Below, piece by piece: positions 1-64,000 of a stretch of DNA of 64,000 bases. A model generated the notes under the pieces. It made no database searches. It was not told where the DNA came from and worked only from the letters and a program-made list of their open reading frames with translations. Numbering within the stretch: position 1 is the first letter of the stretch; each line of letters begins with the position of its first letter. Where the stretch lies: assembly GCF_011397635.1 (NCBI RefSeq), contig NC_064764.1:41716955-41780954 (forward strand). The letters are read 5' to 3'. This stretch comes from Epinephelus fuscoguttatus (Eukaryota; Chordata; Actinopteri; Perciformes; Serranidae). The position numbers and the translations under genes were made by a program.

Positions 1-474
1 CTGAAACAGATCTGTAAAATAACCAAACATGGTGTAAGCAAATGCAGTTTTGAAAAGATGATGCATGTTGGTTACTTGTGCTTTGTTTGCTCATGACCTG
101 TCCACTGTGGCAGAAGGACAACTTCAGGTCTTCAGCTCATCCATCAAAATCCTATAATCCACTGTATCATATATGGCATTAGACTGTAAACAAAATTATC
201 TTTAATGTCACTGTTGATCGTCATACTGTTAAGTTATTGTCTTTTCAGTAACGAGGGTTAGTTGGTAGCATAACCTACGATTTTGAAGTGCAGAGAGGAT
301 TACAAGGAAAAGGAGAAAGAAAAAAGGAAGAAGCGAAACTGTTGATTGAAGATGGGAAGGGAAGGAAAGGATGAAGATTGAGTATGAGGCAGATGAGCAT
401 GGAAACCATAGTACCTCAGTCTCTATGGAGAGATAAACAACAACAGAGGTGAGGAGGAAGGAGGGGTGAGCAGA
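1..474. other. 5' flank of TAAR-1
   Basis: No gene seen. The stretch around 280-474 is alignable by eye with the sequence just upstream of TAAR-2 (12940-13030) and TAAR-3 (20925-21100), and 120-175 with 17380-17412. It is therefore old shared upstream sequence of the array, probably holding promoter and 5' UTR. I see no unambiguous TATA box. Confidence 0.5.
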
Positions 475-501
475 ATGGATAGAGATAAATCTTTTGTATG
501 A
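475..501 (+). other. Short upstream ORF of TAAR-1
   Basis: ATG at 475 reads eight codons (MDRDKSFV) and stops at TGA 499-501. It is in the same frame as, and 27 codons before, the receptor start at 556. In TAAR-2 the matching stop codon has become TGC, so the frame stays open there. Whether 475 lies in the mRNA is unknown. Confidence 0.4.
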
Positions 502-555
502 CAGAAAGCTTTGGTCAGACAGCTGCCAGAGTTCAGCAGCTTCTCCTCTCTGGTG

Positions 556-1695
556 ATGGAGACCTTGGAGGGAATTGAACTCTGCTTTCCACAACTCCTC
601 AACACCTCCTGCAGGAAGCCAACACGTCCTCACTTTGAATCATTGCTGATTTACATTGTGCTGTTCCCCATCTCTCTGCTCACTGCAGCTCTTAACCTGT
701 TGGTCATCATCTCTATCTCCCACTTCAAGTACCTCAATATTTCAATAATCATGAAACTGTTAGATAGTATTAATGAGTATGACTTGATCTCAAAACTGCG
801 AGGAAAAGTCTTTCTGCTTTATTTGAAATGATAATTGACTTTATAAAAAATGATAAATATATTGCTGGTCTTCCTCTGCAGGCAGCTTCACACCCCCACC
901 AACCTCCTCCTCCTCTCTCTGGCTGTTTCAGACTTCTTTGTGGGCCTCCTCATGTTCTTTCAAATTGTGCTCATAGATGGTTGCTGGATCTTTGGTGACA
1001 TCATGTGTGCTGTGTATCAGTATCTTGCATTCATTATTACCTCTAGCTCTGTAACAACCATGATGCTCATATCAGCCGATCGATATGTGGCTATTTGTTA
1101 TCCTCTGCAGTACTCCACTAAAGTCACACATAAAAGTGTTCAAGTCTGTGTTTGTCTGTGTTGGATAGGCTCTGTCATATTTCAAAGTTTCATTCTGCAG
1201 GACATCCTGAAACAACCAGGCAGGTATAACTCCTGCATTGGAGAGTGCATATTTGCTCTAAGCTCCTCTGCTGGACTTGCAGATGCTATTTTTACATTCA
1301 TTGTTCCCCTTTCTGTTATTGTTGTCCTGTACATGAGAGTATTTCTTGTAGCTGTGTCTCAGGCTCGTGCCATGCGATCTCGTATTGCAATTGTCACACT
1401 CCAGAAATCAGTGAGAGTAACTGCAAAAAAATCTGAGCTGAAAGCAGCCAGGACTCTTGGTGTTGTTGTAGTTGTGTTTCTAATATGTCTCTGCCCAGCT
1501 TACATCACCAGTTTTTTGAGCGAAGATAACATTGGTTCTTCATCTGGTGCCTTTATAACTTGTTTGTACTATTTTAACTCCTGTCTAAATCCTGTGATCT
1601 ATGCCTTTTTTTACCCCTGGTTTAGAAAATCAATTAAGCTCATTGCTACACTCAAGATACTACAACCTGGCTCCCGTGAGGCAAACATACTGTAG
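556..1695 (+). CDS. taar: TAAR-1: trace amine-associated receptor, class A GPCR (TAAR13c-like), intact
   Basis: Olfactory-type seven-transmembrane receptor expected in the ciliary membrane of olfactory sensory neurons, coupled to a Gs/Golf-type protein. Coding exons are 556-728 and 882-1695; the intron 729-881 has GT/AG ends and is phase 2, giving 328 residues. I chose the ATG at 556 because it gives the conserved METLE start with G at -3 and G at +4. Visible features: N-glycosylation site N16, N-terminal Cys 10 and 19, N1.50 in TM1, D2.50 (residue 75), Cys3.25 (100), DRY at 124-126, ECL2 Cys 176 and 180, and NPxxY followed by FYPWF in TM7, the TAAR fingerprint. Position 3.32 (residue 107) is Ala instead of Asp, while D5.42 (residue 192) is present; W6.48 is Leu. 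Polyadenylation signal AATAAA lies at 1823-1828. It is a close duplicate of TAAR-2. Family certain; the orthologue within teleost TAARs is not assigned. Confidence 0.94.
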
Positions 1696-2344
1696 AGAGT
1701 CTGCATGATGCCTGTATTTAGAGAGAAAATGTACTTGGTCACGGTGATGAGTAATTAAATACAGCAGATCATGTTCTGGATGAGTGTCTTTACACTGTAC
1801 TTGTTAAAACATAATAATCTCTAATAAACTTAAATACAACACTGAGGCTAGTTTATTGTTTTTAATATATTTTGGACAAAGCATCGTCTTTAGAATTGTG
1901 CAGTCTGCAAATATCAGTGGGATGCTAGTGAGTTAAACAAGGTTGGCAGTGGTTACCCATTAATATTTCATCATTCCATGAAACTTGGAGCTGTAGTGTT
2001 ACGGTTTGTCCCTGTGATTTGTATATTTCATTGTGTATTACTTTGATGCTTAGCAGTAATAGTTAGCAGTTATGCATCATTGAATACAAAAATCCACCTC
2101 CCACACTCACACAGGCCCCCTTGGTGATAGTACTTGGAGGCCAATATTATTGTTCGCTGAGGCTGTGGCACACTCATTTTTTGGGAAGATATCAGAATCT
2201 TGTCACACTAGCTTTTAGCTTTTAGACAAGGGGGCTGAAAAATACTTGTTGGTATCATGTGTTTAAAAGTGATAAAATAGCAATGAAAAATAATTTGTGA
2301 TTATTATTTTTTTGTAAACAATATGATTTATTCTACATTAAATC
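1696..2344. other. 3' flank of TAAR-1
   Basis: Non-coding. Bases about 1868-2150 align by eye with 14423-14695 behind TAAR-2, so the duplication that made the pair included at least 0.6 kb of 3' sequence. It contains the AATAAA at 1823-1828 and ends where the first LINE begins. Confidence 0.6.
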
Positions 2345-2347
2345 ACC

Positions 2348-3227
2348 TCATGGGACACCAATTACAAAACAAAACAAAACAGACACAAAAGGGGTAACAG
2401 CTACTGAGAAGCCTCTCTCACTGAGGTAGGAGGCGAACCACTTCAAGGCACTCCCCGAGACACCCACCAACTTACTGAGCCTGTCGAGCATGATATGGTG
2501 GTCTACAGTATCGAATGCTGCACTCAGGTCTAATAACACCAGTAAGCAGCATTTGCCTGCATGTGCAGCCATCATGATGTCATTAGACACTCTGAGGAGG
2601 GCTGTTTCTGTGGAGTGCTGCTGCCGAAAACCACACTGGAATTTATCTAACAGGCCTTGGGTGGTCAAGAAGGATATAATTTGGTTTGCTCCTACTTTCG
2701 CAAGGATTTTAGATATAAACAGCAGTTTGGACATGGGTCTGTAATTTTTGGGTGTGGAGGGGTCTAAGCTTGGCTTTTTGAGAAGCGGCTGCAGAGTAGT
2801 CTGTTTGAAAAATGATGGAGCACAGCCTGATTTCAGGGAGGTGTTAATAATGGAGACCAAGCTAGGGCCCACAGAGCTAAAAACCTCTTTCAGCAAGGAC
2901 GTTGGTAAGATGTCTAGTGGACTGGAGGAGGATTTCATGGTGCTCACTAGCTCAGTCAGATCCTGCAGAGTGATAGAGGAGAAACTGCTGAGAGAAGCCA
3001 GCCTTGATGGACAGGTTGGAGGGGAGGCAGCAGAGGGGGTGATACTAGCCCTGACACCAACAACGTTATTCACAAAAAAAGACCGAAAATTATTACAATC
3101 CTGATTGGAAGAAACAAGGACTGAGGGGAGTGGAGGACTGATAATGTCATTAATAGTCTTGAATAAGACTCTGGGGTTTCGCCTGCTGGAAGTGATCAGG
3201 TTAGCAAAATAAGCAGCCCTTTCATTC
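2348..3227 (-). pseudogene. LINE-A reverse transcriptase, N-terminal half
   Basis: The RT finger and first palm blocks are visible: KNYRPMSKLLFISKILAK, CGFRQQHSTETALL and the first catalytic aspartate in LLDLSAAFDTVDHH, followed by WFASYLSERGFSV. The open frame runs about 290 codons without a stop but ends before the YADD box, so it cannot encode an active enzyme. Its N-terminal residues in the open frame (up to 3271) are translated piggyBac sequence, not LINE. Confidence 0.85.
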
Positions 3228-3696
3228 TTAACCCTATGGGCCTGAACGACGCATAGTCCGTCCAAATTCACACCTGTTCTTCTCTATTGATTTTCTCAGC
3301 GACCGTGCGTCAAAGCAAGAAGCCACACACATCACGTGAAACAGCGGAATTGTAGCTTTCCGAGAAGACCAAGCACTTGTCGGTAGTCCAATGTTTTCAC
3401 AGCGACAAAAAAATGATAATGTTACACTAAAATTATGTATAACAGAGCTTTCATACAGCTTTGCACACACATTACTCTTGGATGGATTACTCGCGAATGC
3501 AGGCTCGCACAGAAATGCCATGCATATCAGATGCAAGTGGAGGAACAGAGCTTTCAATTCAACTTTATTTATATGGCACTTTTCATACAACAGTAACACA
3601 GAGTGCCTCACATAGGTTAAAAACAACAAAGATCCAAAACAGAAAACAAAAAGAAAAGAGAACCCCCCCCACATAGAGATACGTAAATATACATAT

Positions 3697-3702
<6 letters not shown>

Positions 3703-3737
<35 letters not shown>

Positions 3738-3760
3738 TACACACACACACACACACACAC
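3703..3760. repeat. (CA)n microsatellite
   Basis: Almost uninterrupted CA dinucleotides, broken once by GATA near 3736. It creates a misleading Cys/Val-rich open frame on the minus strand. Confidence 0.95.
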
Positions 3761-4570
3761 TAGACATGACCGAGACATGGCCGAGCACCGAGACCCGAGG
3801 CAAGGAAAAAGCCACCTCTGGGGGCTGTCCACATTGAGAGGGCCCACGGTCCACGGCCACAGGGAACACCGCCATAGACATGGCAGACATGAGGCTCCAC
3901 ACCGAGGTGCAGTGCCCTACAGCCACCCAGGTCAGAGCGGTATCCCGACGGCACCCCCATCGGGAGACCAGGAACAACTCTCAGTGTGGTAGGCCCCCAT
4001 GAGGAAACACTGGAGCTAAAAGCTGAGGGACTAAAACAGTAAGATAGGATAAAAGGTATAAAAAGAACCAAATAAACAAAAAGATATTTAGCTCATAAAA
4101 TTGAGTTAATAGCTAGGTAAGAATGATCTAAAACAGAGACATAAAAAGCATCAAAACTAAAACCTATAGGCTAACTAAAATAACAAAAGATAAAGGTTAA
4201 ATGAGATAAGAACGTAAAAAGAGGAAGGGTAAGAACATAAAAAATAAATAAAAAATAGATAGTAGATGGATAAATTAGTTATAAGAGGAATTTAAAATAG
4301 ATAAATAAAGAGATCAGTTAAAAGCCTGATTAAAAAGATGAGTCTTGAGCCTCTTTTTAAAACCATCAACAGTCTCTGCAGCTCTGAGGTTCTCCAGCAG
4401 GCTGTACCACAATCAGGGGCCATAATAACTAAATGCCGCCTCCCCGTGTGTTTTAGTCCTCACTTGTGGTATGATTAAAAGGCCGGTGCCGGATGTTTTT
4501 AATATGTGGAATAACACAGAGCTCAGAGTCAAAAATCACACCCAGATTTTTTTATACGGATTGTGTTGGT

Positions 4571-5304
4571 TTAAAATCCTGTAGTTTTGGTAAAAGTTTC
4601 TCTCTGGCCTTCAGGACCAATGACTAAAACCTCTGTTTTGTCCCGGTTGAGCTGCAGGAAATTTGCTGCCATCCATGACTTTATATCTAAAATATAGTTA
4701 AAAAGGGCATCAATTGGCCTTGTGTCATCAGGAGACACAGTGATGTACAGTTGCGTATCATCAGCATAACTATGAAAGCTGATGTTGTGCCTCCTGATGA
4801 CGTCCCCCAGAGGAAGCATGTAGAGATTAAAAAGAATTGGGCCCAAAATTGACCCCTGGGGGACCCCACACTTTATCTCATGGGTTCCTGAGGAACATGT
4901 ATCCATACTTACAAAGAAGTGTCGATCAGTGTCGATCAGGTGCCTCAGTCTATTTAATAAAATGTGATGTCTACTCTATCGAAGGCGGCGGTTAGATCCA
5001 GTAGTACCAAGACTGTGAGTTTACGGTTATCTAAATTGCACCTGATGTCATTTAAAATTTTTAAAATGGCTGTCTTGGTACTGTTGTTCATCCTAAAACC
5101 AGACTGATACTTCTCTAAAGTGTTATTTGTATTTAAAAAATCATTTACTTGGGTAAAAAACAGTTTTTCTAAAATTTTGCTTAAAAATAGTAAATTGGAT
5201 ACAGGTTGATAATTATTAAGAATGTTGGAGTCTAAGTTGCTCTTCTTCTTTGCCGTTTTCAAGGAGGCCGGGAAGACACCTGTCTGAAGAGAGCAATTCA
5301 CCAT
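4571..5304 (-). pseudogene. LINE-B reverse transcriptase
   Basis: Two open pieces. 5304-4954 carries NYQPVSNLLFLSKILEKL, a CGFR-like block (SGFRMNNSTKTA) and LLDLTAAFDRVD. 4906-4571 carries KCGVPQGSILGPILFN and the catalytic YADD in FHSYADDTQLYI. The pieces are in different frames with a short gap, so the gene is dead. Together they cover the RT palm that LINE-A lacks. Confidence 0.85.
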
Positions 5305-5403
5305 GTACAGTAGCCGTTCCTCAAAGAATCCACAAAATGTTTTAAAAAATGGTGTGGGAATTTGGTCTAAAAGGCAGGTTATGGGCTTTACTTGGGAGAA
5401 AAC

Positions 5404-5916
5404 TCAACCGAGTGTCCTCGCATCAACCAGGGCAAAACTCTCCAGTGTTTCCTCAGGTAAAAGCAATGATCCAGGTGTGTCGACAGTTAAAATCTGCTGC
5501 GATAAAAGACTGGATCTGATGTCATTGATTTTACTTCTGAAGTGGTCTGCAAAGTCCTCACAAAGGGCATTGGTTATTGTCTTAGGTGATCTGTTAAAAT
5601 TACTGTTTGTTAAGATATCAATTGTGGAGAAGAGGAATTTGGAATTGTTTTTATTGTCAGAGATTAGTTTTTTGAAGTGGGAAATTCTTGCCTGTTTGAC
5701 TGCGTTATTGTAGGTTTTGAGATGTTGACGTAATATTTTGTAGTGGACTGTTAGGTTTGATTTTCTCCATCTTCTCTCAGCACTCCTGCAGTATCTTTTC
5801 AGTTGTTTGATTTCCTGATTTCTCCACGGGGGTGTAGGTTTTGTTCTAATTGTTTTGGTTAAAAGTGGAGCCACTGAGTCCAGCGCTGACTTGAGTTTGT
5901 TGTTAAAATTGTCCAC
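5404..5916 (-). pseudogene. LINE-B linker between endonuclease and RT
   Basis: 170-codon open frame with the basic region typical of L2 ORF2 linkers: WRNQEIKQLKRYCRSAERRW and FKKLISDNKNNSKFLFSTI. It has no catalytic motif and serves only to connect the two enzymatic domains. Confidence 0.75.
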
Positions 5917-5923
5917 AATAAAA

Positions 5924-6480
5924 TCACAGGGTGCTGGTAAAAATCTCTGCCGGAGTGCTCTGTAAAATCTGGATAAAATTTGCAGCCACTTCAGAAGTTA
6001 GGTAGCGTTTCCTCACTGTTCTCACCAGGGCCTCCTGTTGGTTAAAACTGGTGATGTTAAAAAACACACAAAAGTGGTCGGACACAGCCAGATCCACAAC
6101 AGAGGACGCACCCATGGACAGGCCATAGGTTATGACCAGGTCCAGGGTCTGCCCTCTGCTGTGGGTCAGCTGCGTGATATGTTGTTTAAAATCCAAACAG
6201 TTTAAGAGGTTAAAAAATTCTCTGGATACTGGGTCCAAGGTGTTGTCAATGTGTAGATTAAAATCACCAGTTATTAAAATCCTGTTGTAGGTGGAGTGAA
6301 TGATTGATAATAATTCAGAGAAATCACTGATAAAAGAAGCGGAGTACTGGGGTGGTCTGTAAACTGTTATGCAAAGGATAGGAGGGCTGCTAAAAACAAA
6401 GGCATGATGCTCAAATGACGTGTAATTGCTAAAAGAAACTTCATTTGAGGACATTGTGGTTTTGTTACTGATGTAGTTCT
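5924..6480 (-). pseudogene. LINE-B APE endonuclease, C-terminal part
   Basis: Motifs of the APE fold in order: CITVYRPPQYS, the catalytic GDFNLHIDN, QLTHSRGQTLDLVITYG and the terminal VSDHFCVFF. The N-terminal part of the same domain lies at 7319-7600, across the solo LTR. The LINE sequence is continuous once the LTR and one copy of its 5-bp target duplication are left out of account. Confidence 0.85.
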
Positions 6481-6499
6481 GCCTCCTCTTTTACCTCCC

Positions 6500-7318
6500 T
6501 GTGATGGCCGCACTTGCAGCCACTCAGCTGCGTTAAGGTCTGTCCCCCGGTGGCACTCACACTTTGGTTTCTTTTACATTTGTAGTTCATTTTTCCCTCA
6601 TTTAGCTAATCTTAATTACATTTCACATTACAAATAAATGACAACACATTGGATTTTGTTTCATACATCATACTCATTTTATTTTACAGTTTTGACAGTA
6701 CATTAGTTTCTATTTGTAGTTAACTTTAGTACAGTCACTAGTTTCTTTAAATTGTTCTAATTTTCATTTCTTGAGTTACCAGTGTGGAGGTGCTGCTCCT
6801 GAAGGACATCTGGCCACGCTCAAGCAAAGGATGTGCCCCAGGAACTGAAACTGTTAAATACAGGAAGTGGCCAATTGGGCCGTACCAATTCCTGCCACCT
6901 AATAGGGAGAAACTGTTATTTTTCCGTTTAGTTATATTGTTTGTTTCTCTTGATTAAAAATTTAGTTTTGGTATTTTTGGTTTGGTTAATTTAGTTGAGT
7001 TAACCTTTTTTGGGGGAATTATTCTGTTTTGTTATTTATTGCTTAGTTGGTAGTGTTTGTCTGTCTGTCATCCCTCTTGTGTCTTAATGGTCTGATCAGC
7101 CAGTATATATGTTCCCCATTGGGTCCACTTTGTAAGGTCTGTTGTTGGTGTTAAGGTCACTTAAGTTCAGTTTTGTTTATTTGACCTCTTTTATGGGCCC
7201 AGAACTTTAGTTATACATTTATTATTTGTACCTTTTTTGTAGTATTTGTGTAAAATAAAAGCTTTTTTTTTTGAAAACCACCTGAGTCTCCTCTTGTCTG
7301 CCAGCTCGGTCCCTTACA
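6500..7318. mobile_element. Solo LTR of an LTR retrotransposon (fossil)
   Basis: The 819-bp element starts TGTGATGGCC and ends CCCTTACA, the TG...CA ends of an LTR, and is flanked by the 5-bp duplication CTCCC (6495-6499 and 7319-7323). It sits inside the LINE-B endonuclease. On the plus strand a TATA-like AGTATATAT near 7100 and AATAAAAG near 7255 are in the expected promoter and polyadenylation order. There is no internal gag-pol region, so it is a solo LTR left by recombination. The family is not determined (Gypsy-like is a guess). It must be younger than LINE-B. Confidence 0.83.
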
Positions 7319-7323
7319 CTCCC

Positions 7324-8000
7324 CTAATAGAATATAAAAAGTTAAAATTTGGTGGGGAAGCCTTGGTGAGAACAACAGGTGCATCAGTGTCAAGCCATGT
7401 CTCTGCAAGGAGAATACTGTCTAGGTTATTGTCTAAAATTAAATCATTTATGATAAAAGATTTTTTTAAAAGGGAGCGCACGTTCAGCACTGCCATTTTA
7501 ATGTTTGTGCTGAACGTGCGCTCTTCATGAGTTTTCAAATGGATGTTAAAACCCCAGTTAGGTCTAAAAACATTCCTGGGTTTCAACTTTCTAATTGTAA
7601 TGATAGTTTTTATGGTGTGAATGTCCTGTGTTTCCGGTTGCAGAGAAGGTGCTGGAGGTACGACGGTGATGGGATGGAGCCCGATGTTTGTGGCGCTGGG
7701 CCGTGGTTCCTCCTGACCGGGATGGAGGGGAGGGGTCAGGCTGGACAAGCAGACGCCGATTCCTGGACTGGTGAGAGCCACGGCCAGCTGGATGTAGGCC
7801 TACAGGTTCCACAGGCGAGCTGGACGAAGCATCCATGGGAGGGAAGTCCTGCAGGCTTAGGATGTCATACCTGTTATCCAGCGGCAGATCCGGAGGTGGA
7901 GGAGGAGGAGATGGACGAGCCCCAGAGCCCCTGGCCACCACCGACCTGGGCTCCCTCGGCTTGAGTGGAGTTGAGCTCACTGGTGCTCCCGCTCCACCCT
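7324..8000 (-). pseudogene. LINE-B endonuclease start and upstream proline-rich region
   Basis: The stretch ends with the N-terminal APE motifs AVLNVRSLLKKSFIINDLIL and LAETWLDTDAPVVLT, then is cut by the solo LTR. Upstream (about 7600-8000) is a Pro/Ser/Arg-rich region in two overlapping frames, like the low-complexity region ahead of the endonuclease in fish L2 elements. No clear ORF1 is seen for this copy, so it is probably 5'-truncated. Confidence 0.7.
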
Positions 8001-9011
8001 CCGTGATGAAACCACACACATCATTGTGCTGTCATCCCATCATGCTATAAATACAGATTAATTTTCTACAAAATAAAAACCTGACGAATTTCTTTACAAT
8101 CCATTATACAGATCTTGTTATCAGTCACTTCATATAGTGAGTAGTATCGTATCTTACCACGTCTTAGGCTTTCATGTGTTTCTCCCTGTCTATCCACATT
8201 TGTAGTCGGGCTTTCAAGATGCAAATATCTCCATATTGTCCAGTTGACACTCCATCAAACTTTGTATGACAAGACCAGCCACTTCACCTTTGTGCACCCA
8301 GACAACTGTAACCTAATTATGCATGCATGACAGGGCCGTAGTCACCATATACATTGAGGGGGACATGTCCCCCCCCCCATGCCCAAAATGCCCCCCCAAT
8401 ATATAACTGACACTGAAAAACAACAACAAACTTTGTTTACTGCAAACAAAGTGGCAAATATTATCTTGGAGGACATCATTGCACTGGGTTGACTATTTTT
8501 CTATGATCTTATATGTAAATATTGCATGTTTCTTTCAGATAAAACACATTTTTGACTTGAATGAGTCAATGGAATTTCTTGCAATAATGAAAAAATACTG
8601 GCAATCATGTCCACCTGGCACAAACCACATGTTTTGGACAACTGTGAAGAGACAGAATGTCCCACCATCATAGTTCTTATATTGCCAGATTCCAGAGAGT
8701 CTCCCCTCTTCATATATGGCAGAATATGTCTACTTCCAACTTGCTATGGTGAGATACATGTCAAAATATAAGAATTTAGTAACAAGGATATGTTTTTTTC
8801 ATTGATATAAAAATTAATATAAAATACAGGTACATAGAAGGACATGGAATGATGACAAATCTGGTTAGCCCAGATTGTCCTGAAAAAAAAAAACAAACAA
8901 AAAAAAAACAAGATAGAGCATGTGTATGTAGCCTTTATAATGACTGTGATATGAGCTTAAAAGTAAAGGCAGTAAAAATACCCCAAAAACGCCTAGGGCC
9001 CATAGGGTTAA

Positions 9012-10005
9012 TCAGCGCATTGAGCTCTGTTAACAGATCTTTGAGATAGAGACAGTGGACCTGGAGTTTGGTGGATTTCAAAAGCCGTTCTATTTTTCGA
9101 CATGTGTTTGTGGCTGCGGATCTGGTTATTTACCCAAGGAGAGGAGTTAACATGTCTGAGGGTACGGGTAACTGTGGGGGCTATTTCATCAAAAATTGTG
9201 GAGCAGTGGGAGTTGAAAGCATGAACGAGAGAATCTACGTCCGCATGAGGTGACTGAGCTTGGCCTGCACGGCAGTCAAAAGCAGCAGAAAAATTTTCCG
9301 CTGAGAGACTGTTTAGGACGCGTGAACTTTTTGCTTGCTTCCCTGGTGAAACGTCAGCATTGAGTGATAGATTGAATAGAACACTTTTGTGGTCAGTTAC
9401 AGGCAAATCCTCAGTACTAACATCCATGACATTCAAACCAAGAGTGAAAACTAAATCCAGAGTGTTACCCTTAATGTGCGTGGGACCAGATATATGTTGG
9501 TTCAGGTTAAATGACTCTGTGATATTTAGAAAGTTTGCAGCAAAGCTGTTAGTGTTATCATTTACATGTATGTTAAAGTCGCCAGCCAGGAGGATTCTTT
9601 CATAATGAATGATAGATGATAAAAAGTCACTAAAATCAGACAGAAAAGCACCATTTATGCCTGGGGGCGATAAATGAAACAACAATAAAATGGGTTGGAG
9701 CGACCAATTTTGGTAATCAAAACTTCAAACATTGAAAAAGATCCAGTACTCAACTTGCGGGTAGTAAAACAGTCTCTGTGGACTATGGCTAGCCCCCCAC
9801 CACGGCCTGAGGCCCGCGGGGCACAGGAGAAAGAGCAGTTTGGAGGACAAAGTTCAATCATTGAAACAGATTCCTGCTCTTTCTGCCAGGTCTCTGTTAT
9901 CAGCAGGCATTCCAAACCTTTGGCAACAAAGAAATCATTCAAAATGAATGATTTATTGGCTATTGATCGGACATTCAATAATGCGAAACAGATGCATCTG
10001 TGCAT
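9012..10005 (-). pseudogene. LINE-A APE endonuclease
   Basis: Two overlapping open pieces. 10005-9655 has ALLNVRSIANKSFILNDFFV, LLITETWQKE and SGRGGGLAIVHRD. 9685-9012 has the catalytic GDFNIHVNDN, PTHIKGNTLDLVFTLG and VTDHKSVLFN, followed by linker. They overlap in different frames, so one frameshift separates them. The linker runs into the piggyBac insertion at 9007. Confidence 0.85.
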
Positions 10006-10335
10006 GTCAACAGTAGCAGTGCATTAATAGGGAATAAGTTCTGATAGCATCTGGGAGTATTGTGTGGCTTCTCTGGATACGGTCTATTGGTTTGTGGAAG
10101 GGAAGATGTAATCTGTGGTGGCAATATGAGAAGGGCAGGGTTCTGTAGGATGACTTAGATACGACCCAGAAACAGTGCTATTGCACTTGGAGCTATCTGT
10201 AGACATTAGTGGCAGTGGCAGTTGGTGCCTTTAGGGGGAGTGGTTATGGGAGGCAATACTCACAGAGCTCACAGAGGGCATTGTAGAAGAGGAAGAAGAA
10301 GAAAGCACTGAGGAGGGGGTGTAGCATGTAAACAG

Positions 10336-11665
10336 TCACGCGTGTGTGTGTGCCATGGCCTGTACAGTGTACTGTATGTTGGCTGTGAGCATGCGGCTAC
10401 CTAATTTGCTCGGGTGTAGTCCGTCCTGCCGACAGAAAGAGGGGCGATTCCAAAATAAGTTGAAGTTGTTGACAAAATTAAAACCAATGGTACTGCAGGA
10501 GTTTGCTGAACTGCTGTGCACCGAGTCCGAGTGTGGGAAGAGGCCCGCTAATAAAGACTGACTTCCTGCAGTCTTTAAGAGTGGTGAACAGACTGTTAAA
10601 GTCCTTCTTCAGCAGTTCAGACCGACACCGGACAACATCATTCATACTGAGGTGCAAAATTATGTATTTGATGGAGTCTGGAAAAGATTGCAGTAAGTCT
10701 GGGAGATGGTCTATGATTTTTGAGACAGTGGCTCCTTGAAAACAGTAAGTGGTGGCATTAAAAAAGCGGATATTTCTCATTATGGAGTCCCCCACTATGG
10801 CAGTAGTTGGGGGGAACAATGGATGAAGACGGGGCGGGGCGAGCCCCGTTGCTTCATGGGGATGCTGGTGAAGAATGTGGCGGGGACACTGTGGCTGCGG
10901 GCTCACATGTCCCCTCACAGCAAGGAAGTCCGCCGGAGCGATTCGCTCTGAGGACAACCTCTTTCATGATCTCCGCCGGGAGTGGGAGGTCGAGGACCTG
11001 ACCAAGAGTCCTGGTGCAGGTCCACTAGCTCCCTGGGCCCCTGGCCGCAAGACATTCACGGGATTAGCAGGAGAAGAGAAGACAGTTTGGGAATTCCTCG
11101 ATGCTCAGGATGTTAAATCTGTTTTCCAGTTGGAGCTCACAAGCTGGGGAAGGTAGCGGAGTGGACTTCCCTCACTTTTTTCCATTTATCATGGCTCTTG
11201 GCTGGGAGTGGAGCTGTTTGCTCTAAACCTCGGGTTTGGGCTGCAGGTGAATGTAGCCTCAGCCTTCCTAGTTGTCCATTTCGGCATGGCCCTCAGCCAC
11301 AGCCGCGGGTCCTCAGCAGGGAGATGTGGAGCTGGAACTGAGGAGGCTGGCTTGGATGTAATGTTAGCTGTGGTGGCATTGTCATCGGTGCGGAGCTGAG
11401 TAGCCCGGACGGTCTGCTCAGCTGGGGCCAAGCCGATGGGGTGAGTGTCCGTTGAAACCGAGGAACCAGCATCAGACACTGGGGTGGTGGAATCCAGATC
11501 CACAGGGTTTCCAGGGGGGCTGGCGCCAATGGAAACCACAGAGTCTAGGAGAGCTTCTTCACCCCTGATCCAGTACAGGTTGGATATACGTCGCTCCAGC
11601 TCAGCGATTTTCTGGGATTTGTGGAGGCAGCTGTCACAGTCATGTGGAGAGGTGAGTGGACCCAT
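10336..11665 (-). pseudogene. LINE-A ORF1 with SGNH esterase-like domain
   Basis: 11665-11189 encodes a Cys-containing, partly helical N-terminus (CDSCLHKSQKIAELERRISN). 10957-10478 encodes the SGNH domain with block I IVGDSIMRN, block III-like HLSMNDVVR and SGPLPTLG. The last block DGLHPSKLGSRML falls in the overlapping frame 10521-10336, so one frameshift precedes the catalytic Asp-His pair. Esterase-bearing ORF1 is known from CR1/L2 LINEs and probably aids membrane or RNP handling. Confidence 0.8.
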
Positions 11666-11690
11666 GGGGGCATGTTTGTTGCCTAGGAAA

Positions 11691-11959
11691 CAAAAAACAA
11701 CTACGGCATTTGATTGTGTGTATCATTTTCTTAAGTCAATTAGAGGTACCCTGTCTTTCTGGCAGGGTTCACAGAGGGACCTGTTGGCTTCTGTGTGTGT
11801 AAGGTAGGTGTCCCTACCTGGTCCTGTTCATTTTCTTCCGCTTAAATGCATTAGAAAATTCTTCTCCATAGTATTTTAAAACAGGATGGTAGAACACCAG
11901 TGGTTAAAGACTTAGATTGGGCAGACAGGTGTGGCCTGCAGCGTCACAATCCTGTCACT
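11691..11959. other. Spacer between LINE-A and Helitron debris
   Basis: No gene or clear repeat seen; probably either the LINE-A 5' UTR or decayed Helitron sequence. Confidence 0.3.
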
Positions 11960-12770
11960 GTGGTGAGAATTTTTGATTCATTGGCAATGGCTTTTGGAGG
12001 AAGTACCGATGTCTCCACTGCATCGAAATAGTAAAATAAAATACTACTTTCACCAAGTGGAATTTCAGCTACACAGTTCCCCTCATGTCCATTACTTGTT
12101 TTGGATCGAGAATGCCCCACTTTCTGATAAAAACACAATTGAAGAGGTCATTCAATTTACTGATAAATATGTAACGTGAATTATCATCAGATGATGACAC
12201 ATTATTGGACATTGTCACACCTGTGCAGCAGCATTAGAAGCAACATTCAAAACAAAGAAAAATAAATAAAAAGGATTATCGTTTTATAAGAATTGTCATG
12301 TGAAGTTTAGTGATGGATGAAGATAATGAAGTCTGTTGTCAATTTAGTGATAGTGGAAGAACATGGGGAAAATATTCCAGATTTAGCAGTAAATGGTTGA
12401 CAAGTTGCACATTTTGAAAAGAAAAATAACATCATGTGTAGAAGTGATGGTTTGGCTTTAATCAGATCTCTGAATGAGACCCATCAGTCTATTTTTTTCT
12501 ATCAGATTTGACAATGGTGCCTAGACAAGACAACAGGGAAAAACCCAGATCCCTGGCATATATTTATTACAGGTGGTGCAGGAACAGGAAAAAAACATTT
12601 GATAAAAAACTTTTTAATATGAGGCAATAGGGTTCTATTACCTTCACTTACCCTACACACCTTTGGGCGAAGAAAAGCTTAATTATTTGTGTTCTAAATA
12701 TAGTAATTTGCAGATTTTGATCATAGATGAAATATCCATGGTTAATCAGCCTCACTGGATTAGTTTTAAG
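11960..12770 (+). mobile_element. Decayed Helitron: HUH Rep and Pif1-type helicase remnants
   Basis: 11973-12179 contains VEFQLHSSPHVHYLFWIENA, matching the EFQxRGxPHxH active-site region of Helitron Rep proteins (the HVH is the HUH metal-binding motif), followed by IEEVIQFTDKYVT. Further on, about 12535-12770, a second frame gives the Walker A ITGGAGTGK and a Walker B-like IIDEISMVNQ of the Pif1/RecD helicase domain, with the spacing broken by stops and frameshifts. The 370 bases between are too decayed to align by eye. Rep before helicase on one strand is the Helitron order. Inactive. Confidence 0.75.
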
Positions 12771-13029
12771 ATGAAAAAAAAGAAAACATAATGACTAAAA
12801 GTTGACTAATATGTTTTGAATTTTTGTCGACAATAACTAGACTAAAATTATGAAGGATAAAAATGACTAAAATGTGACTAAAACTAATACGCATGTTTGT
12901 CTCAAGACTGAGACCTAAAATAGCTGTCAAAATGAACACTGAGGAAGATGAATGCAGAAACCATAGTACCTCAGTCTCTATGGAGAGATAAACAGCAACA
13001 GAGGTGAGGAGGAAGGAGGGGTGAGCAGA
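12771..13029. other. 5' flank of TAAR-2
   Basis: From about 12940 this is near-identical to the TAAR-1 upstream sequence (about 395-474). Before that it is AT-rich with no recognisable gene. Confidence 0.5.
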
Positions 13030-13110
13030 ATGGATAGAGATAAATGTCTTGTATGCCAGAAAGCTTTGGTCAGACAGCTGCCAGAGGTCGGCAGCTTCTC
13101 CTCTCTGGTG

Positions 13111-14250
13111 ATGGAGACCTTGGAAGGAATTGAACTCTGCTTTCCACAACTCCTCAACACCTCCTGCAGGAAGCCAACACGTCCTCACTTTGAATCACTA
13201 CTGATTTACATTGCGCTGTCCCCCATCTCTCTGCTCACTGCAGCTCTTAACCTGCTGGTCATCATCTCTATCTCCCACTTCAAGTACCTCAATATTTTAT
13301 TAATCATGAAACTTTTAGATAGTATTAATGAGCATGACTTGATCTCAAAACTGCGAGGAAAAGTCTTTCTGCTTTATTTGAAATGATAATTGACTTTATA
13401 AAAAATGATAAATATATTGCTGGTCTTCCTCTGCAGGCAGCTTCACACCCCCACCAACCTCCTCCTCCTCTCTCTGGCTGTTTCAGACTTCTTTGTGGGC
13501 CTCCTCATGTTCTTTCAAATTGTGCTCATAGATGGTTGCTGGATCTTTGGTGACATCATGTGTGCTGTGTATCAGTATCTTTCATTCATTATTACCTCTA
13601 GCTCTGTAACAACCATGATGCTCATATCAGCCGATCGATATGTGGCTATTTGTTATCCTCTGCATTACTCCACTAAAGTCACACATAAAAGAGTTCAAGT
13701 CTGTGTTTGTCTGTGTTGGATAGGCTCTGTCATATTTCAAAGTTTCATTCTGCAGGACATCCTGAAACAACCAGACAGGTATAACTCCTGCTTTGGAGAG
13801 TGCATAATTGTCCTAAGCTCCTCTGCTGGACTTGCAGATGCTATTTTTACATTCCTTGCTCCCCTTTCTGTTATTGTTGTCCTGTACATGAGAGTATTTC
13901 TTGTAGCTGTGTCTCAGGCTCGTGCCATGCGATCTCGTATTGCGATTGTCACACTCCAGAAATCAGTGAAAGTAACTGCAAAAAAATCTGAGCTGAAAGC
14001 AGCCAGGACTCTTGGTGTTGTTGTAGTTGTGTTTCTAATATGTCTCTGCCCAGCTTACTGTTTCAGTTTATCAAATGAAGATAACAATAATTCTTCATCT
14101 GCTGCCTTTGTAATCTGTTTGTACTATTTTAACTCCTGTCTAAATCCTGTGATCTATGCCTTTTTTTACCCCTGGTTTAGAAAATCAATTAAGCTCATTG
14201 TCACATTTAAGATACTACAGCCTGGCTCCTGTGAGGCCAAGATGCTGTAG
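13111..14250 (+). CDS. taar: TAAR-2: trace amine-associated receptor (TAAR13c-like), intact
   Basis: Coding exons 13111-13283 and 13437-14250, intron 153 bp with GT/AG, phase 2, 328 residues. Nearly the same protein as TAAR-1; differences cluster in ECL2 and ECL3 (for example NSCFGECIIV against NSCIGECIFA, and CFSLSNEDNNN against ITSFLSEDNIG), where ligand access is decided. 3.32 is Ser rather than Asp (MCAVYQYLSF), D5.42 is kept (GLADAIF), W6.48 is Leu, and DRY and FYPWF are intact. Unlike TAAR-1, the frame is open upstream to an ATG at 13030, which would add 27 residues (MDRDKCLVCQKALVRQLPEV and on). I prefer 13111 because it matches every other copy and no signal-like segment is gained. 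Sited between Helitron debris and a Harbinger element. Confidence 0.94.
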
Positions 14251-14771
14251 GGAGACTCTGCATTGTGGCTGATATGAGACCCTTGGCATAAACAAAATAA
14301 ATTGTACTTGGTCATGGTGATGAGTTATTAAAAATAGCAGATTATTTATGGATGCGTAACTTTACATTTGTTCCAAAATAATACTCTTTAATTAGTTTCA
14401 ATGCGACACTAAAGTTACTTCATAAAGCATCGTCTTTAGAATTGTGCAGTCTGCAAATATCAGTGGGATGCTAGTGAGTTCGGTGAGATTGGCAGTGGTT
14501 AACCAATAATATTCCACCATTCCATGAAACTTGGAGTTGTAGGGTTAGGTTTTGTTTTTGTGATTTGTATATTTCATTTGAGCATTACTTTAATGCTTAG
14601 CAGTAAAAGTTAGCAGTTATGCATCACTGAATACAAAAATCCACCTTCCACACTCACACAGGCCCCCTTGGTGATAGTACTTGGAGGCCAATATTACTGG
14701 TTTTCAGAACATAGCAGAATATTGTCACACTTGATACACTAGATAAACTTAGACATCCACCGAACCATATC
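14251..14771. other. 3' flank of TAAR-2
   Basis: Non-coding, alignable with 1696-2200 behind TAAR-1. The alignment is interrupted at 14772 by the Harbinger element and resumes at about 16337 (GGATAGCTTTTAGG, then GTGTTTAAAAGT). Confidence 0.6.
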
Positions 14772-15172
14772 TGGGGTCCGTTTCACAAAGCAGGTTTAGT
14801 GGAAACTCAGAGTCTGTTAACCCTGAAATGAGGGAAACTCTGAGTTTTCCGTTTCAAAAAGGGAGGTAACTCAAACCAGAGAAAGAGGGGTACCTCTAGC
14901 CTGTTTCAGAGAGAGAGGTAACTTAAGCTCTCAGTCAGTTACCATAGTAACAGACTCCATGAACTTAACCTGGTTGGGACCAGGTTTTTCTCAATGAACC
15001 TCGAGTTTCTCTCTGTCTCCGCCCTCTTTCAGAGCCACACCTCCATTTGATTTCCTCATTCATTCAGTCAGCAGGCGAGTTTTGACGTAGCCTAGTTCTG
15101 CCGTCTGTCATTTCAAAAAGATCATTAAAGAAATCAGAGTCAGTATATTAGAAGTCCATTAGGCACAGTAGA

Positions 15173-15515
15173 TGGCAACTTTTTTCACTGGCATGGCATG
15201 TCCTTTTGATCACGATCCCGTGGAGGAGGTGCAGCATTACTGCGCAGAGAATTAAATATTCGTCGGGAGATGGTTATCAGACCGCGCATAGATGTTCTAG
15301 CATTTCCACACAATTATCTTTTTGAGCTGTACCGTTTCACGTCACAGTCCATCATCTACATACACAACCTAATCCGTCCTTACATTTGCAACATTACCAA
15401 TCGTAGTCATGCTCTCACATCCCAGCAGATATTGTGTGTTGCGCTCATAGACTGTATAAAAATGCGCTGCGTTTCTTTGCAAATGGAAGTTTTTGGACAA
15501 TGTCGGAGATGCTGA
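15173..15515 (+). pseudogene. Harbinger transposase, N-terminal fragment
   Basis: The frame VIRPRIDVLAFPHNYLFELY, FTSQSIIYIHNLIRPYICNI and LTSQQILCVAL matches the N-terminal DNA-binding part of HARBI1-like transposases. It is preceded by MATFFTGMACPFDHDPVEEV in the same region after a break. A few codons later the frame leaves the family pattern and the nuclease domain is missing. Confidence 0.75.
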
Positions 15516-15796
15516 GCACTTGAGTAAGACAACTGTATGCAGGGCGGTCAGAAAAGTGTGCTCGTTTTACAGGCATCTGCCTTCTTTCTGTTGGCTGAGT
15601 AGAAGTCTGTGTTAGTTTTAATAGGGTTAATTATTTAACAGAACATGATATAGATGAGAAGACATTTATGTGTGTGAAAACAGCATTATGTTGGTGATAA
15701 AACAACTGCACAGTCAAACAGCCACGTAATATTTACTTTACAATGTAAAACATGATCAAAATGAGGTACCCCCATGAGATTATGCCAAGGTCTTAC

Positions 15797-16150
15797 CTGT
15801 TTGAACAGTGTTTTTATATTTCATCCTGAACTGCTGCCAAGTGTGCTTCTCCCCCATGGGACTGCACCTAAATGAAATAAATTAATAGGCTACCATTCAA
15901 GCAGTTTTCCCCTGTAATATTATTGTGATTGCAAAGGACTATATTTAAACTTAATCAATGACCCAAGCAGCAATGTTCTCCCACGCCGTCTCCCTCTCTT
16001 TTGCAGCTGCAGCGGTGTTGCACTTCTTTTTGAAAACGTGTGCAAACTCACAGTATGAGCGCATTAAGATTTCTAATTCTAGTGGGGTGAAAAACGCAGC
16101 CCTCCTCTTCCCCGTTGCCACTGTGACTCGTCGAATCAGGGCTCCATTGA
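15797..16150 (-). pseudogene. Harbinger Myb/SANT-like accessory protein remnant
   Basis: On the minus strand 16125-15965 reads KRRAAFFTPLELEILMRSYC, then CNTAAAAKERETAWENIA, the Myb/SANT-like (NAIF1-type) domain that Harbinger elements carry beside the transposase. A second block at about 15868-15797 reads MGEKHTWQQFRMKYKNTVQT, the end of the same domain, after what is probably a short intron with an AT-rich interval. The protein helps transposase enter the nucleus and bind DNA. Too short to be functional here. Confidence 0.72.
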
Positions 16151-16336
16151 TGCTGGCTTTTTATAGTTGTGGTGCATGCGCTTAACTCCAGGTGAAACTA
16201 CTCCGAGTTGATTAAACTGGTTCAAATCAGCTGTTCTGGAACTGGAAACTCAGAGTTTCCTATCTCAGAGTAGATCAACTCAGAGTTCAGGATTAGACTC
16301 AGAGTTTGTTGAACCTGCTTTGCAAAACGGACCCCA

Positions 16337-17399
16337 GGATAGCTTTTAGGAATGGGGGCCAAACACTTCTCATTGGTAATGTGTTTAAAAGTATTAAAAT
16401 GGCTGTCACAAATGATTTAAAGTTATTTCTAAAAGAAACTGTGTGGTAAATTATATGACTTAATCCTCCATAGGTGGATTACTGTCTATGGAGCAGCTCC
16501 AGACTTTATACCTGATAATATCACAAGTTTGAGACTTATTTCTCTGGCTTGTGGCTATGACAGAAGGTAGCTCATGTTCACAAGTACTGATTGAACTTTC
16601 TTAGGCCATAGAAATTATATAGTAGAATGCTTAATTTAGGTCGCATTTTTATTGTTTTTCCATGAAAACCAAACTAATAACTAACTTCATGGCTTCTACA
16701 GCACGTGAAAGCTATAAACTAGCTGCACCCTGCAATCGGCTCACATTTTACAAACATGGGAAGCAATGTCTGATTGTCTCATTTACTTCAGCTTATTCAA
16801 TAAAATCCAAGTTGTTATTTGCTTCGAGGTCTTGTGTGAGGATGCTCTTGATATCAATGATTACTGTTCTGGATGAAATCAGATCTGGATAAAAACCAAA
16901 CATTGTATTCAAACACATGCAGTTTTGAATCCACATGTTTTTAAAACTCATATAGTGATTGACTTTATGTGGAAAATTGACGCATATACAGAAACAGTGT
17001 TGCTCACTGTGCAGAGGCAAGTCAGAATAAGATTAAAAGCAGCTCCTACCCAGTGCAGACATGCTTGTAAAATATAAAAAAGACATACAAATTTAATAAA
17101 TAGTGCAAAAAAGAAGGGGGGGGGGGGGGGTTAAGGTGCACAGTTCTGCGGTGCTACATATACATATTTATAAATAAAAAAAGATATGTCTATAGATTAA
17201 GGAGATAAAAGAAATTATTGCTTCAGCACAAAGTAAACAACTTTGGTGAACTTGAAGGAAAACTAGGTTTGTAACTGATATAAAAAATGATCTCCTGGTT
17301 ACTTAGCATTATTGTGCCCTCATGATTCGTGCGCTGGGAGATGGTCGCACATTACAGAATAGTGTCAGAATGACCAACTCAGGTCTTCCATCAAAATCT
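16337..17399. other. Intergenic, no gene
   Basis: The first 100 bases continue the TAAR-2 3' flank. The rest shows no coding region. Bases 17340-17412 resemble the sequence upstream of TAAR-1 (about 105-175), so this is the start of the TAAR-3 upstream region, split by the insertions that follow. A 15-base G run lies at 17116-17130. Confidence 0.5.
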
Positions 17400-17412
17400 T
17401 ATAATTCACTGT

Positions 17413-17530
17413 GCCATATATTCCAGCCAACATTTGTATGAGGCGTCCATATGGGTAGTAAACGGGCTGAAAATGGGTCCTATATGGAACTGTCCACAGG
17501 TTCCATACTGGCCCCATGACATTTGCTAGG
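17413..17530. repeat. Dispersed repeat, inverted copy of 20690-20815
   Basis: CCAGCCAACATTTGTATG with GGGTAGTAAACGGGC and ATATGGAACTGTCCA is the reverse complement, with differences, of 20720-20815 (TGGACAGTTC, ACTACCCAAACGGGCC, ACAATGTTGGCTTG). The two facing copies bracket the nest of elements 17530-20690. Family unknown. Confidence 0.6.
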
Positions 17531-17842
17531 GCTGGGTCGGTTCTCTGTAATACCAATTCGGTTAGGTACTCCGTCTTGGACCGGGTTTTTTTTTTTTTTG
17601 AGACCGACCAGACTGCATACTCGGGCGGAATGTAGGCGGAGCGGACTCCGTGGAGGTCCGCCCGGTAAAAGTGGATGTCCGCAAGCCCTGTGCGCCAAAA
17701 GCACGACCGCATGGACTCCACTCCGCGCACCAGACTGCTTGGCATGTATTTTTCACATTGCAGGGATTTTTCACAGACATTTTTACAGGACACTACAACG
17801 CGGAAGTGCGCTCGACTCCGCTTATCCACCTTATTTTTCACT

Positions 17843-18868
17843 CCCTGCGTTCCAAATGGCATACTTCTACTATATACTTTTAGTATGTTGCAGCTGCCCT
17901 TAAAAAGTATGTAGTGTAGTATGCAGTATGCATGCTACTGGGACACACTACATCCACTCCCTGAACTCTGACCCTCTTGCTCACTTCCGCCGCCGTCCAT
18001 AGCGCCACATTTGAATATTTTGTGTTGTTGTACTTCGGAGATGCAGCAAATCTCCTCTCGTCGAGCTCGCCAGAGTCGTGCATTCCGTCGGAGGTGCCGG
18101 AGAGCTCTGTTGCTGTTATGTCGTAATGTATGTTGTTGTTTCTAATAAACTGACGTGTTCACGTAAACAGTCCCAAGCCTACTATTAGTGACCTGTCTAT
18201 TGACCTGTCTACTAGTCACCAGTAGGCATATTAACCCCCTTCACACACAGCTCTCTGTTGCTGGCAGATATTTGTTGTTAAATGTATTTACAGCTATGCA
18301 GCTGCTGGCACTATATTCTGTCTGCACGTGAAGCAGCCTTACATTCACATTACTTTTATTTGTAGTGTAACACATTTGCACATTCTTACTACATTACTTA
18401 ATATGTATTTGACTTTCACTATTTATATATTTACTAGTCTATACTGCTCATACCTGGCCCATAGTATATTCATATTTAGTCATATTCATTATTTATACCA
18501 CACTTACCCCACTGCCTGTACTGGTATAATCTTCTATATTGTAGTCATAGTTGAACCCCAACATTGATTATACTATAATCACAATAAAGTTGTCTGTGTT
18601 GTCTGTGTCGTGTTGTCTTCTGTGCTATATGTGGGCGTTGGTTGTACACGCAGCTCAGTCAGTGCGACGTAACTTCCACTGCGCAAAGGACTGTGGGTCA
18701 GAATGGCCAAAGAAGCATGCTGACATGCACACCGTGAAATGTGACCGGATGTAGTAGAACATCCTGGTACTTTTGGCATACTGCATCTGACATACTATGT
18801 ATTGGGACACACTAATTCTTTTTCTGGCATACTAAATAGTATGGTAGTATGGGTATTGGAACGCAGGG
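17843..18868. mobile_element. TIR element (MITE-like), about 1.03 kb
   Basis: The left end CCCTGCGTTCCAAATGGCAT and the right end read inward, CCCTGCGTTCCAATACCCAT, form terminal inverted repeats, both followed by many ACT/AGTATG motifs. There is no transposase frame. I cannot find a target duplication, which fits the right end having been caught up in the inverted duplication described next. Superfamily not assigned (hAT-like is possible). Confidence 0.65.
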
Positions 18869-19165
18869 ACGGAAACATGGAGGCAAAACAGAATGCAGCC
18901 AGCTTCTGGTTTTTTGTGCAATACTTCCGGTCCAGCACTCTTGACCACTGTGTAAATGGGAATCGCCTTGTTGTTTACCTTGTTGATATGTATATATAAA
19001 ACCAGAAGCTGGCTGCGTTCTGTTTTGCCTCCATGTTTCCATCCCTGCGTTCCAATACCCATACTACCATACTATTTAGTATGCCAGAAAAAGAATTAGT
19101 GTGTCCCAATACATAGTATGTCAGATGCAGTATGCCAAAAGTACCAGGATGTTCTACTACATCCG
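18746..19165. repeat. Long near-perfect inverted repeat (fold-back)
   Basis: Arms 18746-18914 and 18998-19165, about 168 bases each, are reverse complements with very few differences, around an 83-base spacer. The left arm is the right end of the TIR element plus about 45 bases of outside sequence, and the right arm is its mirror copy. A transcript through it would form a very long hairpin. Confidence 0.88.
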
Positions 19166-19189
19166 TATATATATGTATATACATACATA

Positions 19190-19503
19190 CAGTATCTCAC
19201 ATAAGTGAGTACACCCCTCCCATTTTTGCAAATATTTCATTATATCTTTTCATGGGACAACACTATAGAAATGACACTTTAATATAACTTAAAGTAGTCA
19301 GTGTACAGCTTGTATAGTAGTATAGATTTACCTTCCTCTGAAAATTACTCAAAACACAGCCATCAACATCTAAACAGTTGGCAACATAAGTGAGTACACC
19401 CTACAGCGAACATGTCCAAACATGATAATGACCCAAAACACACCTAGTAGATGACAACTGCCTTGCTGAGGAAGCTGAAGGTGAAGGTGATGGACTGGCC
19501 AAG
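19190..19503. mobile_element. Tc1/mariner fragment 1
   Basis: Begins at a TA with CAGTATCTCACATAAGTGAG, a fish Tc1 terminal repeat. After an internal deletion it retains a transposase scrap around 19410-19500 reading DNDPKHT and then, across breaks, KLKVKVMDWPS-like sequence, where the second D is a catalytic aspartate of the DDE triad. It is cut by the next Tc1 end at a TA. Confidence 0.75.
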
Positions 19504-19505
19504 TA

Positions 19506-19745
19506 CAGTACAGGCCAAAAGTTTGGACACACCTTCTCATTCAATGCGTTTTCTTTATTTTCATGACTATTTACATTGTAGATTCTCACTGAAGGCATCA
19601 AAACTATGAATGAACACATGTGGAGTTATGTACTTAACAAAAAAAGGTGAAATAACTGAAAACACGTTTTATATTCTAGTTTCTTCAAAATAGCCACCCT
19701 TTGCTCTGATTACTGCTTTGCACACTCTTGGAATTCTCGACAGCA
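19506..19745. mobile_element. Tc1/mariner fragment 2
   Basis: Starts after TA with CAGTACAGGCCAAAAGTTTG and continues with CACACCTTCTCATTCAATGC, a distinct fish Tc1 terminal repeat. It runs to about CTCTTGGAATTCTCG and ends in a short (AT)n run. One end only, no coding part. Confidence 0.75.
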
Positions 19746-19925
19746 ACTGAATATATATATATATATCACTGCTTTGCTAGCTCAGTCATGTTGTAACGGC
19801 TGGATGGTTGATGCGTACATGCTGATTCGGGTGCTATCAGAGCCGATCTGCGCATCACTATAGCTTAATGATCAACTCAGTCAATAAAAACAACCCATCC
19901 TGTGTTTGGAGTGTATGTCGCTGAC

Positions 19926-19964
<39 letters not shown>

Positions 19965-19968
19965 AAAT
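19926..19968. repeat. (GAAA)n microsatellite
   Basis: About ten GAAA units in a row, followed by AT-rich sequence. Confidence 0.95.
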
Positions 19969-19989
19969 AAAATAAAGAAAATAAAAAAA

Positions 19990-20589
19990 GGTAGAAAAGC
20001 AGTGTACACCTCACATATTTATTTCTCACAGTTGCGCACATGTTTGGCTGGCATGCAGAAGCACCACCTGTGTGTCGAGGGTGCGAGCCACAGCTTCAGC
20101 TGCTCAGGCAGAGAGGCTGTGTAGCCCGGTGTGTTTTTTCGCTGATTCGGTTCTGCAGGTTCTCTGCTGGTACACTGGAGACGGGGATCAAGCTGTTTGT
20201 CTCACTCAGGATAGATTGGGCTTTTTGGCTCATAGTCTTTGATTGACGTGCGATTTATTCGCGTTTAGAAGGAATAATTTTTACCGGCAATTACCGGATA
20301 ACGGAAACATGAGCACAGTTATCTATATAAAATACACAGACTAACTAACTAACTAACTAACTAAACTAACTGATTGACTAACATAAACAACTGACAATTG
20401 AAAAAAATTAGCTTGCACCGTTAGCACCGGTAAGGGAAAGCATGAGGGAAAGCGGCTGACCGGAAGTTACGCACAAAAACACGGAAGTTGATCACTATTT
20501 ACTTCCGTGTTTGAAAATAAGGTGGATAGTACGCCCGAATCTGTGAGCACCTGTGTCTGCCTCTTCGCCAAGCGCACAGTGACCACATG
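19990..20589. other. Intergenic with low-complexity patches
   Basis: No gene recognised. It contains a (CTAA)n tract at 20338-20365 and two ACGGAAGTT-like motifs at 20460-20510. Confidence 0.4.
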
Positions 20590-20830
20590 GGTTGGTTAAC
20601 CCAAGTGGGCACCAGATAAGATGTCCATTTCTGACCCATATCCACTTTGTACTCAGGTAGCCCCAGCATGACCCATGGAGGGCCAACCTGGGCAAACCCA
20701 CCCATGTGGGTAATTCTCATAGGGCCAATATGGAACACATGGACAGTTCAATATAGGGCCCATTTTTATCTCATTTACTACCCAAACGGGCCCCACATAC
20801 AATGTTGGCTTGATGTCGAACTTCTGTCAG
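20590..20830. repeat. Dispersed repeat with internal short palindromes
   Basis: Rich in repeated GGGCCAA / TTGGCCC-like and ACCCA(T/A)GTGGG motifs. Its right half is the inverted partner of 17413-17530. Unclassified MITE- or SINE-like sequence. Confidence 0.5.
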
Positions 20831-21178
20831 GAAGATTTTTTTTTTGTGTCCCTACTGATCCCCAGATCCTCGGGTAATTATAATTCCTGCCTCTCACTTA
20901 CATTGGTGAAGTTGAGATAATTACAATTCTGGAGTGCAGAGAGGATTGAATGGAAAAATAGTAAGGAGTGGAGGACAGAACTGTCAGTGGAAGATGTGAA
21001 AGGAAGGAACGGATGAAGATTGAGTTTGAGAAAGATGTGCATGGAAACCATAGTACCTCAGTCTCTGTGGAGATAAACAGCAACAGAGGTGGGCAGAGAG
21101 GATAGAGATAAATCTTCTGTTTGACAGAAAGCTTTGGTCAGAAAGCTGCCAGAGTTCAGCAGCTTCTCATCTCTGGTG

Positions 21179-22335
21179 ATGGAGACCTTGGAGGAATATG
21201 AACTCTGCTTTCCACAACTCCTCAACACCTCCTGCAGGAAGCCAATTCGGTCTTATTTTGAGGCCATGCTCATTTACATTGTGTTGTCCTCCATTTCTCT
21301 GTCCACTGCAGCTTTTAACCTGCTCGTCATCATCTCTATCTCCCACTTCAAGTAACTGAATATTACATCAATTTATGAAACTGTTAGATAGTACTAACAA
21401 ATATTGCTTGATCTCAAACTATTTTTTTTGGTATTTTAGTCATTGCTGTGTTTGCTTTTTTTTTCTAAATTATAATAAATACTATAAATAATAAATATAT
21501 TCTGGTCTTCCTCTGCAGGCAGCTCCACACCCCGACCAACCTCCTCCTCCTCTCTCTGGCTGTCTCAGATTTCTTTGTGGGCCCCCTCAATTTCTTCCAA
21601 ATTATGCTCATAGATGGTTGCTGGCTCCTCGGTAACATCATATGTACTCTGTATCAGTATGTAATATACATTATTACCTCTGCATCTATAGGAACCACAG
21701 TGCTTATATCAGTCGACCGATATGTGGCTATTTGTGATCCTCTGCAGTACTCCACTAAAGTCACAAAACAAAGAGTTCAAGTCTGTGTTTGTCTGTGTTG
21801 GACAGGTTCTATTTTCTTTCACAGCCTGCTGCTGATGGATAACCTGGAACAACCCGGCAAGTTTAATTCCTGCTCTGGAGAATGTGTGTTTGTCATCAAC
21901 TACATTGCCGGAATTGCAGATGTGTTATTGTCCTTTATCGGTCCTGTCACTGTCATCATAGTTCTGTACATGAGAGTATTTGTGGTGGCTGTGTCTCAGG
22001 CTCGTGCCGTGCGGTGTCATGTCACAGCTGTCACTCTCCATCAAACAGCAAAAGTAACTGTTAACAAATCTGAGCTGAAAGCAGCCAGGACTCTTGGTGT
22101 TGTCATTATTGTGTTTCTAATATGTATTTGTCCATATTTTTGTGTTGCACTATCAGGCCAAGACACCTTACTCAATGCTTCATCTGCTGCCTTTGTAATC
22201 TGTTTGTTCTACTTTAATTCCTGTCTGAATCCTGTGATCTATGCCTTTTTTTACCCCTGGTTTAGAAAATCTATTAAGCTCATTGTTACACTTAAGATAC
22301 TGCAGCCTGGCTCCCGTGAGGCAAACATGCTGTAG
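21179..22335 (+). CDS. taar: TAAR-3: trace amine-associated receptor (TAAR13c-like), intact
   Basis: Coding exons 21179-21351 and 21519-22335, intron 167 bp, GT/AG, phase 2, 329 residues. The second exon is open from QLHTPTN through the stop. DRY, ECL2 Cys pair (NSCSGEC) and NPxxY-FYPWF are present. 3.32 is Ile (CTLYQYVIY) and W6.48 is Ile (FLICICPYF), while D5.42 is kept (GIADVLL). TM2 shows VGPLNFFQIM where all paralogues except TAAR-5 have VGLLMFFQI, adding a proline and an asparagine. Its TM5-TM7 half is closest to TAAR-4 (both ALSGQDTLLNASSAAFVI), although TAAR-4 lies on the other strand 8 kb away. Expected olfactory amine receptor; ligand unknown. Confidence 0.93.
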
Positions 22336-24590
22336 ACAGACCCTTAGCATGAACAAAAACTATACGTGGTCATGTTGGTGAGAAACTGAATAACAGATTC
22401 TGAGTAAATCTGACCTGTGTAAACACTTATACATACATATATATAAAATGAACATACATGATACAATCCAATATGCTCAAAGAATGACTGTTTCCTTGTT
22501 ACTGCAGCAGTAAAGTCATTAACTGTCTGTTCATTAGTTTCAGGCACATCACCACCTCTAGGATTCTGCATGTATGAAGACTTGTTCACATTTTTGTTGT
22601 GCGTGCTGTGTTCTCAACACAGTAGAATTGATAAGAAATTGTGAGGTTGTCCCTACTCTTATCTGTGATTTCAAGTTATTTATATCCACATTAGGAAAAC
22701 AGTGTAAAGACTTGTACTTAGTTTTAATACATGACTTTGACCCACAGACATTAGCAGAGTTAGAGCGATCTGTTGGCCCTCGTAAGGCGATTTGGATGAT
22801 TATGATATGTAAAACGCCTGCTGTATTTGTTGTTGTTTAAGTGGTTTACTCATATGACATAACATATCATTTGAAATGGTTAGGAAAGTGGCCGACCTCC
22901 CACCACTTCTCAGTTGCTATGTGATGGAGGTGGCTTGGATGGCCTCTCCAAACCCATGCGACCATTTCAAGACACAGCCACCAAAGTAGGCTCATTTAAC
23001 TTATCTGTCACACATAAGACAAACAGTCATAACTCACCCATGAAGCATACATGAAACATATTATTACACCCACAGATATCCACACTTTCAGCTTCTGTTG
23101 CATCATTTCAGATTTTTATAATTCTCTTCATATCATGCATAATTTCTCTCATTTTGCATATAAACAAACTAGATGGGCACTGCCAGGATGGAGGTGAACG
23201 TCAGGGCTTTCTATTGAGACCTCACTGAGTCAATAGGAGCTTCCAATGCTGTTGCTATGGTGTTTATAGCCAGCCTCAGCCTGAATTGAAAGGACGTAAA
23301 TCACTTAGTTTTCCTGTAGTTTCATGCTAGTTAAAAGGCCAGTACATGGCTAAGGTTTATGGGTCTTGTACTGAATGACACTCCTGTTCTCCAGTAGAGT
23401 TTTTAAGTCATTATTGTCATCATAGACTGTTATGAATGTACAGAAATGATAAACAAAAAGCTCCTATGTTGTCTTAATGGGGAAAAATGTTTTCTCTTGT
23501 CAATTTAGGTTTTCTAGAAGTGTTTTTATTTACAGTAAGCTCCTTAAAAGGCATCTCTGTCTGTGCTGATAGGTTTTTCACTCATAATCACACATTCAGC
23601 TCATTATTTACCCTCTTTTATTTGAAAAGCACCGGAACAAAACCTTAGAAAAACATGGAAAACATTTCTTATAGGTGATATTGTTTTCTAATTTGAATTT
23701 GGACTATGTGAAGCATCATGATATGGCCCCATTGTGTTTTCCAGCTAATATTTCCCAGGTCATCTTTTTTTTTTCCAAAGACAAATTTGTACAAAGATAA
23801 ACTTTTGTTTCAGCGTGTTGAAACTCAGAAGACAGACAGACAGAAGCTGTTAATTCTGACTGTTGGGGAACAAAGTGTTGCCTTACAAATGAGACCATGC
23901 ATGTACATGTATTAAAATTGGAACAAGTCCAGCTTTCAATTTACTTTGGGTATGCTTTGAATAGGTGTTTCACATGAATTTTACAGGACCACCATTTAAC
24001 AGACAATAGTAAAGTTATAGTTAGTATCCTTCCTGCAATGTTGTGCCAAAATAGCATTGACATATAATGATGTGAGCTCTGTGAGTTACATTTTTTACTT
24101 TTCCTTCAGTTCTAACATATTGTTTGCATGAATTTTGACCCACTTTTACATTTGACGGCAGTAAAATCACCCTAAATTACATTTTTTCTAAAGTGATCCA
24201 AAACGCACAAAAATCAAAATAATGAAAGAATTTTATACACAAATTGACCCATATCTACTGAGATGGATTTCAGATCCACCGGTGCAGCCCATATCTAGAA
24301 AAAAAAACGAGAAAAGGATTATTTCTAGGGAATCTTCGGGAATGTCTGTGCCTTTTTTATGAGACAGTAGTGACAGAGTTCGGGGCTTGACACTGTCACA
24401 ATAACTGATTATGTTCCCACCACATTTGCTCAGGTTTCCACTGATACAGGCAACTATTTGTTGTGGCGGTTCAATTTAAGACCCAAAATGCAAAAACAAC
24501 CAGGAAATAGGGAATGGTTAAAGGCAGTTTCTTGTAGTTTGAAGAAGTGGAGCTGAAGACTTGATTGATCTGATCTAAATGAGGCTGGAC
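22336..24590. other. Intergenic, no gene
   Basis: 3' flank of TAAR-3 and 2 kb of AT-rich sequence. I read both strands and find no domain-bearing frame and no repeat I can name. Confidence 0.45.
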
Positions 24591-24598
24591 GTGGCAGG

Positions 24599-24617
24599 CT
24601 AACCCTAACCCTAACCC
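24599..24617. repeat. Short telomere-like (CCCTAA)n tract
   Basis: Three tandem CTAACC units, the vertebrate telomere repeat, directly before a 60-bp palindrome. Too short to show a chromosome fusion. Confidence 0.6.
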
Positions 24618-24641
24618 AGAGGGGACTGAATGTCTTGGCAG

Positions 24642-24701
24642 AGCCTTAATGTCTGAGCTGGGGTTTTATAAGTATAAAACCCCAGCTCAGACATTAAGGC
24701 T
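24642..24701. repeat. Perfect 60-bp palindrome
   Basis: A 29-base arm beginning AGCCTTAATGTCTGAGC (24642-24670) is followed by the two bases AG and then its exact reverse complement (24673-24701). It has no mismatch and almost no loop. Confidence 0.95.
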
Positions 24702-25605
24702 GATTGCGGCCTGATTGTAGATGTGGTTCAGGTGTGCAGATTCAACAGCTGCTGGCACTCAGGAGGACTGGCAAGAGGAGGGAACCAAAAGGCACAGTTG
24801 GCATTTGAAGTGTCATGGGAGTCTTTAAAGTGAAAGAAGAAAGCAGCATGGTGCACATAAGGATCAAAGGTCATAGGGTGACCTCACACTGTTGCAAGGT
24901 CTGCACCTACATACAGAAGCACCTGTAATGTTAAAGAATAACCTCAGAATAAACAAATTAAAATCCAACAATTCCCAGCTAACTAACTGAGATAAAAAAA
25001 AAAAAATGTGGCTCTAGAGTCATATGACTAGAAAGCCAGGTCATCAAGTAATTTTGTCCAAGGGCCAAATTTTCTAAGCAAACATTGTGGAGGCTGGATT
25101 CTCAAATAAGGCACCTGATTATGTTTTAAAATGGGTGAGCCAGCTTGAAAAGATACCACAAAAAAAATAATGTAAACAAATTTTCTGCAGTTCTACACCA
25201 TCTACAGATGGGATTAGTTAGATTGAGGGTGTTATGAAAACCAGGAATGTATCAGGAATAGTATTATTAAATGAATTCTGTACGATAAAATAAAAAATAA
25301 TCAGGGGTTTGACTTTATCATTAGGCCCCCAAATTAAAGAACCCAGACAGTTGTAAATCTGTTATGATGTTAAGATATGAAAAACACAGAATCATGCTAC
25401 TATCCTTACTCATTGTACTCCAAAGTAACTTACAAAAGCCCCCAAAGAACCCTGCATAAAGAAAATGTATACTTACAATTAAGAGGAAAACATTGTACCT
25501 GACAAATGTAACTGGATATGCTGAAGATTCAGATTTTCCCTCACAGAATATAACAATTAAAATATGATGCATTATTGTTCATATGTTTTGATAGTTTTGC
25601 TGTTG
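24702..25605. other. Intergenic, no gene
   Basis: AT-rich, no recognisable coding or repeat family. Confidence 0.4.
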
Positions 25606-25609
25606 TTAA

Positions 25610-26205
25610 CCCTATGGGCCTGAACGACACATAGTACGTCCAAATTCACACCTGTTTTCTCTATGGATTTTCTCTGCAACTGTTTGTCATAGTGAGAAAC
25701 CATATCATGCAAAACAGTGGAACCGTAGCTTTCTGACAAGACCAAGCACTTGCCGGTAGTCCAATGTTTCAATGTTTTAACAGCGAAAGAAAATGATAAA
25801 TTTACACTAAAATTATGTATAACAAAGCTTTCGTACAGCTTTGCACACACATTACTCATGGATGGATTACTCATGAATGCAGGGTCGCACAGAAATGTCA
25901 CGCATATCACATGAAAGAGCAAGACCGGAGCTTTCCGATGATACCAAACACATCATTGTGCTGTCATCCCATGATGCTATAAATACAGATTAATTGTCTA
26001 CAAAATAAAAACCTGACGAATTTCTTTACAATCCATTATACAGATCTTGTTATCAGTCACTTCATATAGTGAAGAATAATATTATTACTGTTTTTCTATT
26101 ATCTTAGATGTAAATATTGCATGATTCTTTCAGATAAAACACATTTTTGACTTGTGAATGAGTCAATGGAATTTCTTGCAGTAATGAAAAAATACTGGCA
26201 ATACT
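25610..26205. mobile_element. piggyBac-like element, second copy, right end lost
   Basis: Starts CCCTATGGGCC after TTAA (25606-25609) and follows the first copy's left part, then joins directly the part that in the first copy lies beyond LINE-B (ACATCATTGTGCTGTCATCC). It lacks about 350 bases present at 8136-8490 and is cut at AATACTGGCAA by LINE sequence. It gives the pre-insertion state for LINE-B. Confidence 0.82.
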
Positions 26206-26817
26206 GGAGTAACATTTGATCAAGATTTGTCTTTTAATTCTCATTTAAAACAAACTTCACAGACTGCATTTTTTCATCTGCATAGTATTGTGAAAATTAG
26301 GCCTATCCTGACCCGAAAAGATGCAGAAAAATTGGTCCATGCTTTTGTTACCTCAAGGCTGGATTACTGTAACTCTCTATTATCAGGTAGCTCTAGTAAG
26401 TCCTTAAAAACTCTCCAGCTAATTCAGAATGCAGCAGCACGTGTACTAACAGGAACTAAGAAACGAGATCATATTTCTCCTGTTTTAGCTTCTCTGCACT
26501 GGCTCCCTGTAAAATCCAGAATTGAATTTAAAATCCTACTGTTAACTTATAAAGCTCTAAATGGTCAAGCTCCGTCATATCTTAGAGAGCTCATAGTGCC
26601 TTATTATCCCACCAGAACACTGCGCTCTGAGAACGCAGGGTTACTCGTGGTCCCTAAAGTCTCCAAAAGTAGATCAGGAGCCAGAGCCTTCAGCTATCAG
26701 GCTCCTCTCCTGTGGAATCATCTTCCTGTTACGGTCCGGGAGGCAGACACCGTCTCCACATTTAAGACTAGACTTAAGACTTTCCTCTTTGATAAAGCTT
26801 ATAGTTAGCAGCCCAGT
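26206..26817 (+). mobile_element. LINE-C: C-terminal end of an L2-type ORF2
   Basis: Open frame 26227-26808 with the RT thumb and C-terminal region of L2 LINEs: [48 protein letters not shown] and the terminal [15 protein letters not shown]. 5'-truncated before the YADD box. The shared part is identical at protein level, as far as I can read, to the copy at 55469-55984, so the family moved recently. Confidence 0.87.
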
Positions 26818-27003
26818 ATCACAAATCACAATTTGCCTCACAGGGCTTTACAGCATACGACATCCCTCTGTCCTTAGGACCCTCGCAGCTGATCAGGAAA
26901 AACTCCCCAAAAAACCCTTTAACAGGGAAAAAAACAGTAGAAACCTCAGGAAGAGCAACTGAGGAGGGATCCCTCTTCCAGGATGGACAGACGTGCAATA
27001 GAT
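26818..27003 (-). mobile_element. LINE-C 3' UTR in inverted orientation
   Basis: This 186-base stretch is the known 3' UTR of the same LINE (compare 55070-55280), but its sense strand is minus while the adjacent ORF is plus. The last 20 or so bases of the UTR are missing at the junction. Confidence 0.75.
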
Positions 27004-27379
27004 GTTGTACGGTAAAGTAAACTCAGCTTTTGTTTGGTAACAAGAAAACACCATGGGTTGACTTTTATGCACTGTTTGATTGCATTTGCCATAATCTGGT
27101 GGCTAAAACTTCTGCAGTTTTTCTTCAGGATTACCTATAGATTAGAAGGTGTCCCTCTCGTGAAAATGTCTGTCTGTTAAGCCTGTAAAGCAGGTTTTTA
27201 CACTCTAACTATAGACTGATGTTGAGACCTGTCATACTTGTCTGTTGAGAGATTAACATCAACAAACTATTACACTTGCTCTTTTACATCTCACACCTGC
27301 AAGTTGGACACTTGAATTTTATTATTGTTACACGTTTGGCTGCAGCTTCTTGTTACCTTTAATGTGGAACTTGTTCTCT
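27004..27379. other. Intergenic, no gene
   Basis: Nothing recognisable as coding or as a named repeat. Confidence 0.35.
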
Positions 27380-27965
27380 GCAGAAGGTTAAGGCTCAGTT
27401 TTTACATTTTGGCTCAGGATCCAATTCGGACTCACTCTGAAATCGTCAAAATCTGGAGCCTGGTCAGTGATCTCCAGTGTCAGACATCAACAACAAAAAG
27501 CAGTCCTTTCAAATCTGCATGGTGCGTGGCCAATTGCTATTACTGTTTCACGTTGCCCAGCAGCATCAAGGAAAAAACATGGCGGGACAACAACAAAAGT
27601 TAAGGCAGCAGAAGTCCGAGTAGGGTGGACAGTAGGGGTGACGAATGGATTCAACAACCACTGACTTTCAAAACATAACTATGTGCAGGTGTTGCTGAAG
27701 GAAAACAAATGTCAATTTGTGGTGTTCTACTGATGTAGAATGTTTATTTTGAAAGAGACTGTATGCAAACTGTACATTTCCTGTGAAAACAGAAGTGTAT
27801 GTTGAAAATAGACAATGCATGCAACAGGCTGAAGTTGACACGGTGCCCCTGAACATCAGCAAACAACACACCCAGGGTACCTTGCATGTTGAATTTGGAC
27901 GTGGAAAGTCCATGACCAAATGAATATGTGACGAGGTCGGAGTGAGAATGTGTGGCCAGATCAAA
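27380..27965. repeat. Unclassified dispersed repeat, copy 1
   Basis: It matches, with many differences, 34015-34330 plus 34928-35235, and its second half matches 40966-41165, 46230-46430 and 51520-51720. Shared landmarks are CTCACTCTGAA, GGCGGGA, GAAAGAGACTGTATG and GGACGTGGAAAGTCCATGAC. The minus strand gives a similar 60-codon frame in each copy, but it lacks domain features and I treat it as non-coding. Confidence 0.7.
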
Positions 27966-28869
27966 CATAATAAACCTTTAGTGTGTTTATTATCAGAGTT
28001 TCAGAACCACTTGTTTGAGATAATCAATAAAAAGAAGGTTGACCAATTACACCGACCAATGTGCTTCCTAAATCAGGTTTATTGAGGTTAAACCTTTCTA
28101 CACTGCACCGAGGACTTCAGTCGCTGGTGGTGGCAGCAGTATGTAAAAAGATACTTTGCTGGTTTTCAACCAGCTTTGCATCATAACAATCAGGATAGCA
28201 TGTGTAAATGAACTGTGGTACACTTCCTTCCATCTAACCAGTTCTTAGATCTCCCTGCTCCTCTCCCAGCTGGTTCTCAGGCTGCAGCTCAATATTCAGG
28301 CTGTACATAAACTTTTTTGTATTGCTTGCCTCCATGAACAAAGAGTATAAAAGTGGATCCCACCCTTCTCTCTGTTTCTCAAACTTAGACTAAACTCTGA
28401 TCAAACACTAAATTCAGAAACAGTGCTGATCGAAGAAAAAAAACAAAATTCTGTTCTGAGTTGTCTTTCTTTGCCTAAAATGCCTTCAGAAACATGTTGC
28501 TTAGTGTATAACTGTAATATGAGATTGTTTGTTACCAGCTGGTCACCATTGTGTCAAACGTATGAATTTGCATTATGTCACCCACCACTGGGAGCATTAG
28601 TTGGTCCAGTGCAGTGCTATGCATTGTAGTAGGTTTTCTAACTCTGAAGCAAAATCTGATGCCACAGCCCTTTCCCTCTGTGGTCTCTGGTCATGTAGCA
28701 CCAATGGCAAAAGTGTTTGTCTTCCTACTCTACTGCCCGTACTTTTTAACTACACACTGCTGATTTATGCCTCTTATTATTCTACTTCTTTTCTTATCCT
28801 GACTGTTCAATGTATTGAGCCTGTTTTTATTTTATGTTACTGTATTTTATTATTATCACTATCATTCTC
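27966..28869. other. Intergenic, no gene
   Basis: No gene or named repeat seen. Confidence 0.4.
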
Positions 28870-29006
28870 AATTTCTATTTCCCTTTTTAATCGACTGTTT
28901 TTTTTTGTTTTAAATTGTGTCTTGTCGCTTTTAATGTCTCTGTAAAGCACTTTGAATTACCTTGTGTTGAATTGTGCTATACAAATAAACTTGCCTTGCC
29001 TTGCCT
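28870..29006 (+). mobile_element. L2-like LINE or SINE 3' tail
   Basis: TAAAGCACTTTGAATTACC, TGTGCTATACAAATAAAC and a terminal (TTGCC)n are the standard 3' end of fish L2-related retroposons. Only the tail can be recognised. Confidence 0.7.
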
Positions 29007-29557
29007 ACAGCACAGACAGCACAGTTTAATGAAAGTACCATTGTCCCAGTGGTCAAACACTTATTTAAAGGAATTTGACTGAAAGTCAAGATTTGTAAAA
29101 TCTGTGAAAGGCCCCTTGATTTGCTTGTTTATTACCCCTTTAGGTCTGCGACACTATCACACTGTAACTAAAGACCTGTTGGGATCAAAAATGCTAACAG
29201 CCTGTCTATATTTGCCCAAGATCCTCAAATTTATTTGACTGACTGAAATGTGTCACAAGATTTCATGTTAGTGGCTCCCCACTCTGTACATTGTGTTAGC
29301 CTCACAGGAGGCAGGCTTCAGTATATCAAATGAGTTAAATAGATTTTCTAGAGTAGTAGTTTTCTGAATAGCTTCACTGTTGCATTGAAAATGGAAAAGT
29401 AATTATTAGAAAACATTATATTGTGGCATTCACCATGTAAAGACATCTTTTTATAATCTGTGTGTAAAAATGTTTAAACACTTTGCCCTGAATCTGTTAC
29501 ACAATCACTGTGACCAAGTACATTTTTCTCTCTAAATACAGGCATCATGCACACTCT
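29007..29557. other. 3' flank of TAAR-4
   Basis: Non-coding, downstream of the minus-strand receptor gene. No clear repeat. Confidence 0.4.
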
Positions 29558-30738
29558 CTACAGCATGTTTGCCTCACGGGAGCCAGGCTGCAGTATCTTA
29601 AGTGTAACAATGAGCTTAATAGAATTTCTAAACCAGGGGTAAAAAAAGGCATAGATCACAGGATTCAGACAGGAGTTAAAGTAGAACAAACAGATTACAA
29701 AGGCAGCAGATGAAGCATTGAGTAAGGTGTCTTGGCCCGACAGTGCAACACAAAAATATGGACAGACACATATTAAAAACACAACAATGACAACACCAAG
29801 TGTTCTAGCTGCTTTCAGCTCAGATTTGTTAACAGTTACTTTCACTGATTGATGGAGAGTGACAGCTGCAATATGAAAACGCATGGCACGAGCCTGAGAC
29901 ACAGCCACCACAAATACTCTCATGTACAGAACTATGATGACAGTGACAGGACCGATAAAGGATAAAAACAGATCTGCAATTCCTGCAATGTAGTTAATGA
30001 CAACCACACACTCTCCAGAGCAGGAATTATACCTGCCGGGTTGTTCCAGGTTATCCATCAGCAGCAGGCTGTGACAGAAAGCAGAACACATCCAACACAG
30101 ACAAACACAGACTTGAACTCTTTTTTGTGTGACTTTGGTGGAGTACTGCAGAGGATCACAAATAGCAACATAGCGGTCAACAGATATGAGCACCATGGTT
30201 CCTATAGAGGCAGAGGTAATAATATAGTCCAGAGCATAATACAGAATACACATGAGGTCCCCGAGGAGCCAGCAACCATCTATGAGTATAATTTGGAAGA
30301 ACATGAGAAGGCCCACAAAGAAATCTGAGACAGCCAGAGAGAGGAGGAGGAGGTTGGTCGGGGTGTGGAGCTTCCTGGAGAAATAAGAGAGCAACATGCT
30401 TATCATTATTTGTAGCATCAACTGTCATAACATCAGATAAAAGCCATGACTGAAACATAAAACAATCTTCCCTTTACAGCGTAGGATAATTTTTATATTC
30501 CATTACACAAACAATTACTGTCTGTTCAGCTACCAGCTTTTTAAATTAATAAAGTATTTGAATACTTGAAGTGAGAGATGGAGATGATGACCAGCAGGTT
30601 GAGAGTCACAGTGAGCACAGAGATAGAGGACAGTAAAACATAAGTGAGCATGGATACAGAGTGAGAACGCATGGCCTTCCTGCAGGAGGAGTTGAGGAGT
30701 TGTGGAAAGCAAAGTTCAGCTTCATCAAAGGTTTTCAT
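29558..30738 (-). CDS. taar: TAAR-4: trace amine-associated receptor with D3.32 and D5.42, intact
   Basis: The only receptor on the minus strand. Coding exons 30738-30566 and 30374-29558 (read downward), intron 191 bp, GT/AG, phase 2, 329 residues. The start at 30738 has A at -3. It carries both acidic amine contacts: Asp107 at 3.32 (CILYYALDY) and Asp192 at 5.42 (GIADLFL). The zebrafish cadaverine receptor TAAR13c also has both, so a diamine ligand is a reasonable inference. Other landmarks: N16 glycosylation site, Cys100 with Cys176 or 180 for the ECL2 bridge, DRY 124-126, NPVIY 295-299, FYPWF 302-306. W6.48 is Val261. After FYPWF it has RNSIK where the paralogues have RKSIK (or VKSIK, LRSIK). 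TM5 to TM7 closely resembles TAAR-3. Confidence 0.94.
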
Positions 30739-32164
30739 TCTCAGAAAGAGGAGGAGACGAGAAGCTGCTGAGCTCTGTTAGCTTTCAGCCTGAGGCTCTG
30801 TAATATAGCCAGTTTACCACTCCCCCCTGCTTCGTCTTTCTCTTTGGTAATGACTGTCTTTCAGTAGGCGTGATTAAACTTCTCCCTTGTGTAATTACCT
30901 CTATCATCGTTAGGTGTCTATCTTTCTCTCTATTTTACACCTTTGCCCCTTTTCTCCTTACATCTAAACAATGACAATTTCCATGATGCCCTGCTTTGGA
31001 GACCAGCAGAACAAAGGGTAATGCCTCTTCTGGATACTATTATGTCATGAACCCGAATAAGCTCTTGCTGTATGGATATGTTCAGACTTCAGAATTGTTT
31101 GTTTTAAATTGGTAGATTCAGTGTTCTGTCATGTCTCCGTGAACTCAACCACTTGTAACCCCTCCCCCAGTCAGCCATCCCTGTAGTCATCACTTATCCT
31201 CATCCAGGCCTTGCAGCTGTCACTGAATCCCTGCTGCACCTCAGTGGCCATCTCTGATACTTCGTCACTGATCCTTGCATATGACCTCCGCTAGAGCAGC
31301 CGTTGGACTTACACATGCAGTACAGTCAGGATGGAGAAAATATGTCCACCTTAAGCCGTACCTGACTGCAGTGAGCCCAAATGAGGCCCCTTTATGGCCC
31401 CTCGAGTACCTGAGAAAGAAGAGAGAGGGGGATTAGGGTGGAAACAGTCGACTTTTAGAGTCGTAGGGCTTAGTTTATTCATGCAATACAGTGCCAGAAA
31501 CAGGTTGTGATGATGAAAATGAAAAAAGGCGTGAACATTTTGTCATAAATAGTGAAAAGGGGGAGAATTTTGACTGGGGGAGGCAATGAAAAACAGGAGT
31601 CTCCTGAGAAAAATGGGTGGGTTGGCAACTATGACGAGCCCCCTCTTGCTCCAACATGCATGTGGATTTTGAACCCGCTGCTTATCCCAGTCTCCAGCGT
31701 GATGTCCTGCCTTCCTCATTAATCAGCCAGTTAGCTCATCTGTTACTCTTCCAAGTATCTCAGTATCCCCCAGTGCCTATTTCTGTGACCCAACTGAAAC
31801 TCGGGTTTGCAGGTGACTCTGCCCTTCAGGCATATAAGTCTTCCTGTGTGGTTCCATCTGTGTGTCTGGCATCTTGCTCTCTGCCCTGAGCTGCTCCACT
31901 TATCTCAGCCAGCAGAATTATATCTTTTACAAAGAACAGATCATCAATTCTGATGTCCACAAACTGGACTCTCTCCTCCACCTGACTGCACTTTTAGATC
32001 CTATGTTCCAAGAGATCTTAACTTTGTGCCAAGAATGACTCCACAGTGCAATGACATTTCAGTAGAAAACCTGTCTAAAGGGGCCCCGTGTCCTTCTTGT
32101 AAGTGCTGCACAAGAAAATAACACAGCTTTACCTTCTCAAAGTTCGATTTTAAAGTCAGTAAAG
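30739..32164. other. Intergenic between TAAR-4 and LINE-D
   Basis: TAAR-4 promoter side first (minus-strand upstream region), then 1.4 kb in which I recognise neither genes nor named repeats. Confidence 0.4.
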
Positions 32165-33720
32165 GAAAATTCTCTCCCTCCAAGAATTGACACCATAACA
32201 TGGTGGAGGGGTTTGCATGTCCCTATGATGCTGGGAGGTGTGTTGTAATAGGTGTACTTGGGACCAACACACCATAGGCCTAAGATCAATGATCGACTTT
32301 TGAATGTATCATCAGACGTGAGGCAATAAGCCATATGACACTCGAGTGAAGAGAGAAGCAGATCTGTCAACTGATTACCACGTGGTGGTGAGTTGGATCA
32401 GATGGGGGGTGAGGTGTAGTGAGGGTGAAATGGGAACGTCTGGCTGAGGCCCCTGCCCACAAGGTGCACAAGGTCCCACCTTTCAAAAGATTTTTTTTTT
32501 TTTTTATGCCTGCCTGTCCTGAGAACCCACTGGTGGACATCAGCAGTGAATGGAGCTGTAAGGCTAAAGAAGGGGGCCTTTAGGGCTTGGTTTGCACAGG
32601 GGTCTCCAGAAGCAGCAGACAAGTACCAATTGGCCCAAAGGGCTGCAGCCTGCAATGGTCGCCAAAGCAAAAACCTGGGTAAGGGAGATGTTTGGGGAGG
32701 ATATGGAAAGGGACTTTTGGTTACCCTCAAGGAAGTTCTTGCAAACTGTTAGATGCCTCAGGAAGGGAAAACAGTGCTTGTCTCAGACTCCATTCAGCTG
32801 ACCTGGACTGGGGATACTGTCAAGCAGTCGAAAGAACACTTTGAGAAACTGCTGAACCCAGTCATCACATCCTCTATGAAGGAGGCAGATTCTGAAGACT
32901 TGGGAGAATCCTTGCCCCTATCCCTGGCATAGGTCGCTGATGTAATAATTAAAGCTCCTTGGTGGCAAGGCACCAGGTGTAAATTAGATTTACCTTGAGA
33001 TGCTGAAGGCTCTAGACATTGTTGGGTTGTCTTTACTGATACACCTTTTCAGTGTTGCATGGAATGTGTCTTTGACTTTTTATCTACTGTTACTTTTACT
33101 GTCTTTGTCTGTAATGTGACCTTGAGTGTCATGAAAGGCGCCTATACATAAAATGTATCATTATTATCATTATTATTATTATTATTATAACGCCTGTTGA
33201 ATTGCAGACCAGGTTGGTGGTTTCCATTAAAAAAAAGGGAACTGGAAAGTGTGCTCCAGATATCATACCAGGGTGCTGAAAAGGAGGCTCTGACCAGCTG
33301 TTGAACCTCTGATTCAGGAGGAACAATGTGGTTTCTGTCCTGGCCATATAACAGCTGGACCAGCTCTTTACCATTGCAGGGCAGCAAGAGAAGTCATGAA
33401 AGTTTGCCCATCCAGTCTACAAGAGTTTTGTGGACTTCTGTTTGTGATATTCATGGATAGGATCTAAAGGCACAGCCAAGAAGAGGAAGGGGTCTGGTTG
33501 AGGACCTCAGAATTACATCTTTGCTCTTTGCATATGATGTGGTTCTGTTGACTTAATCAGACTGTGACCTCCAGCATGCACTGGAGTGGTTTGCATCCAA
33601 GTATGAAGCGGTCAGGATGAGAGTCAGCACCTCCAAGTCTGAGGCCATGGTTCTCTGCCAGAAAATGGTGGAGTGCCCCCCCTGGTTTGGGAGAGAGTTC
33701 TATCTTACACAGGCTCCACC
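32165..33720 (+). mobile_element. LINE-D: decayed RTE-like or related LINE, endonuclease end to RT
   Basis: Pieces in order along the plus strand: endonuclease end around 32365-32400 (LSTDYHVVVSWI), linker 32545-32790 (NGAVRLKKGAFRAWFAQGSP, then REMFGEDMERDFWLPSRKF), and RT remains at 33200-33700, including a MDRI-RHSQEEEGV block and a degraded FADD region. Many stops and frameshifts. It belongs to the same family as 56119-57120. A SINE/L2-like tail interrupts it near 33040-33190. Confidence 0.78.
33040..33190 (+). mobile_element. SINE or L2 tail inserted in LINE-D
   Basis: GAAAGGCGCCTATACATAAA followed by ATGTATCATTATTATC and an (ATT)n run is a fish retroposon 3' tail. The LINE-D RT resumes after it. 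The left edge is not resolved. Confidence 0.55.
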
Positions 33721-34014
33721 CTCTACTTGACTCTTTGGGTAAAACTACCCTAATCATGAGCAGGTATTCACACACTGACAGAAAGCATAAATGTAGCCAG
33801 TCAATCAGGACATGCCTACCCTAACATGTGCGGACTGCATATATAGGGAGGGGGATTCTCCCTGTCAGTCATCCTTTTCCTCTTTAGTGATGGTGAGTAA
33901 AACACTGAGCAGCTTTCTTCATAGATGGAGTGGGCACCTCAATAACCTCAACGGTGCTTCAGCACAGACCAAGCAGTGAGCGGTGTTCAGCAACCACCCT
34001 GCGAGGCCTGCCAG
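33721..34014. other. Intergenic, part of dispersed sequence
   Basis: CATTCACACACTGACAGAAA-like sequence near 33765-33830 resembles 39480-39545 in the tandem units. A TATATA motif at about 33840 is noted. No gene. Confidence 0.35.
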
Positions 34015-35235
34015 GCAAGCCCGGTCTCACTCTGAAGTCATTGAAATCCGATGCTTGGGCAGTGACTTGCAGCGTCACAAACCATTGAAAAAAGGTGTCC
34101 TTTAACATCAGCATGTTATGCAGCCGGTTGCTGTTATAGTTTAATGGCCCCCAGCGGCATCGGGGGAAACGTGGCGGGAATAGGACTTAAGAAAAGGCAG
34201 CGAAAATCCAACTGTGGCGGACGGGGAGGAAGGAGAGGTGGTGGATGGGTCCAACAACCACCGATGTTCACCAACTTTTGCGTTCTGTAAGATTATAAAG
34301 CCAAACCCTGTTCTTTTTTTCTAAACCCAAACATGTGTGTTTGTTCAGTCAATAATGCAACAAAATGCATGGAGTGCTACTTGGGTGTAGCAAAGGGTGT
34401 CCCTCTGGTGCTCCTCAGTTTAGGGATCCAAGTAGAACTTAAACGAAGAGATCTGAGGCACTCAGGAGGGTGATGATTAAAAAGCCTTTATTAATACATG
34501 GCTAATCTAATAAAAACATGTCAACGTGTTTCAGCCAAAAAGGCCTTCGTCAGGGCAAGGGCAAAATGTTTGTCAGTCAGCTCAGTTCATTGTTAAATAA
34601 GTCAGCTGCTCAGTGTGAGCAGCTAGGTGGTCATATGATCAGCATCACCTAGTGATGACAGAAAAAGGGGTCAAAGATATAGCAGACTCTGTACAACAGG
34701 GGAAATCTGCACAACACACTTTAACATCATTAATTCAACAAATAATCAGTAAAATATACATACTGTAGTAAGTATATGTTTATGTTTATTTTCTTGATTA
34801 TTTGTTTGGCTGAAATGCGTTGGCATGTTTTTATTACTGTAGATTAGCCATGTATTAATAAAGGCTTTTAATCATCACCCTCCTGAGTGCTTCAGATCTC
34901 TTCGTATAAGTTCTATGTGTGTTTGTTGTTGAAGAAAAAAAGGTCAGTTTGTGGTGTTGTACCAACGTAGTGCTTTTATTTTGAAAGAGACTGTATGCAA
35001 ACTGTACATTTCCTGTGAAAACAGAAGTGTATTTTGAAAACAGACAATGCATGTAACAGGCTGAAGTTGACACGGCGTCCCAGAACGTCAACAACCAACA
35101 CACCCAGGGTAGCTTGGACGTCATATGTGGACGTGGAAAGTCCATGACCAAACGTGGACACGTGACGAGGTCGGAGTGAGGATGTGTTGGCCAGACACTG
35201 CCCAAATTCAGACACCAAAAGTGATGGAATCATTT
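34015..35235. repeat. Unclassified dispersed repeat, copy 2, interrupted
   Basis: Homologous to 27380-27965, split by a 569-bp insertion (34346-34914). It is the longest copy in the window. Confidence 0.7.
34346..34914. mobile_element. Insertion with 13-bp target duplication and long inverted arms
   Basis: Flanked by ATGTGTGTTTGTT at 34333-34345 and again at 34915-34927. Inside, an arm from 34434 (AGAACTTAAACGAAGAGATC) to about 34530 is mirrored at about 34810-34914. It contains AAAAAGGCCTTCGTCAGGGC near 34540. A long target duplication suggests target-primed insertion rather than a DNA transposon. Family unknown. Confidence 0.8.
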
Positions 35236-35372
35236 CAAATGCCTCAACATGAGGCTTTGCCACCATGAGAGTAAGCAGGAGCTTGAGACTGCTCCCTCCT
35301 AAGCTGGTAAGTCACGTTTGTTATGATCCAGCTCGCCTATTACCTTTTACCTATTGTTTTGTTTTTTAATAT

Positions 35373-35404
<32 letters not shown>

Positions 35405-35620
35405 CATACACACACATACATACATACAATATTGAAAATTCTACTAGTATTAACATTTTATTTATTTATTTATTTATTTTTTAAAAAAGTTTACATTTGA
35501 TCCTTTTTTGTTGGTGATATCATATTTTTTTAATAATGGTGATGTACACTGGTTGAGGTTTTTCTGGGGGCCCCAACATCATGAGAGATAAATAAGGAGA
35601 GATAAATCAGTTGTATTGTC
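35236..35620. other. Intergenic with (TA)n
   Basis: No gene. A (TA)n tract lies at 35379-35403 and a (TTTA)n patch at 35458-35480. Confidence 0.5.
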
Positions 35621-35879
35621 GGCAGCAGTAGCTCAATCCATAGGTACTTGGGTTGGGAAGTTTCAAGTTCCCGTCGAGGTGCCACTGAGCAAGGCACCGA
35701 ACCCCCAACTGCCTAGAGTGCCTGTCCATGGGCAGCCCCCTCGCTCAGACATCTCTCCATTTAATGCATGTATAGGTCCTGTTTGTACATGAATGTGTAT
35801 TTGGGGTATTTGTGTGTGGATGACAACAGAGTGAAAAAATGGAATTTCTCCTCTGGGATTAATGAAGTATATCTTCTTC
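35621..35879 (+). mobile_element. tRNA-derived SINE
   Basis: The 5' part GGCAGCAGTAGCTCAATCCA carries a box A-like tRNA promoter. The body includes GAGCAAGGCACCGAACCCCC and GTATAGGTCCTGTTTGTACA, and the 3' end is GGGATTAATGAAGTATAT. Two minus-strand copies lie at 43172-43410 and 48431-48671. Its end is about 55 bases upstream of the TAAR-5 start. Confidence 0.85.
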
Positions 35880-35934
35880 GTATAACAGAGTGCCTTGCCT
35901 GCACTCAACAGCTTCTTGCCACCTCTCTTTGAAG

Positions 35935-37184
35935 ATGAAGACTCTGCAGGGAGATGAACTCTGCTTTCCGCAGCTCCTCAACAGTTCTTGCAGGAAACCC
36001 ATGCCGCCTCAGTCTGATGCCATGCTTGCTTACACTCTGCTGTCCTTCATCTCTCTGCTCACTGCAGCTCTCAACCTGCTGATCATCATCTCCATCTCAC
36101 ACTTCAGGCAGAGATAAACTCTCAGCATGACATAATATATTTTCAAAATGAAACCATATGTATTCCTATTCTGTGTTTAAACAATTCTCACTAGAAAATA
36201 TTGTGTATTCAAACGTTATGTTGTGACTAAAGCAATCACCCCTGAGTAGATTCATGCCTATAAAAATGTCCTTGCTACTATGTCTGTGACTAAAAGGCTA
36301 CTGCTGATGATAATTGTATAAGTAATGATATTTTTTTACTTTTCAGGCAGCTCCACAGCCCCACCAACTTCCTCATCCTCTCCCTGGCTGTGTCAGACTT
36401 CCTTGTGGGCCTCCTGCTAATGCCGGTTGAAATCCTTCTAACAGAGGCTTGCTGGTTCCTGGGTGACCTGATGTGTGCTCTGTACTATATTTTAGATTTT
36501 ATCATCACCTCTTCTTCGGTTGGAAACATGGTGCTCATATCAATTGATCGTTATTTGGCTATATGCGATCCTCTACATTACACCACCAGAGTCACTGTCG
36601 ACAGAACAAAGATCTGTGTTTGCCTTTGCTGGATTTGCTCTGTTCTCTATAATAGTCTAATTTTAAAGGACTTTCTGAGACAACCTGACTCACAGAATTC
36701 CTGCTACGGAGAGTGTGTAGTTGTCCTTAACCACATCACAGGAGCTGTCGACCTTGTTTTTACCTTTATTGGCCCCATTACTGTCATCATAGTTCTGTAT
36801 ATGCGGGTGTTTGTGGTGGCCGTGTCTCAGGCTCAAGCCATGCGGTCTCATATTGCACCTGTCACACTTAAAGGTTCAGTGGGTGTTACTGCTAAGAAAT
36901 CTGAGATGAAAGCGGCCAGGACTCTTGGTGTTGTTGTTGTTGTATTTCTAATATGTTTCTGTCCATATTACTCCCCATCCCTTGTTGGTGAGGATATTGA
37001 GGACAGCAGTTCGTCCTCACCCTTTGTAGTGTGGCTGCTGTATTTCAACTCCTGTCTGAATCCTGTGATCTATGCCTTTTTTTACCCCTGGTTCAGAAAA
37101 TCTATCAAACTCATTGTTACACTGAAGATACTGCAGCCTGGCTCCTGTGATACTAAAATACTATGGAGACAGACTGGTGGGTAA
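35935..37184 (+). CDS. taar: TAAR-5: trace amine-associated receptor with D3.32 and D5.42, GC-AG intron
   Basis: Coding exons 35935-36107 and 36347-37184, 336 residues. The first exon is again exactly 173 nt, but the donor is GC (CTTCAG/GCAGAG) rather than GT; the acceptor is normal (TTTTCAG). If not spliced, translation ends at TAA 36115. Both amine-contact acids are present: Asp108 at 3.32 (ALYYILDF) and Asp193 at 5.42 (GAVDLVF). W6.48 is Phe. It is the most diverged of the nine: HSPTN for HTPTN, one extra residue in TM2 (LLLMPVEILLTEACW) and an extended C-terminus (ILWRQTGG). DRY and FYPWF are kept. A SINE lies just upstream. Could be functional with weak splicing, or drifting toward a pseudogene; I favour functional because the long second exon is clean. 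Confidence 0.88.
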
Positions 37185-39200
37185 CATCAGTAAAACTGCA
37201 GATGAAAATGTAATTGCTGTTGTTATTGAGTCACTCAAGAAAAACAAAAGACAAAAGGTGTTATGGCGGAATCACATTCAGTATTAGACAATCAGTTGTG
37301 TTCATTGTCATCATTACAACGGAAATTATAATCCAACATGCCTCTGTAATTCACACAGTGGCAATGACATTCATATGAAAATGTTTACGCTGTTAGCTGA
37401 CTACAGAGTGATGCTATTCATGTGTGCATCATCTCAGCAACATAAATGTGTGATTAAATATAGTAATTGGTTTATTTTCTAAAGCAGCTTTCTTTTATGT
37501 TCATTTAGTTTCCTGAATCATGTTTTCCTGTGTATTTGAGCAAGCCAGTTAGTATCCTGTCCTGCCCCGTCCAGGGTCCTGTGCCTGACCATGCTTCTTG
37601 TCTTTGAGGTTCCCAAGAACATTCAAGTAACACAGTGCATTATAAAGCCATTCAATCCTTCCTGGGTGTCCATAAATTAACTTCAATTTTTGCCATTATT
37701 GGAGAAACGGGATGGGAACTTACAAACCTCAAATGCTCCAGCTTTGGAAAAGACTTGTGAAGATGTCCAATTAGAGGCTCACTAAAAAGATGTGAAATTA
37801 AGATTTAATTAGGACATCTCCCGTTGTCATCCCTGGAACATTTATTTTCCAGAAGAGGTTAAACTGTGATATTCTGGAGATCAGGAGTAAAATGTTTCTC
37901 ATGTTTAAAGAAAAATGGTCTGTTGACAGATGGTATGAACCAAAACCATGAACACATTGTCTCATAAAAACAGTTACAGTGTGCAACCTTATGTGAAGCA
38001 CAATCTAGACAAAAGACAAAGATCTCTGTGTGCACAGCTGTGCTCGGGAGCGTTACCATCAGCCTCAGAGACTGGAAGGTTTAACCTCAGAGGAGGGCAG
38101 AATTTGTTGTGTAATTTAGGTGAAGCTAAGAATGAGGTTAATTTCTTGTATTACTGTCCTGTATGTGGAGACATAAGGGACGTACTTTTCAGTAAAATGA
38201 CTTCTGTTTATGTTGATTGCTTTTGGTTGGATGATCATGAAAAACATTTCTGTGGCTGATTTTCTTTGGTGGGTCTGAGATACAAGGCAGAGAATTTTGT
38301 TTGAGGACTGAGCGGTGAAAAAAACATGTACACATTTCTCACCTCAGGTGTTTTCAGAAATATATTTTAGTGACAGTTTAGGTGTTAAATGAAAAAGTTT
38401 CTCATGCCAGTTGCGGCTTCTCCACCACTGAAGAGTTTTGTTAGTTTGGGCTCAGCATGCTATGCCCTGCTGTCCAACCTGCTACACACCAGACCCTCTT
38501 TTCCACCCTTGAAGGCGGTGGGCCCACAGAGCAGCAGCCTCATGTTATGGCTTTGGGCAGAGCAGGCCCCATGGGTCCAGGACCGGCCACCAGGCACTCG
38601 CTGGTGAATAATGCTCCTAAGGCTGCCTGCAAGAGATGGTCAGGCTCAGCCAATTATGGATGTGGTAGCTCTGGTTTAATGTTAACATTTCACTAGGGTT
38701 TCGGTATCACTGTCAGTCTGACCCGTCAGAATTAAAAGAAAAAGAAAATCTGTCCACTGGAATGGACGGTGGATCAGATGGTCACCGGAAAATGAATAGA
38801 GAAATATGGTTTAAATGGGAGCCCAGTGCCCACGACCTATAACAGGATAAGTTGCTACTGAAAATTAATTAATGAATAAATGAAGGTTTAAATGGGGAAA
38901 CACTGTTCTGATTTGATTTTCTAATAAAACAATCAGCTTATAAAGCATCCTATTCATAATGTACACAGAATATTAATCTCAAGAGATCTTCAACATAATA
39001 TTTTCTGGAGATATGTCAGAAATATACGATATTCTGAGCAGTGACAAATACAATACAAAATATATATGCGTTTGTTTTACAGTATCACCTTATTCATTGA
39101 TATGAGTTAACCATTCATGAAAAATAAATAAACTTTTGTTTTTTATATATAAGACTTTTCATCATTTTTACCATTAGGTGATTTCATTGTTACTATTCTT
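37185..39200. other. Intergenic, no gene
   Basis: 3' flank of TAAR-5 and 1.9 kb of AT-rich sequence without recognisable genes or named repeats. Confidence 0.4.
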
Positions 39201-41756
39201 TGTCTCTCGGACTGGACAGAAATAGCACATGATAAAGTATCCCAAAAAAATGCTTATTGATTATTTATGAGTGCATTTAGAGTAGAAATACACCATTACA
39301 ATATGTGTTTTTTTGTGTTTGGAACATAATGGAGCTCTGAACTGGTTAAGGTGGGGGTTTGTCATTTATGTACCTATTGCACAGTTTAAAGCAAAACGAG
39401 AAGAGGGGTTGCCTCAGCTGCTCTCAGCAACTCAAGAGGCTCTGTACTCTACAGGTAATACTCCTGTACTCACGAGCACGCATTCACACACTGAGAAAAG
39501 CATTAATGTGGCCAGCAAATCAGGACGAAATGCGTGCCGACTCCACAGTATTTAGGAAGGCAGTGTAGGGATTGAATGCTATGACACAATATCAACTGCT
39601 GCTTTGTTGCTGGGAAAGCCAGTGGCGAAGCGTTTGCAGTGTTCAACCCTTTCTGTGCCAGCCCCTCATAGGCTAGCCTTGTGTGTATGGAGGGTCTGGT
39701 GGAGCTTCAGCCACTGTGTGACTGTGGCATGAAGGTTTCCTTAATCTTGAAGACCTCATGGCAAGTCCAAGTTACTGGCTATGATCCACACATCCTAGTT
39801 ATCTTATGTCTAACCAAGTTGGGTTTGCAATCAGTTGGATGAAGAGCAGCCCCCTGCAGCTTGGTGCAATGCTAACGGTGTTGACTGTCATGCAGGCACT
39901 TGGGTTCATGGCGGCGGCAGCCCACCCGTGGTACCCGTTGCCAAGCCACACAAGTCACGCTTAGTTATCATTCCCCCCTCAGTATAGGACAACCTGAGAT
40001 ACTGTGGGTCCCCACAGCACCTGTTGCAGGAAACACCGCTGGCACAAGTGACCTCTGACATTAATGATTACGGATGCGTCCCTGACGGGGTGGGGAGGGA
40101 CCTGCCACCTAAAGCAGCTACCTCTGGGTTGAAAAAAGAAGCAACATGGAAGCAACAAAAACTGCAATTCCTAAAATGGCCACTTGATGCTGGCTCCAAA
40201 AGTGAGTCAGTCCCCACAGACAGCATGTTAAATTCCCCAACTCTACAGCAGAAGTAAAAAGCCTGGTACAAAAACAGTTTTCTTCTCTACAGCAACATCC
40301 CTTTTCCACAGGCCAGTTGCTAAAAGACAGTTGTCCTTCTACTGTTCTGTCTAATGTTATTAGGGCTTTCTGGGAAAAGGTGCAACACACAGTTCTTCAA
40401 ATAAAGAAAAAAACAAATGTTTTCCCTTTGAGGCTCATAATACGATAGCTGTTACAAACTCTGACAGGCTTGCTGCTGAGATTGTTAAGTACAACAGAAA
40501 ACTCTTTCAGATGGCTGGAAAGCAACACACAACGCAAACCTGACAGTCTGGCAAACGACTACAGAAAAGGGTCTGGAAAGTGGAAACAGGTGAGCAGGTA
40601 AATGAGAGAGTCAGGTGACTGGGACTGAAGGAAAAATCTGAGGGCAGCTGGTGGATGGATGGGGAATGACATGGCAAGTCCAGAGGATACATGGGTTTAG
40701 GGGAAGTAAGAAAAGACTAGAGACAGGGTCTGACTCAGTAAAATGAAACAACTGAGGCAGGCATCAAGTTAAGATGTACGCCCTTTCTGCCAGCATTCCT
40801 GAAGAGGGTTGGGCTGCATGTTCAGGTGCTGTTGGTGGCTCTAAATTGACCACACAGAGGACTGCAGAGAACCAAGAGCTGCTAAATGGCATCTCCCACT
40901 TCTGTGATTGGTCTGAAGTCAGTTGCCTGTGTCTTGTTAAGGCACCAATGCAACTGATGAATTTATTTTGAAAGAGACTGTATGCAAACTGTACATTTCC
41001 TGTGAAAACAGAAGTGTATTTTGAAAACAGACAATGCATGTAACAGGCTGAAGTTGACATGGTGTCCCAGAACGTCAACAACCAACACACCCAGGGTAGC
41101 TTGGACATCATATGTGGACGTGGAAAGTCCATGACCAAACGTGGACATGTGACGAGGTCACAGTGAGGATGAGTTGGATAAAGCGTCAGTATTTGTCCAG
41201 TTGGCATTGAGAGCAGGCTGGCTCCAAAATGTAACTTTGTCAAGTGAACATGTGGGTTTATCATTTTGCCATCAAAATTTAAGTTCATATCAAACTTCAG
41301 GCTGTAGGCCACGGTGTGTATTTAAACTGATGGCAATAAAACATGTGGGACTGAGGTCAGTGGCTGGGGCCTTCCTTCCTTATACGATGTATTCATTGTG
41401 CTCTTCTGTTGGCCTGTCAGAGTCAGCTGTATTTTGCATTATTTGACTCACATTGTGACTTATTTGGTAGACTATAGGCAAGGAGAAGAAGCGTAAGATG
41501 GAAATTGTGACCTCAGAATTTGGAGTTTGTATGTGTTTGTCTGTGTCTTTGTGACATGATGTAACTCTCCAAAGTTGTACATCGATTGCTTGGTGCTCAG
41601 TTTGTGACTGGCTGGCCTCAACTGGCCACACCTGTTGTAGGGCAGAAGGGCCAATAGGATTAGGTGGAGAAAACTTACAAATCAGCTGCATGATAGAGGG
41701 GGTTGGTCACAACACTGCCCGAGCTCAGCAGCCTAAGCTCTTCTTTATCTCTGATG

Positions 41757-42944
41757 ATGGAGACCCTGGAGGAAAGTGAACTCTGCTTTCCACAACTCCT
41801 CAACTCCTCCTGCAGGAAGCCAAAGCGTTCACTCACTGAGGCTGTGCTTCTTTACAGTCTTCTGTCCTTCATCTCTCTGCTCACTGTGATTCTCAACCTG
41901 CTGGTCGTCATCTCCATCTCACACTTCAAGTAACTGTCAATTCTATTTATTATGGTGGTAGATGTACAGAAACGAATTGTTCATAGAAAATGTCAGATCT
42001 TGTTATGTGTTGATAAATAACTTAAACACTGCTTTTATATTTTACCCATGGATTACATCTGCTAAATATTATAATGGACTTTCATTTGTTACTACAAACA
42101 ATAATACATGATGCTTTTTCAATCCAGGCAGCTCCACACCCCCACCAACTTCCTCCTCCTCTCTCTGGCTGTCTCAGATTTCTTCGTGGGCCTTCTCATG
42201 TTCTTCCAAATCATGCACATAGACGGCTGCTGGTTCCTCGGTGACTTCATGTGTGTTATAAATATTGTTTTAAGTTTCATTATTACTTCTTCCTCAGTAG
42301 GAACCATGGTGCTCATATCAGTCGACCGCTACGTAGCCATTTGTGATCCTCTGCATTACTCCACCAAAGTCACTGTGAGAAGAGTTAGAATCTGTGTTTG
42401 CCTTTATTGGGTCTATTCTGTTCTGTACATCAGTCTCATATTGAAAGGTAACTTGAAACAACCAGGCAGCTATAATTCCTGCTTTGGAGAGTGTGTGATT
42501 GTCCTTAACTATATCGCAGGAGTTGCTGACCTTATTTTGACCTTTATTTGTCCTGTAACTGTCATCATAACTCTGTATGTAAGAGTATTTGTGGTGGCTG
42601 TGTCTCAGGCTCGTGCTATGCGGTCTCATATTGCAGCAGTCACACTTCAGGGTTCAGTGAAAGTAACTGCTAATAAGTCTGAGCTGAAAGCAGCCAGGAC
42701 TCTCGGTGTGGTTGTAGTTGTGTTTCTGACATGCGTTGGCCCATATTTCTGTTCTTCTCTTGTAAACCAAGATAGCTTGTTTGGCATTGCTACTGTTGCC
42801 TTAGGGACCTGGTTGTTCTATTTTAACTCTTGTCTAAATCCAGTGATCTATGCTTTCTGCTACCCCTGGTTTGTAAAATCTATTAAGCTCATCATAACAT
42901 TCAAGATACTTCAGCCTGACTCCTGTGATGCCAGCGTACTGTAG
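41757..42944 (+). CDS. taar: TAAR-6: trace amine-associated receptor (TAAR13c-like), intact
   Basis: Coding exons 41757-41929 and 42128-42944, intron 198 bp, GT/AG, phase 2, 329 residues. Two ATGs stand in tandem (41754, 41757); the second has A at -3 and G at +4 and matches the METLE start of the other genes. 3.32 is Ser107 (MCVINIVLSF), D5.42 is kept (GVADLIL), W6.48 is Val (FLTCVGPYF), and the TM7 fingerprint is FCYPWF instead of FFYPWF. TM4 has LYWVYSV where others have LCW. It lies in the first of three tandem units, and its broken near-identical twin is TAAR-7. Expected olfactory receptor; without D3.32 a classical monoamine mode is unlikely. Confidence 0.94.
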
Positions 42945-43171
42945 AAAGAGACTGTGTGTTCACTGACATTTCATTTTTCTTTGGAGAAGGAATGAAGTAT
43001 TTATTGATGCTGCTGTATCTCAACGTCTTTTAACCCTTCTAATTTTGTGATACATACAGGAACTTCCATATAATGTGCCTCCTTCATTTTGTCGGCCTTG
43101 GACTCTTGCCCTATCAAGTCAGAGCCTCTGCATGATATGACCCATGTCATTGTTAGACAGTCAGAGAGTTT

Positions 43172-43410
43172 AAGTTTATTTCCTTTATTAATCCCCCTGA
43201 GGAGAAATTCAATGTTTTCACTCTTGCTTGTCAATTACACACAGGTCTGAAACACACACACATACACAAACAGGACCTATACATGCACAAAGTGGAGAGA
43301 TGTCAGAGTGAGGGGGCTGCCCTTGGTCAGGCGCCCCAAGTGGTTGGGGGGTTCAGTGTCCCTCCGGTTCCCAACCCAAGTCCCTATGGACTGAGCTACT
43401 GCTGCCCCCA
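43172..43410 (-). mobile_element. tRNA-derived SINE, reversed, unit 1
   Basis: Reverse complement of the SINE at 35621: TTTATTAATCCCCCTGAGGA at its 3' end and GGACTGAGCTACTGCTGCC at its tRNA-like 5' end. Duplicated with the unit at 48431-48671. Confidence 0.83.
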
Positions 43411-43852
43411 GCTCAGTCATCGTTAAATACTAAAGAAATAACAGTTTTGTGACACTTTAGTATTGACATCATCATCTTCATTACTCAGCCCCGGAAGTTG
43501 CTGCTTAGTTCCAACCTGCCAAGCTATCCAGCTGCTGTGTGTAAATGGGAAATAAATAATTTGTAAATTGATGTAAGATATCCATCCATCCATCCCTCCA
43601 TCTGCAGATGTCAGCAGATGTAAGATATCTATTATTATGATGTCATATATTTATATAATATATGAAAATGTAAGAGATAGACATATATATCATGCTGATA
43701 TAGGTTCAAGTGTTCATTTTCTCCAGTTAGTTTGGTTTTAATTCGTTATTTGATGCTATATACACAGTCTGACACTTGGACTTTTATTTTGGTACTTCTG
43801 CTGACCAGCAGTGTGCATTTGCATATTAGCTAAATATTTTGTTTCTCCAAGC

Positions 43853-44002
43853 ACATTTAGATTTAATATTTAACATTTCTATTTAACATTTAACATTTAG
43901 ATTTAGACGTATATTTAACATTTAGATTTAGATTCAACATTGAGATTTAACATTTAACATTTAGATTTAACATTTAGGTTTACATTAAATATTTAAAATT
44001 TA
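43853..44002. repeat. AT-rich minisatellite, unit 1
   Basis: Degenerate tandem copies of ATTTAACATTTAG, about 12-14 bases each. A matching copy is at 49115-49264. Confidence 0.8.
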
Positions 44003-44382
44003 ACTGTGACATTATATTTAGCATATTTCAAATATTGCTGTAAATGTGGAAAAAGGGAATTAAAAAATGCACACCACTCTTTTTAAAAGTTGTTTGAAGC
44101 TAAATGTGGCAAAATGTTATTTTCAGTGCGAGCCACTTTACAGACGGCACCCCATACCATACAGTGGTAATGGGTATGGTTAACATTACCACGTGCATTA
44201 GCCAATGTGGAAATTACTATGTCTTCATTGCTTAAAATTGCCATCATGTCTCGACTCACTCATATTCATCGTGTTCTTGCTGCAACATCCAATACAAGCC
44301 TACAGAGGAAACACAAGATGTCTTTATGTTGTCTGTTTTATTTACATATAATCAAACTTCATATTATATAATATTATATCAT

Positions 44383-44385
<3 letters not shown>

Positions 44386-44440
<55 letters not shown>

Positions 44441-44452
44441 CATACATACATA
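44386..44452. repeat. (TA)n at junction of units 1 and 2
   Basis: TA dinucleotides, then CATACATACA, ending exactly where unit 2 begins. The tract is absent before unit 1. Confidence 0.9.
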
Positions 44453-47016
44453 TGTCCCTCAGACTGGACAGAAATAGCACATGATAAAGTATCCCAAAAA
44501 AAATGCTTATTGATTATTTATGAGTGCATTTAGAGTAGAAATACACCATTACAATATGTGTTTTTTGTGTTTGGAACATAATGGAGCTCTGAACTGGTTA
44601 AGGTGGGGGTTTGTCATTCATGTACCTATTGCACAGTTTAAAGCAAAACGAGAAGAGGGGTTGCCTCAGCTGCTCTCAGCAACTCAAGAGGCTCTGTACT
44701 CTACAGGTAATACTCCTGTACTCACGAGCACGCATTCACACACTGAGAAAAGCATTAACGTGGCCAGCAAATCAGGACGAAATGCGTGCCGACTCCACAG
44801 TATTTAGGAAGGCAGTGTAGGGATTGAATGCTATGACACAATATCAACTGCTGCTTTGTTGCTGGGAAAGCCAGTGGCGAAGCGTTTGCAGTGTTCAACC
44901 CTTTCTGTGCCAGCCCCTCATAGGCTAGCCTTGTGTATGGAGGGTCTGGTGGAGCTTCAGCCACTGTGTGACTGTGGCATGAAGGTTTCCTTAATCTTGA
45001 AGACCTCATGGCAAGTCCAAGTTACTGGCTATGATCCACACATCCTAGTTATCTTATGTCTAACCAAGTTGGGTTTGCAATCAGTTGGATGAAGAGCAGC
45101 CCCCTGCAGCTTGGTGCAATGCTAACGGTGTTGACTGTCATGCAGGCACTTGGGTTCATGGCGGCGGCAGCCCACCCGTGGTACCCGTTGCCAAGCCACA
45201 CAAGTCACGCTTAGTTATCATTCCCCCCTCAGTATAGGACAACCTGAGATACTGTGGGTCCCCACAACACCTGTTGCAGGAAACACCGCTGGCACAAGTG
45301 ACCTCTGACATTAATGATTACGGATGCGTCCCTGACGGGGTGGGGAGGGACCTGCCACCTAAAGCAGCTACCTCTGGGTTGAAAAAAGAAACAACAAAAA
45401 CTGCAGTTCCTAAAATGGCCACTTGATGCTGGCTCCAAAAGTGAGTCAATCCCCACAGACAGCATGTTAAATTCCCAACTCTACAGCAGAAGTAAAAGCC
45501 TGATACAAAAAACAGTTTTCTTCTCTACAGCAACATCAGTTTTCCACAGGCCAGTTGCTAAAGACAGTTGTCCTTCTACTGTTCTGTCTAATGTTATTAG
45601 GGCTTTCTGGGAAAAGGTGCAACACATAGTTCTTCAAATTAAAAAAACAAACAAATGTTTTCCTTTGAGGCTCATAATACGATAGCTGTTACAAACTCTG
45701 ACAGGCTTGCTGCTGAGATTGTTAAATACAACGGAAAACTATTTCAGATGGCTGGAAAGCAACACACAATGCAAACCTGACAGTCTGGCAAACGACTGCA
45801 GAAAAGGGGCTGGTATTTGTACTGATAGAGCTGATGAGGGAAAGTGGAAACAGGTGAGCAGGTAAATGAGAGAGTCAGGTGACTGGGACTGAAGGACAAA
45901 TCTGAGGGCAGCTGGTGGATGGATGGGGAATGACATGGCAAGTCCAGAGGATACATGGGTTTAGGGGAAGTAAGAAAAGACTAGAGACAGGGTCTGACTC
46001 AGTAAAATGAAACAACTGAGGCAGGCATCAAGTTAAGATGTACGCCCTTTCTGCCAGCATTCCTGAAGAGGGTTGGGCTGCATGTTCAGGTGCTGTTGGT
46101 GGCTCTAAATTGACCACACAGAGGACTGCAGAGAACCAAGAGCTGTTAAATGGCATCTCCCACTTCTGTGATTGGTCTGAAGTCAGTTGCCTGTGTCTTG
46201 TTAAGGCATCAATGCAACTGATGAATTTATTTTGAAAGAGACTGTATCAAACTGTACATTTCCTGTGAAAACAGAAGTGTATTTTGAAAACAGACAATGC
46301 ATGTAACAGGCTGAAGTTGACATGGTGTCCCAGAACGTCAACAACCAACACACCCAGGGTAGCTTGGGCATCATATGTGGACGTGGAAAGTCCATGACCA
46401 AACGTGGACATGTGACGAGATCACAGTGAGGATGAGTTGGATAAAGCGTCAGTATTTGTCCAGTTGGCATTGAGAGCAGGCTGGCTCCAAAATGTAACTT
46501 TGTCAAGTGAACATGTGGGTTTATCATTTTGCCATCAAAATTTAAGTTCATATCAAACTTCAGGCTGTAGGCCACGGTGTGTATTTAAACTGATGGCAAT
46601 AAAACATGTGGGACTGAGGTCAGTGGCTGGGGCCTTCCTTCCTTATACGATGTATTCATTGTGCTCTTCTGTTGGCCTGTCAGAGTCAGCTGTATTTTGC
46701 ATTATTTGACTCACATTGTGACTTATTTGGTAGACTATAGGCAAGGAGAAGAAGCGTAAGATGGAAATTGTGACCTCAGAATTTGGAGTTTGTATGTGTT
46801 TGTCTGTGTCTTTGTGACATGATGTAACTCTCCAAAGTTGTACATCGATTGCTTGGTGCTCAGTTTGTGACTGGCTGGCCTCAACTGGCCACACCTGTTG
46901 TAGGGCAGAAGGGCCAATAGGATTAGGTGGAGAAACTTACAAATCAGCTGCATGATAGAGGGTTGGTCACAACACTGCCCGAGCTCAGCAGCCTAAGCTC
47001 TTCTTTATCTCTGATG

Positions 47017-48205
47017 ATGGAGACCCTGGAGGAAAGTGAACTCTGCTTTCCACAACTCCTCAACTCCTCCTGCAGGAAGCCAAAGCGTTCACTCACTGAG
47101 GCTGTGCTTCTTTACAGTCTTCTGTCCTTCATCTCTCTGCTCACTGTGATTCTCAACCTGCTGGTCGTCATCTCCATCTCACACTTCAAGTAACTGTCAA
47201 TTCTATTTATTATGGTGGTAGATGTACAGAAACGAATTGTTCATAGAAAATGTCAGATCTTGTTATGTGTTGATAAATAACTTAAACACTGCTTTTATAT
47301 TTTACCCATGGATTACATCTGCTAAATATTATAATGGACTTTCATTTGTTACTACAAACAATAATACATGATGCTCCTTTTTCAATCCAGGCAGCTCCAC
47401 ACCCCCACCAACTTCCTCCTCCTCTCTCTGGCTGTCTCAGATTTCTTCGTGGGCCTTCTCATGTTCTTCCAAATCATGCACATAGACGGCTGCTGGTTCC
47501 TCGGTGACTTCATGTGTGTTATAAATATTGTTTTAAGTTTCATTATTACTTCTTCCTCAGTAGGAACCATGGTGCTCATATCAGTCGACCAGCTCACGTA
47601 GCCATTTGTGATCCTCTGCATTACTCCACCAAAGTCACTGTGAGAAGAGTTAGAATCTGTGTTTGCCTTTATTGGGTCTATTCTGTTCTGTACATCAGTC
47701 TCATATTGAAAGGTAACTTGAAACAACCAGGCAGCTATAATTCCTGCTTTGGAGAGTGTGTGATTGTCCTTAACTATATCGCAGGAGTTGCTGACCTTAT
47801 TTTGACCTTTATTTGTCCTGTAACTGTCATCATAACTCTGTATGTAAGAGTATTTGTGGTGGCTGTGTCTCAGGCTCGTGCTATGCGGTCTCATATTGCA
47901 GCAGTCACACTTCAGGGTTCAGTGAAAGTAACTGCTAATAAGTCTGAGCTGAAAGCAGCCAGGACTCTCGGTGTGGTTGTAGTTGTGTTTCTGACATGCG
48001 TTGGCCCATATTTCTGTTCTTCTCTTGTAAACCAAGATAGCTTGTTTGGCATTGCTACTGTTGCCTTAGGGACCTGGTTGTTCTATTTTAACTCTTGTCT
48101 AAATCCAGTGATCTATGCTGCTACCCCTGGTTTGTAAAATCTATTAAGCTCATCATAACATTCAAGATACTTCAGCCTGACTCCTGTGATGCCAGCGTAC
48201 TGTAG
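47017..48205 (+). pseudogene. taar: TAAR-7: frameshifted near-copy of TAAR-6
   Basis: First exon 47017-47189 and second exon 47391-48205 align base for base with TAAR-6 except for a few small indels. At the DRY motif two bases are inserted (GTCGACCAGCTCACGTAG against GTCGACCGCTACGTAG), so the frame reads VDQLT and stops at 47599-47601. Near the TM7 fingerprint four bases (TTCT) are missing after ATCTATGCT, removing FCY. The two changes do not restore each other. As written, the gene yields only TM1 to TM3. Because the rest is so clean, either the inactivation is very recent or these are assembly errors in a duplicated region. Confidence 0.88.
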
Positions 48206-48430
48206 AAAGAGACTGTGTGTTCACTGACATTTCATTTTTCTTTGGAGAAGGAATGAAGTATTTATTGATGCTGCTGTATCTCAACGTCTTTTAACCCTTC
48301 TAATTTTGTGATACATACAGGAACTTCCATATAATGTGCCTCCTTCATTTTGTCGGCCTTGGACTCTTGCCCTATCAAGTCAGAGCCTCTGCATGATATG
48401 ACCCATGTCATTGTTAGACAGTCAGAGAGT

Positions 48431-48671
48431 TTAAGTTTATTTCCTTTATTAATCCCCCTGAGGAGAAATTCAATGTTTTCACTCTTGCTTGTCAATTACA
48501 CACAGGTCTGAAACACACACACATACACAAACAGGACCTATACATGCACAAAGTGGAGAGATGTCAGAGTGAGGGGGCTGCCCTTGGTCAGGCGCCCCAA
48601 GTGGTTGGGGGGTTCAGTGTCCCTCCGGTTCCCAACCCAAGTCCCTATGGACTGAGCTACTGCTGCCCCCA
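48431..48671 (-). mobile_element. tRNA-derived SINE, reversed, unit 2
   Basis: Copy of the SINE at 43172-43410 carried along by the tandem duplication, not an independent insertion. Confidence 0.83.
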
Positions 48672-49114
48672 GCTCAGTCATCGTTAAATACTAAAGAAAT
48701 AACAGTTTTGTGACACTTTAGTATTGACATCATCATCTTCATTACTCAGCCCCGGAAGTTGCTGCTTAGTTCCAACCTGCCAAGCTATCCAGCTGCTGTG
48801 TGTAAATGGGAAATAAATAATTTGTAAATTGATGTAAGATATCCATCCATCCATCCCTCCATCTGCAGATGTCAGCAGATGTAAGATATCTATTATTATG
48901 ATGTCATATATTTATATAATATATGAAAATGTAAGAGATAGACATATATATCATGCTGATATAGGTTCAAGTGTTCATTTTCTCCAGTTAGTTTGGTTTT
49001 AATTGCTTATTTGATGCTATATACACAGTCTGACACTTGGACTTTTATTTTGGTACTTCTGCTGACCAGCAGTGTGCATTTGCATATTAGCTAAATATTT
49101 TGTTTCTCCAAGCA

Positions 49115-49264
49115 CATTTAGATTTAATATTTAACATTTCTATTTAACATTTAACATTTAGATTTAGACGTATATTTAACATTTAGATTTAGATTCAACA
49201 TTGAGATTTAACATTTAACATTTAGATTTAACATTTAGGTTTACATTAAATATTTAAAATTTAA
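49115..49264. repeat. AT-rich minisatellite, unit 2
   Basis: Same ATTTAACATTTAG-type array as at 43853-44002. Confidence 0.8.
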
Positions 49265-49643
49265 CTGTGACATTATATTTAGCATATTTCAAATATTGCT
49301 GTAAATGTGGAAAAGGAATTAAAAAATGCACACCACTCTTTTTAAAAGTTGTTTGAAGCTAAATGTGGCAAAATGTTATTTTCAGTGCGAGCCACTTTAC
49401 AGACGGCACCCCATACCATACAGTGGTAATGGGTATGGTTAACATTACCACGTGCATTAGCCAATGTGGAAATTACTATGTCTTCATTGCTTAAAATTGC
49501 CATCATGTCTCTCGACTCACTCATATTCATCGTGTTCTTGCTGCAACATCCAATACAAGCCTACAGAGGAAACACAAGATGCCTTGATGATGTCAGGTTT
49601 CATTCCATATAATCAAACTTCATATTATATAATATTATATCAT

Positions 49644-49646
<3 letters not shown>

Positions 49647-49727
<81 letters not shown>

Positions 49728-49739
49728 CATACATACATA
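49647..49739. repeat. (TA)n at junction of units 2 and 3
   Basis: Longer than the tract at the first junction, again followed by CATACATACATA and then the unit start at 49740. Confidence 0.9.
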
Positions 49740-52490
49740 TGTCCCTCAGACTGGACAGAAATAGCACATGATAAAGTATCCCAAAAAAAATGCTTATTGA
49801 TTATTTATGAGTGCATTTAGAGTAGAAATACACCATTACAATATGTGTTTTTTGTGTTTGGAACATAATGGAGCTCTGAACTGGTTAAGGTGGGGGTTTG
49901 TCATTCATGTACCTATTGCACAGTTTAAAGCAAAACGAGAAGAGGGGTTGCCTCAGCTGCTCTCAGCAACTCAAGAGGCTCTGTACTCTACAGGTAATAC
50001 TCCTGTACTCACGAGCACGCATTCACACACTGAGAAAAGCATTAACGTGGCCAGCAAATCAGGACGAAATGCGTGCCGACTCCACAGTATTTAGGAAGGC
50101 AGTGTAGGGATTGAATGCTATGACACAATATCAACTGCTGCTTTGTTGCTGGGAAAGCCAGTGGCGAAGCGTTTGCAGTGTTCAACCCTTTCTGTGCCAG
50201 CCCCTCATAGGCTAGCCTTGTGTGTATGGAGGGTCTGGTGGAGCTTCAGCCACTGTGTGACTGTGGCATGAAGGTTTCCTTAATCTTGAAGACCTCATGG
50301 CAAGTCCAAGTTACTGGCTATGATCCACACATCCTAGTTATCTTATGTCTAACCAAGTTGGGTTTGCAATCAGTTGGATGAAGAGCAGCCCCCTGCAGCT
50401 TGGTGCAATGCTAACGGTGTTGACTGTCATGCAGGCACTTGGGTTCATGGCGGCGGCAGCCCACCCGTGGTACCCGCTGCCACACAAGTCACGCTTAGTT
50501 ATCATTCCCCCTCAGTATAGGACAACCTGAGATACTGTGGGTCCCACAACACCTGTTGCAGGAAACACCGCTGGCACAAGTGACCTCTGACATTAATGAT
50601 TACGGATGCGTCCCTGACGGGGTGGGGAGGGACCTGCCACCTAAAGCAGCTACCTCTGGGTTGAAAAAAGAAACAACAAAAACTGCAGTTCCTAAAATGG
50701 CCACTTGATGCTGGCTCCAAAAGTGAGTCAATCCCCACAGACAGCATGTTAAATTCCCCAACTCTACAGCAGAAGTAAAAAGCCTGATACAAAAAAACAG
50801 TTTTCTTCTCTACAGCAACATCAGTTTTCCACAGGCCAGTTGCTAAAAGACAGTTGTCCTTCTACTGTTCTGTCTAATGTTATTAGGGCTTTCTGGGAAA
50901 AGGTGCAACACATAGTTCTTCAAATTAAAAAAAACAAACAAATGTTTTCCCTTTGAGGCTCATAATACGATAGCTGTTACAAACTCTGACAGGCTTGCTG
51001 CTGAGATTGTTAAATACAACAGAAAACTATTTCAGATGGCTGGAAAGCAACACACAATGCAAACCTGACAGTCTGGCAAACGACTGCAGAAAAGGGGCTG
51101 GTATTTGTACTGATAGAGCTGATGAGGGAAAGTGGAAACAGGTGAGCAGGTAAATGAGAGAGTCAGGTGACTGGGACTGAAGGAAAAATCTGAGGGCAGC
51201 TGGTGGATGGATGGGGAATGACATGGCAAGTCCAGAGGATACATGGGTTTAGGGGAAGTAAGAAAAGACTAGAGACAGGGTCTGACTCAGTAAAATGAAA
51301 CAACTGAGGCAGGCATCAAGTTAAGATGTACGCCCTTTCTGCCAGCATTCCTGAAGAGGGTTGGGCTGCATGTTCAGGTGCTGTTGGTGGCTCTAAATTG
51401 ACCACACAGAGGACTGCAGAGAACCAAGAGCTGTTAAATGGCATCTCCCACTTCTGTGATTGGTCTGAAGTCAGTTGCCTGTGTCTTGTTAAGGCATCAA
51501 TGCAACTGATGAATTTATTTTGAAAGAGACTGTATCAAACTGTACATTTCCTGTGAAAACAGAAGTGTATTTTGAAAACAGACAATGCATGTAACAGGCT
51601 GAAGTTGACATGGTGTCCCAGAACGTCAACAACCAACACACCCAGGGTAGCTTGGGCATCATATGTGGACGTGGAAAGTCCATGACCAAACGTGGACATG
51701 TGACGAGGTCACAGTGAGGATGAGTTGGATAAAGCGTCAGTATTTGTCCAGTTGGCATTGAGAGCAGGCTGGCTCCAAAATGTAACTTTGTCAAGTGAAC
51801 ATGTGGGTTTATCATTTTGCCATCAAAATTTAAGTTCATATCAAACTTCAGGCTGTAGGCCAAGATGTGTATTTAAACTGATGGCAATAAAACATGTGGG
51901 ACTGAGGTCAATGGCTGGGGCCTTCCTTCCTTATACGATGTATTCATTGTGCTCTTCTGTTGGCCTGTCAGAGTCAGCTGTATTTTGCATTATTTGACTC
52001 ACATTGTGACTTATTTGGTAGACTATAGGCAAGCAGAAGAAGTGTATGATGGAAATTGTGACCTCAGAGTTTGGAGTTCATGTGTGTTTGTCTGTGTCTT
52101 TGTGACATGATGTAACTCTCCAAAGTTGTACATCAATTGCTTGGTGCTCAGTTTGTGACTGGCTGGCCTCAACTGGCCACACCTGTTGTAGGGCAGAAGG
52201 GCCAATAGGATTAGGTGGAGAAAACTTACAAATCAGCTGCATGATAGAGGGGGTTGGTCACAACGCTGCCCGAGCTCAGCAGCCTAAGCTCTTCTTTATC
52301 TCTGATGATGGAGACCCTGGAGGAAAGTGAACTCTGCTTTCCACAACTCCTCAACTCCTCCTGCAGGAAGCCAAAGCGTCCACTCACTGAGGCTGTGCTT
52401 CTTTACAGTCTTCTGTCCTTCATCTCTCTGCTCACTGTGATTCTCAACCTGCTGGTCATCATCTCCATCTCACACTTCAAGTAGTAACAT
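49740..52490. repeat. Tandem unit 3 (partial) up to exon 1 of TAAR-8
   Basis: Near-identical to 39201-41935 and 44453-47195. The similarity collapses just after the splice donor of TAAR-8 exon 1, so this unit keeps the shared upstream region and exon 1 only. Confidence 0.9.
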
Positions 52491-53511
52491 ATCTAATCAA
52501 TTTACGAAAGTGATAGATATTCAAAAATTAATGGTTCAGCAAAAACAATTTAAGTTCAGATGTGGCTTTGTGTTGACCTATGATTTAAAACACTGCCTTG
52601 ACATTTTATTTGTGGATTACATCTGCTAAATATTAGAATGGAGTTGCAATTGATAGTACAAACAATTATACTTGATGCACCTCTTTCAATCCAGGCAGCT
52701 CCACACCCCCACCAACTTCCTCCTCCTCTCTCTGGCTGTCTCAGATTGCATCGTGGGCCTCTTCATGTTCTTTGAGATTTTCCTCACAGATGGCTGCTGG
52801 TTATTCGGTGACATCATGTGTGTCCTGCATCTGTATCTATCATATATTACTACCTCTGCCTCAGTAGGAACCATGGTGCTCATATCAGTCGACCGCTATT
52901 TTGCCATTTGCTATCCTCTGCATTACTCCACCAAAGTCACTGTGAAAGCAGTTTCAATCTCTGTTAGCCTCTGTTGGGTCTGTTCTCTTCTGTACAACAG
53001 TCTGATAATGATGGATAACTTGAAACAACCAGGCAGGTATCATTCCTGCTCTGGACAGTGTATGGTTGTCATTAACTATATTGCAGGGATTGCTGACCTT
53101 ATTTTGACCTTTATTGGTCCTGTCACTGTCATCATAGTTCTGTATATGAGAGTATTTGTGGTGGCTGTGTCTCAGGCTCGAGCCATGCGGTCTCATATTG
53201 CAGCAGTCTCACAACAAAAATTAGGGAAAGTAACTGCTAAGAAATGTGAGATGAAAGCAGCCAGGACTCTTGGTGTTGTTGTACTTGTGTTTCTGATATG
53301 CCTTAGCCCATTTTACTGTATCTCTCTTGCAGGCCAGGACAGCTTATTTGGCGTGACCTCTTTGCCCTTAGAGACCTGGCTGATCTTTTTTAACTCTTGT
53401 CTAAATCCAGTGATCTATGCTTTCTGCTACCCCTGGTTTCTCAGATCCATTAAGCTCATTGTCACATTTAAGATATTTCAGCCTGACTCCTGTGATGCCA
53501 GCGTACTGTAG
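52308..53511 (+). CDS. taar: TAAR-8: trace amine-associated receptor (TAAR13c-like), intact, mosaic
   Basis: Coding exons 52308-52480 and 52695-53511, intron 214 bp, GT/AG, phase 2, 329 residues. The first exon differs from that of TAAR-6 by two residues only, but the second exon is clearly distinct: VGLFMFFEIFLTDGCW in TM2, VLHLYLSYITTSA in TM3, YFAICYPLHY after DR, and TM6 FLICLSPFY. 3.32 is Ser107, D5.42 is kept (GIADLIL), W6.48 is Leu. IL3 has KCEMKAAR instead of KSELKAAR. So an old divergent receptor body has acquired a unit-type promoter region and exon 1. Expected olfactory receptor; ligand unknown. Confidence 0.94.
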
Positions 53512-54369
53512 AAAGAGACTGTGTAGTCAGGATAGCTTTTTTTGACAAGAAGGAATGAAGTATTTATTGGTGTCACTGACTTTACAAATTGAAAGTCAGG
53601 ACAAATGTAAAAAAAAAAAATGCTGCATTTATTTTATAAAGTGTATATCAAAGACATCTACAGAAAGTGTAATTATGTTTCTGTCTTCTCTTTATCCTCT
53701 TTATTTTGGTGTCAGATACACTAACTTCAATATAATGCGCTAACTTTTCCTTGTCTGATAGACTGTGGCCTAGTGATTGGAACTAAGTCAGTGCCTCTGT
53801 TTGATGTGACTGCCAAATGTTGAGACAGTCAGAGAACTCAGTCAGCATCAAGTATTGAAGAAATATCCTCCACATTTGATTCGAAGTAAAGCTAACCATT
53901 ATATTTTGCTCTAATCTCTTCATCACCATCATTTACAAAAGGTAAGCCTCATCTCAAATCAGGTTTCAAGCAACAGCCACAACTTAAGTTGAAATAAACC
54001 TCAGTAGGTAACGCTTTTCTTTAAGCCCCCTTCTTTTACATTTTAAAGCTGAATACAAGTATATAGTACATTATATAAAACCCACTCTATGGAGTAGCTG
54101 TAGACAACCATGAAAACATTTTAAGTGTCCATTAATGTATTAATATGATGTATTTATCAACAACCATAACTTCTATTGTGAAGACAGATATTTTTTTATT
54201 ATGACATCAGTGCCTTACTCTAACCATTCATTATCTGCTGACACACCAGCATCCACTTATGAGGACCCATTAATGATAATAGTTGCTGAAAAAGACATTA
54301 ATAAACACTTCAGATTGATCTGAGTCATTAAGTATTGAGTATCTGCCGAAACTGAGGCCTGTTCTGATA
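53512..54369. other. 3' flank of TAAR-8, duplicated behind TAAR-9
   Basis: Non-coding. Near-identical to 59319-60177, down to a poly-A run and CCTTGTCTGATAGACTGTGG. Confidence 0.8.
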
Positions 54370-54860
54370 CTTCTGTTTATTTTATTTTATTTAGACGTTT
54401 ATTGATCAGGGACAAATGCATTAAACATTATTTCATATAAAATACAAAACAGATGTCATGCATGCAAGTTTCTAGCTGAAGCTAATTCGCAACCCCTGTC
54501 CCTGGTTAGACTTTTGCTCTTAAAACAAAGTTTGTGTGCAAAGTTAAAAACATTACAAAAACATTAATATACAAAACATATAGACAAAGACAGAATCAGG
54601 ACATAAACAATAAACAAAAACACAAAACAGTAAAGGGCAGTACACTAAATGAGTACAATAATATAGATAACTAGATAGATAACGCAGCTGCACTGTGCAC
54701 ACTTCAAGTAAAGATTTTAAAATCAGTGCAATGTAAATGATTGACAATTGAATAGCTCTCCAGTGCATTACGAGGAAAAAAAAACATGCATCCAAGCTGT
54801 TAATATATTTCTTTTTATTAATTAATTAATTTAAAAAAAATTTTTTTTTTTACAAAATAA
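54370..54860. repeat. Interspersed AT-rich repeat, copy 1
   Basis: TTATTTAGACGTTTATTGAT through GAAGCTAATTCGCAACCCCT has the look of a fish retroposon 3' end in reverse orientation. The second copy (60185-60660) came with the flank duplication. Confidence 0.5.
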
Positions 54861-55053
54861 TAAACTCTCTTTAATTGTTTTGACCTTGATGCTGGAGCAA
54901 GAATAAGTGCTTTCATTTTGAATGAGATGGTGATGCTGCATCATCACCTTTTGTAGGAAGAGGATGTTCCTACTCTTGATGCAGTGGTCATGACTGCTAG
55001 CCTATAGGGCTGGCGTAATGGTATTAAGACATCTCAGAACCCCTCAGGGGAGT

Positions 55054-55956
55054 CAGTCAATCAATTTTATTTATAAAGCCCAACATCACAAATCACAATT
55101 TGCCTCACAGGGCTTTACAGCATACGACATCCCTCTCAGCTGATCAGGAAAAACTCAGGAAAAACTCAACCAAAAAAAGACCTTTAACAGGAAAAAATGA
55201 TAGAAACCTCAGGAAGAGCAACTGAGGAGGGATCCCTCTTCCAGGACGGACAGACGTGCAATAGATGTTGTACAGAACAGATCAGCATAATAAATTAACA
55301 GTAATCCATATGACACAATGAGACAGAAAGAGAGAGAAAGAGAAAGAGAGAGAGAGAGAGAAGGGGAGAAGGAGAGAAGGTGCCCGGTGTATTATAGGGG
55401 GGTCCTCCGGCAGACTAGGCCTAAGTCAGCCTAACTAGGGGCTGGTACAGGGCAAGCCTGAGCCAGCCCTAACTATAAGCTTTATCAAAGAGGAAAGTCT
55501 TAAGTCTAGTCTTAAATGTGGAGACGGTGTCTGCCTCCCGGACCGTAACAGGAAGATGATTCCACAGGAGAGGAGCCTGATAGCTGAAGGCTCTGGCTCC
55601 TGATCTACTTTTGGAGACTTTAGGGACCACGAGTAACCCTGCGTTCTCAGAACGCAGAGTTCTGGTGGGATAATATGGCACTATGAGCTCTCTAAGATAT
55701 GACGGAGCTTGACCATTTAGAGCTTTATAAGTTAACAGTAGGATTTTAAATTCAATTCTGGATTTTACAGGGAGCCAGTGCAGAGAAGCTAAAACAGGAG
55801 AAATATGATCTCGTTTCTTAGTTCCTGTTAGTACACGTGCTGCTGCATTCTGAATTAGCTGGAGAGTTTTTAAGGACTTACTAGAGCTACCTGATAATAG
55901 AGAGTTACAGTAATCCAGCCTTGAGGTAACAAAAGCGTGGACCAATTTTTCTGCAG
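55054..55956 (-). mobile_element. LINE-E: L2-type ORF2 end with its 3' UTR
   Basis: The minus strand reads the C-terminal ORF2 region (about 55955-55469, [18 protein letters not shown] to [10 protein letters not shown]), then the 3' UTR, including a GA-rich stretch (55320-55380), ending at 55054 with ATAAATAAAATTGATTGACT. 5'-truncated. The protein part is the same as LINE-C. Here ORF and UTR are in normal order, which exposes the inverted order at 26818. Confidence 0.87.
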
Positions 55957-56099
55957 GATTGTACCCCATAGTGAAATACCTCAATCATCAGAACTGGGGT
56001 TACCTCTGTAACCTAAAGGTTGTGGGGGTTTTTTTCTAGTAAGATCTCTTAGAAATGGGCTTGTCCTTGTTTTCATTTTTTTCTGACAGTACTTGTACT

Positions 56100-57120
56100 T
56101 GTACTCGTCGTCCTCCGCTTATCCGGGTCCGGGTCGCGGGGGCAGCAGCCTCAGCAAAGAAGCCCAGACAGTCCTCTCCCCAGCCACTGCCGTCAGCTCT
56201 TCCGCGGGAACTCCGAGGCGTTCCCAGGCCAGTCGGGTGATGTAGTCCCTCCAGCGTGTTCTGGGGCGGCCCCAAGGGAGGCGTCCGGAAGGCATCCTTG
56301 CCAGATGCCCGAACCACCTCAACTGGCTCCTCTCGATGTGGAGGAGCAGCGGCTCTACTCCGAGTCCCTCCCGGATGTCTGAGCTCCTCACCCTATCCCT
56401 AAGGCTGAGCCCAGCCACCCTGCGGAGGAAACTCATTTTGGCCGCTCGTACTCGCGATCTCATTCTTTCGGTCACTACCCAGAGCTCGTGACCATAGGTG
56501 AGGGTTGGAACGTAGATCGACCGGTAAATTGAGAGCTTCGCTTTCTGGCTAAGCTCCCTCTTCACCACAACGGACCGGTTAAGCGCCTGCATCACTGCTG
56601 ATGCCGCCCCAATCCACCTGTCAATCTCCTGCTCCATCCTACCCTCACTCGTGAACAAGACCCAGAGATACTTAAACTCCTCCACCTGAGGAAGGACCTC
56701 CCCCCTGACCTGGAGTGGGCAATCCACCCTTTTCCAGCTGAGGACCATGGCCTCAGACTTGGAGGTGCTGATTCTCATCCCAGCCGCTTCACACTCTGCT
56801 GCGAACCGTCCCAGCGAGAGCTGGAGGTCACTGTTTGATGGAGCTAGGAGGACCACGTCATCCGCAAAAAGCAGGGACAAGATCCTCCCGTCACCAAACC
56901 TGACACCCTCCACCACTCACCTGCGCCTAGAAATTCTGTCCATGAAAGTTATGAACAGAGCCGGTGACAAAGGGCAGCCCTGGCGGAGTCCAACCCTCAC
57001 CGGGAACAGGTCCGACTTACTGCCAGCCACGCGAACCAGACTCATGCTCCTTCGGTACAGGGACTGGATGGCCCTTAGCAAGGGGCCACGAACCCCTGAC
57101 AGCATTATTGTAAATTCTCA
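56100..57120 (-). mobile_element. LINE-F: 5'-truncated RTE-like LINE, RT palm to C-terminus
   Basis: Minus strand 57105-56917 reads RVGLRQGCPLSPALFITFMD, and 56916-56119 continues with GVRFGDGRILSLLFADDVVL (catalytic FADD), MRISTSKSEAMVLSW, EEFKYLWVLFTSEGRMEQEI, LTYGHELWV and RWFGHLARMPSGRL-GRPRTRW. The break between the two pieces is small: a TGA near 56917. It ends near 56100 in the family's GC-rich 3' region. Much less decayed than LINE-D of the same family. Confidence 0.83.
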
Positions 57121-57339
57121 TGTGAGACTTTAGGATGTCAAAGTGGACATCTAATTTACTCTTCCTCCGCTGTCTCTCAGCACTGCAACAGTTTTATTGT
57201 AGCTGACAAACAGCAGCAGTTTTCCAAGGTAAGCTGAGGGTTACTTGTCCTTTTTCAGTTCTTGGAGGGGCAAGGGGGTCAAAAAAATACTGCAATTTCA
57301 GTAACTAAGCAAGCGTTGGATGAAGAAAAAATATGTATG

Positions 57340-57341
<2 letters not shown>

Positions 57342-57375
<34 letters not shown>

Positions 57376-57423
57376 CATTCATTCATTCATTCATTCATTC
57401 ATTCATTAATTCATTCATTCACT
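57342..57423. repeat. (TGAT)n / (TTCA)n microsatellite
   Basis: About nine TGAT units turning into about ten TTCA units. Confidence 0.95.
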
Positions 57424-57645
57424 ATCCATAACCGCTTCTTCTGTTAAGGGTCACAGGGTGGCTGGAGTGTATCCCAGCTGTCATTGGGTGAGAGACGGGT
57501 TACACCATGAACAGGTCACAAGGCTATTACAGGGCTGACACATAGAGAAAGACAACCATCCACACTCACATTCACACCAATTAACCTGCATGTCTTTGGA
57601 CTGTGGGAGGAAGCTGGGGCACCTGGAGGAAACCCACCAAAAAAC
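57417..57645. mobile_element. Dispersed fish retroposon fragment
   Basis: CCATAACCGCTTCTTCTGTT, GGGTCACAGGGTGGCTGGAG, ATCCCAGCTGTCATTGGGTG and AACCTGCATGTCTTTGGACT form a sequence very common in fish genomes. I recall it as a LINE-related repeat but cannot name it with certainty. Confidence 0.65.
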
Positions 57646-58120
57646 TTATTATATCAAAAGGTGTCATCCAAGCATCGACATCAGGCATTGCATTTACACC
57701 AACAGCCTCATTACACTGTCTTGATGCAGACATAGTGACATTAAAACAGGATTAATCAGAAAGAGGAACATTGATGATATTAGAGATATCTATTTCAGTA
57801 CCCTTTGTCATGACCAAATCTAATGTGTCCCATCCATATTTATTGATATTACAGCTCAGAAGGTTCAAAAGGTTGAAAACAAAGAATGGAAGTCCTGCTG
57901 AGTCAAAAGTAGCTACACTGAAACTTGGGAGTTCATGTGTGTTTGTGTGTGCTGTTGTGAAGTGACGTAATTCTCTCAGCTCAGTTTGTGACTGGCTGGC
58001 CACACCTGCAGTACAGCAAAAGGGCTGATGGGACGGAGTGGAGAAAAGTGATAAATCACCTGTGAGAGGTTTGGTCAAAAAGCAGAGCCCAGCAGCCTCT
58101 CATCTGATCCTTTATCTCTG
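57646..58120. other. 5' flank of TAAR-9
   Basis: No gene. From about 57930 it resembles, more distantly, the 41530-41750 upstream region of TAAR-6 (CAGTTTGTGACTGGCTGGCC and CACACCTG are shared). Confidence 0.5.
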
Positions 58121-58123
58121 ATG

Positions 58124-59318
58124 ATGGAGACCCTGGAAGAAAGTGAACTCTGCTTTCCACAACTCCTCAACTCCTCCTGCAGGAAGCCAAAGCGTTCACT
58201 CACTGAGGCTGTGCTTCTTTACAGTTTTCTGTCCTTTATCGCTCTGCTCACTGTGACTCTCAACCTGCTGGTCATCATCTCCATCTCACACTTCAAGTAG
58301 TAAATTATCAATTCTATTTATTATGGTGATAGATGTACAGAAATGAATGGTTATTGGAAAATGTCAGATCTTGTTATGTGTTGATAAATAACTTAAACAC
58401 TGCTTTTATATTTTACCCATGGATTACATCTGCTAAATATTATAATGGACTTTCATTTGTTACTGCAAACAATAATACATGATGCTCCTTTTTCAATCCA
58501 GGCAGCTCCACACCCCCACCAACTTCCTCCTCCTCTCTCTGGCTGTCTCAGATTTCATCGTGGGCCTTCTCATGTTCTTTCAAATCATGCGCATAGATGG
58601 CTGCTGGTTCCTCGGTGACTTCATGTGTGTTATACATACTGTTTTAAGTTTCATTATTACTTCTTCCTCAGTAGGAACCATGGTGCTCATATCAGTCGAC
58701 CGCTACGTAGCCATTTGTGATCCTCTGCATTACCCCACCAAAGTCACTGTGAGAAGAGTTAGAATCTGTGTTTGCCTTTGTTGGGGCTGTTCTGTTCTAT
58801 ACGACAGTCTCATATTGAAAGATAACTTGAAACAACCAGGCAGCTATAATTCCTGCTCTGGAGAGTGTGTGTTTGCCCTTAACTACATCGCAGGAGTTGT
58901 TGACCTTATTTTGACCTTTATTTGTCCCATAACTGCCATCATAACTCTGTATGTAAGAGTATTTGTGGTGGCTGTGTCTCAGGCTCGTGCTATGCGGTCT
59001 CATATTACAGCAGTCAGGCGTCAGGGTTCAGTGAAAGTAACTGCTAATAAGTCTGAGCTGAAAGCAGCCAGGACTCTCGGTGTGGTTGTAGTTGTGTTTT
59101 TGTCATGCCTTGGCCCATATTTCTGTTCTGCTTTTGTAGACCAAGATAGCTTGTTTGGCATTGCTACTGTTGCCTTAGGGACCTGGTTGTTCTATTTTAA
59201 CTCTTGTCTAAATCCAATGATCTATGCTTTCTGCTACCCCTGGTTTGTAAAATCCATTAAGCTCATTGTCACATTTAAGATATTTCAGCCTGACTCCTGT
59301 GATGCCAGCGTACTGTAG
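58124..59318 (+). CDS. taar: TAAR-9: trace amine-associated receptor (TAAR13c-like), intact, mosaic
   Basis: Coding exons 58124-58296 and 58502-59318, intron 205 bp, GT/AG, phase 2, 329 residues. The first exon is short and easily missed: METLEESELCFPQLLNSSCR starts at the second of two tandem ATGs (58121, 58124). Most of the coding sequence is TAAR-6-like (QIMRIDGCWFLGDFMCVIHT), with 3.32 Ser107, D5.42 kept (GVVDLIL) and W6.48 Leu (FLSCLGPYF). The TM7 motif is NPMIYAFCYPWF. From about 59252 the sequence switches to TAAR-8 type (SIKLIVTFKIFQPDSCDASV), and the following 1.8 kb of flank is TAAR-8's. So a recombinant but fully open gene. Confidence 0.94.
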
Positions 59319-61130
59319 AAAGAGACTGTGTAGTCAGGATAGCTTTTTTTGACAAGAAGGAATGAAGTATTTATAGGTGTCACTGACTTTACAAATTGAA
59401 AGTCAGGACAAATGTAAAAAAAAAAATGCTGCATTTATTTTATAAAGTGTATATCAAAGACATCTACAGAAAGTGTAATTATGTTTCTGTCTTCTCTTTA
59501 TCCTCTTTATTTTGGTGTCAGATACACTAACTTCAATATAATGCGCTAACTTTTCCTTGTCTGATAGACTGTGGCCTAGTGATTGGAACTAAGTCAGTGC
59601 CTCTGTTTGATGTGACTGCCAAATGTTGAGACAGTCAGAGAACTCAGTCAGCATCAAGTATTGAAGAAATATCCTCCACATTTGATTCGAAGTAAAGCTA
59701 ACCATTATATTTTGCTCTAATCTCTTCATCACCATCATTTACAAAAGGTAAGCCTCATCTCAAATCAGGTTTCAGGCAACAGCCACAACTTAAGTTGAAA
59801 TAAACCTCAGTAGGTAACGCTTTTCTTTAAGCCCCCTTCTTTTACATTTTAAAGCTGAATACAAGTATATAGTACATTGTATAAAACCCACTCTATAGAG
59901 TAGCTGTAGACAACCATGAAAACATTTTAAGTGTCCATTAATGTATTAATATGATGTATTTATCAACAACCATAACTTCTATTGTGAAGACAGATTTTTT
60001 TTATTATGACATCAGTGCCTTACTCTAACCATTCATTATCTGCTGACACACCAGCATCCACTTATGAGGACCCATTAATGATAATAGTTGCTGAAAAAGA
60101 CATTAATAAACACTTCAGATTGATCTGAGTCATTAAGTATTGAGTATCTGCGAAACTGAGGCCTGTTCTGATACTTCTGTTTATTTTATTTTATTTAGAC
60201 GTTTATTGATCAGGGACAAATGCATTAAACATTATTTCATATAAAATACAAAACAGATGTCATGCATGCAAGTTTCTAGCTGAAGCTAATTCGCAACCCC
60301 TGTCCCTGGTTAGACTTTTGCTCTTAAAACAAAGTTTGTGTGCAAAGTTAAAAACAGTACAAAAACATTAATATACAAAACATATAGACAAAGACAGAAT
60401 CAGGACATAAACAATAAACAAAAACACAAAACAGTAAAGGGCAGTACACTAAATGAGTACAATAATATAGATAACTAGATAGATAACGCAGCTGCACTGT
60501 GCACACTTCAAGTAAAGATTTTAAAATCAGTGCAATGTAAATGATTGACAATTGAATAGCTCTTCAATGCATTATGAGGAAAAAAAAACATGCATCCAAG
60601 CTGTTAATATATTTCTTTTTATTAATTAATTTAATTTTTTTTTTACCAAATAATAAACTCTCTTTAATTGTTTTGACCTTGATGCTGGAGCAAGAATAAG
60701 TGATTTCATTTTGAACGAGATGGTGACGCTGCATCACCTTTTGTAGGAAGAGGATGTTCCTACTCTTGATGCAGTGGTCATGACTGCTAGCCTATAGGGT
60801 TGGCGTAATGGTATTAAGACATCTCAGAACCCCTCAGGGGAGTCAGTCAATCAATTTTATTTATAAAGCCCAATATCACAAATCACAATTTGCCTCACAG
60901 GGCTTTACAGCATACGACATCCCTCTGTCCTTATGACCCTCACAGCTGATCAGGAAAAACTCCCCAAAAACCCCTTTAACTGGGAAAAAATGGTAGAAAC
61001 CTCAGGAAGAGCAACTGAGGAGGGATCCCTCTTCCAGGACGGACAGACGTGCAATAGATGTCGTACAGTACAGATCAGCATAATAAATTAACAGTAATCT
61101 GTATGACACAATGAGACAGAAAGAGAGAAA
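59319..61130. repeat. Duplicate of the TAAR-8 3' flank, with LINE-E UTR
   Basis: Near-identical to 53512-55340. It includes the interspersed repeat (60185-60660) and the LINE 3' UTR (from 60852), so the LINE insertion happened before the duplication. Similarity ends in the GA-rich stretch of the UTR; the LINE ORF is not included here. Confidence 0.88.
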
Positions 61131-61413
61131 CAGTGATAGACTGGAAAACAACGGAACCAACTGCCAAACTGACAGTTAGCCTAACTGTCCAACCAGCAAC
61201 AAAAAAAAGGTCAAGCAAAGAGGAGGAAAACAGCTGAAGATGCAAGTGAGTGAAACCATCAGAAAGAAAATATAACATTTAAAAAGAGGAAACAAAAAAT
61301 TGCTGAACACTAAATAAACTTAAGCTAGCATAACACAGCTAGCTGTAAACAAGACCCTTAGCAACTGTTGCCAAGGAATTTAAATAGCAGCAGTTCAACA
61401 GCAGCAGAGCCTG
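61131..61413. other. Probable 5' UTR of LINE-G
   Basis: No frame. It lies between the end of the duplicated flank and the first LINE-G frame, and is A-rich on the plus strand. Confidence 0.35.
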
Positions 61414-61764
61414 ATGGAGTCCACCAAAGGCTGCACAGAGGCTGTTCCTCTCCTCTATCCTCCTGATGTAACCAATGAGACTGCCAGGAAGACATTTAAA
61501 CAAAAACTGCTAAAAGAAAGACCAGAAACCCTGTTTTCTGATCTTTACAAGACCGGGGAGGTCAGCAACCTGATCCTCTTCACAGACCAGCCGCTAGCAT
61601 GGCACTCTGCCATCAGTGCCCACTACCCCTCTGTCAAAAAAGAGGGGATCTGTAACGGCTGGAAAATAAAAATAAAAGAAGCAGAGGATTCAGATACTTT
61701 CATGATGACAGTAAACTTATACAAGAATGGGACTATCATAGTGCAGGAACCTCAAACTGTTTGA
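61414..61764 (+). CDS. LINE-G ORF1, N-terminal domain
   Basis: A 116-residue open frame (MESTKGCTEAVPLLYPPDVT and on) with a compact alpha/beta-looking domain ending DTFMMTVNLYKNGTIIVQ. I do not know this domain's function; I recall similar sequence ahead of the coiled coil in other fish LINE ORF1 proteins. The next frame (61766) starts immediately after its stop, so a single frameshift probably separates it from the rest of ORF1. Confidence 0.6.
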   Translation: MESTKGCTEAVPLLYPPDVTNETARKTFKQKLLKERPETLFSDLYKTGEVSNLILFTDQPLAWHSAISAHYPSVKKEGICNGWKIKIKEAEDSDTFMMTVNLYKNGTIIVQEPQTV

Positions 61765-61765
61765 G

Positions 61766-62340
61766 ATGGACTTCCTCCTTATAAAGGAAAGAGCCCAGCA
61801 GGAGAGATCTAGCTCCACTCACAGTTCCCAGGTCCCAGCTCCCAGCTGCCTAACTACTGAGCAGCCCCCTGAAGAGAAGGAGCCCACCAGCCCAGAGCAG
61901 GTCCAGGACCCCCAGCTGAACCGCACCATCACCGAACTGAAGGTGAAATTCACAGAGCTGGAGAGAGAACTTGTACAACTGAGAGAGCTGATCAGCCAAC
62001 ACCCATGCCACCCCACCACAGCTCAGCCTGATCCTGTACCATCAGCACAGAGCTGGGCATGCTGAGGCAGGACAGGGACAGCTGCAGGAGAGAGCTGAGC
62101 CTGCTCAGGACTGAGATCAGAGAGCTGCATCAGGACAGAGAGCAGCGTCTAGCAGCACTGACAGCTCTGACAGAGGAGGTGAAGGAGCTCAGAGGAGAGA
62201 GAGAGGAGCACAGGAGAGAACTTACCTCTCTGTCAAAGGAGGTGGAGGAGCTCAGAGGAGAGAGAGGAGCACAGCAGAGCACTCACCACTCTGTCAGAAC
62301 AGCCTCAGGAGAGAGGTGGAGCTACACAGGACCTGGATGA
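61766..62340 (+). pseudogene. LINE-G ORF1 coiled-coil region
   Basis: Two overlapping frames, 61766-62065 and 62059-62340. The second has heptad-like repeats rich in Leu, Glu and Arg (TALTEEVKELRGEREEHRRE, then LTSLSKEVEELRGERG), a strong coiled coil expected to trimerise ORF1. The frame changes once within the overlap. Confidence 0.7.
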
Positions 62341-62548
62341 AAAACTAGACCACAACCAGGACCCTGTGAGCAGCCAGGACCCACCAATCCAGAACCTACC
62401 TCCACCCCCAGCTCCACATCCAGCCCACAGACCAGCACCTCCCCTCATTCCACCAGACCAGCACAACAGAGAGAAGACATACTTTGTCCTCCTCATCGTC
62501 TCCAATGTATAATTCCTTAATGAAAAGAAACTTTTCGCCACCCACTAA

Positions 62549-63240
62549 GTGGCTATTTTCTTGTGTCCAAAGACCCACCATGCCATAGACCTGCTGTCAG
62601 AGGAGCTTGGATCTCCGAGTCACATCATCATCCACACTGGCACCAATGATCTGCGGAGCCAGCAGGAGAGGGTGTCAGAGTCACTCAAGAGAGTGACAGA
62701 GAAAGCCTCCACCACCTTCCCCAACAGCAGAGTGGTCATATCCACTCTGCTCCCAGAAAGACTTCCACCCTGACACCATCCACAGGATCAACAGCAGCCT
62801 GTCCAGAGACTGTGCACGGAGACCCAATGTCCACCTAGCCCACCACCCCACCCTGGACATCAGCTGTCTCTACGACCACGTCCATCTGTTTAAAAGCACA
62901 GTCCCCATCTTTGCCCAAACACTGAAAAGCGTCGCTCTCAACAGAGACCAATCCACGGCCCAGAAGGAGCACATCAGCCCACAACCCCACAGAACACCAA
63001 GACATCCTCAACCAACATCCAGACCAACACAATGGAGACAAGACCACCTCAGCCCCACCCACATCATGTCCAAATCAGACCCCACAAAGGCAACCATGAT
63101 CCCCTCAAGCCAGACCACAGTCACTCCTGTCCCTAGGGCCCCACCCCAACCACAGCGACAAGAGCCACACCCTGGCCCACTGAGTTATGCCCAGGTGGTC
63201 CGGAGAGCAGAACCAACCTTAACCACCCCCCACACAATGA
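62549..63240 (+). pseudogene. LINE-G ORF1 SGNH hydrolase-like domain
   Basis: 62549-62773 contains HHAIDLLSEELGSPSHIIIH followed by TGTND (block III, GxND) and PNSRVVISTLLP. After a frame change near 62760 the domain continues with LDISCLYDHVHLFKSTVPIF, holding the catalytic Asp-x-x-His. The block I serine region just upstream (62500-62550) is degraded by a stop. The tail is Pro/Gln-rich. Confidence 0.72.
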
Positions 63241-63509
63241 ACTGAGGGACATTCAGCAGATGCTCAGCCTGATTGGACAGGTACCACAATAGACACTGTA
63301 TGAATTATTATTAGAGTATTTCTTGTGCTCATACAGTTTAAAAAAAAAAAAAAAGGACATTTACACTGTACATAAGTATTGATTATTTAATATACCAGTT
63401 ATTGATTTGTTACCTTTTATAATATGTCATGTAGATACTCTTAAATTATTTTCTTTGACTTAGTAGTTTATCTCATTTTGATCGCCAAATGCAGCCTTTT
63501 GAGTTTTAA

Positions 63510-64000
63510 ATGAAATCTAAATCTTTTGTCATCTCTTGTTTGAATGTTCAGGGTCTGAGATCTTCTGCTCTTGGCCTTAAGAGCAGGACCTCAGACTTTA
63601 TTAGAGAGTTAGAAAATGCAGATGTGTTTATATTGCAAGAGACTTGGTGTAGAGGAGATGTCTCCACTGGTTGTCCCTCAGGCTACATAGAGATAATGTC
63701 CCCGTCCACCAAACTAAAGGGAGTAACACAAGGAAGGGATTCAGGGGGAATGCTGATCTGGTACAAGGCAAACCTTGTACAATACATTGAATTAATCACA
63801 AAAGGAGAATTTTCAATTTGGCTCAAAATCAAAAAAGACCTTATCACCACAGATAAAGATGTATTCCTGTGTGCAGCATATATCCCCCCATCACAATCCC
63901 CTTATTTTAATGAAGACAGTTTCTCCATTCTCGAAGATGAGATTAGTTACTTCCAGGCCCAGGGAAGTGTACTGATCTGTGGAGACCTGAATGCCAGGAC
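63510..64000 (+). CDS. LINE-G ORF2, APE endonuclease start (partial at window end)
   Basis: Open from ATG 63510 (MKSKSFVISCLNVQGLRSSA) to the window edge, 163 codons with no stop. Endonuclease motifs in order: CLNVQGLRS, VFILQETWCRGD with the metal-binding Glu, GRDSGGMLIWY, CAAYIPPSQS and ICGDLNART with the catalytic Asp-Asn. The domain end and reverse transcriptase lie beyond the window. It is the least damaged LINE coding region here. Confidence 0.85.
   Translation, partial: MKSKSFVISCLNVQGLRSSALGLKSRTSDFIRELENADVFILQETWCRGDVSTGCPSGYIEIMSPSTKLKGVTQGRDSGGMLIWYKANLVQYIELITKGEFSIWLKIKKDLITTDKDVFLCAAYIPPSQSPYFNEDSFSILEDEISYFQAQGSVLICGDLNAR

Follow-up and report, generated by a model that had tools for sequence, protein, structure and literature searches.

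The window analysed here, a stretch of 64,000 nucleotides from Epinephelus fuscoguttatus, contains eight intact two-exon TAAR genes and one broken copy (T7), all with Asp at position 5.42 and only two, T4 and T5, with Asp also at position 3.32. The arrangement is probably the outcome of descent from a dual-acid ancestor, followed by repeated loss of Asp3.32 while Asp5.42 was kept as the amine anchor. The window covers one part of a large array in which clade III olfactory TAARs of teleosts stand in tandem. The type of receptor is already known, and the modest new point seems to be the repeated loss of Asp3.32 among neighbours in the window. The models of the eight intact genes were spliced from the DNA sequence alone and, together with T7 and the duplication that holds it, are as follows (window positions):

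556..728, plus strand: T1 exon 1, GT donor
882..1695, plus strand: T1 exon 2; 3.32 is A107 (codon GCA at 1027), 5.42 is D192
13030..13283, plus strand: T2 exon 1, longest open frame; METLEG, the conserved start, comes 27 codons downstream
13437..14250, plus strand: T2 exon 2; 3.32 is Ser (TCA, 13582), 5.42 is Asp
21179..21351, plus strand: T3 exon 1
21519..22335, plus strand: T3 exon 2; 3.32 is I107 (ATA, 21664), 5.42 is D192
29558..30374, minus strand: T4 exon 2, dual-acid; D107 (GAC, first base 30229) and D192
30566..30738, minus strand: T4 exon 1
35935..36107, plus strand: T5 exon 1, GC donor
36347..37184, plus strand: T5 exon 2, dual-acid; D108 (GAT, 36495) and D193
39201..44453: first unit of a head-to-tail 5.3-kb duplication, holding T6
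41754..41929, plus strand: T6 exon 1
42128..42944, plus strand: T6 exon 2; 3.32 is S108 (AGT, 42273), 5.42 is D193
44453..49714: second unit of the head-to-tail 5.3-kb duplication, holding T7
47014..48205, plus strand: T7, broken near-copy of T6, ends taken from the T6/T7 alignment
52305..52480, plus strand: T8 exon 1
52695..53511, plus strand: T8 exon 2; 3.32 is S108 (TCA, 52840), 5.42 is D193
58121..58296, plus strand: T9 exon 1
58502..59318, plus strand: T9 exon 2; 3.32 is S108 (AGT, 58647), 5.42 is D193

Joined across a single loop-1 intron, the frames of these DNA-only models are open in all eight intact genes. The serine of T2 is numbered S134, or 107 if the second in-frame Met (that of METLEG) is the start. 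Like the two-exon TAARs of cichlids, stickleback, medaka and fugu, as portrayed in the relevant passages of PMC4415300, the genes have a single intron, placed in the first intracellular loop, with Phe-Arg or Phe-Lys at its junction, and occur as tandem copies accompanied by pseudogenes. Unlike the phase 0 intron given there, the only splice-like reading found lies two bases further on, and most copies have a GC donor in it. Exon 1 of two acid-bearing copies outside the window, L020 and L021, was not found with the search patterns used, and a search of Rfam returned 0 matches.

Nine TAAR copies had been counted in the first-pass annotation, and nine are present, but the frame of T7 is broken at two points, the DRY motif and the end of TM7. 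Along gene and flanks, 1955 of 1968 aligned positions are the same in T7 and T6, the rest being 1 substitution and 12 gap positions. The two duplication units, aligned over 5290 positions with 38 mismatches and 65 gap positions, share 98.05% identity. T7 was therefore ruled out as an independent case, being a frameshifted duplicate of T6, which leaves eight independent genes.

The residues first read from the open frames were borne out by the spliced models. Asp5.42 is present in 8/8 intact genes and in the pieces of T7, while Asp3.32 is confined to T4 and T5, six of the eight intact genes being without it; position 3.32 is otherwise Ala (T1), Ile (T3) or Ser (T2, T6, T8, T9 and the T7 pieces). 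A backward count from D3.49 gave identical residues at 3.32, and alignment with solved zebrafish TAAR13 chains (9m2s, 9m3s, 9m40, 9m0x) gave identical 3.32 and 5.42 columns.

The 7tm_1 domain (rhodopsin-family 7TM) scored above cut-off in all four exon-2 proteins tested of the eight intact genes. The motif NSxxNPxx[YH]xxxYxWF, the TM7 fingerprint of TAARs, occurs in 51 of 53 aligned copies from the genome, including all eight intact window genes, and is absent from L036 and L037. Exon 2 of T4 is closest to the solved TAAR13 chains (E 3e-53 to 3e-51), with both acids aligned. Unlike TAAR13, however, T4 and T5 have the intron, lack W6.48 and fall in another clade, the class-III set (100/100); it is L062 and L063, on C5, that cluster with zebrafish TAAR13 (99/97). 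W6.48 is missing from all 53 aligned copies and present in TAAR13 and TAAR1.

At least 55 full-length class-III-like matches were counted genome-wide among the best-scoring candidates. Of these, 53 were aligned and placed in trees, L036 and L037 being kept although they may be damaged; two further copies on C24 (L066, L067), read at 3.32 only, have Ser there. Incomplete or broken copies (L064, L065) and other fragments were left out of the alignment. Asp5.42 is found in 52 of the 53 aligned class-III-type copies, with Glu in L037, so its presence throughout the window is not a matter of chance. An acid at 3.32 is found in only five (Asp in T4, T5, L025 and L021; Glu in L020). TAAR13-like, acid-bearing genes lie elsewhere in the genome, on C5, where L068-L070, read at 3.32 only and outside the trees, have Asp at 3.32 in 3/3. 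The array itself extends beyond the window (about C13:41.70 to 41.97 Mb), and because the window is a slice of it, the "middle" position attributed to the dual-acid genes is an edge effect: it describes the window but not the array, since the acid-bearing L025, L021 and L020 lie outside.

The main protein tree was built from 60 rows after removal of the 3.32 and 5.42 columns; its 12 acid rows include five added outgroups (four zebrafish TAAR13 and one TAAR1, whose long branch was flagged by the tree program) and two C5 genes of the same genome. The class-III acid rows are scattered over four separate places, namely T4, T5, L025 and L020/L021, and T4 (Asp) is a close sister of T3 (Ile) with support of 100/98. 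With gains allowed, the fewest acid changes at 3.32 over the 60 rows is 4, against a shuffled mean of 11.2, and the starred branches alone force 3. The best protein tree has 5 maximal non-acid clades; the 1000 bootstrap trees have between 5 and 10, with 507 of them at 7, and the non-acid window genes fall in three separate clades in 999 of the 1000. One shared loss of Asp with the dual-acid genes as outgroups, which the first-pass annotation had set against its own reading, was rejected by AU tests, both for a single clade of the 48 non-acid rows (p = 4.45e-6) and for a single clade of the five class-III acid rows (p = 5.7e-101), the groups being defined by trait and the tests run after the tree had been seen.

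If Asp3.32 was never regained, at least five separate losses would be needed on the protein trees. This loss-only account is not the shortest, as 4 changes suffice when gains are allowed, two of them possibly regains (T4; L020/L021). The earlier proposal of repeated loss stands in that the non-acid genes are not one clade, but the tree cannot separate loss from regain; losses to at least three different residues had been proposed, and Ala, Ser and Ile are indeed seen, but residue variety alone gives no count of losses. The joins of T5 and L025 are unsupported (17/22 and 19/70), both are placed elsewhere in a DNA tree made without TM3, and resolution at the base of the set is poor. Quick DNA trees (without TM3, 5' part, 3' part) gave 5, 5 and 4 changes, not far below their shuffled means of 6.7, 6.8 and 6.7, and their starred branches force only 4, 2 and 2; T3 stays with T4 in each. 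The acid rows are dispersed in all three, with T3/T4 still together, so that swapping of entire gene halves was rejected as an explanation of their dispersal; exchange of a stretch no longer than TM3 may be compatible with these trees.

Two parts of the protein change fastest, and TM3 around 3.32 is one of them, with 68 differences over 3.26-3.37 against 25 expected (17 sister pairs). The excess of replacement over silent differences in TM3 relative to the rest of the gene gave p = 0.075, and silent differences in TM3 are also raised over the sister pairs (odds ratio 2.1, p = 0.0096). Position 3.32 is not alone in repeated acid change: it is among 12 of 266 columns that show at least three such changes. 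Nine different residues occur at 3.32 (8/266 columns take more), and it belongs to the pair of columns richest in replacement differences. Ser3.32 is encoded both ways, by TCN and AGY codons; the present codons include GAT, AAT and AGT in one group, GCA, TCA and TCT in others, and GGN, ATA and CCC elsewhere, from which the routes of loss might be traced.

In the reading that we favour, the ancestor of the set would have carried Asp3.32 as well as Asp5.42, like TAAR13, and could therefore have held two positive charges. Asp5.42 on TM5 would have been kept as the amine anchor, by analogy with the zebrafish work, while T4, T5, L025 and L021, with Glu in L020, would have kept the dual-acid state and most likely answer to diamines. 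Other lineages would have lost Asp3.32 independently to become receptors binding one amine via Asp5.42 alone, and, given how fast TM3 changes around 3.32, such loss would be one outcome of a general diversification of the pocket after duplication. Tyr3.29 is present in 5/5 acid rows against 21/48 non-acid rows, and L019 has YYVLN, separated by a single GAT to AAT change from the YYxLD pattern seen in T5; both observations fit retention and recent loss.

The close sisters T3 and T4 show 11 base differences over 12 codons of TM3, where 3.0 would be expected (p = 1.7e-4), and TATCAGTAT (3.28-3.30) is common to T3 and T1/T2 and not in T4, a pattern that a small conversion tract fits as well as descent does. 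It is conceivable, if unlikely, that Asp3.32 was lost early, once or twice, and came back in T4 (and in L020/L021), either through point change or through ectopic exchange of a short TM3 tract, with a dual-acid neighbour such as T5 as possible donor. Such regain would save one change over losses only on the same tree; T4 lies between T3 and T5 and shares with T5 both TAT at 3.29 and YYxLD, and raised silent differences are expected of imported tracts. Against this, ATA to GAC changes all three bases and Tyr3.29 would also have to be regained in T4, and T4 and T5 are not closely matched in TM3, differing by 12 and 14 bases in two blocks of 15 codons, at alignment columns 30 and 45, where T3 and T4 differ by 6 and 11. 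A bolder version, which we think rather improbable, has neighbours swapping short TM3 tracts reversibly, so that receptors move repeatedly between one-acid (monoamine) and two-acid (diamine) recognition, and T3/T4 would be a fresh sister pair caught in opposite states.

The simple published picture of a single loss, with the dual-acid genes as old outgroups, is by contrast very hard to sustain: T5 and L025 do sit near the base of the set, though unsupported, and the TAAR13 genes lie outside it, but a single non-acid clade is rejected under the model used, and T4 is a close sister of T3 in the protein tree and in all three DNA trees. We also doubt that Asp3.32 in T4 and T5 arose neutrally, as a by-product of a fast site, and has no role in diamine binding. 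The variability of 3.32 would agree with this, as would the absence of W6.48 from all aligned copies, which implies a pocket different from that of the solved diamine receptors; the acid copies, however, occupy four separate places on the tree, have their acid exactly at the classic amine anchor position, and include one with the conservative Glu.

The shift of the salt bridge from TM3 to TM5 and the dual-acid class, on which the first-pass interpretation leaned, are real and published. In the parts of Li et al. (2015; PMC4695389) that deal with clade III TAARs, with recognition by Asp5.42 and dual-acid diamine receptors, Asp5.42 is reported in 91 of 112 zebrafish TAARs, the same pattern is stated for medaka, stickleback, fugu and salmon, and zebrafish mutants show that diamine agonism is reduced or lost when either Asp is neutralised, and that Asp5.42 matters for monoamines in clade III. 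Our genes resemble that clade in that Asp5.42 is common, Asp3.32 mostly lost and dual-acid members few, and T4 and T5 resemble the diamine receptors TAAR13 and TAAR14d in having both acids. The model presented there, however, moves amine binding from TM3 to TM5 by a single gain and then, as a single later step, the loss of Asp3.32, whereas genes with and without the acid are intermixed on the tree here. A survey of 702 TAAR-type receptors (PMC8890504) restates the two steps in the portions consulted, which contain no treatment of repeated Asp3.32 loss within clade III; nor was a statement of it found in the literature searched, in which subscription journals are mostly uncovered. The same portions describe a cartilaginous-fish subfamily with both acids, so the dual-acid state is old.

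If the interleaving holds across percomorph fish, loss of Asp3.32 would be a repeated event rather than the single step of Li et al., and sister pairs such as T3/T4 would offer natural tests of the way in which a ligand is re-oriented by a GPCR pocket. T4 and T5 would also suggest a second, non-TAAR13 source of diamine receptors in percomorphs, a group often without TAAR13, which, in the pertinent section of PMC8032801, was found in 11 of 56 Percomorphaceae genomes.

The window (C13:41716955-41780954, in a genome of 1.05 Gb) holds eight intact two-exon TAAR genes and one broken copy, T7, the genes being numbered T1 to T9 from 5' to 3'. Judged against the two-exon TAARs described in PMC4415300, this gene structure suggests a percomorph-like fish. 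Asp5.42 is present in all eight intact genes, and only T4 and T5 also carry Asp3.32; at this position T1 has Ala, T3 has Ile, and T2, T6, T8 and T9 have Ser. Spliced gene models bear out the residue calls of the first-pass annotation, including D107 (T4) and D108 (T5), and of the nine copies that it counted eight stand as intact genes, the ninth, T7, being a frameshifted near-copy of T6. The alignment of T7 with T6, gene plus flanking sequence, spans 1968 positions, of which 1955 are identical, 12 are gaps and a single one is a substitution; nearly all differences here are insertions or deletions. The reading frame of T7 is broken at the DRY motif and again at the end of TM7. Both genes lie inside a head-to-tail 5.3-kb duplication (39201-49714), the units of which join at base 44453 and are 98.05% identical, the 5290 aligned positions including 38 mismatches and 65 gaps. 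Either a recent event or a falsely duplicated assembly segment would explain this; under either origin T7 is no independent case.

Searching the genome with exon 2 of T4, where only the best-scoring candidates were considered and counts are thus lower bounds, gave at least 55 full-length class-III-like copies, in arrays on contig C13 at 41.70-41.97, 38.25-38.45 and 32.7 Mb, with others on C10, C24, C3 and C9. We aligned 53 of these (L009-L061); the other two were read at 3.32 alone and both have Ser. Asp5.42 is found in 52 of the 53 aligned copies, with Glu in L037, and residue 3.32 is Ser in 25, Gly in 9, Ala in 6, Asp in 4, Pro in 3, Cys in 3, and Ile, Asn and Glu in one each. The acid-bearing members are T4, T5, L025 (41.86 Mb, beyond the window), and L020 and L021 (32.7 Mb). 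The last two, a close pair at C13:32.72-32.74 Mb distant from the main array, have Glu and Asp, respectively, a natural D/E swap. Two genes on C5 (L062 and L063) are also dual-acid and cluster with zebrafish TAAR13. Asp occurs at 3.42 in 14 copies within L024-L053 (C13 38.25-38.45 Mb), most others having Asn or Thr.

Li et al. 2015 (PMC4695389) described the Asp5.42/Asp3.32 pattern in zebrafish and mentioned it for medaka, stickleback, fugu and salmon as well; it recurs here in another fish. Their model has a single loss of Asp3.32, whereas here acid-bearing and acid-less genes are interleaved, implying several changes. In a protein tree built without columns 3.32 and 5.42, T4 is sister to T3 (100/98) and L020/L021 cluster with T1, T2 and L012 (96/68), while T5 and L025 fall near the base of the set in a position without support. 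The trait requires a minimum of four changes, a number blind to direction (loss versus gain), and starred branches alone force three. The first-pass proposal that Asp3.32 was lost more than once gains support from AU tests, made on trait-defined groups after the tree was inspected and not telling loss from gain, in which a single clade of the 48 non-acid rows is rejected (p = 4.45e-6), as is a single clade of the five acid rows of the set (p = 5.7e-101). With regain barred, the number of losses equals the number of maximal non-acid clades, which is 5 on the best tree; among 1000 bootstrap trees it is 5 in 170, 6 in 104, 7 in 507, 8 in 118, 9 in 99 and 10 in 2, and the window genes are spread over three such clades in 999. 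In quick DNA trees the change count is 5 without TM3, 5 for the 5' part and 4 for the 3' part, with starred branches forcing 4, 2 and 2 of these; the corresponding shuffled means are 6.7, 6.8 and 6.7. In the literature searched we found no prior report of this interleaving in clade III TAARs, which turns the published single loss into several changes.

The codons favor retention of Asp3.32 with repeated loss, short of proof. T4 and T5 share YYxLD in TM3, L025 has YYVVD and L019 has YYVLN, with AAT at codon 3.32 of L019 versus GAT in T5; AGT is found in T6 and T9, which are sister to L019, TCA or TCT in the T8 group, GCA in T1 and TCA in T2. Tyr3.29 is found in five of five acid rows versus 21 of 48 non-acid rows. 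Weighing against retention, T3 and T4 differ at 11 bases in their 12 codons of 3.26-3.37, versus an expectation of 3.0 (p = 1.7e-4), and T3 has TATCAGTAT in common with T1 and T2; a short exchange of the TM3 tract would likewise produce both. Across 17 sister pairs, 68 differences fall in TM3 versus 25 expected, silent change being raised (p = 0.0096) and replacement change raised strongly (p = 1.5e-13). The replacement/silent ratio is 1.06 in TM3 versus 0.59 elsewhere (Fisher p = 0.075). TM3 is one of two hot segments; the second, alignment columns 232-249, corresponds by position to the third outer loop and the outer end of TM7. Repeated acid change occurs in 11 further columns of 266.

Li et al. 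(PMC4695389) found that mutating either Asp of zebrafish dual-acid TAARs weakened or eliminated their responses to di-cationic ligands, and that both clade III TAARs examined lost their monoamine responses once Asp5.42 was neutralized. By analogy, T4 and T5 would hold both ends of a diamine, and the remaining genes would bind one amine via TM5. The toggle tryptophan of TM6, W6.48, is kept in the TAAR13 and TAAR1 rows yet missing from all 53 aligned copies (F in 22, L in 13, Y in 6, S in 4, I in 3, N in 3 and V in 2), and the pocket therefore differs from theirs.

The intron donor is GC in 34 of the 53 copies (TTCAG|GCAGAG and close variants), including T5 and copies within L024-L058, and GT (TTCAA|GTA) in 12 (T1-T4, T6, T8, T9, L012, L014, L016, L017 and L019). 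The GC site is supported by L042, which has GT at exactly the same place. Examples from the window are:

729-881, intron with GT donor
13284-13436, intron with GT donor
36108-36346, intron with GC donor

The intron is absent from L044, L059 and L060; for L020, L021 and L061 exon 1 was either not located or not retrieved. Similar bases surround both splice sites, a pattern that may reflect intron gain by duplication. Upstream of exon 2, L031, L032, L033 and L036 each have two donors resembling the end of exon 1, separated by ~350 bases, a layout suggestive of an exon 1 duplication. Reverse-transcriptase-like ORFs, labeled by eye, lie between 2348 and 11665 of the window and at 26322-26808 and 55469-55955, the latter two being inverted copies with 99.2% identity.
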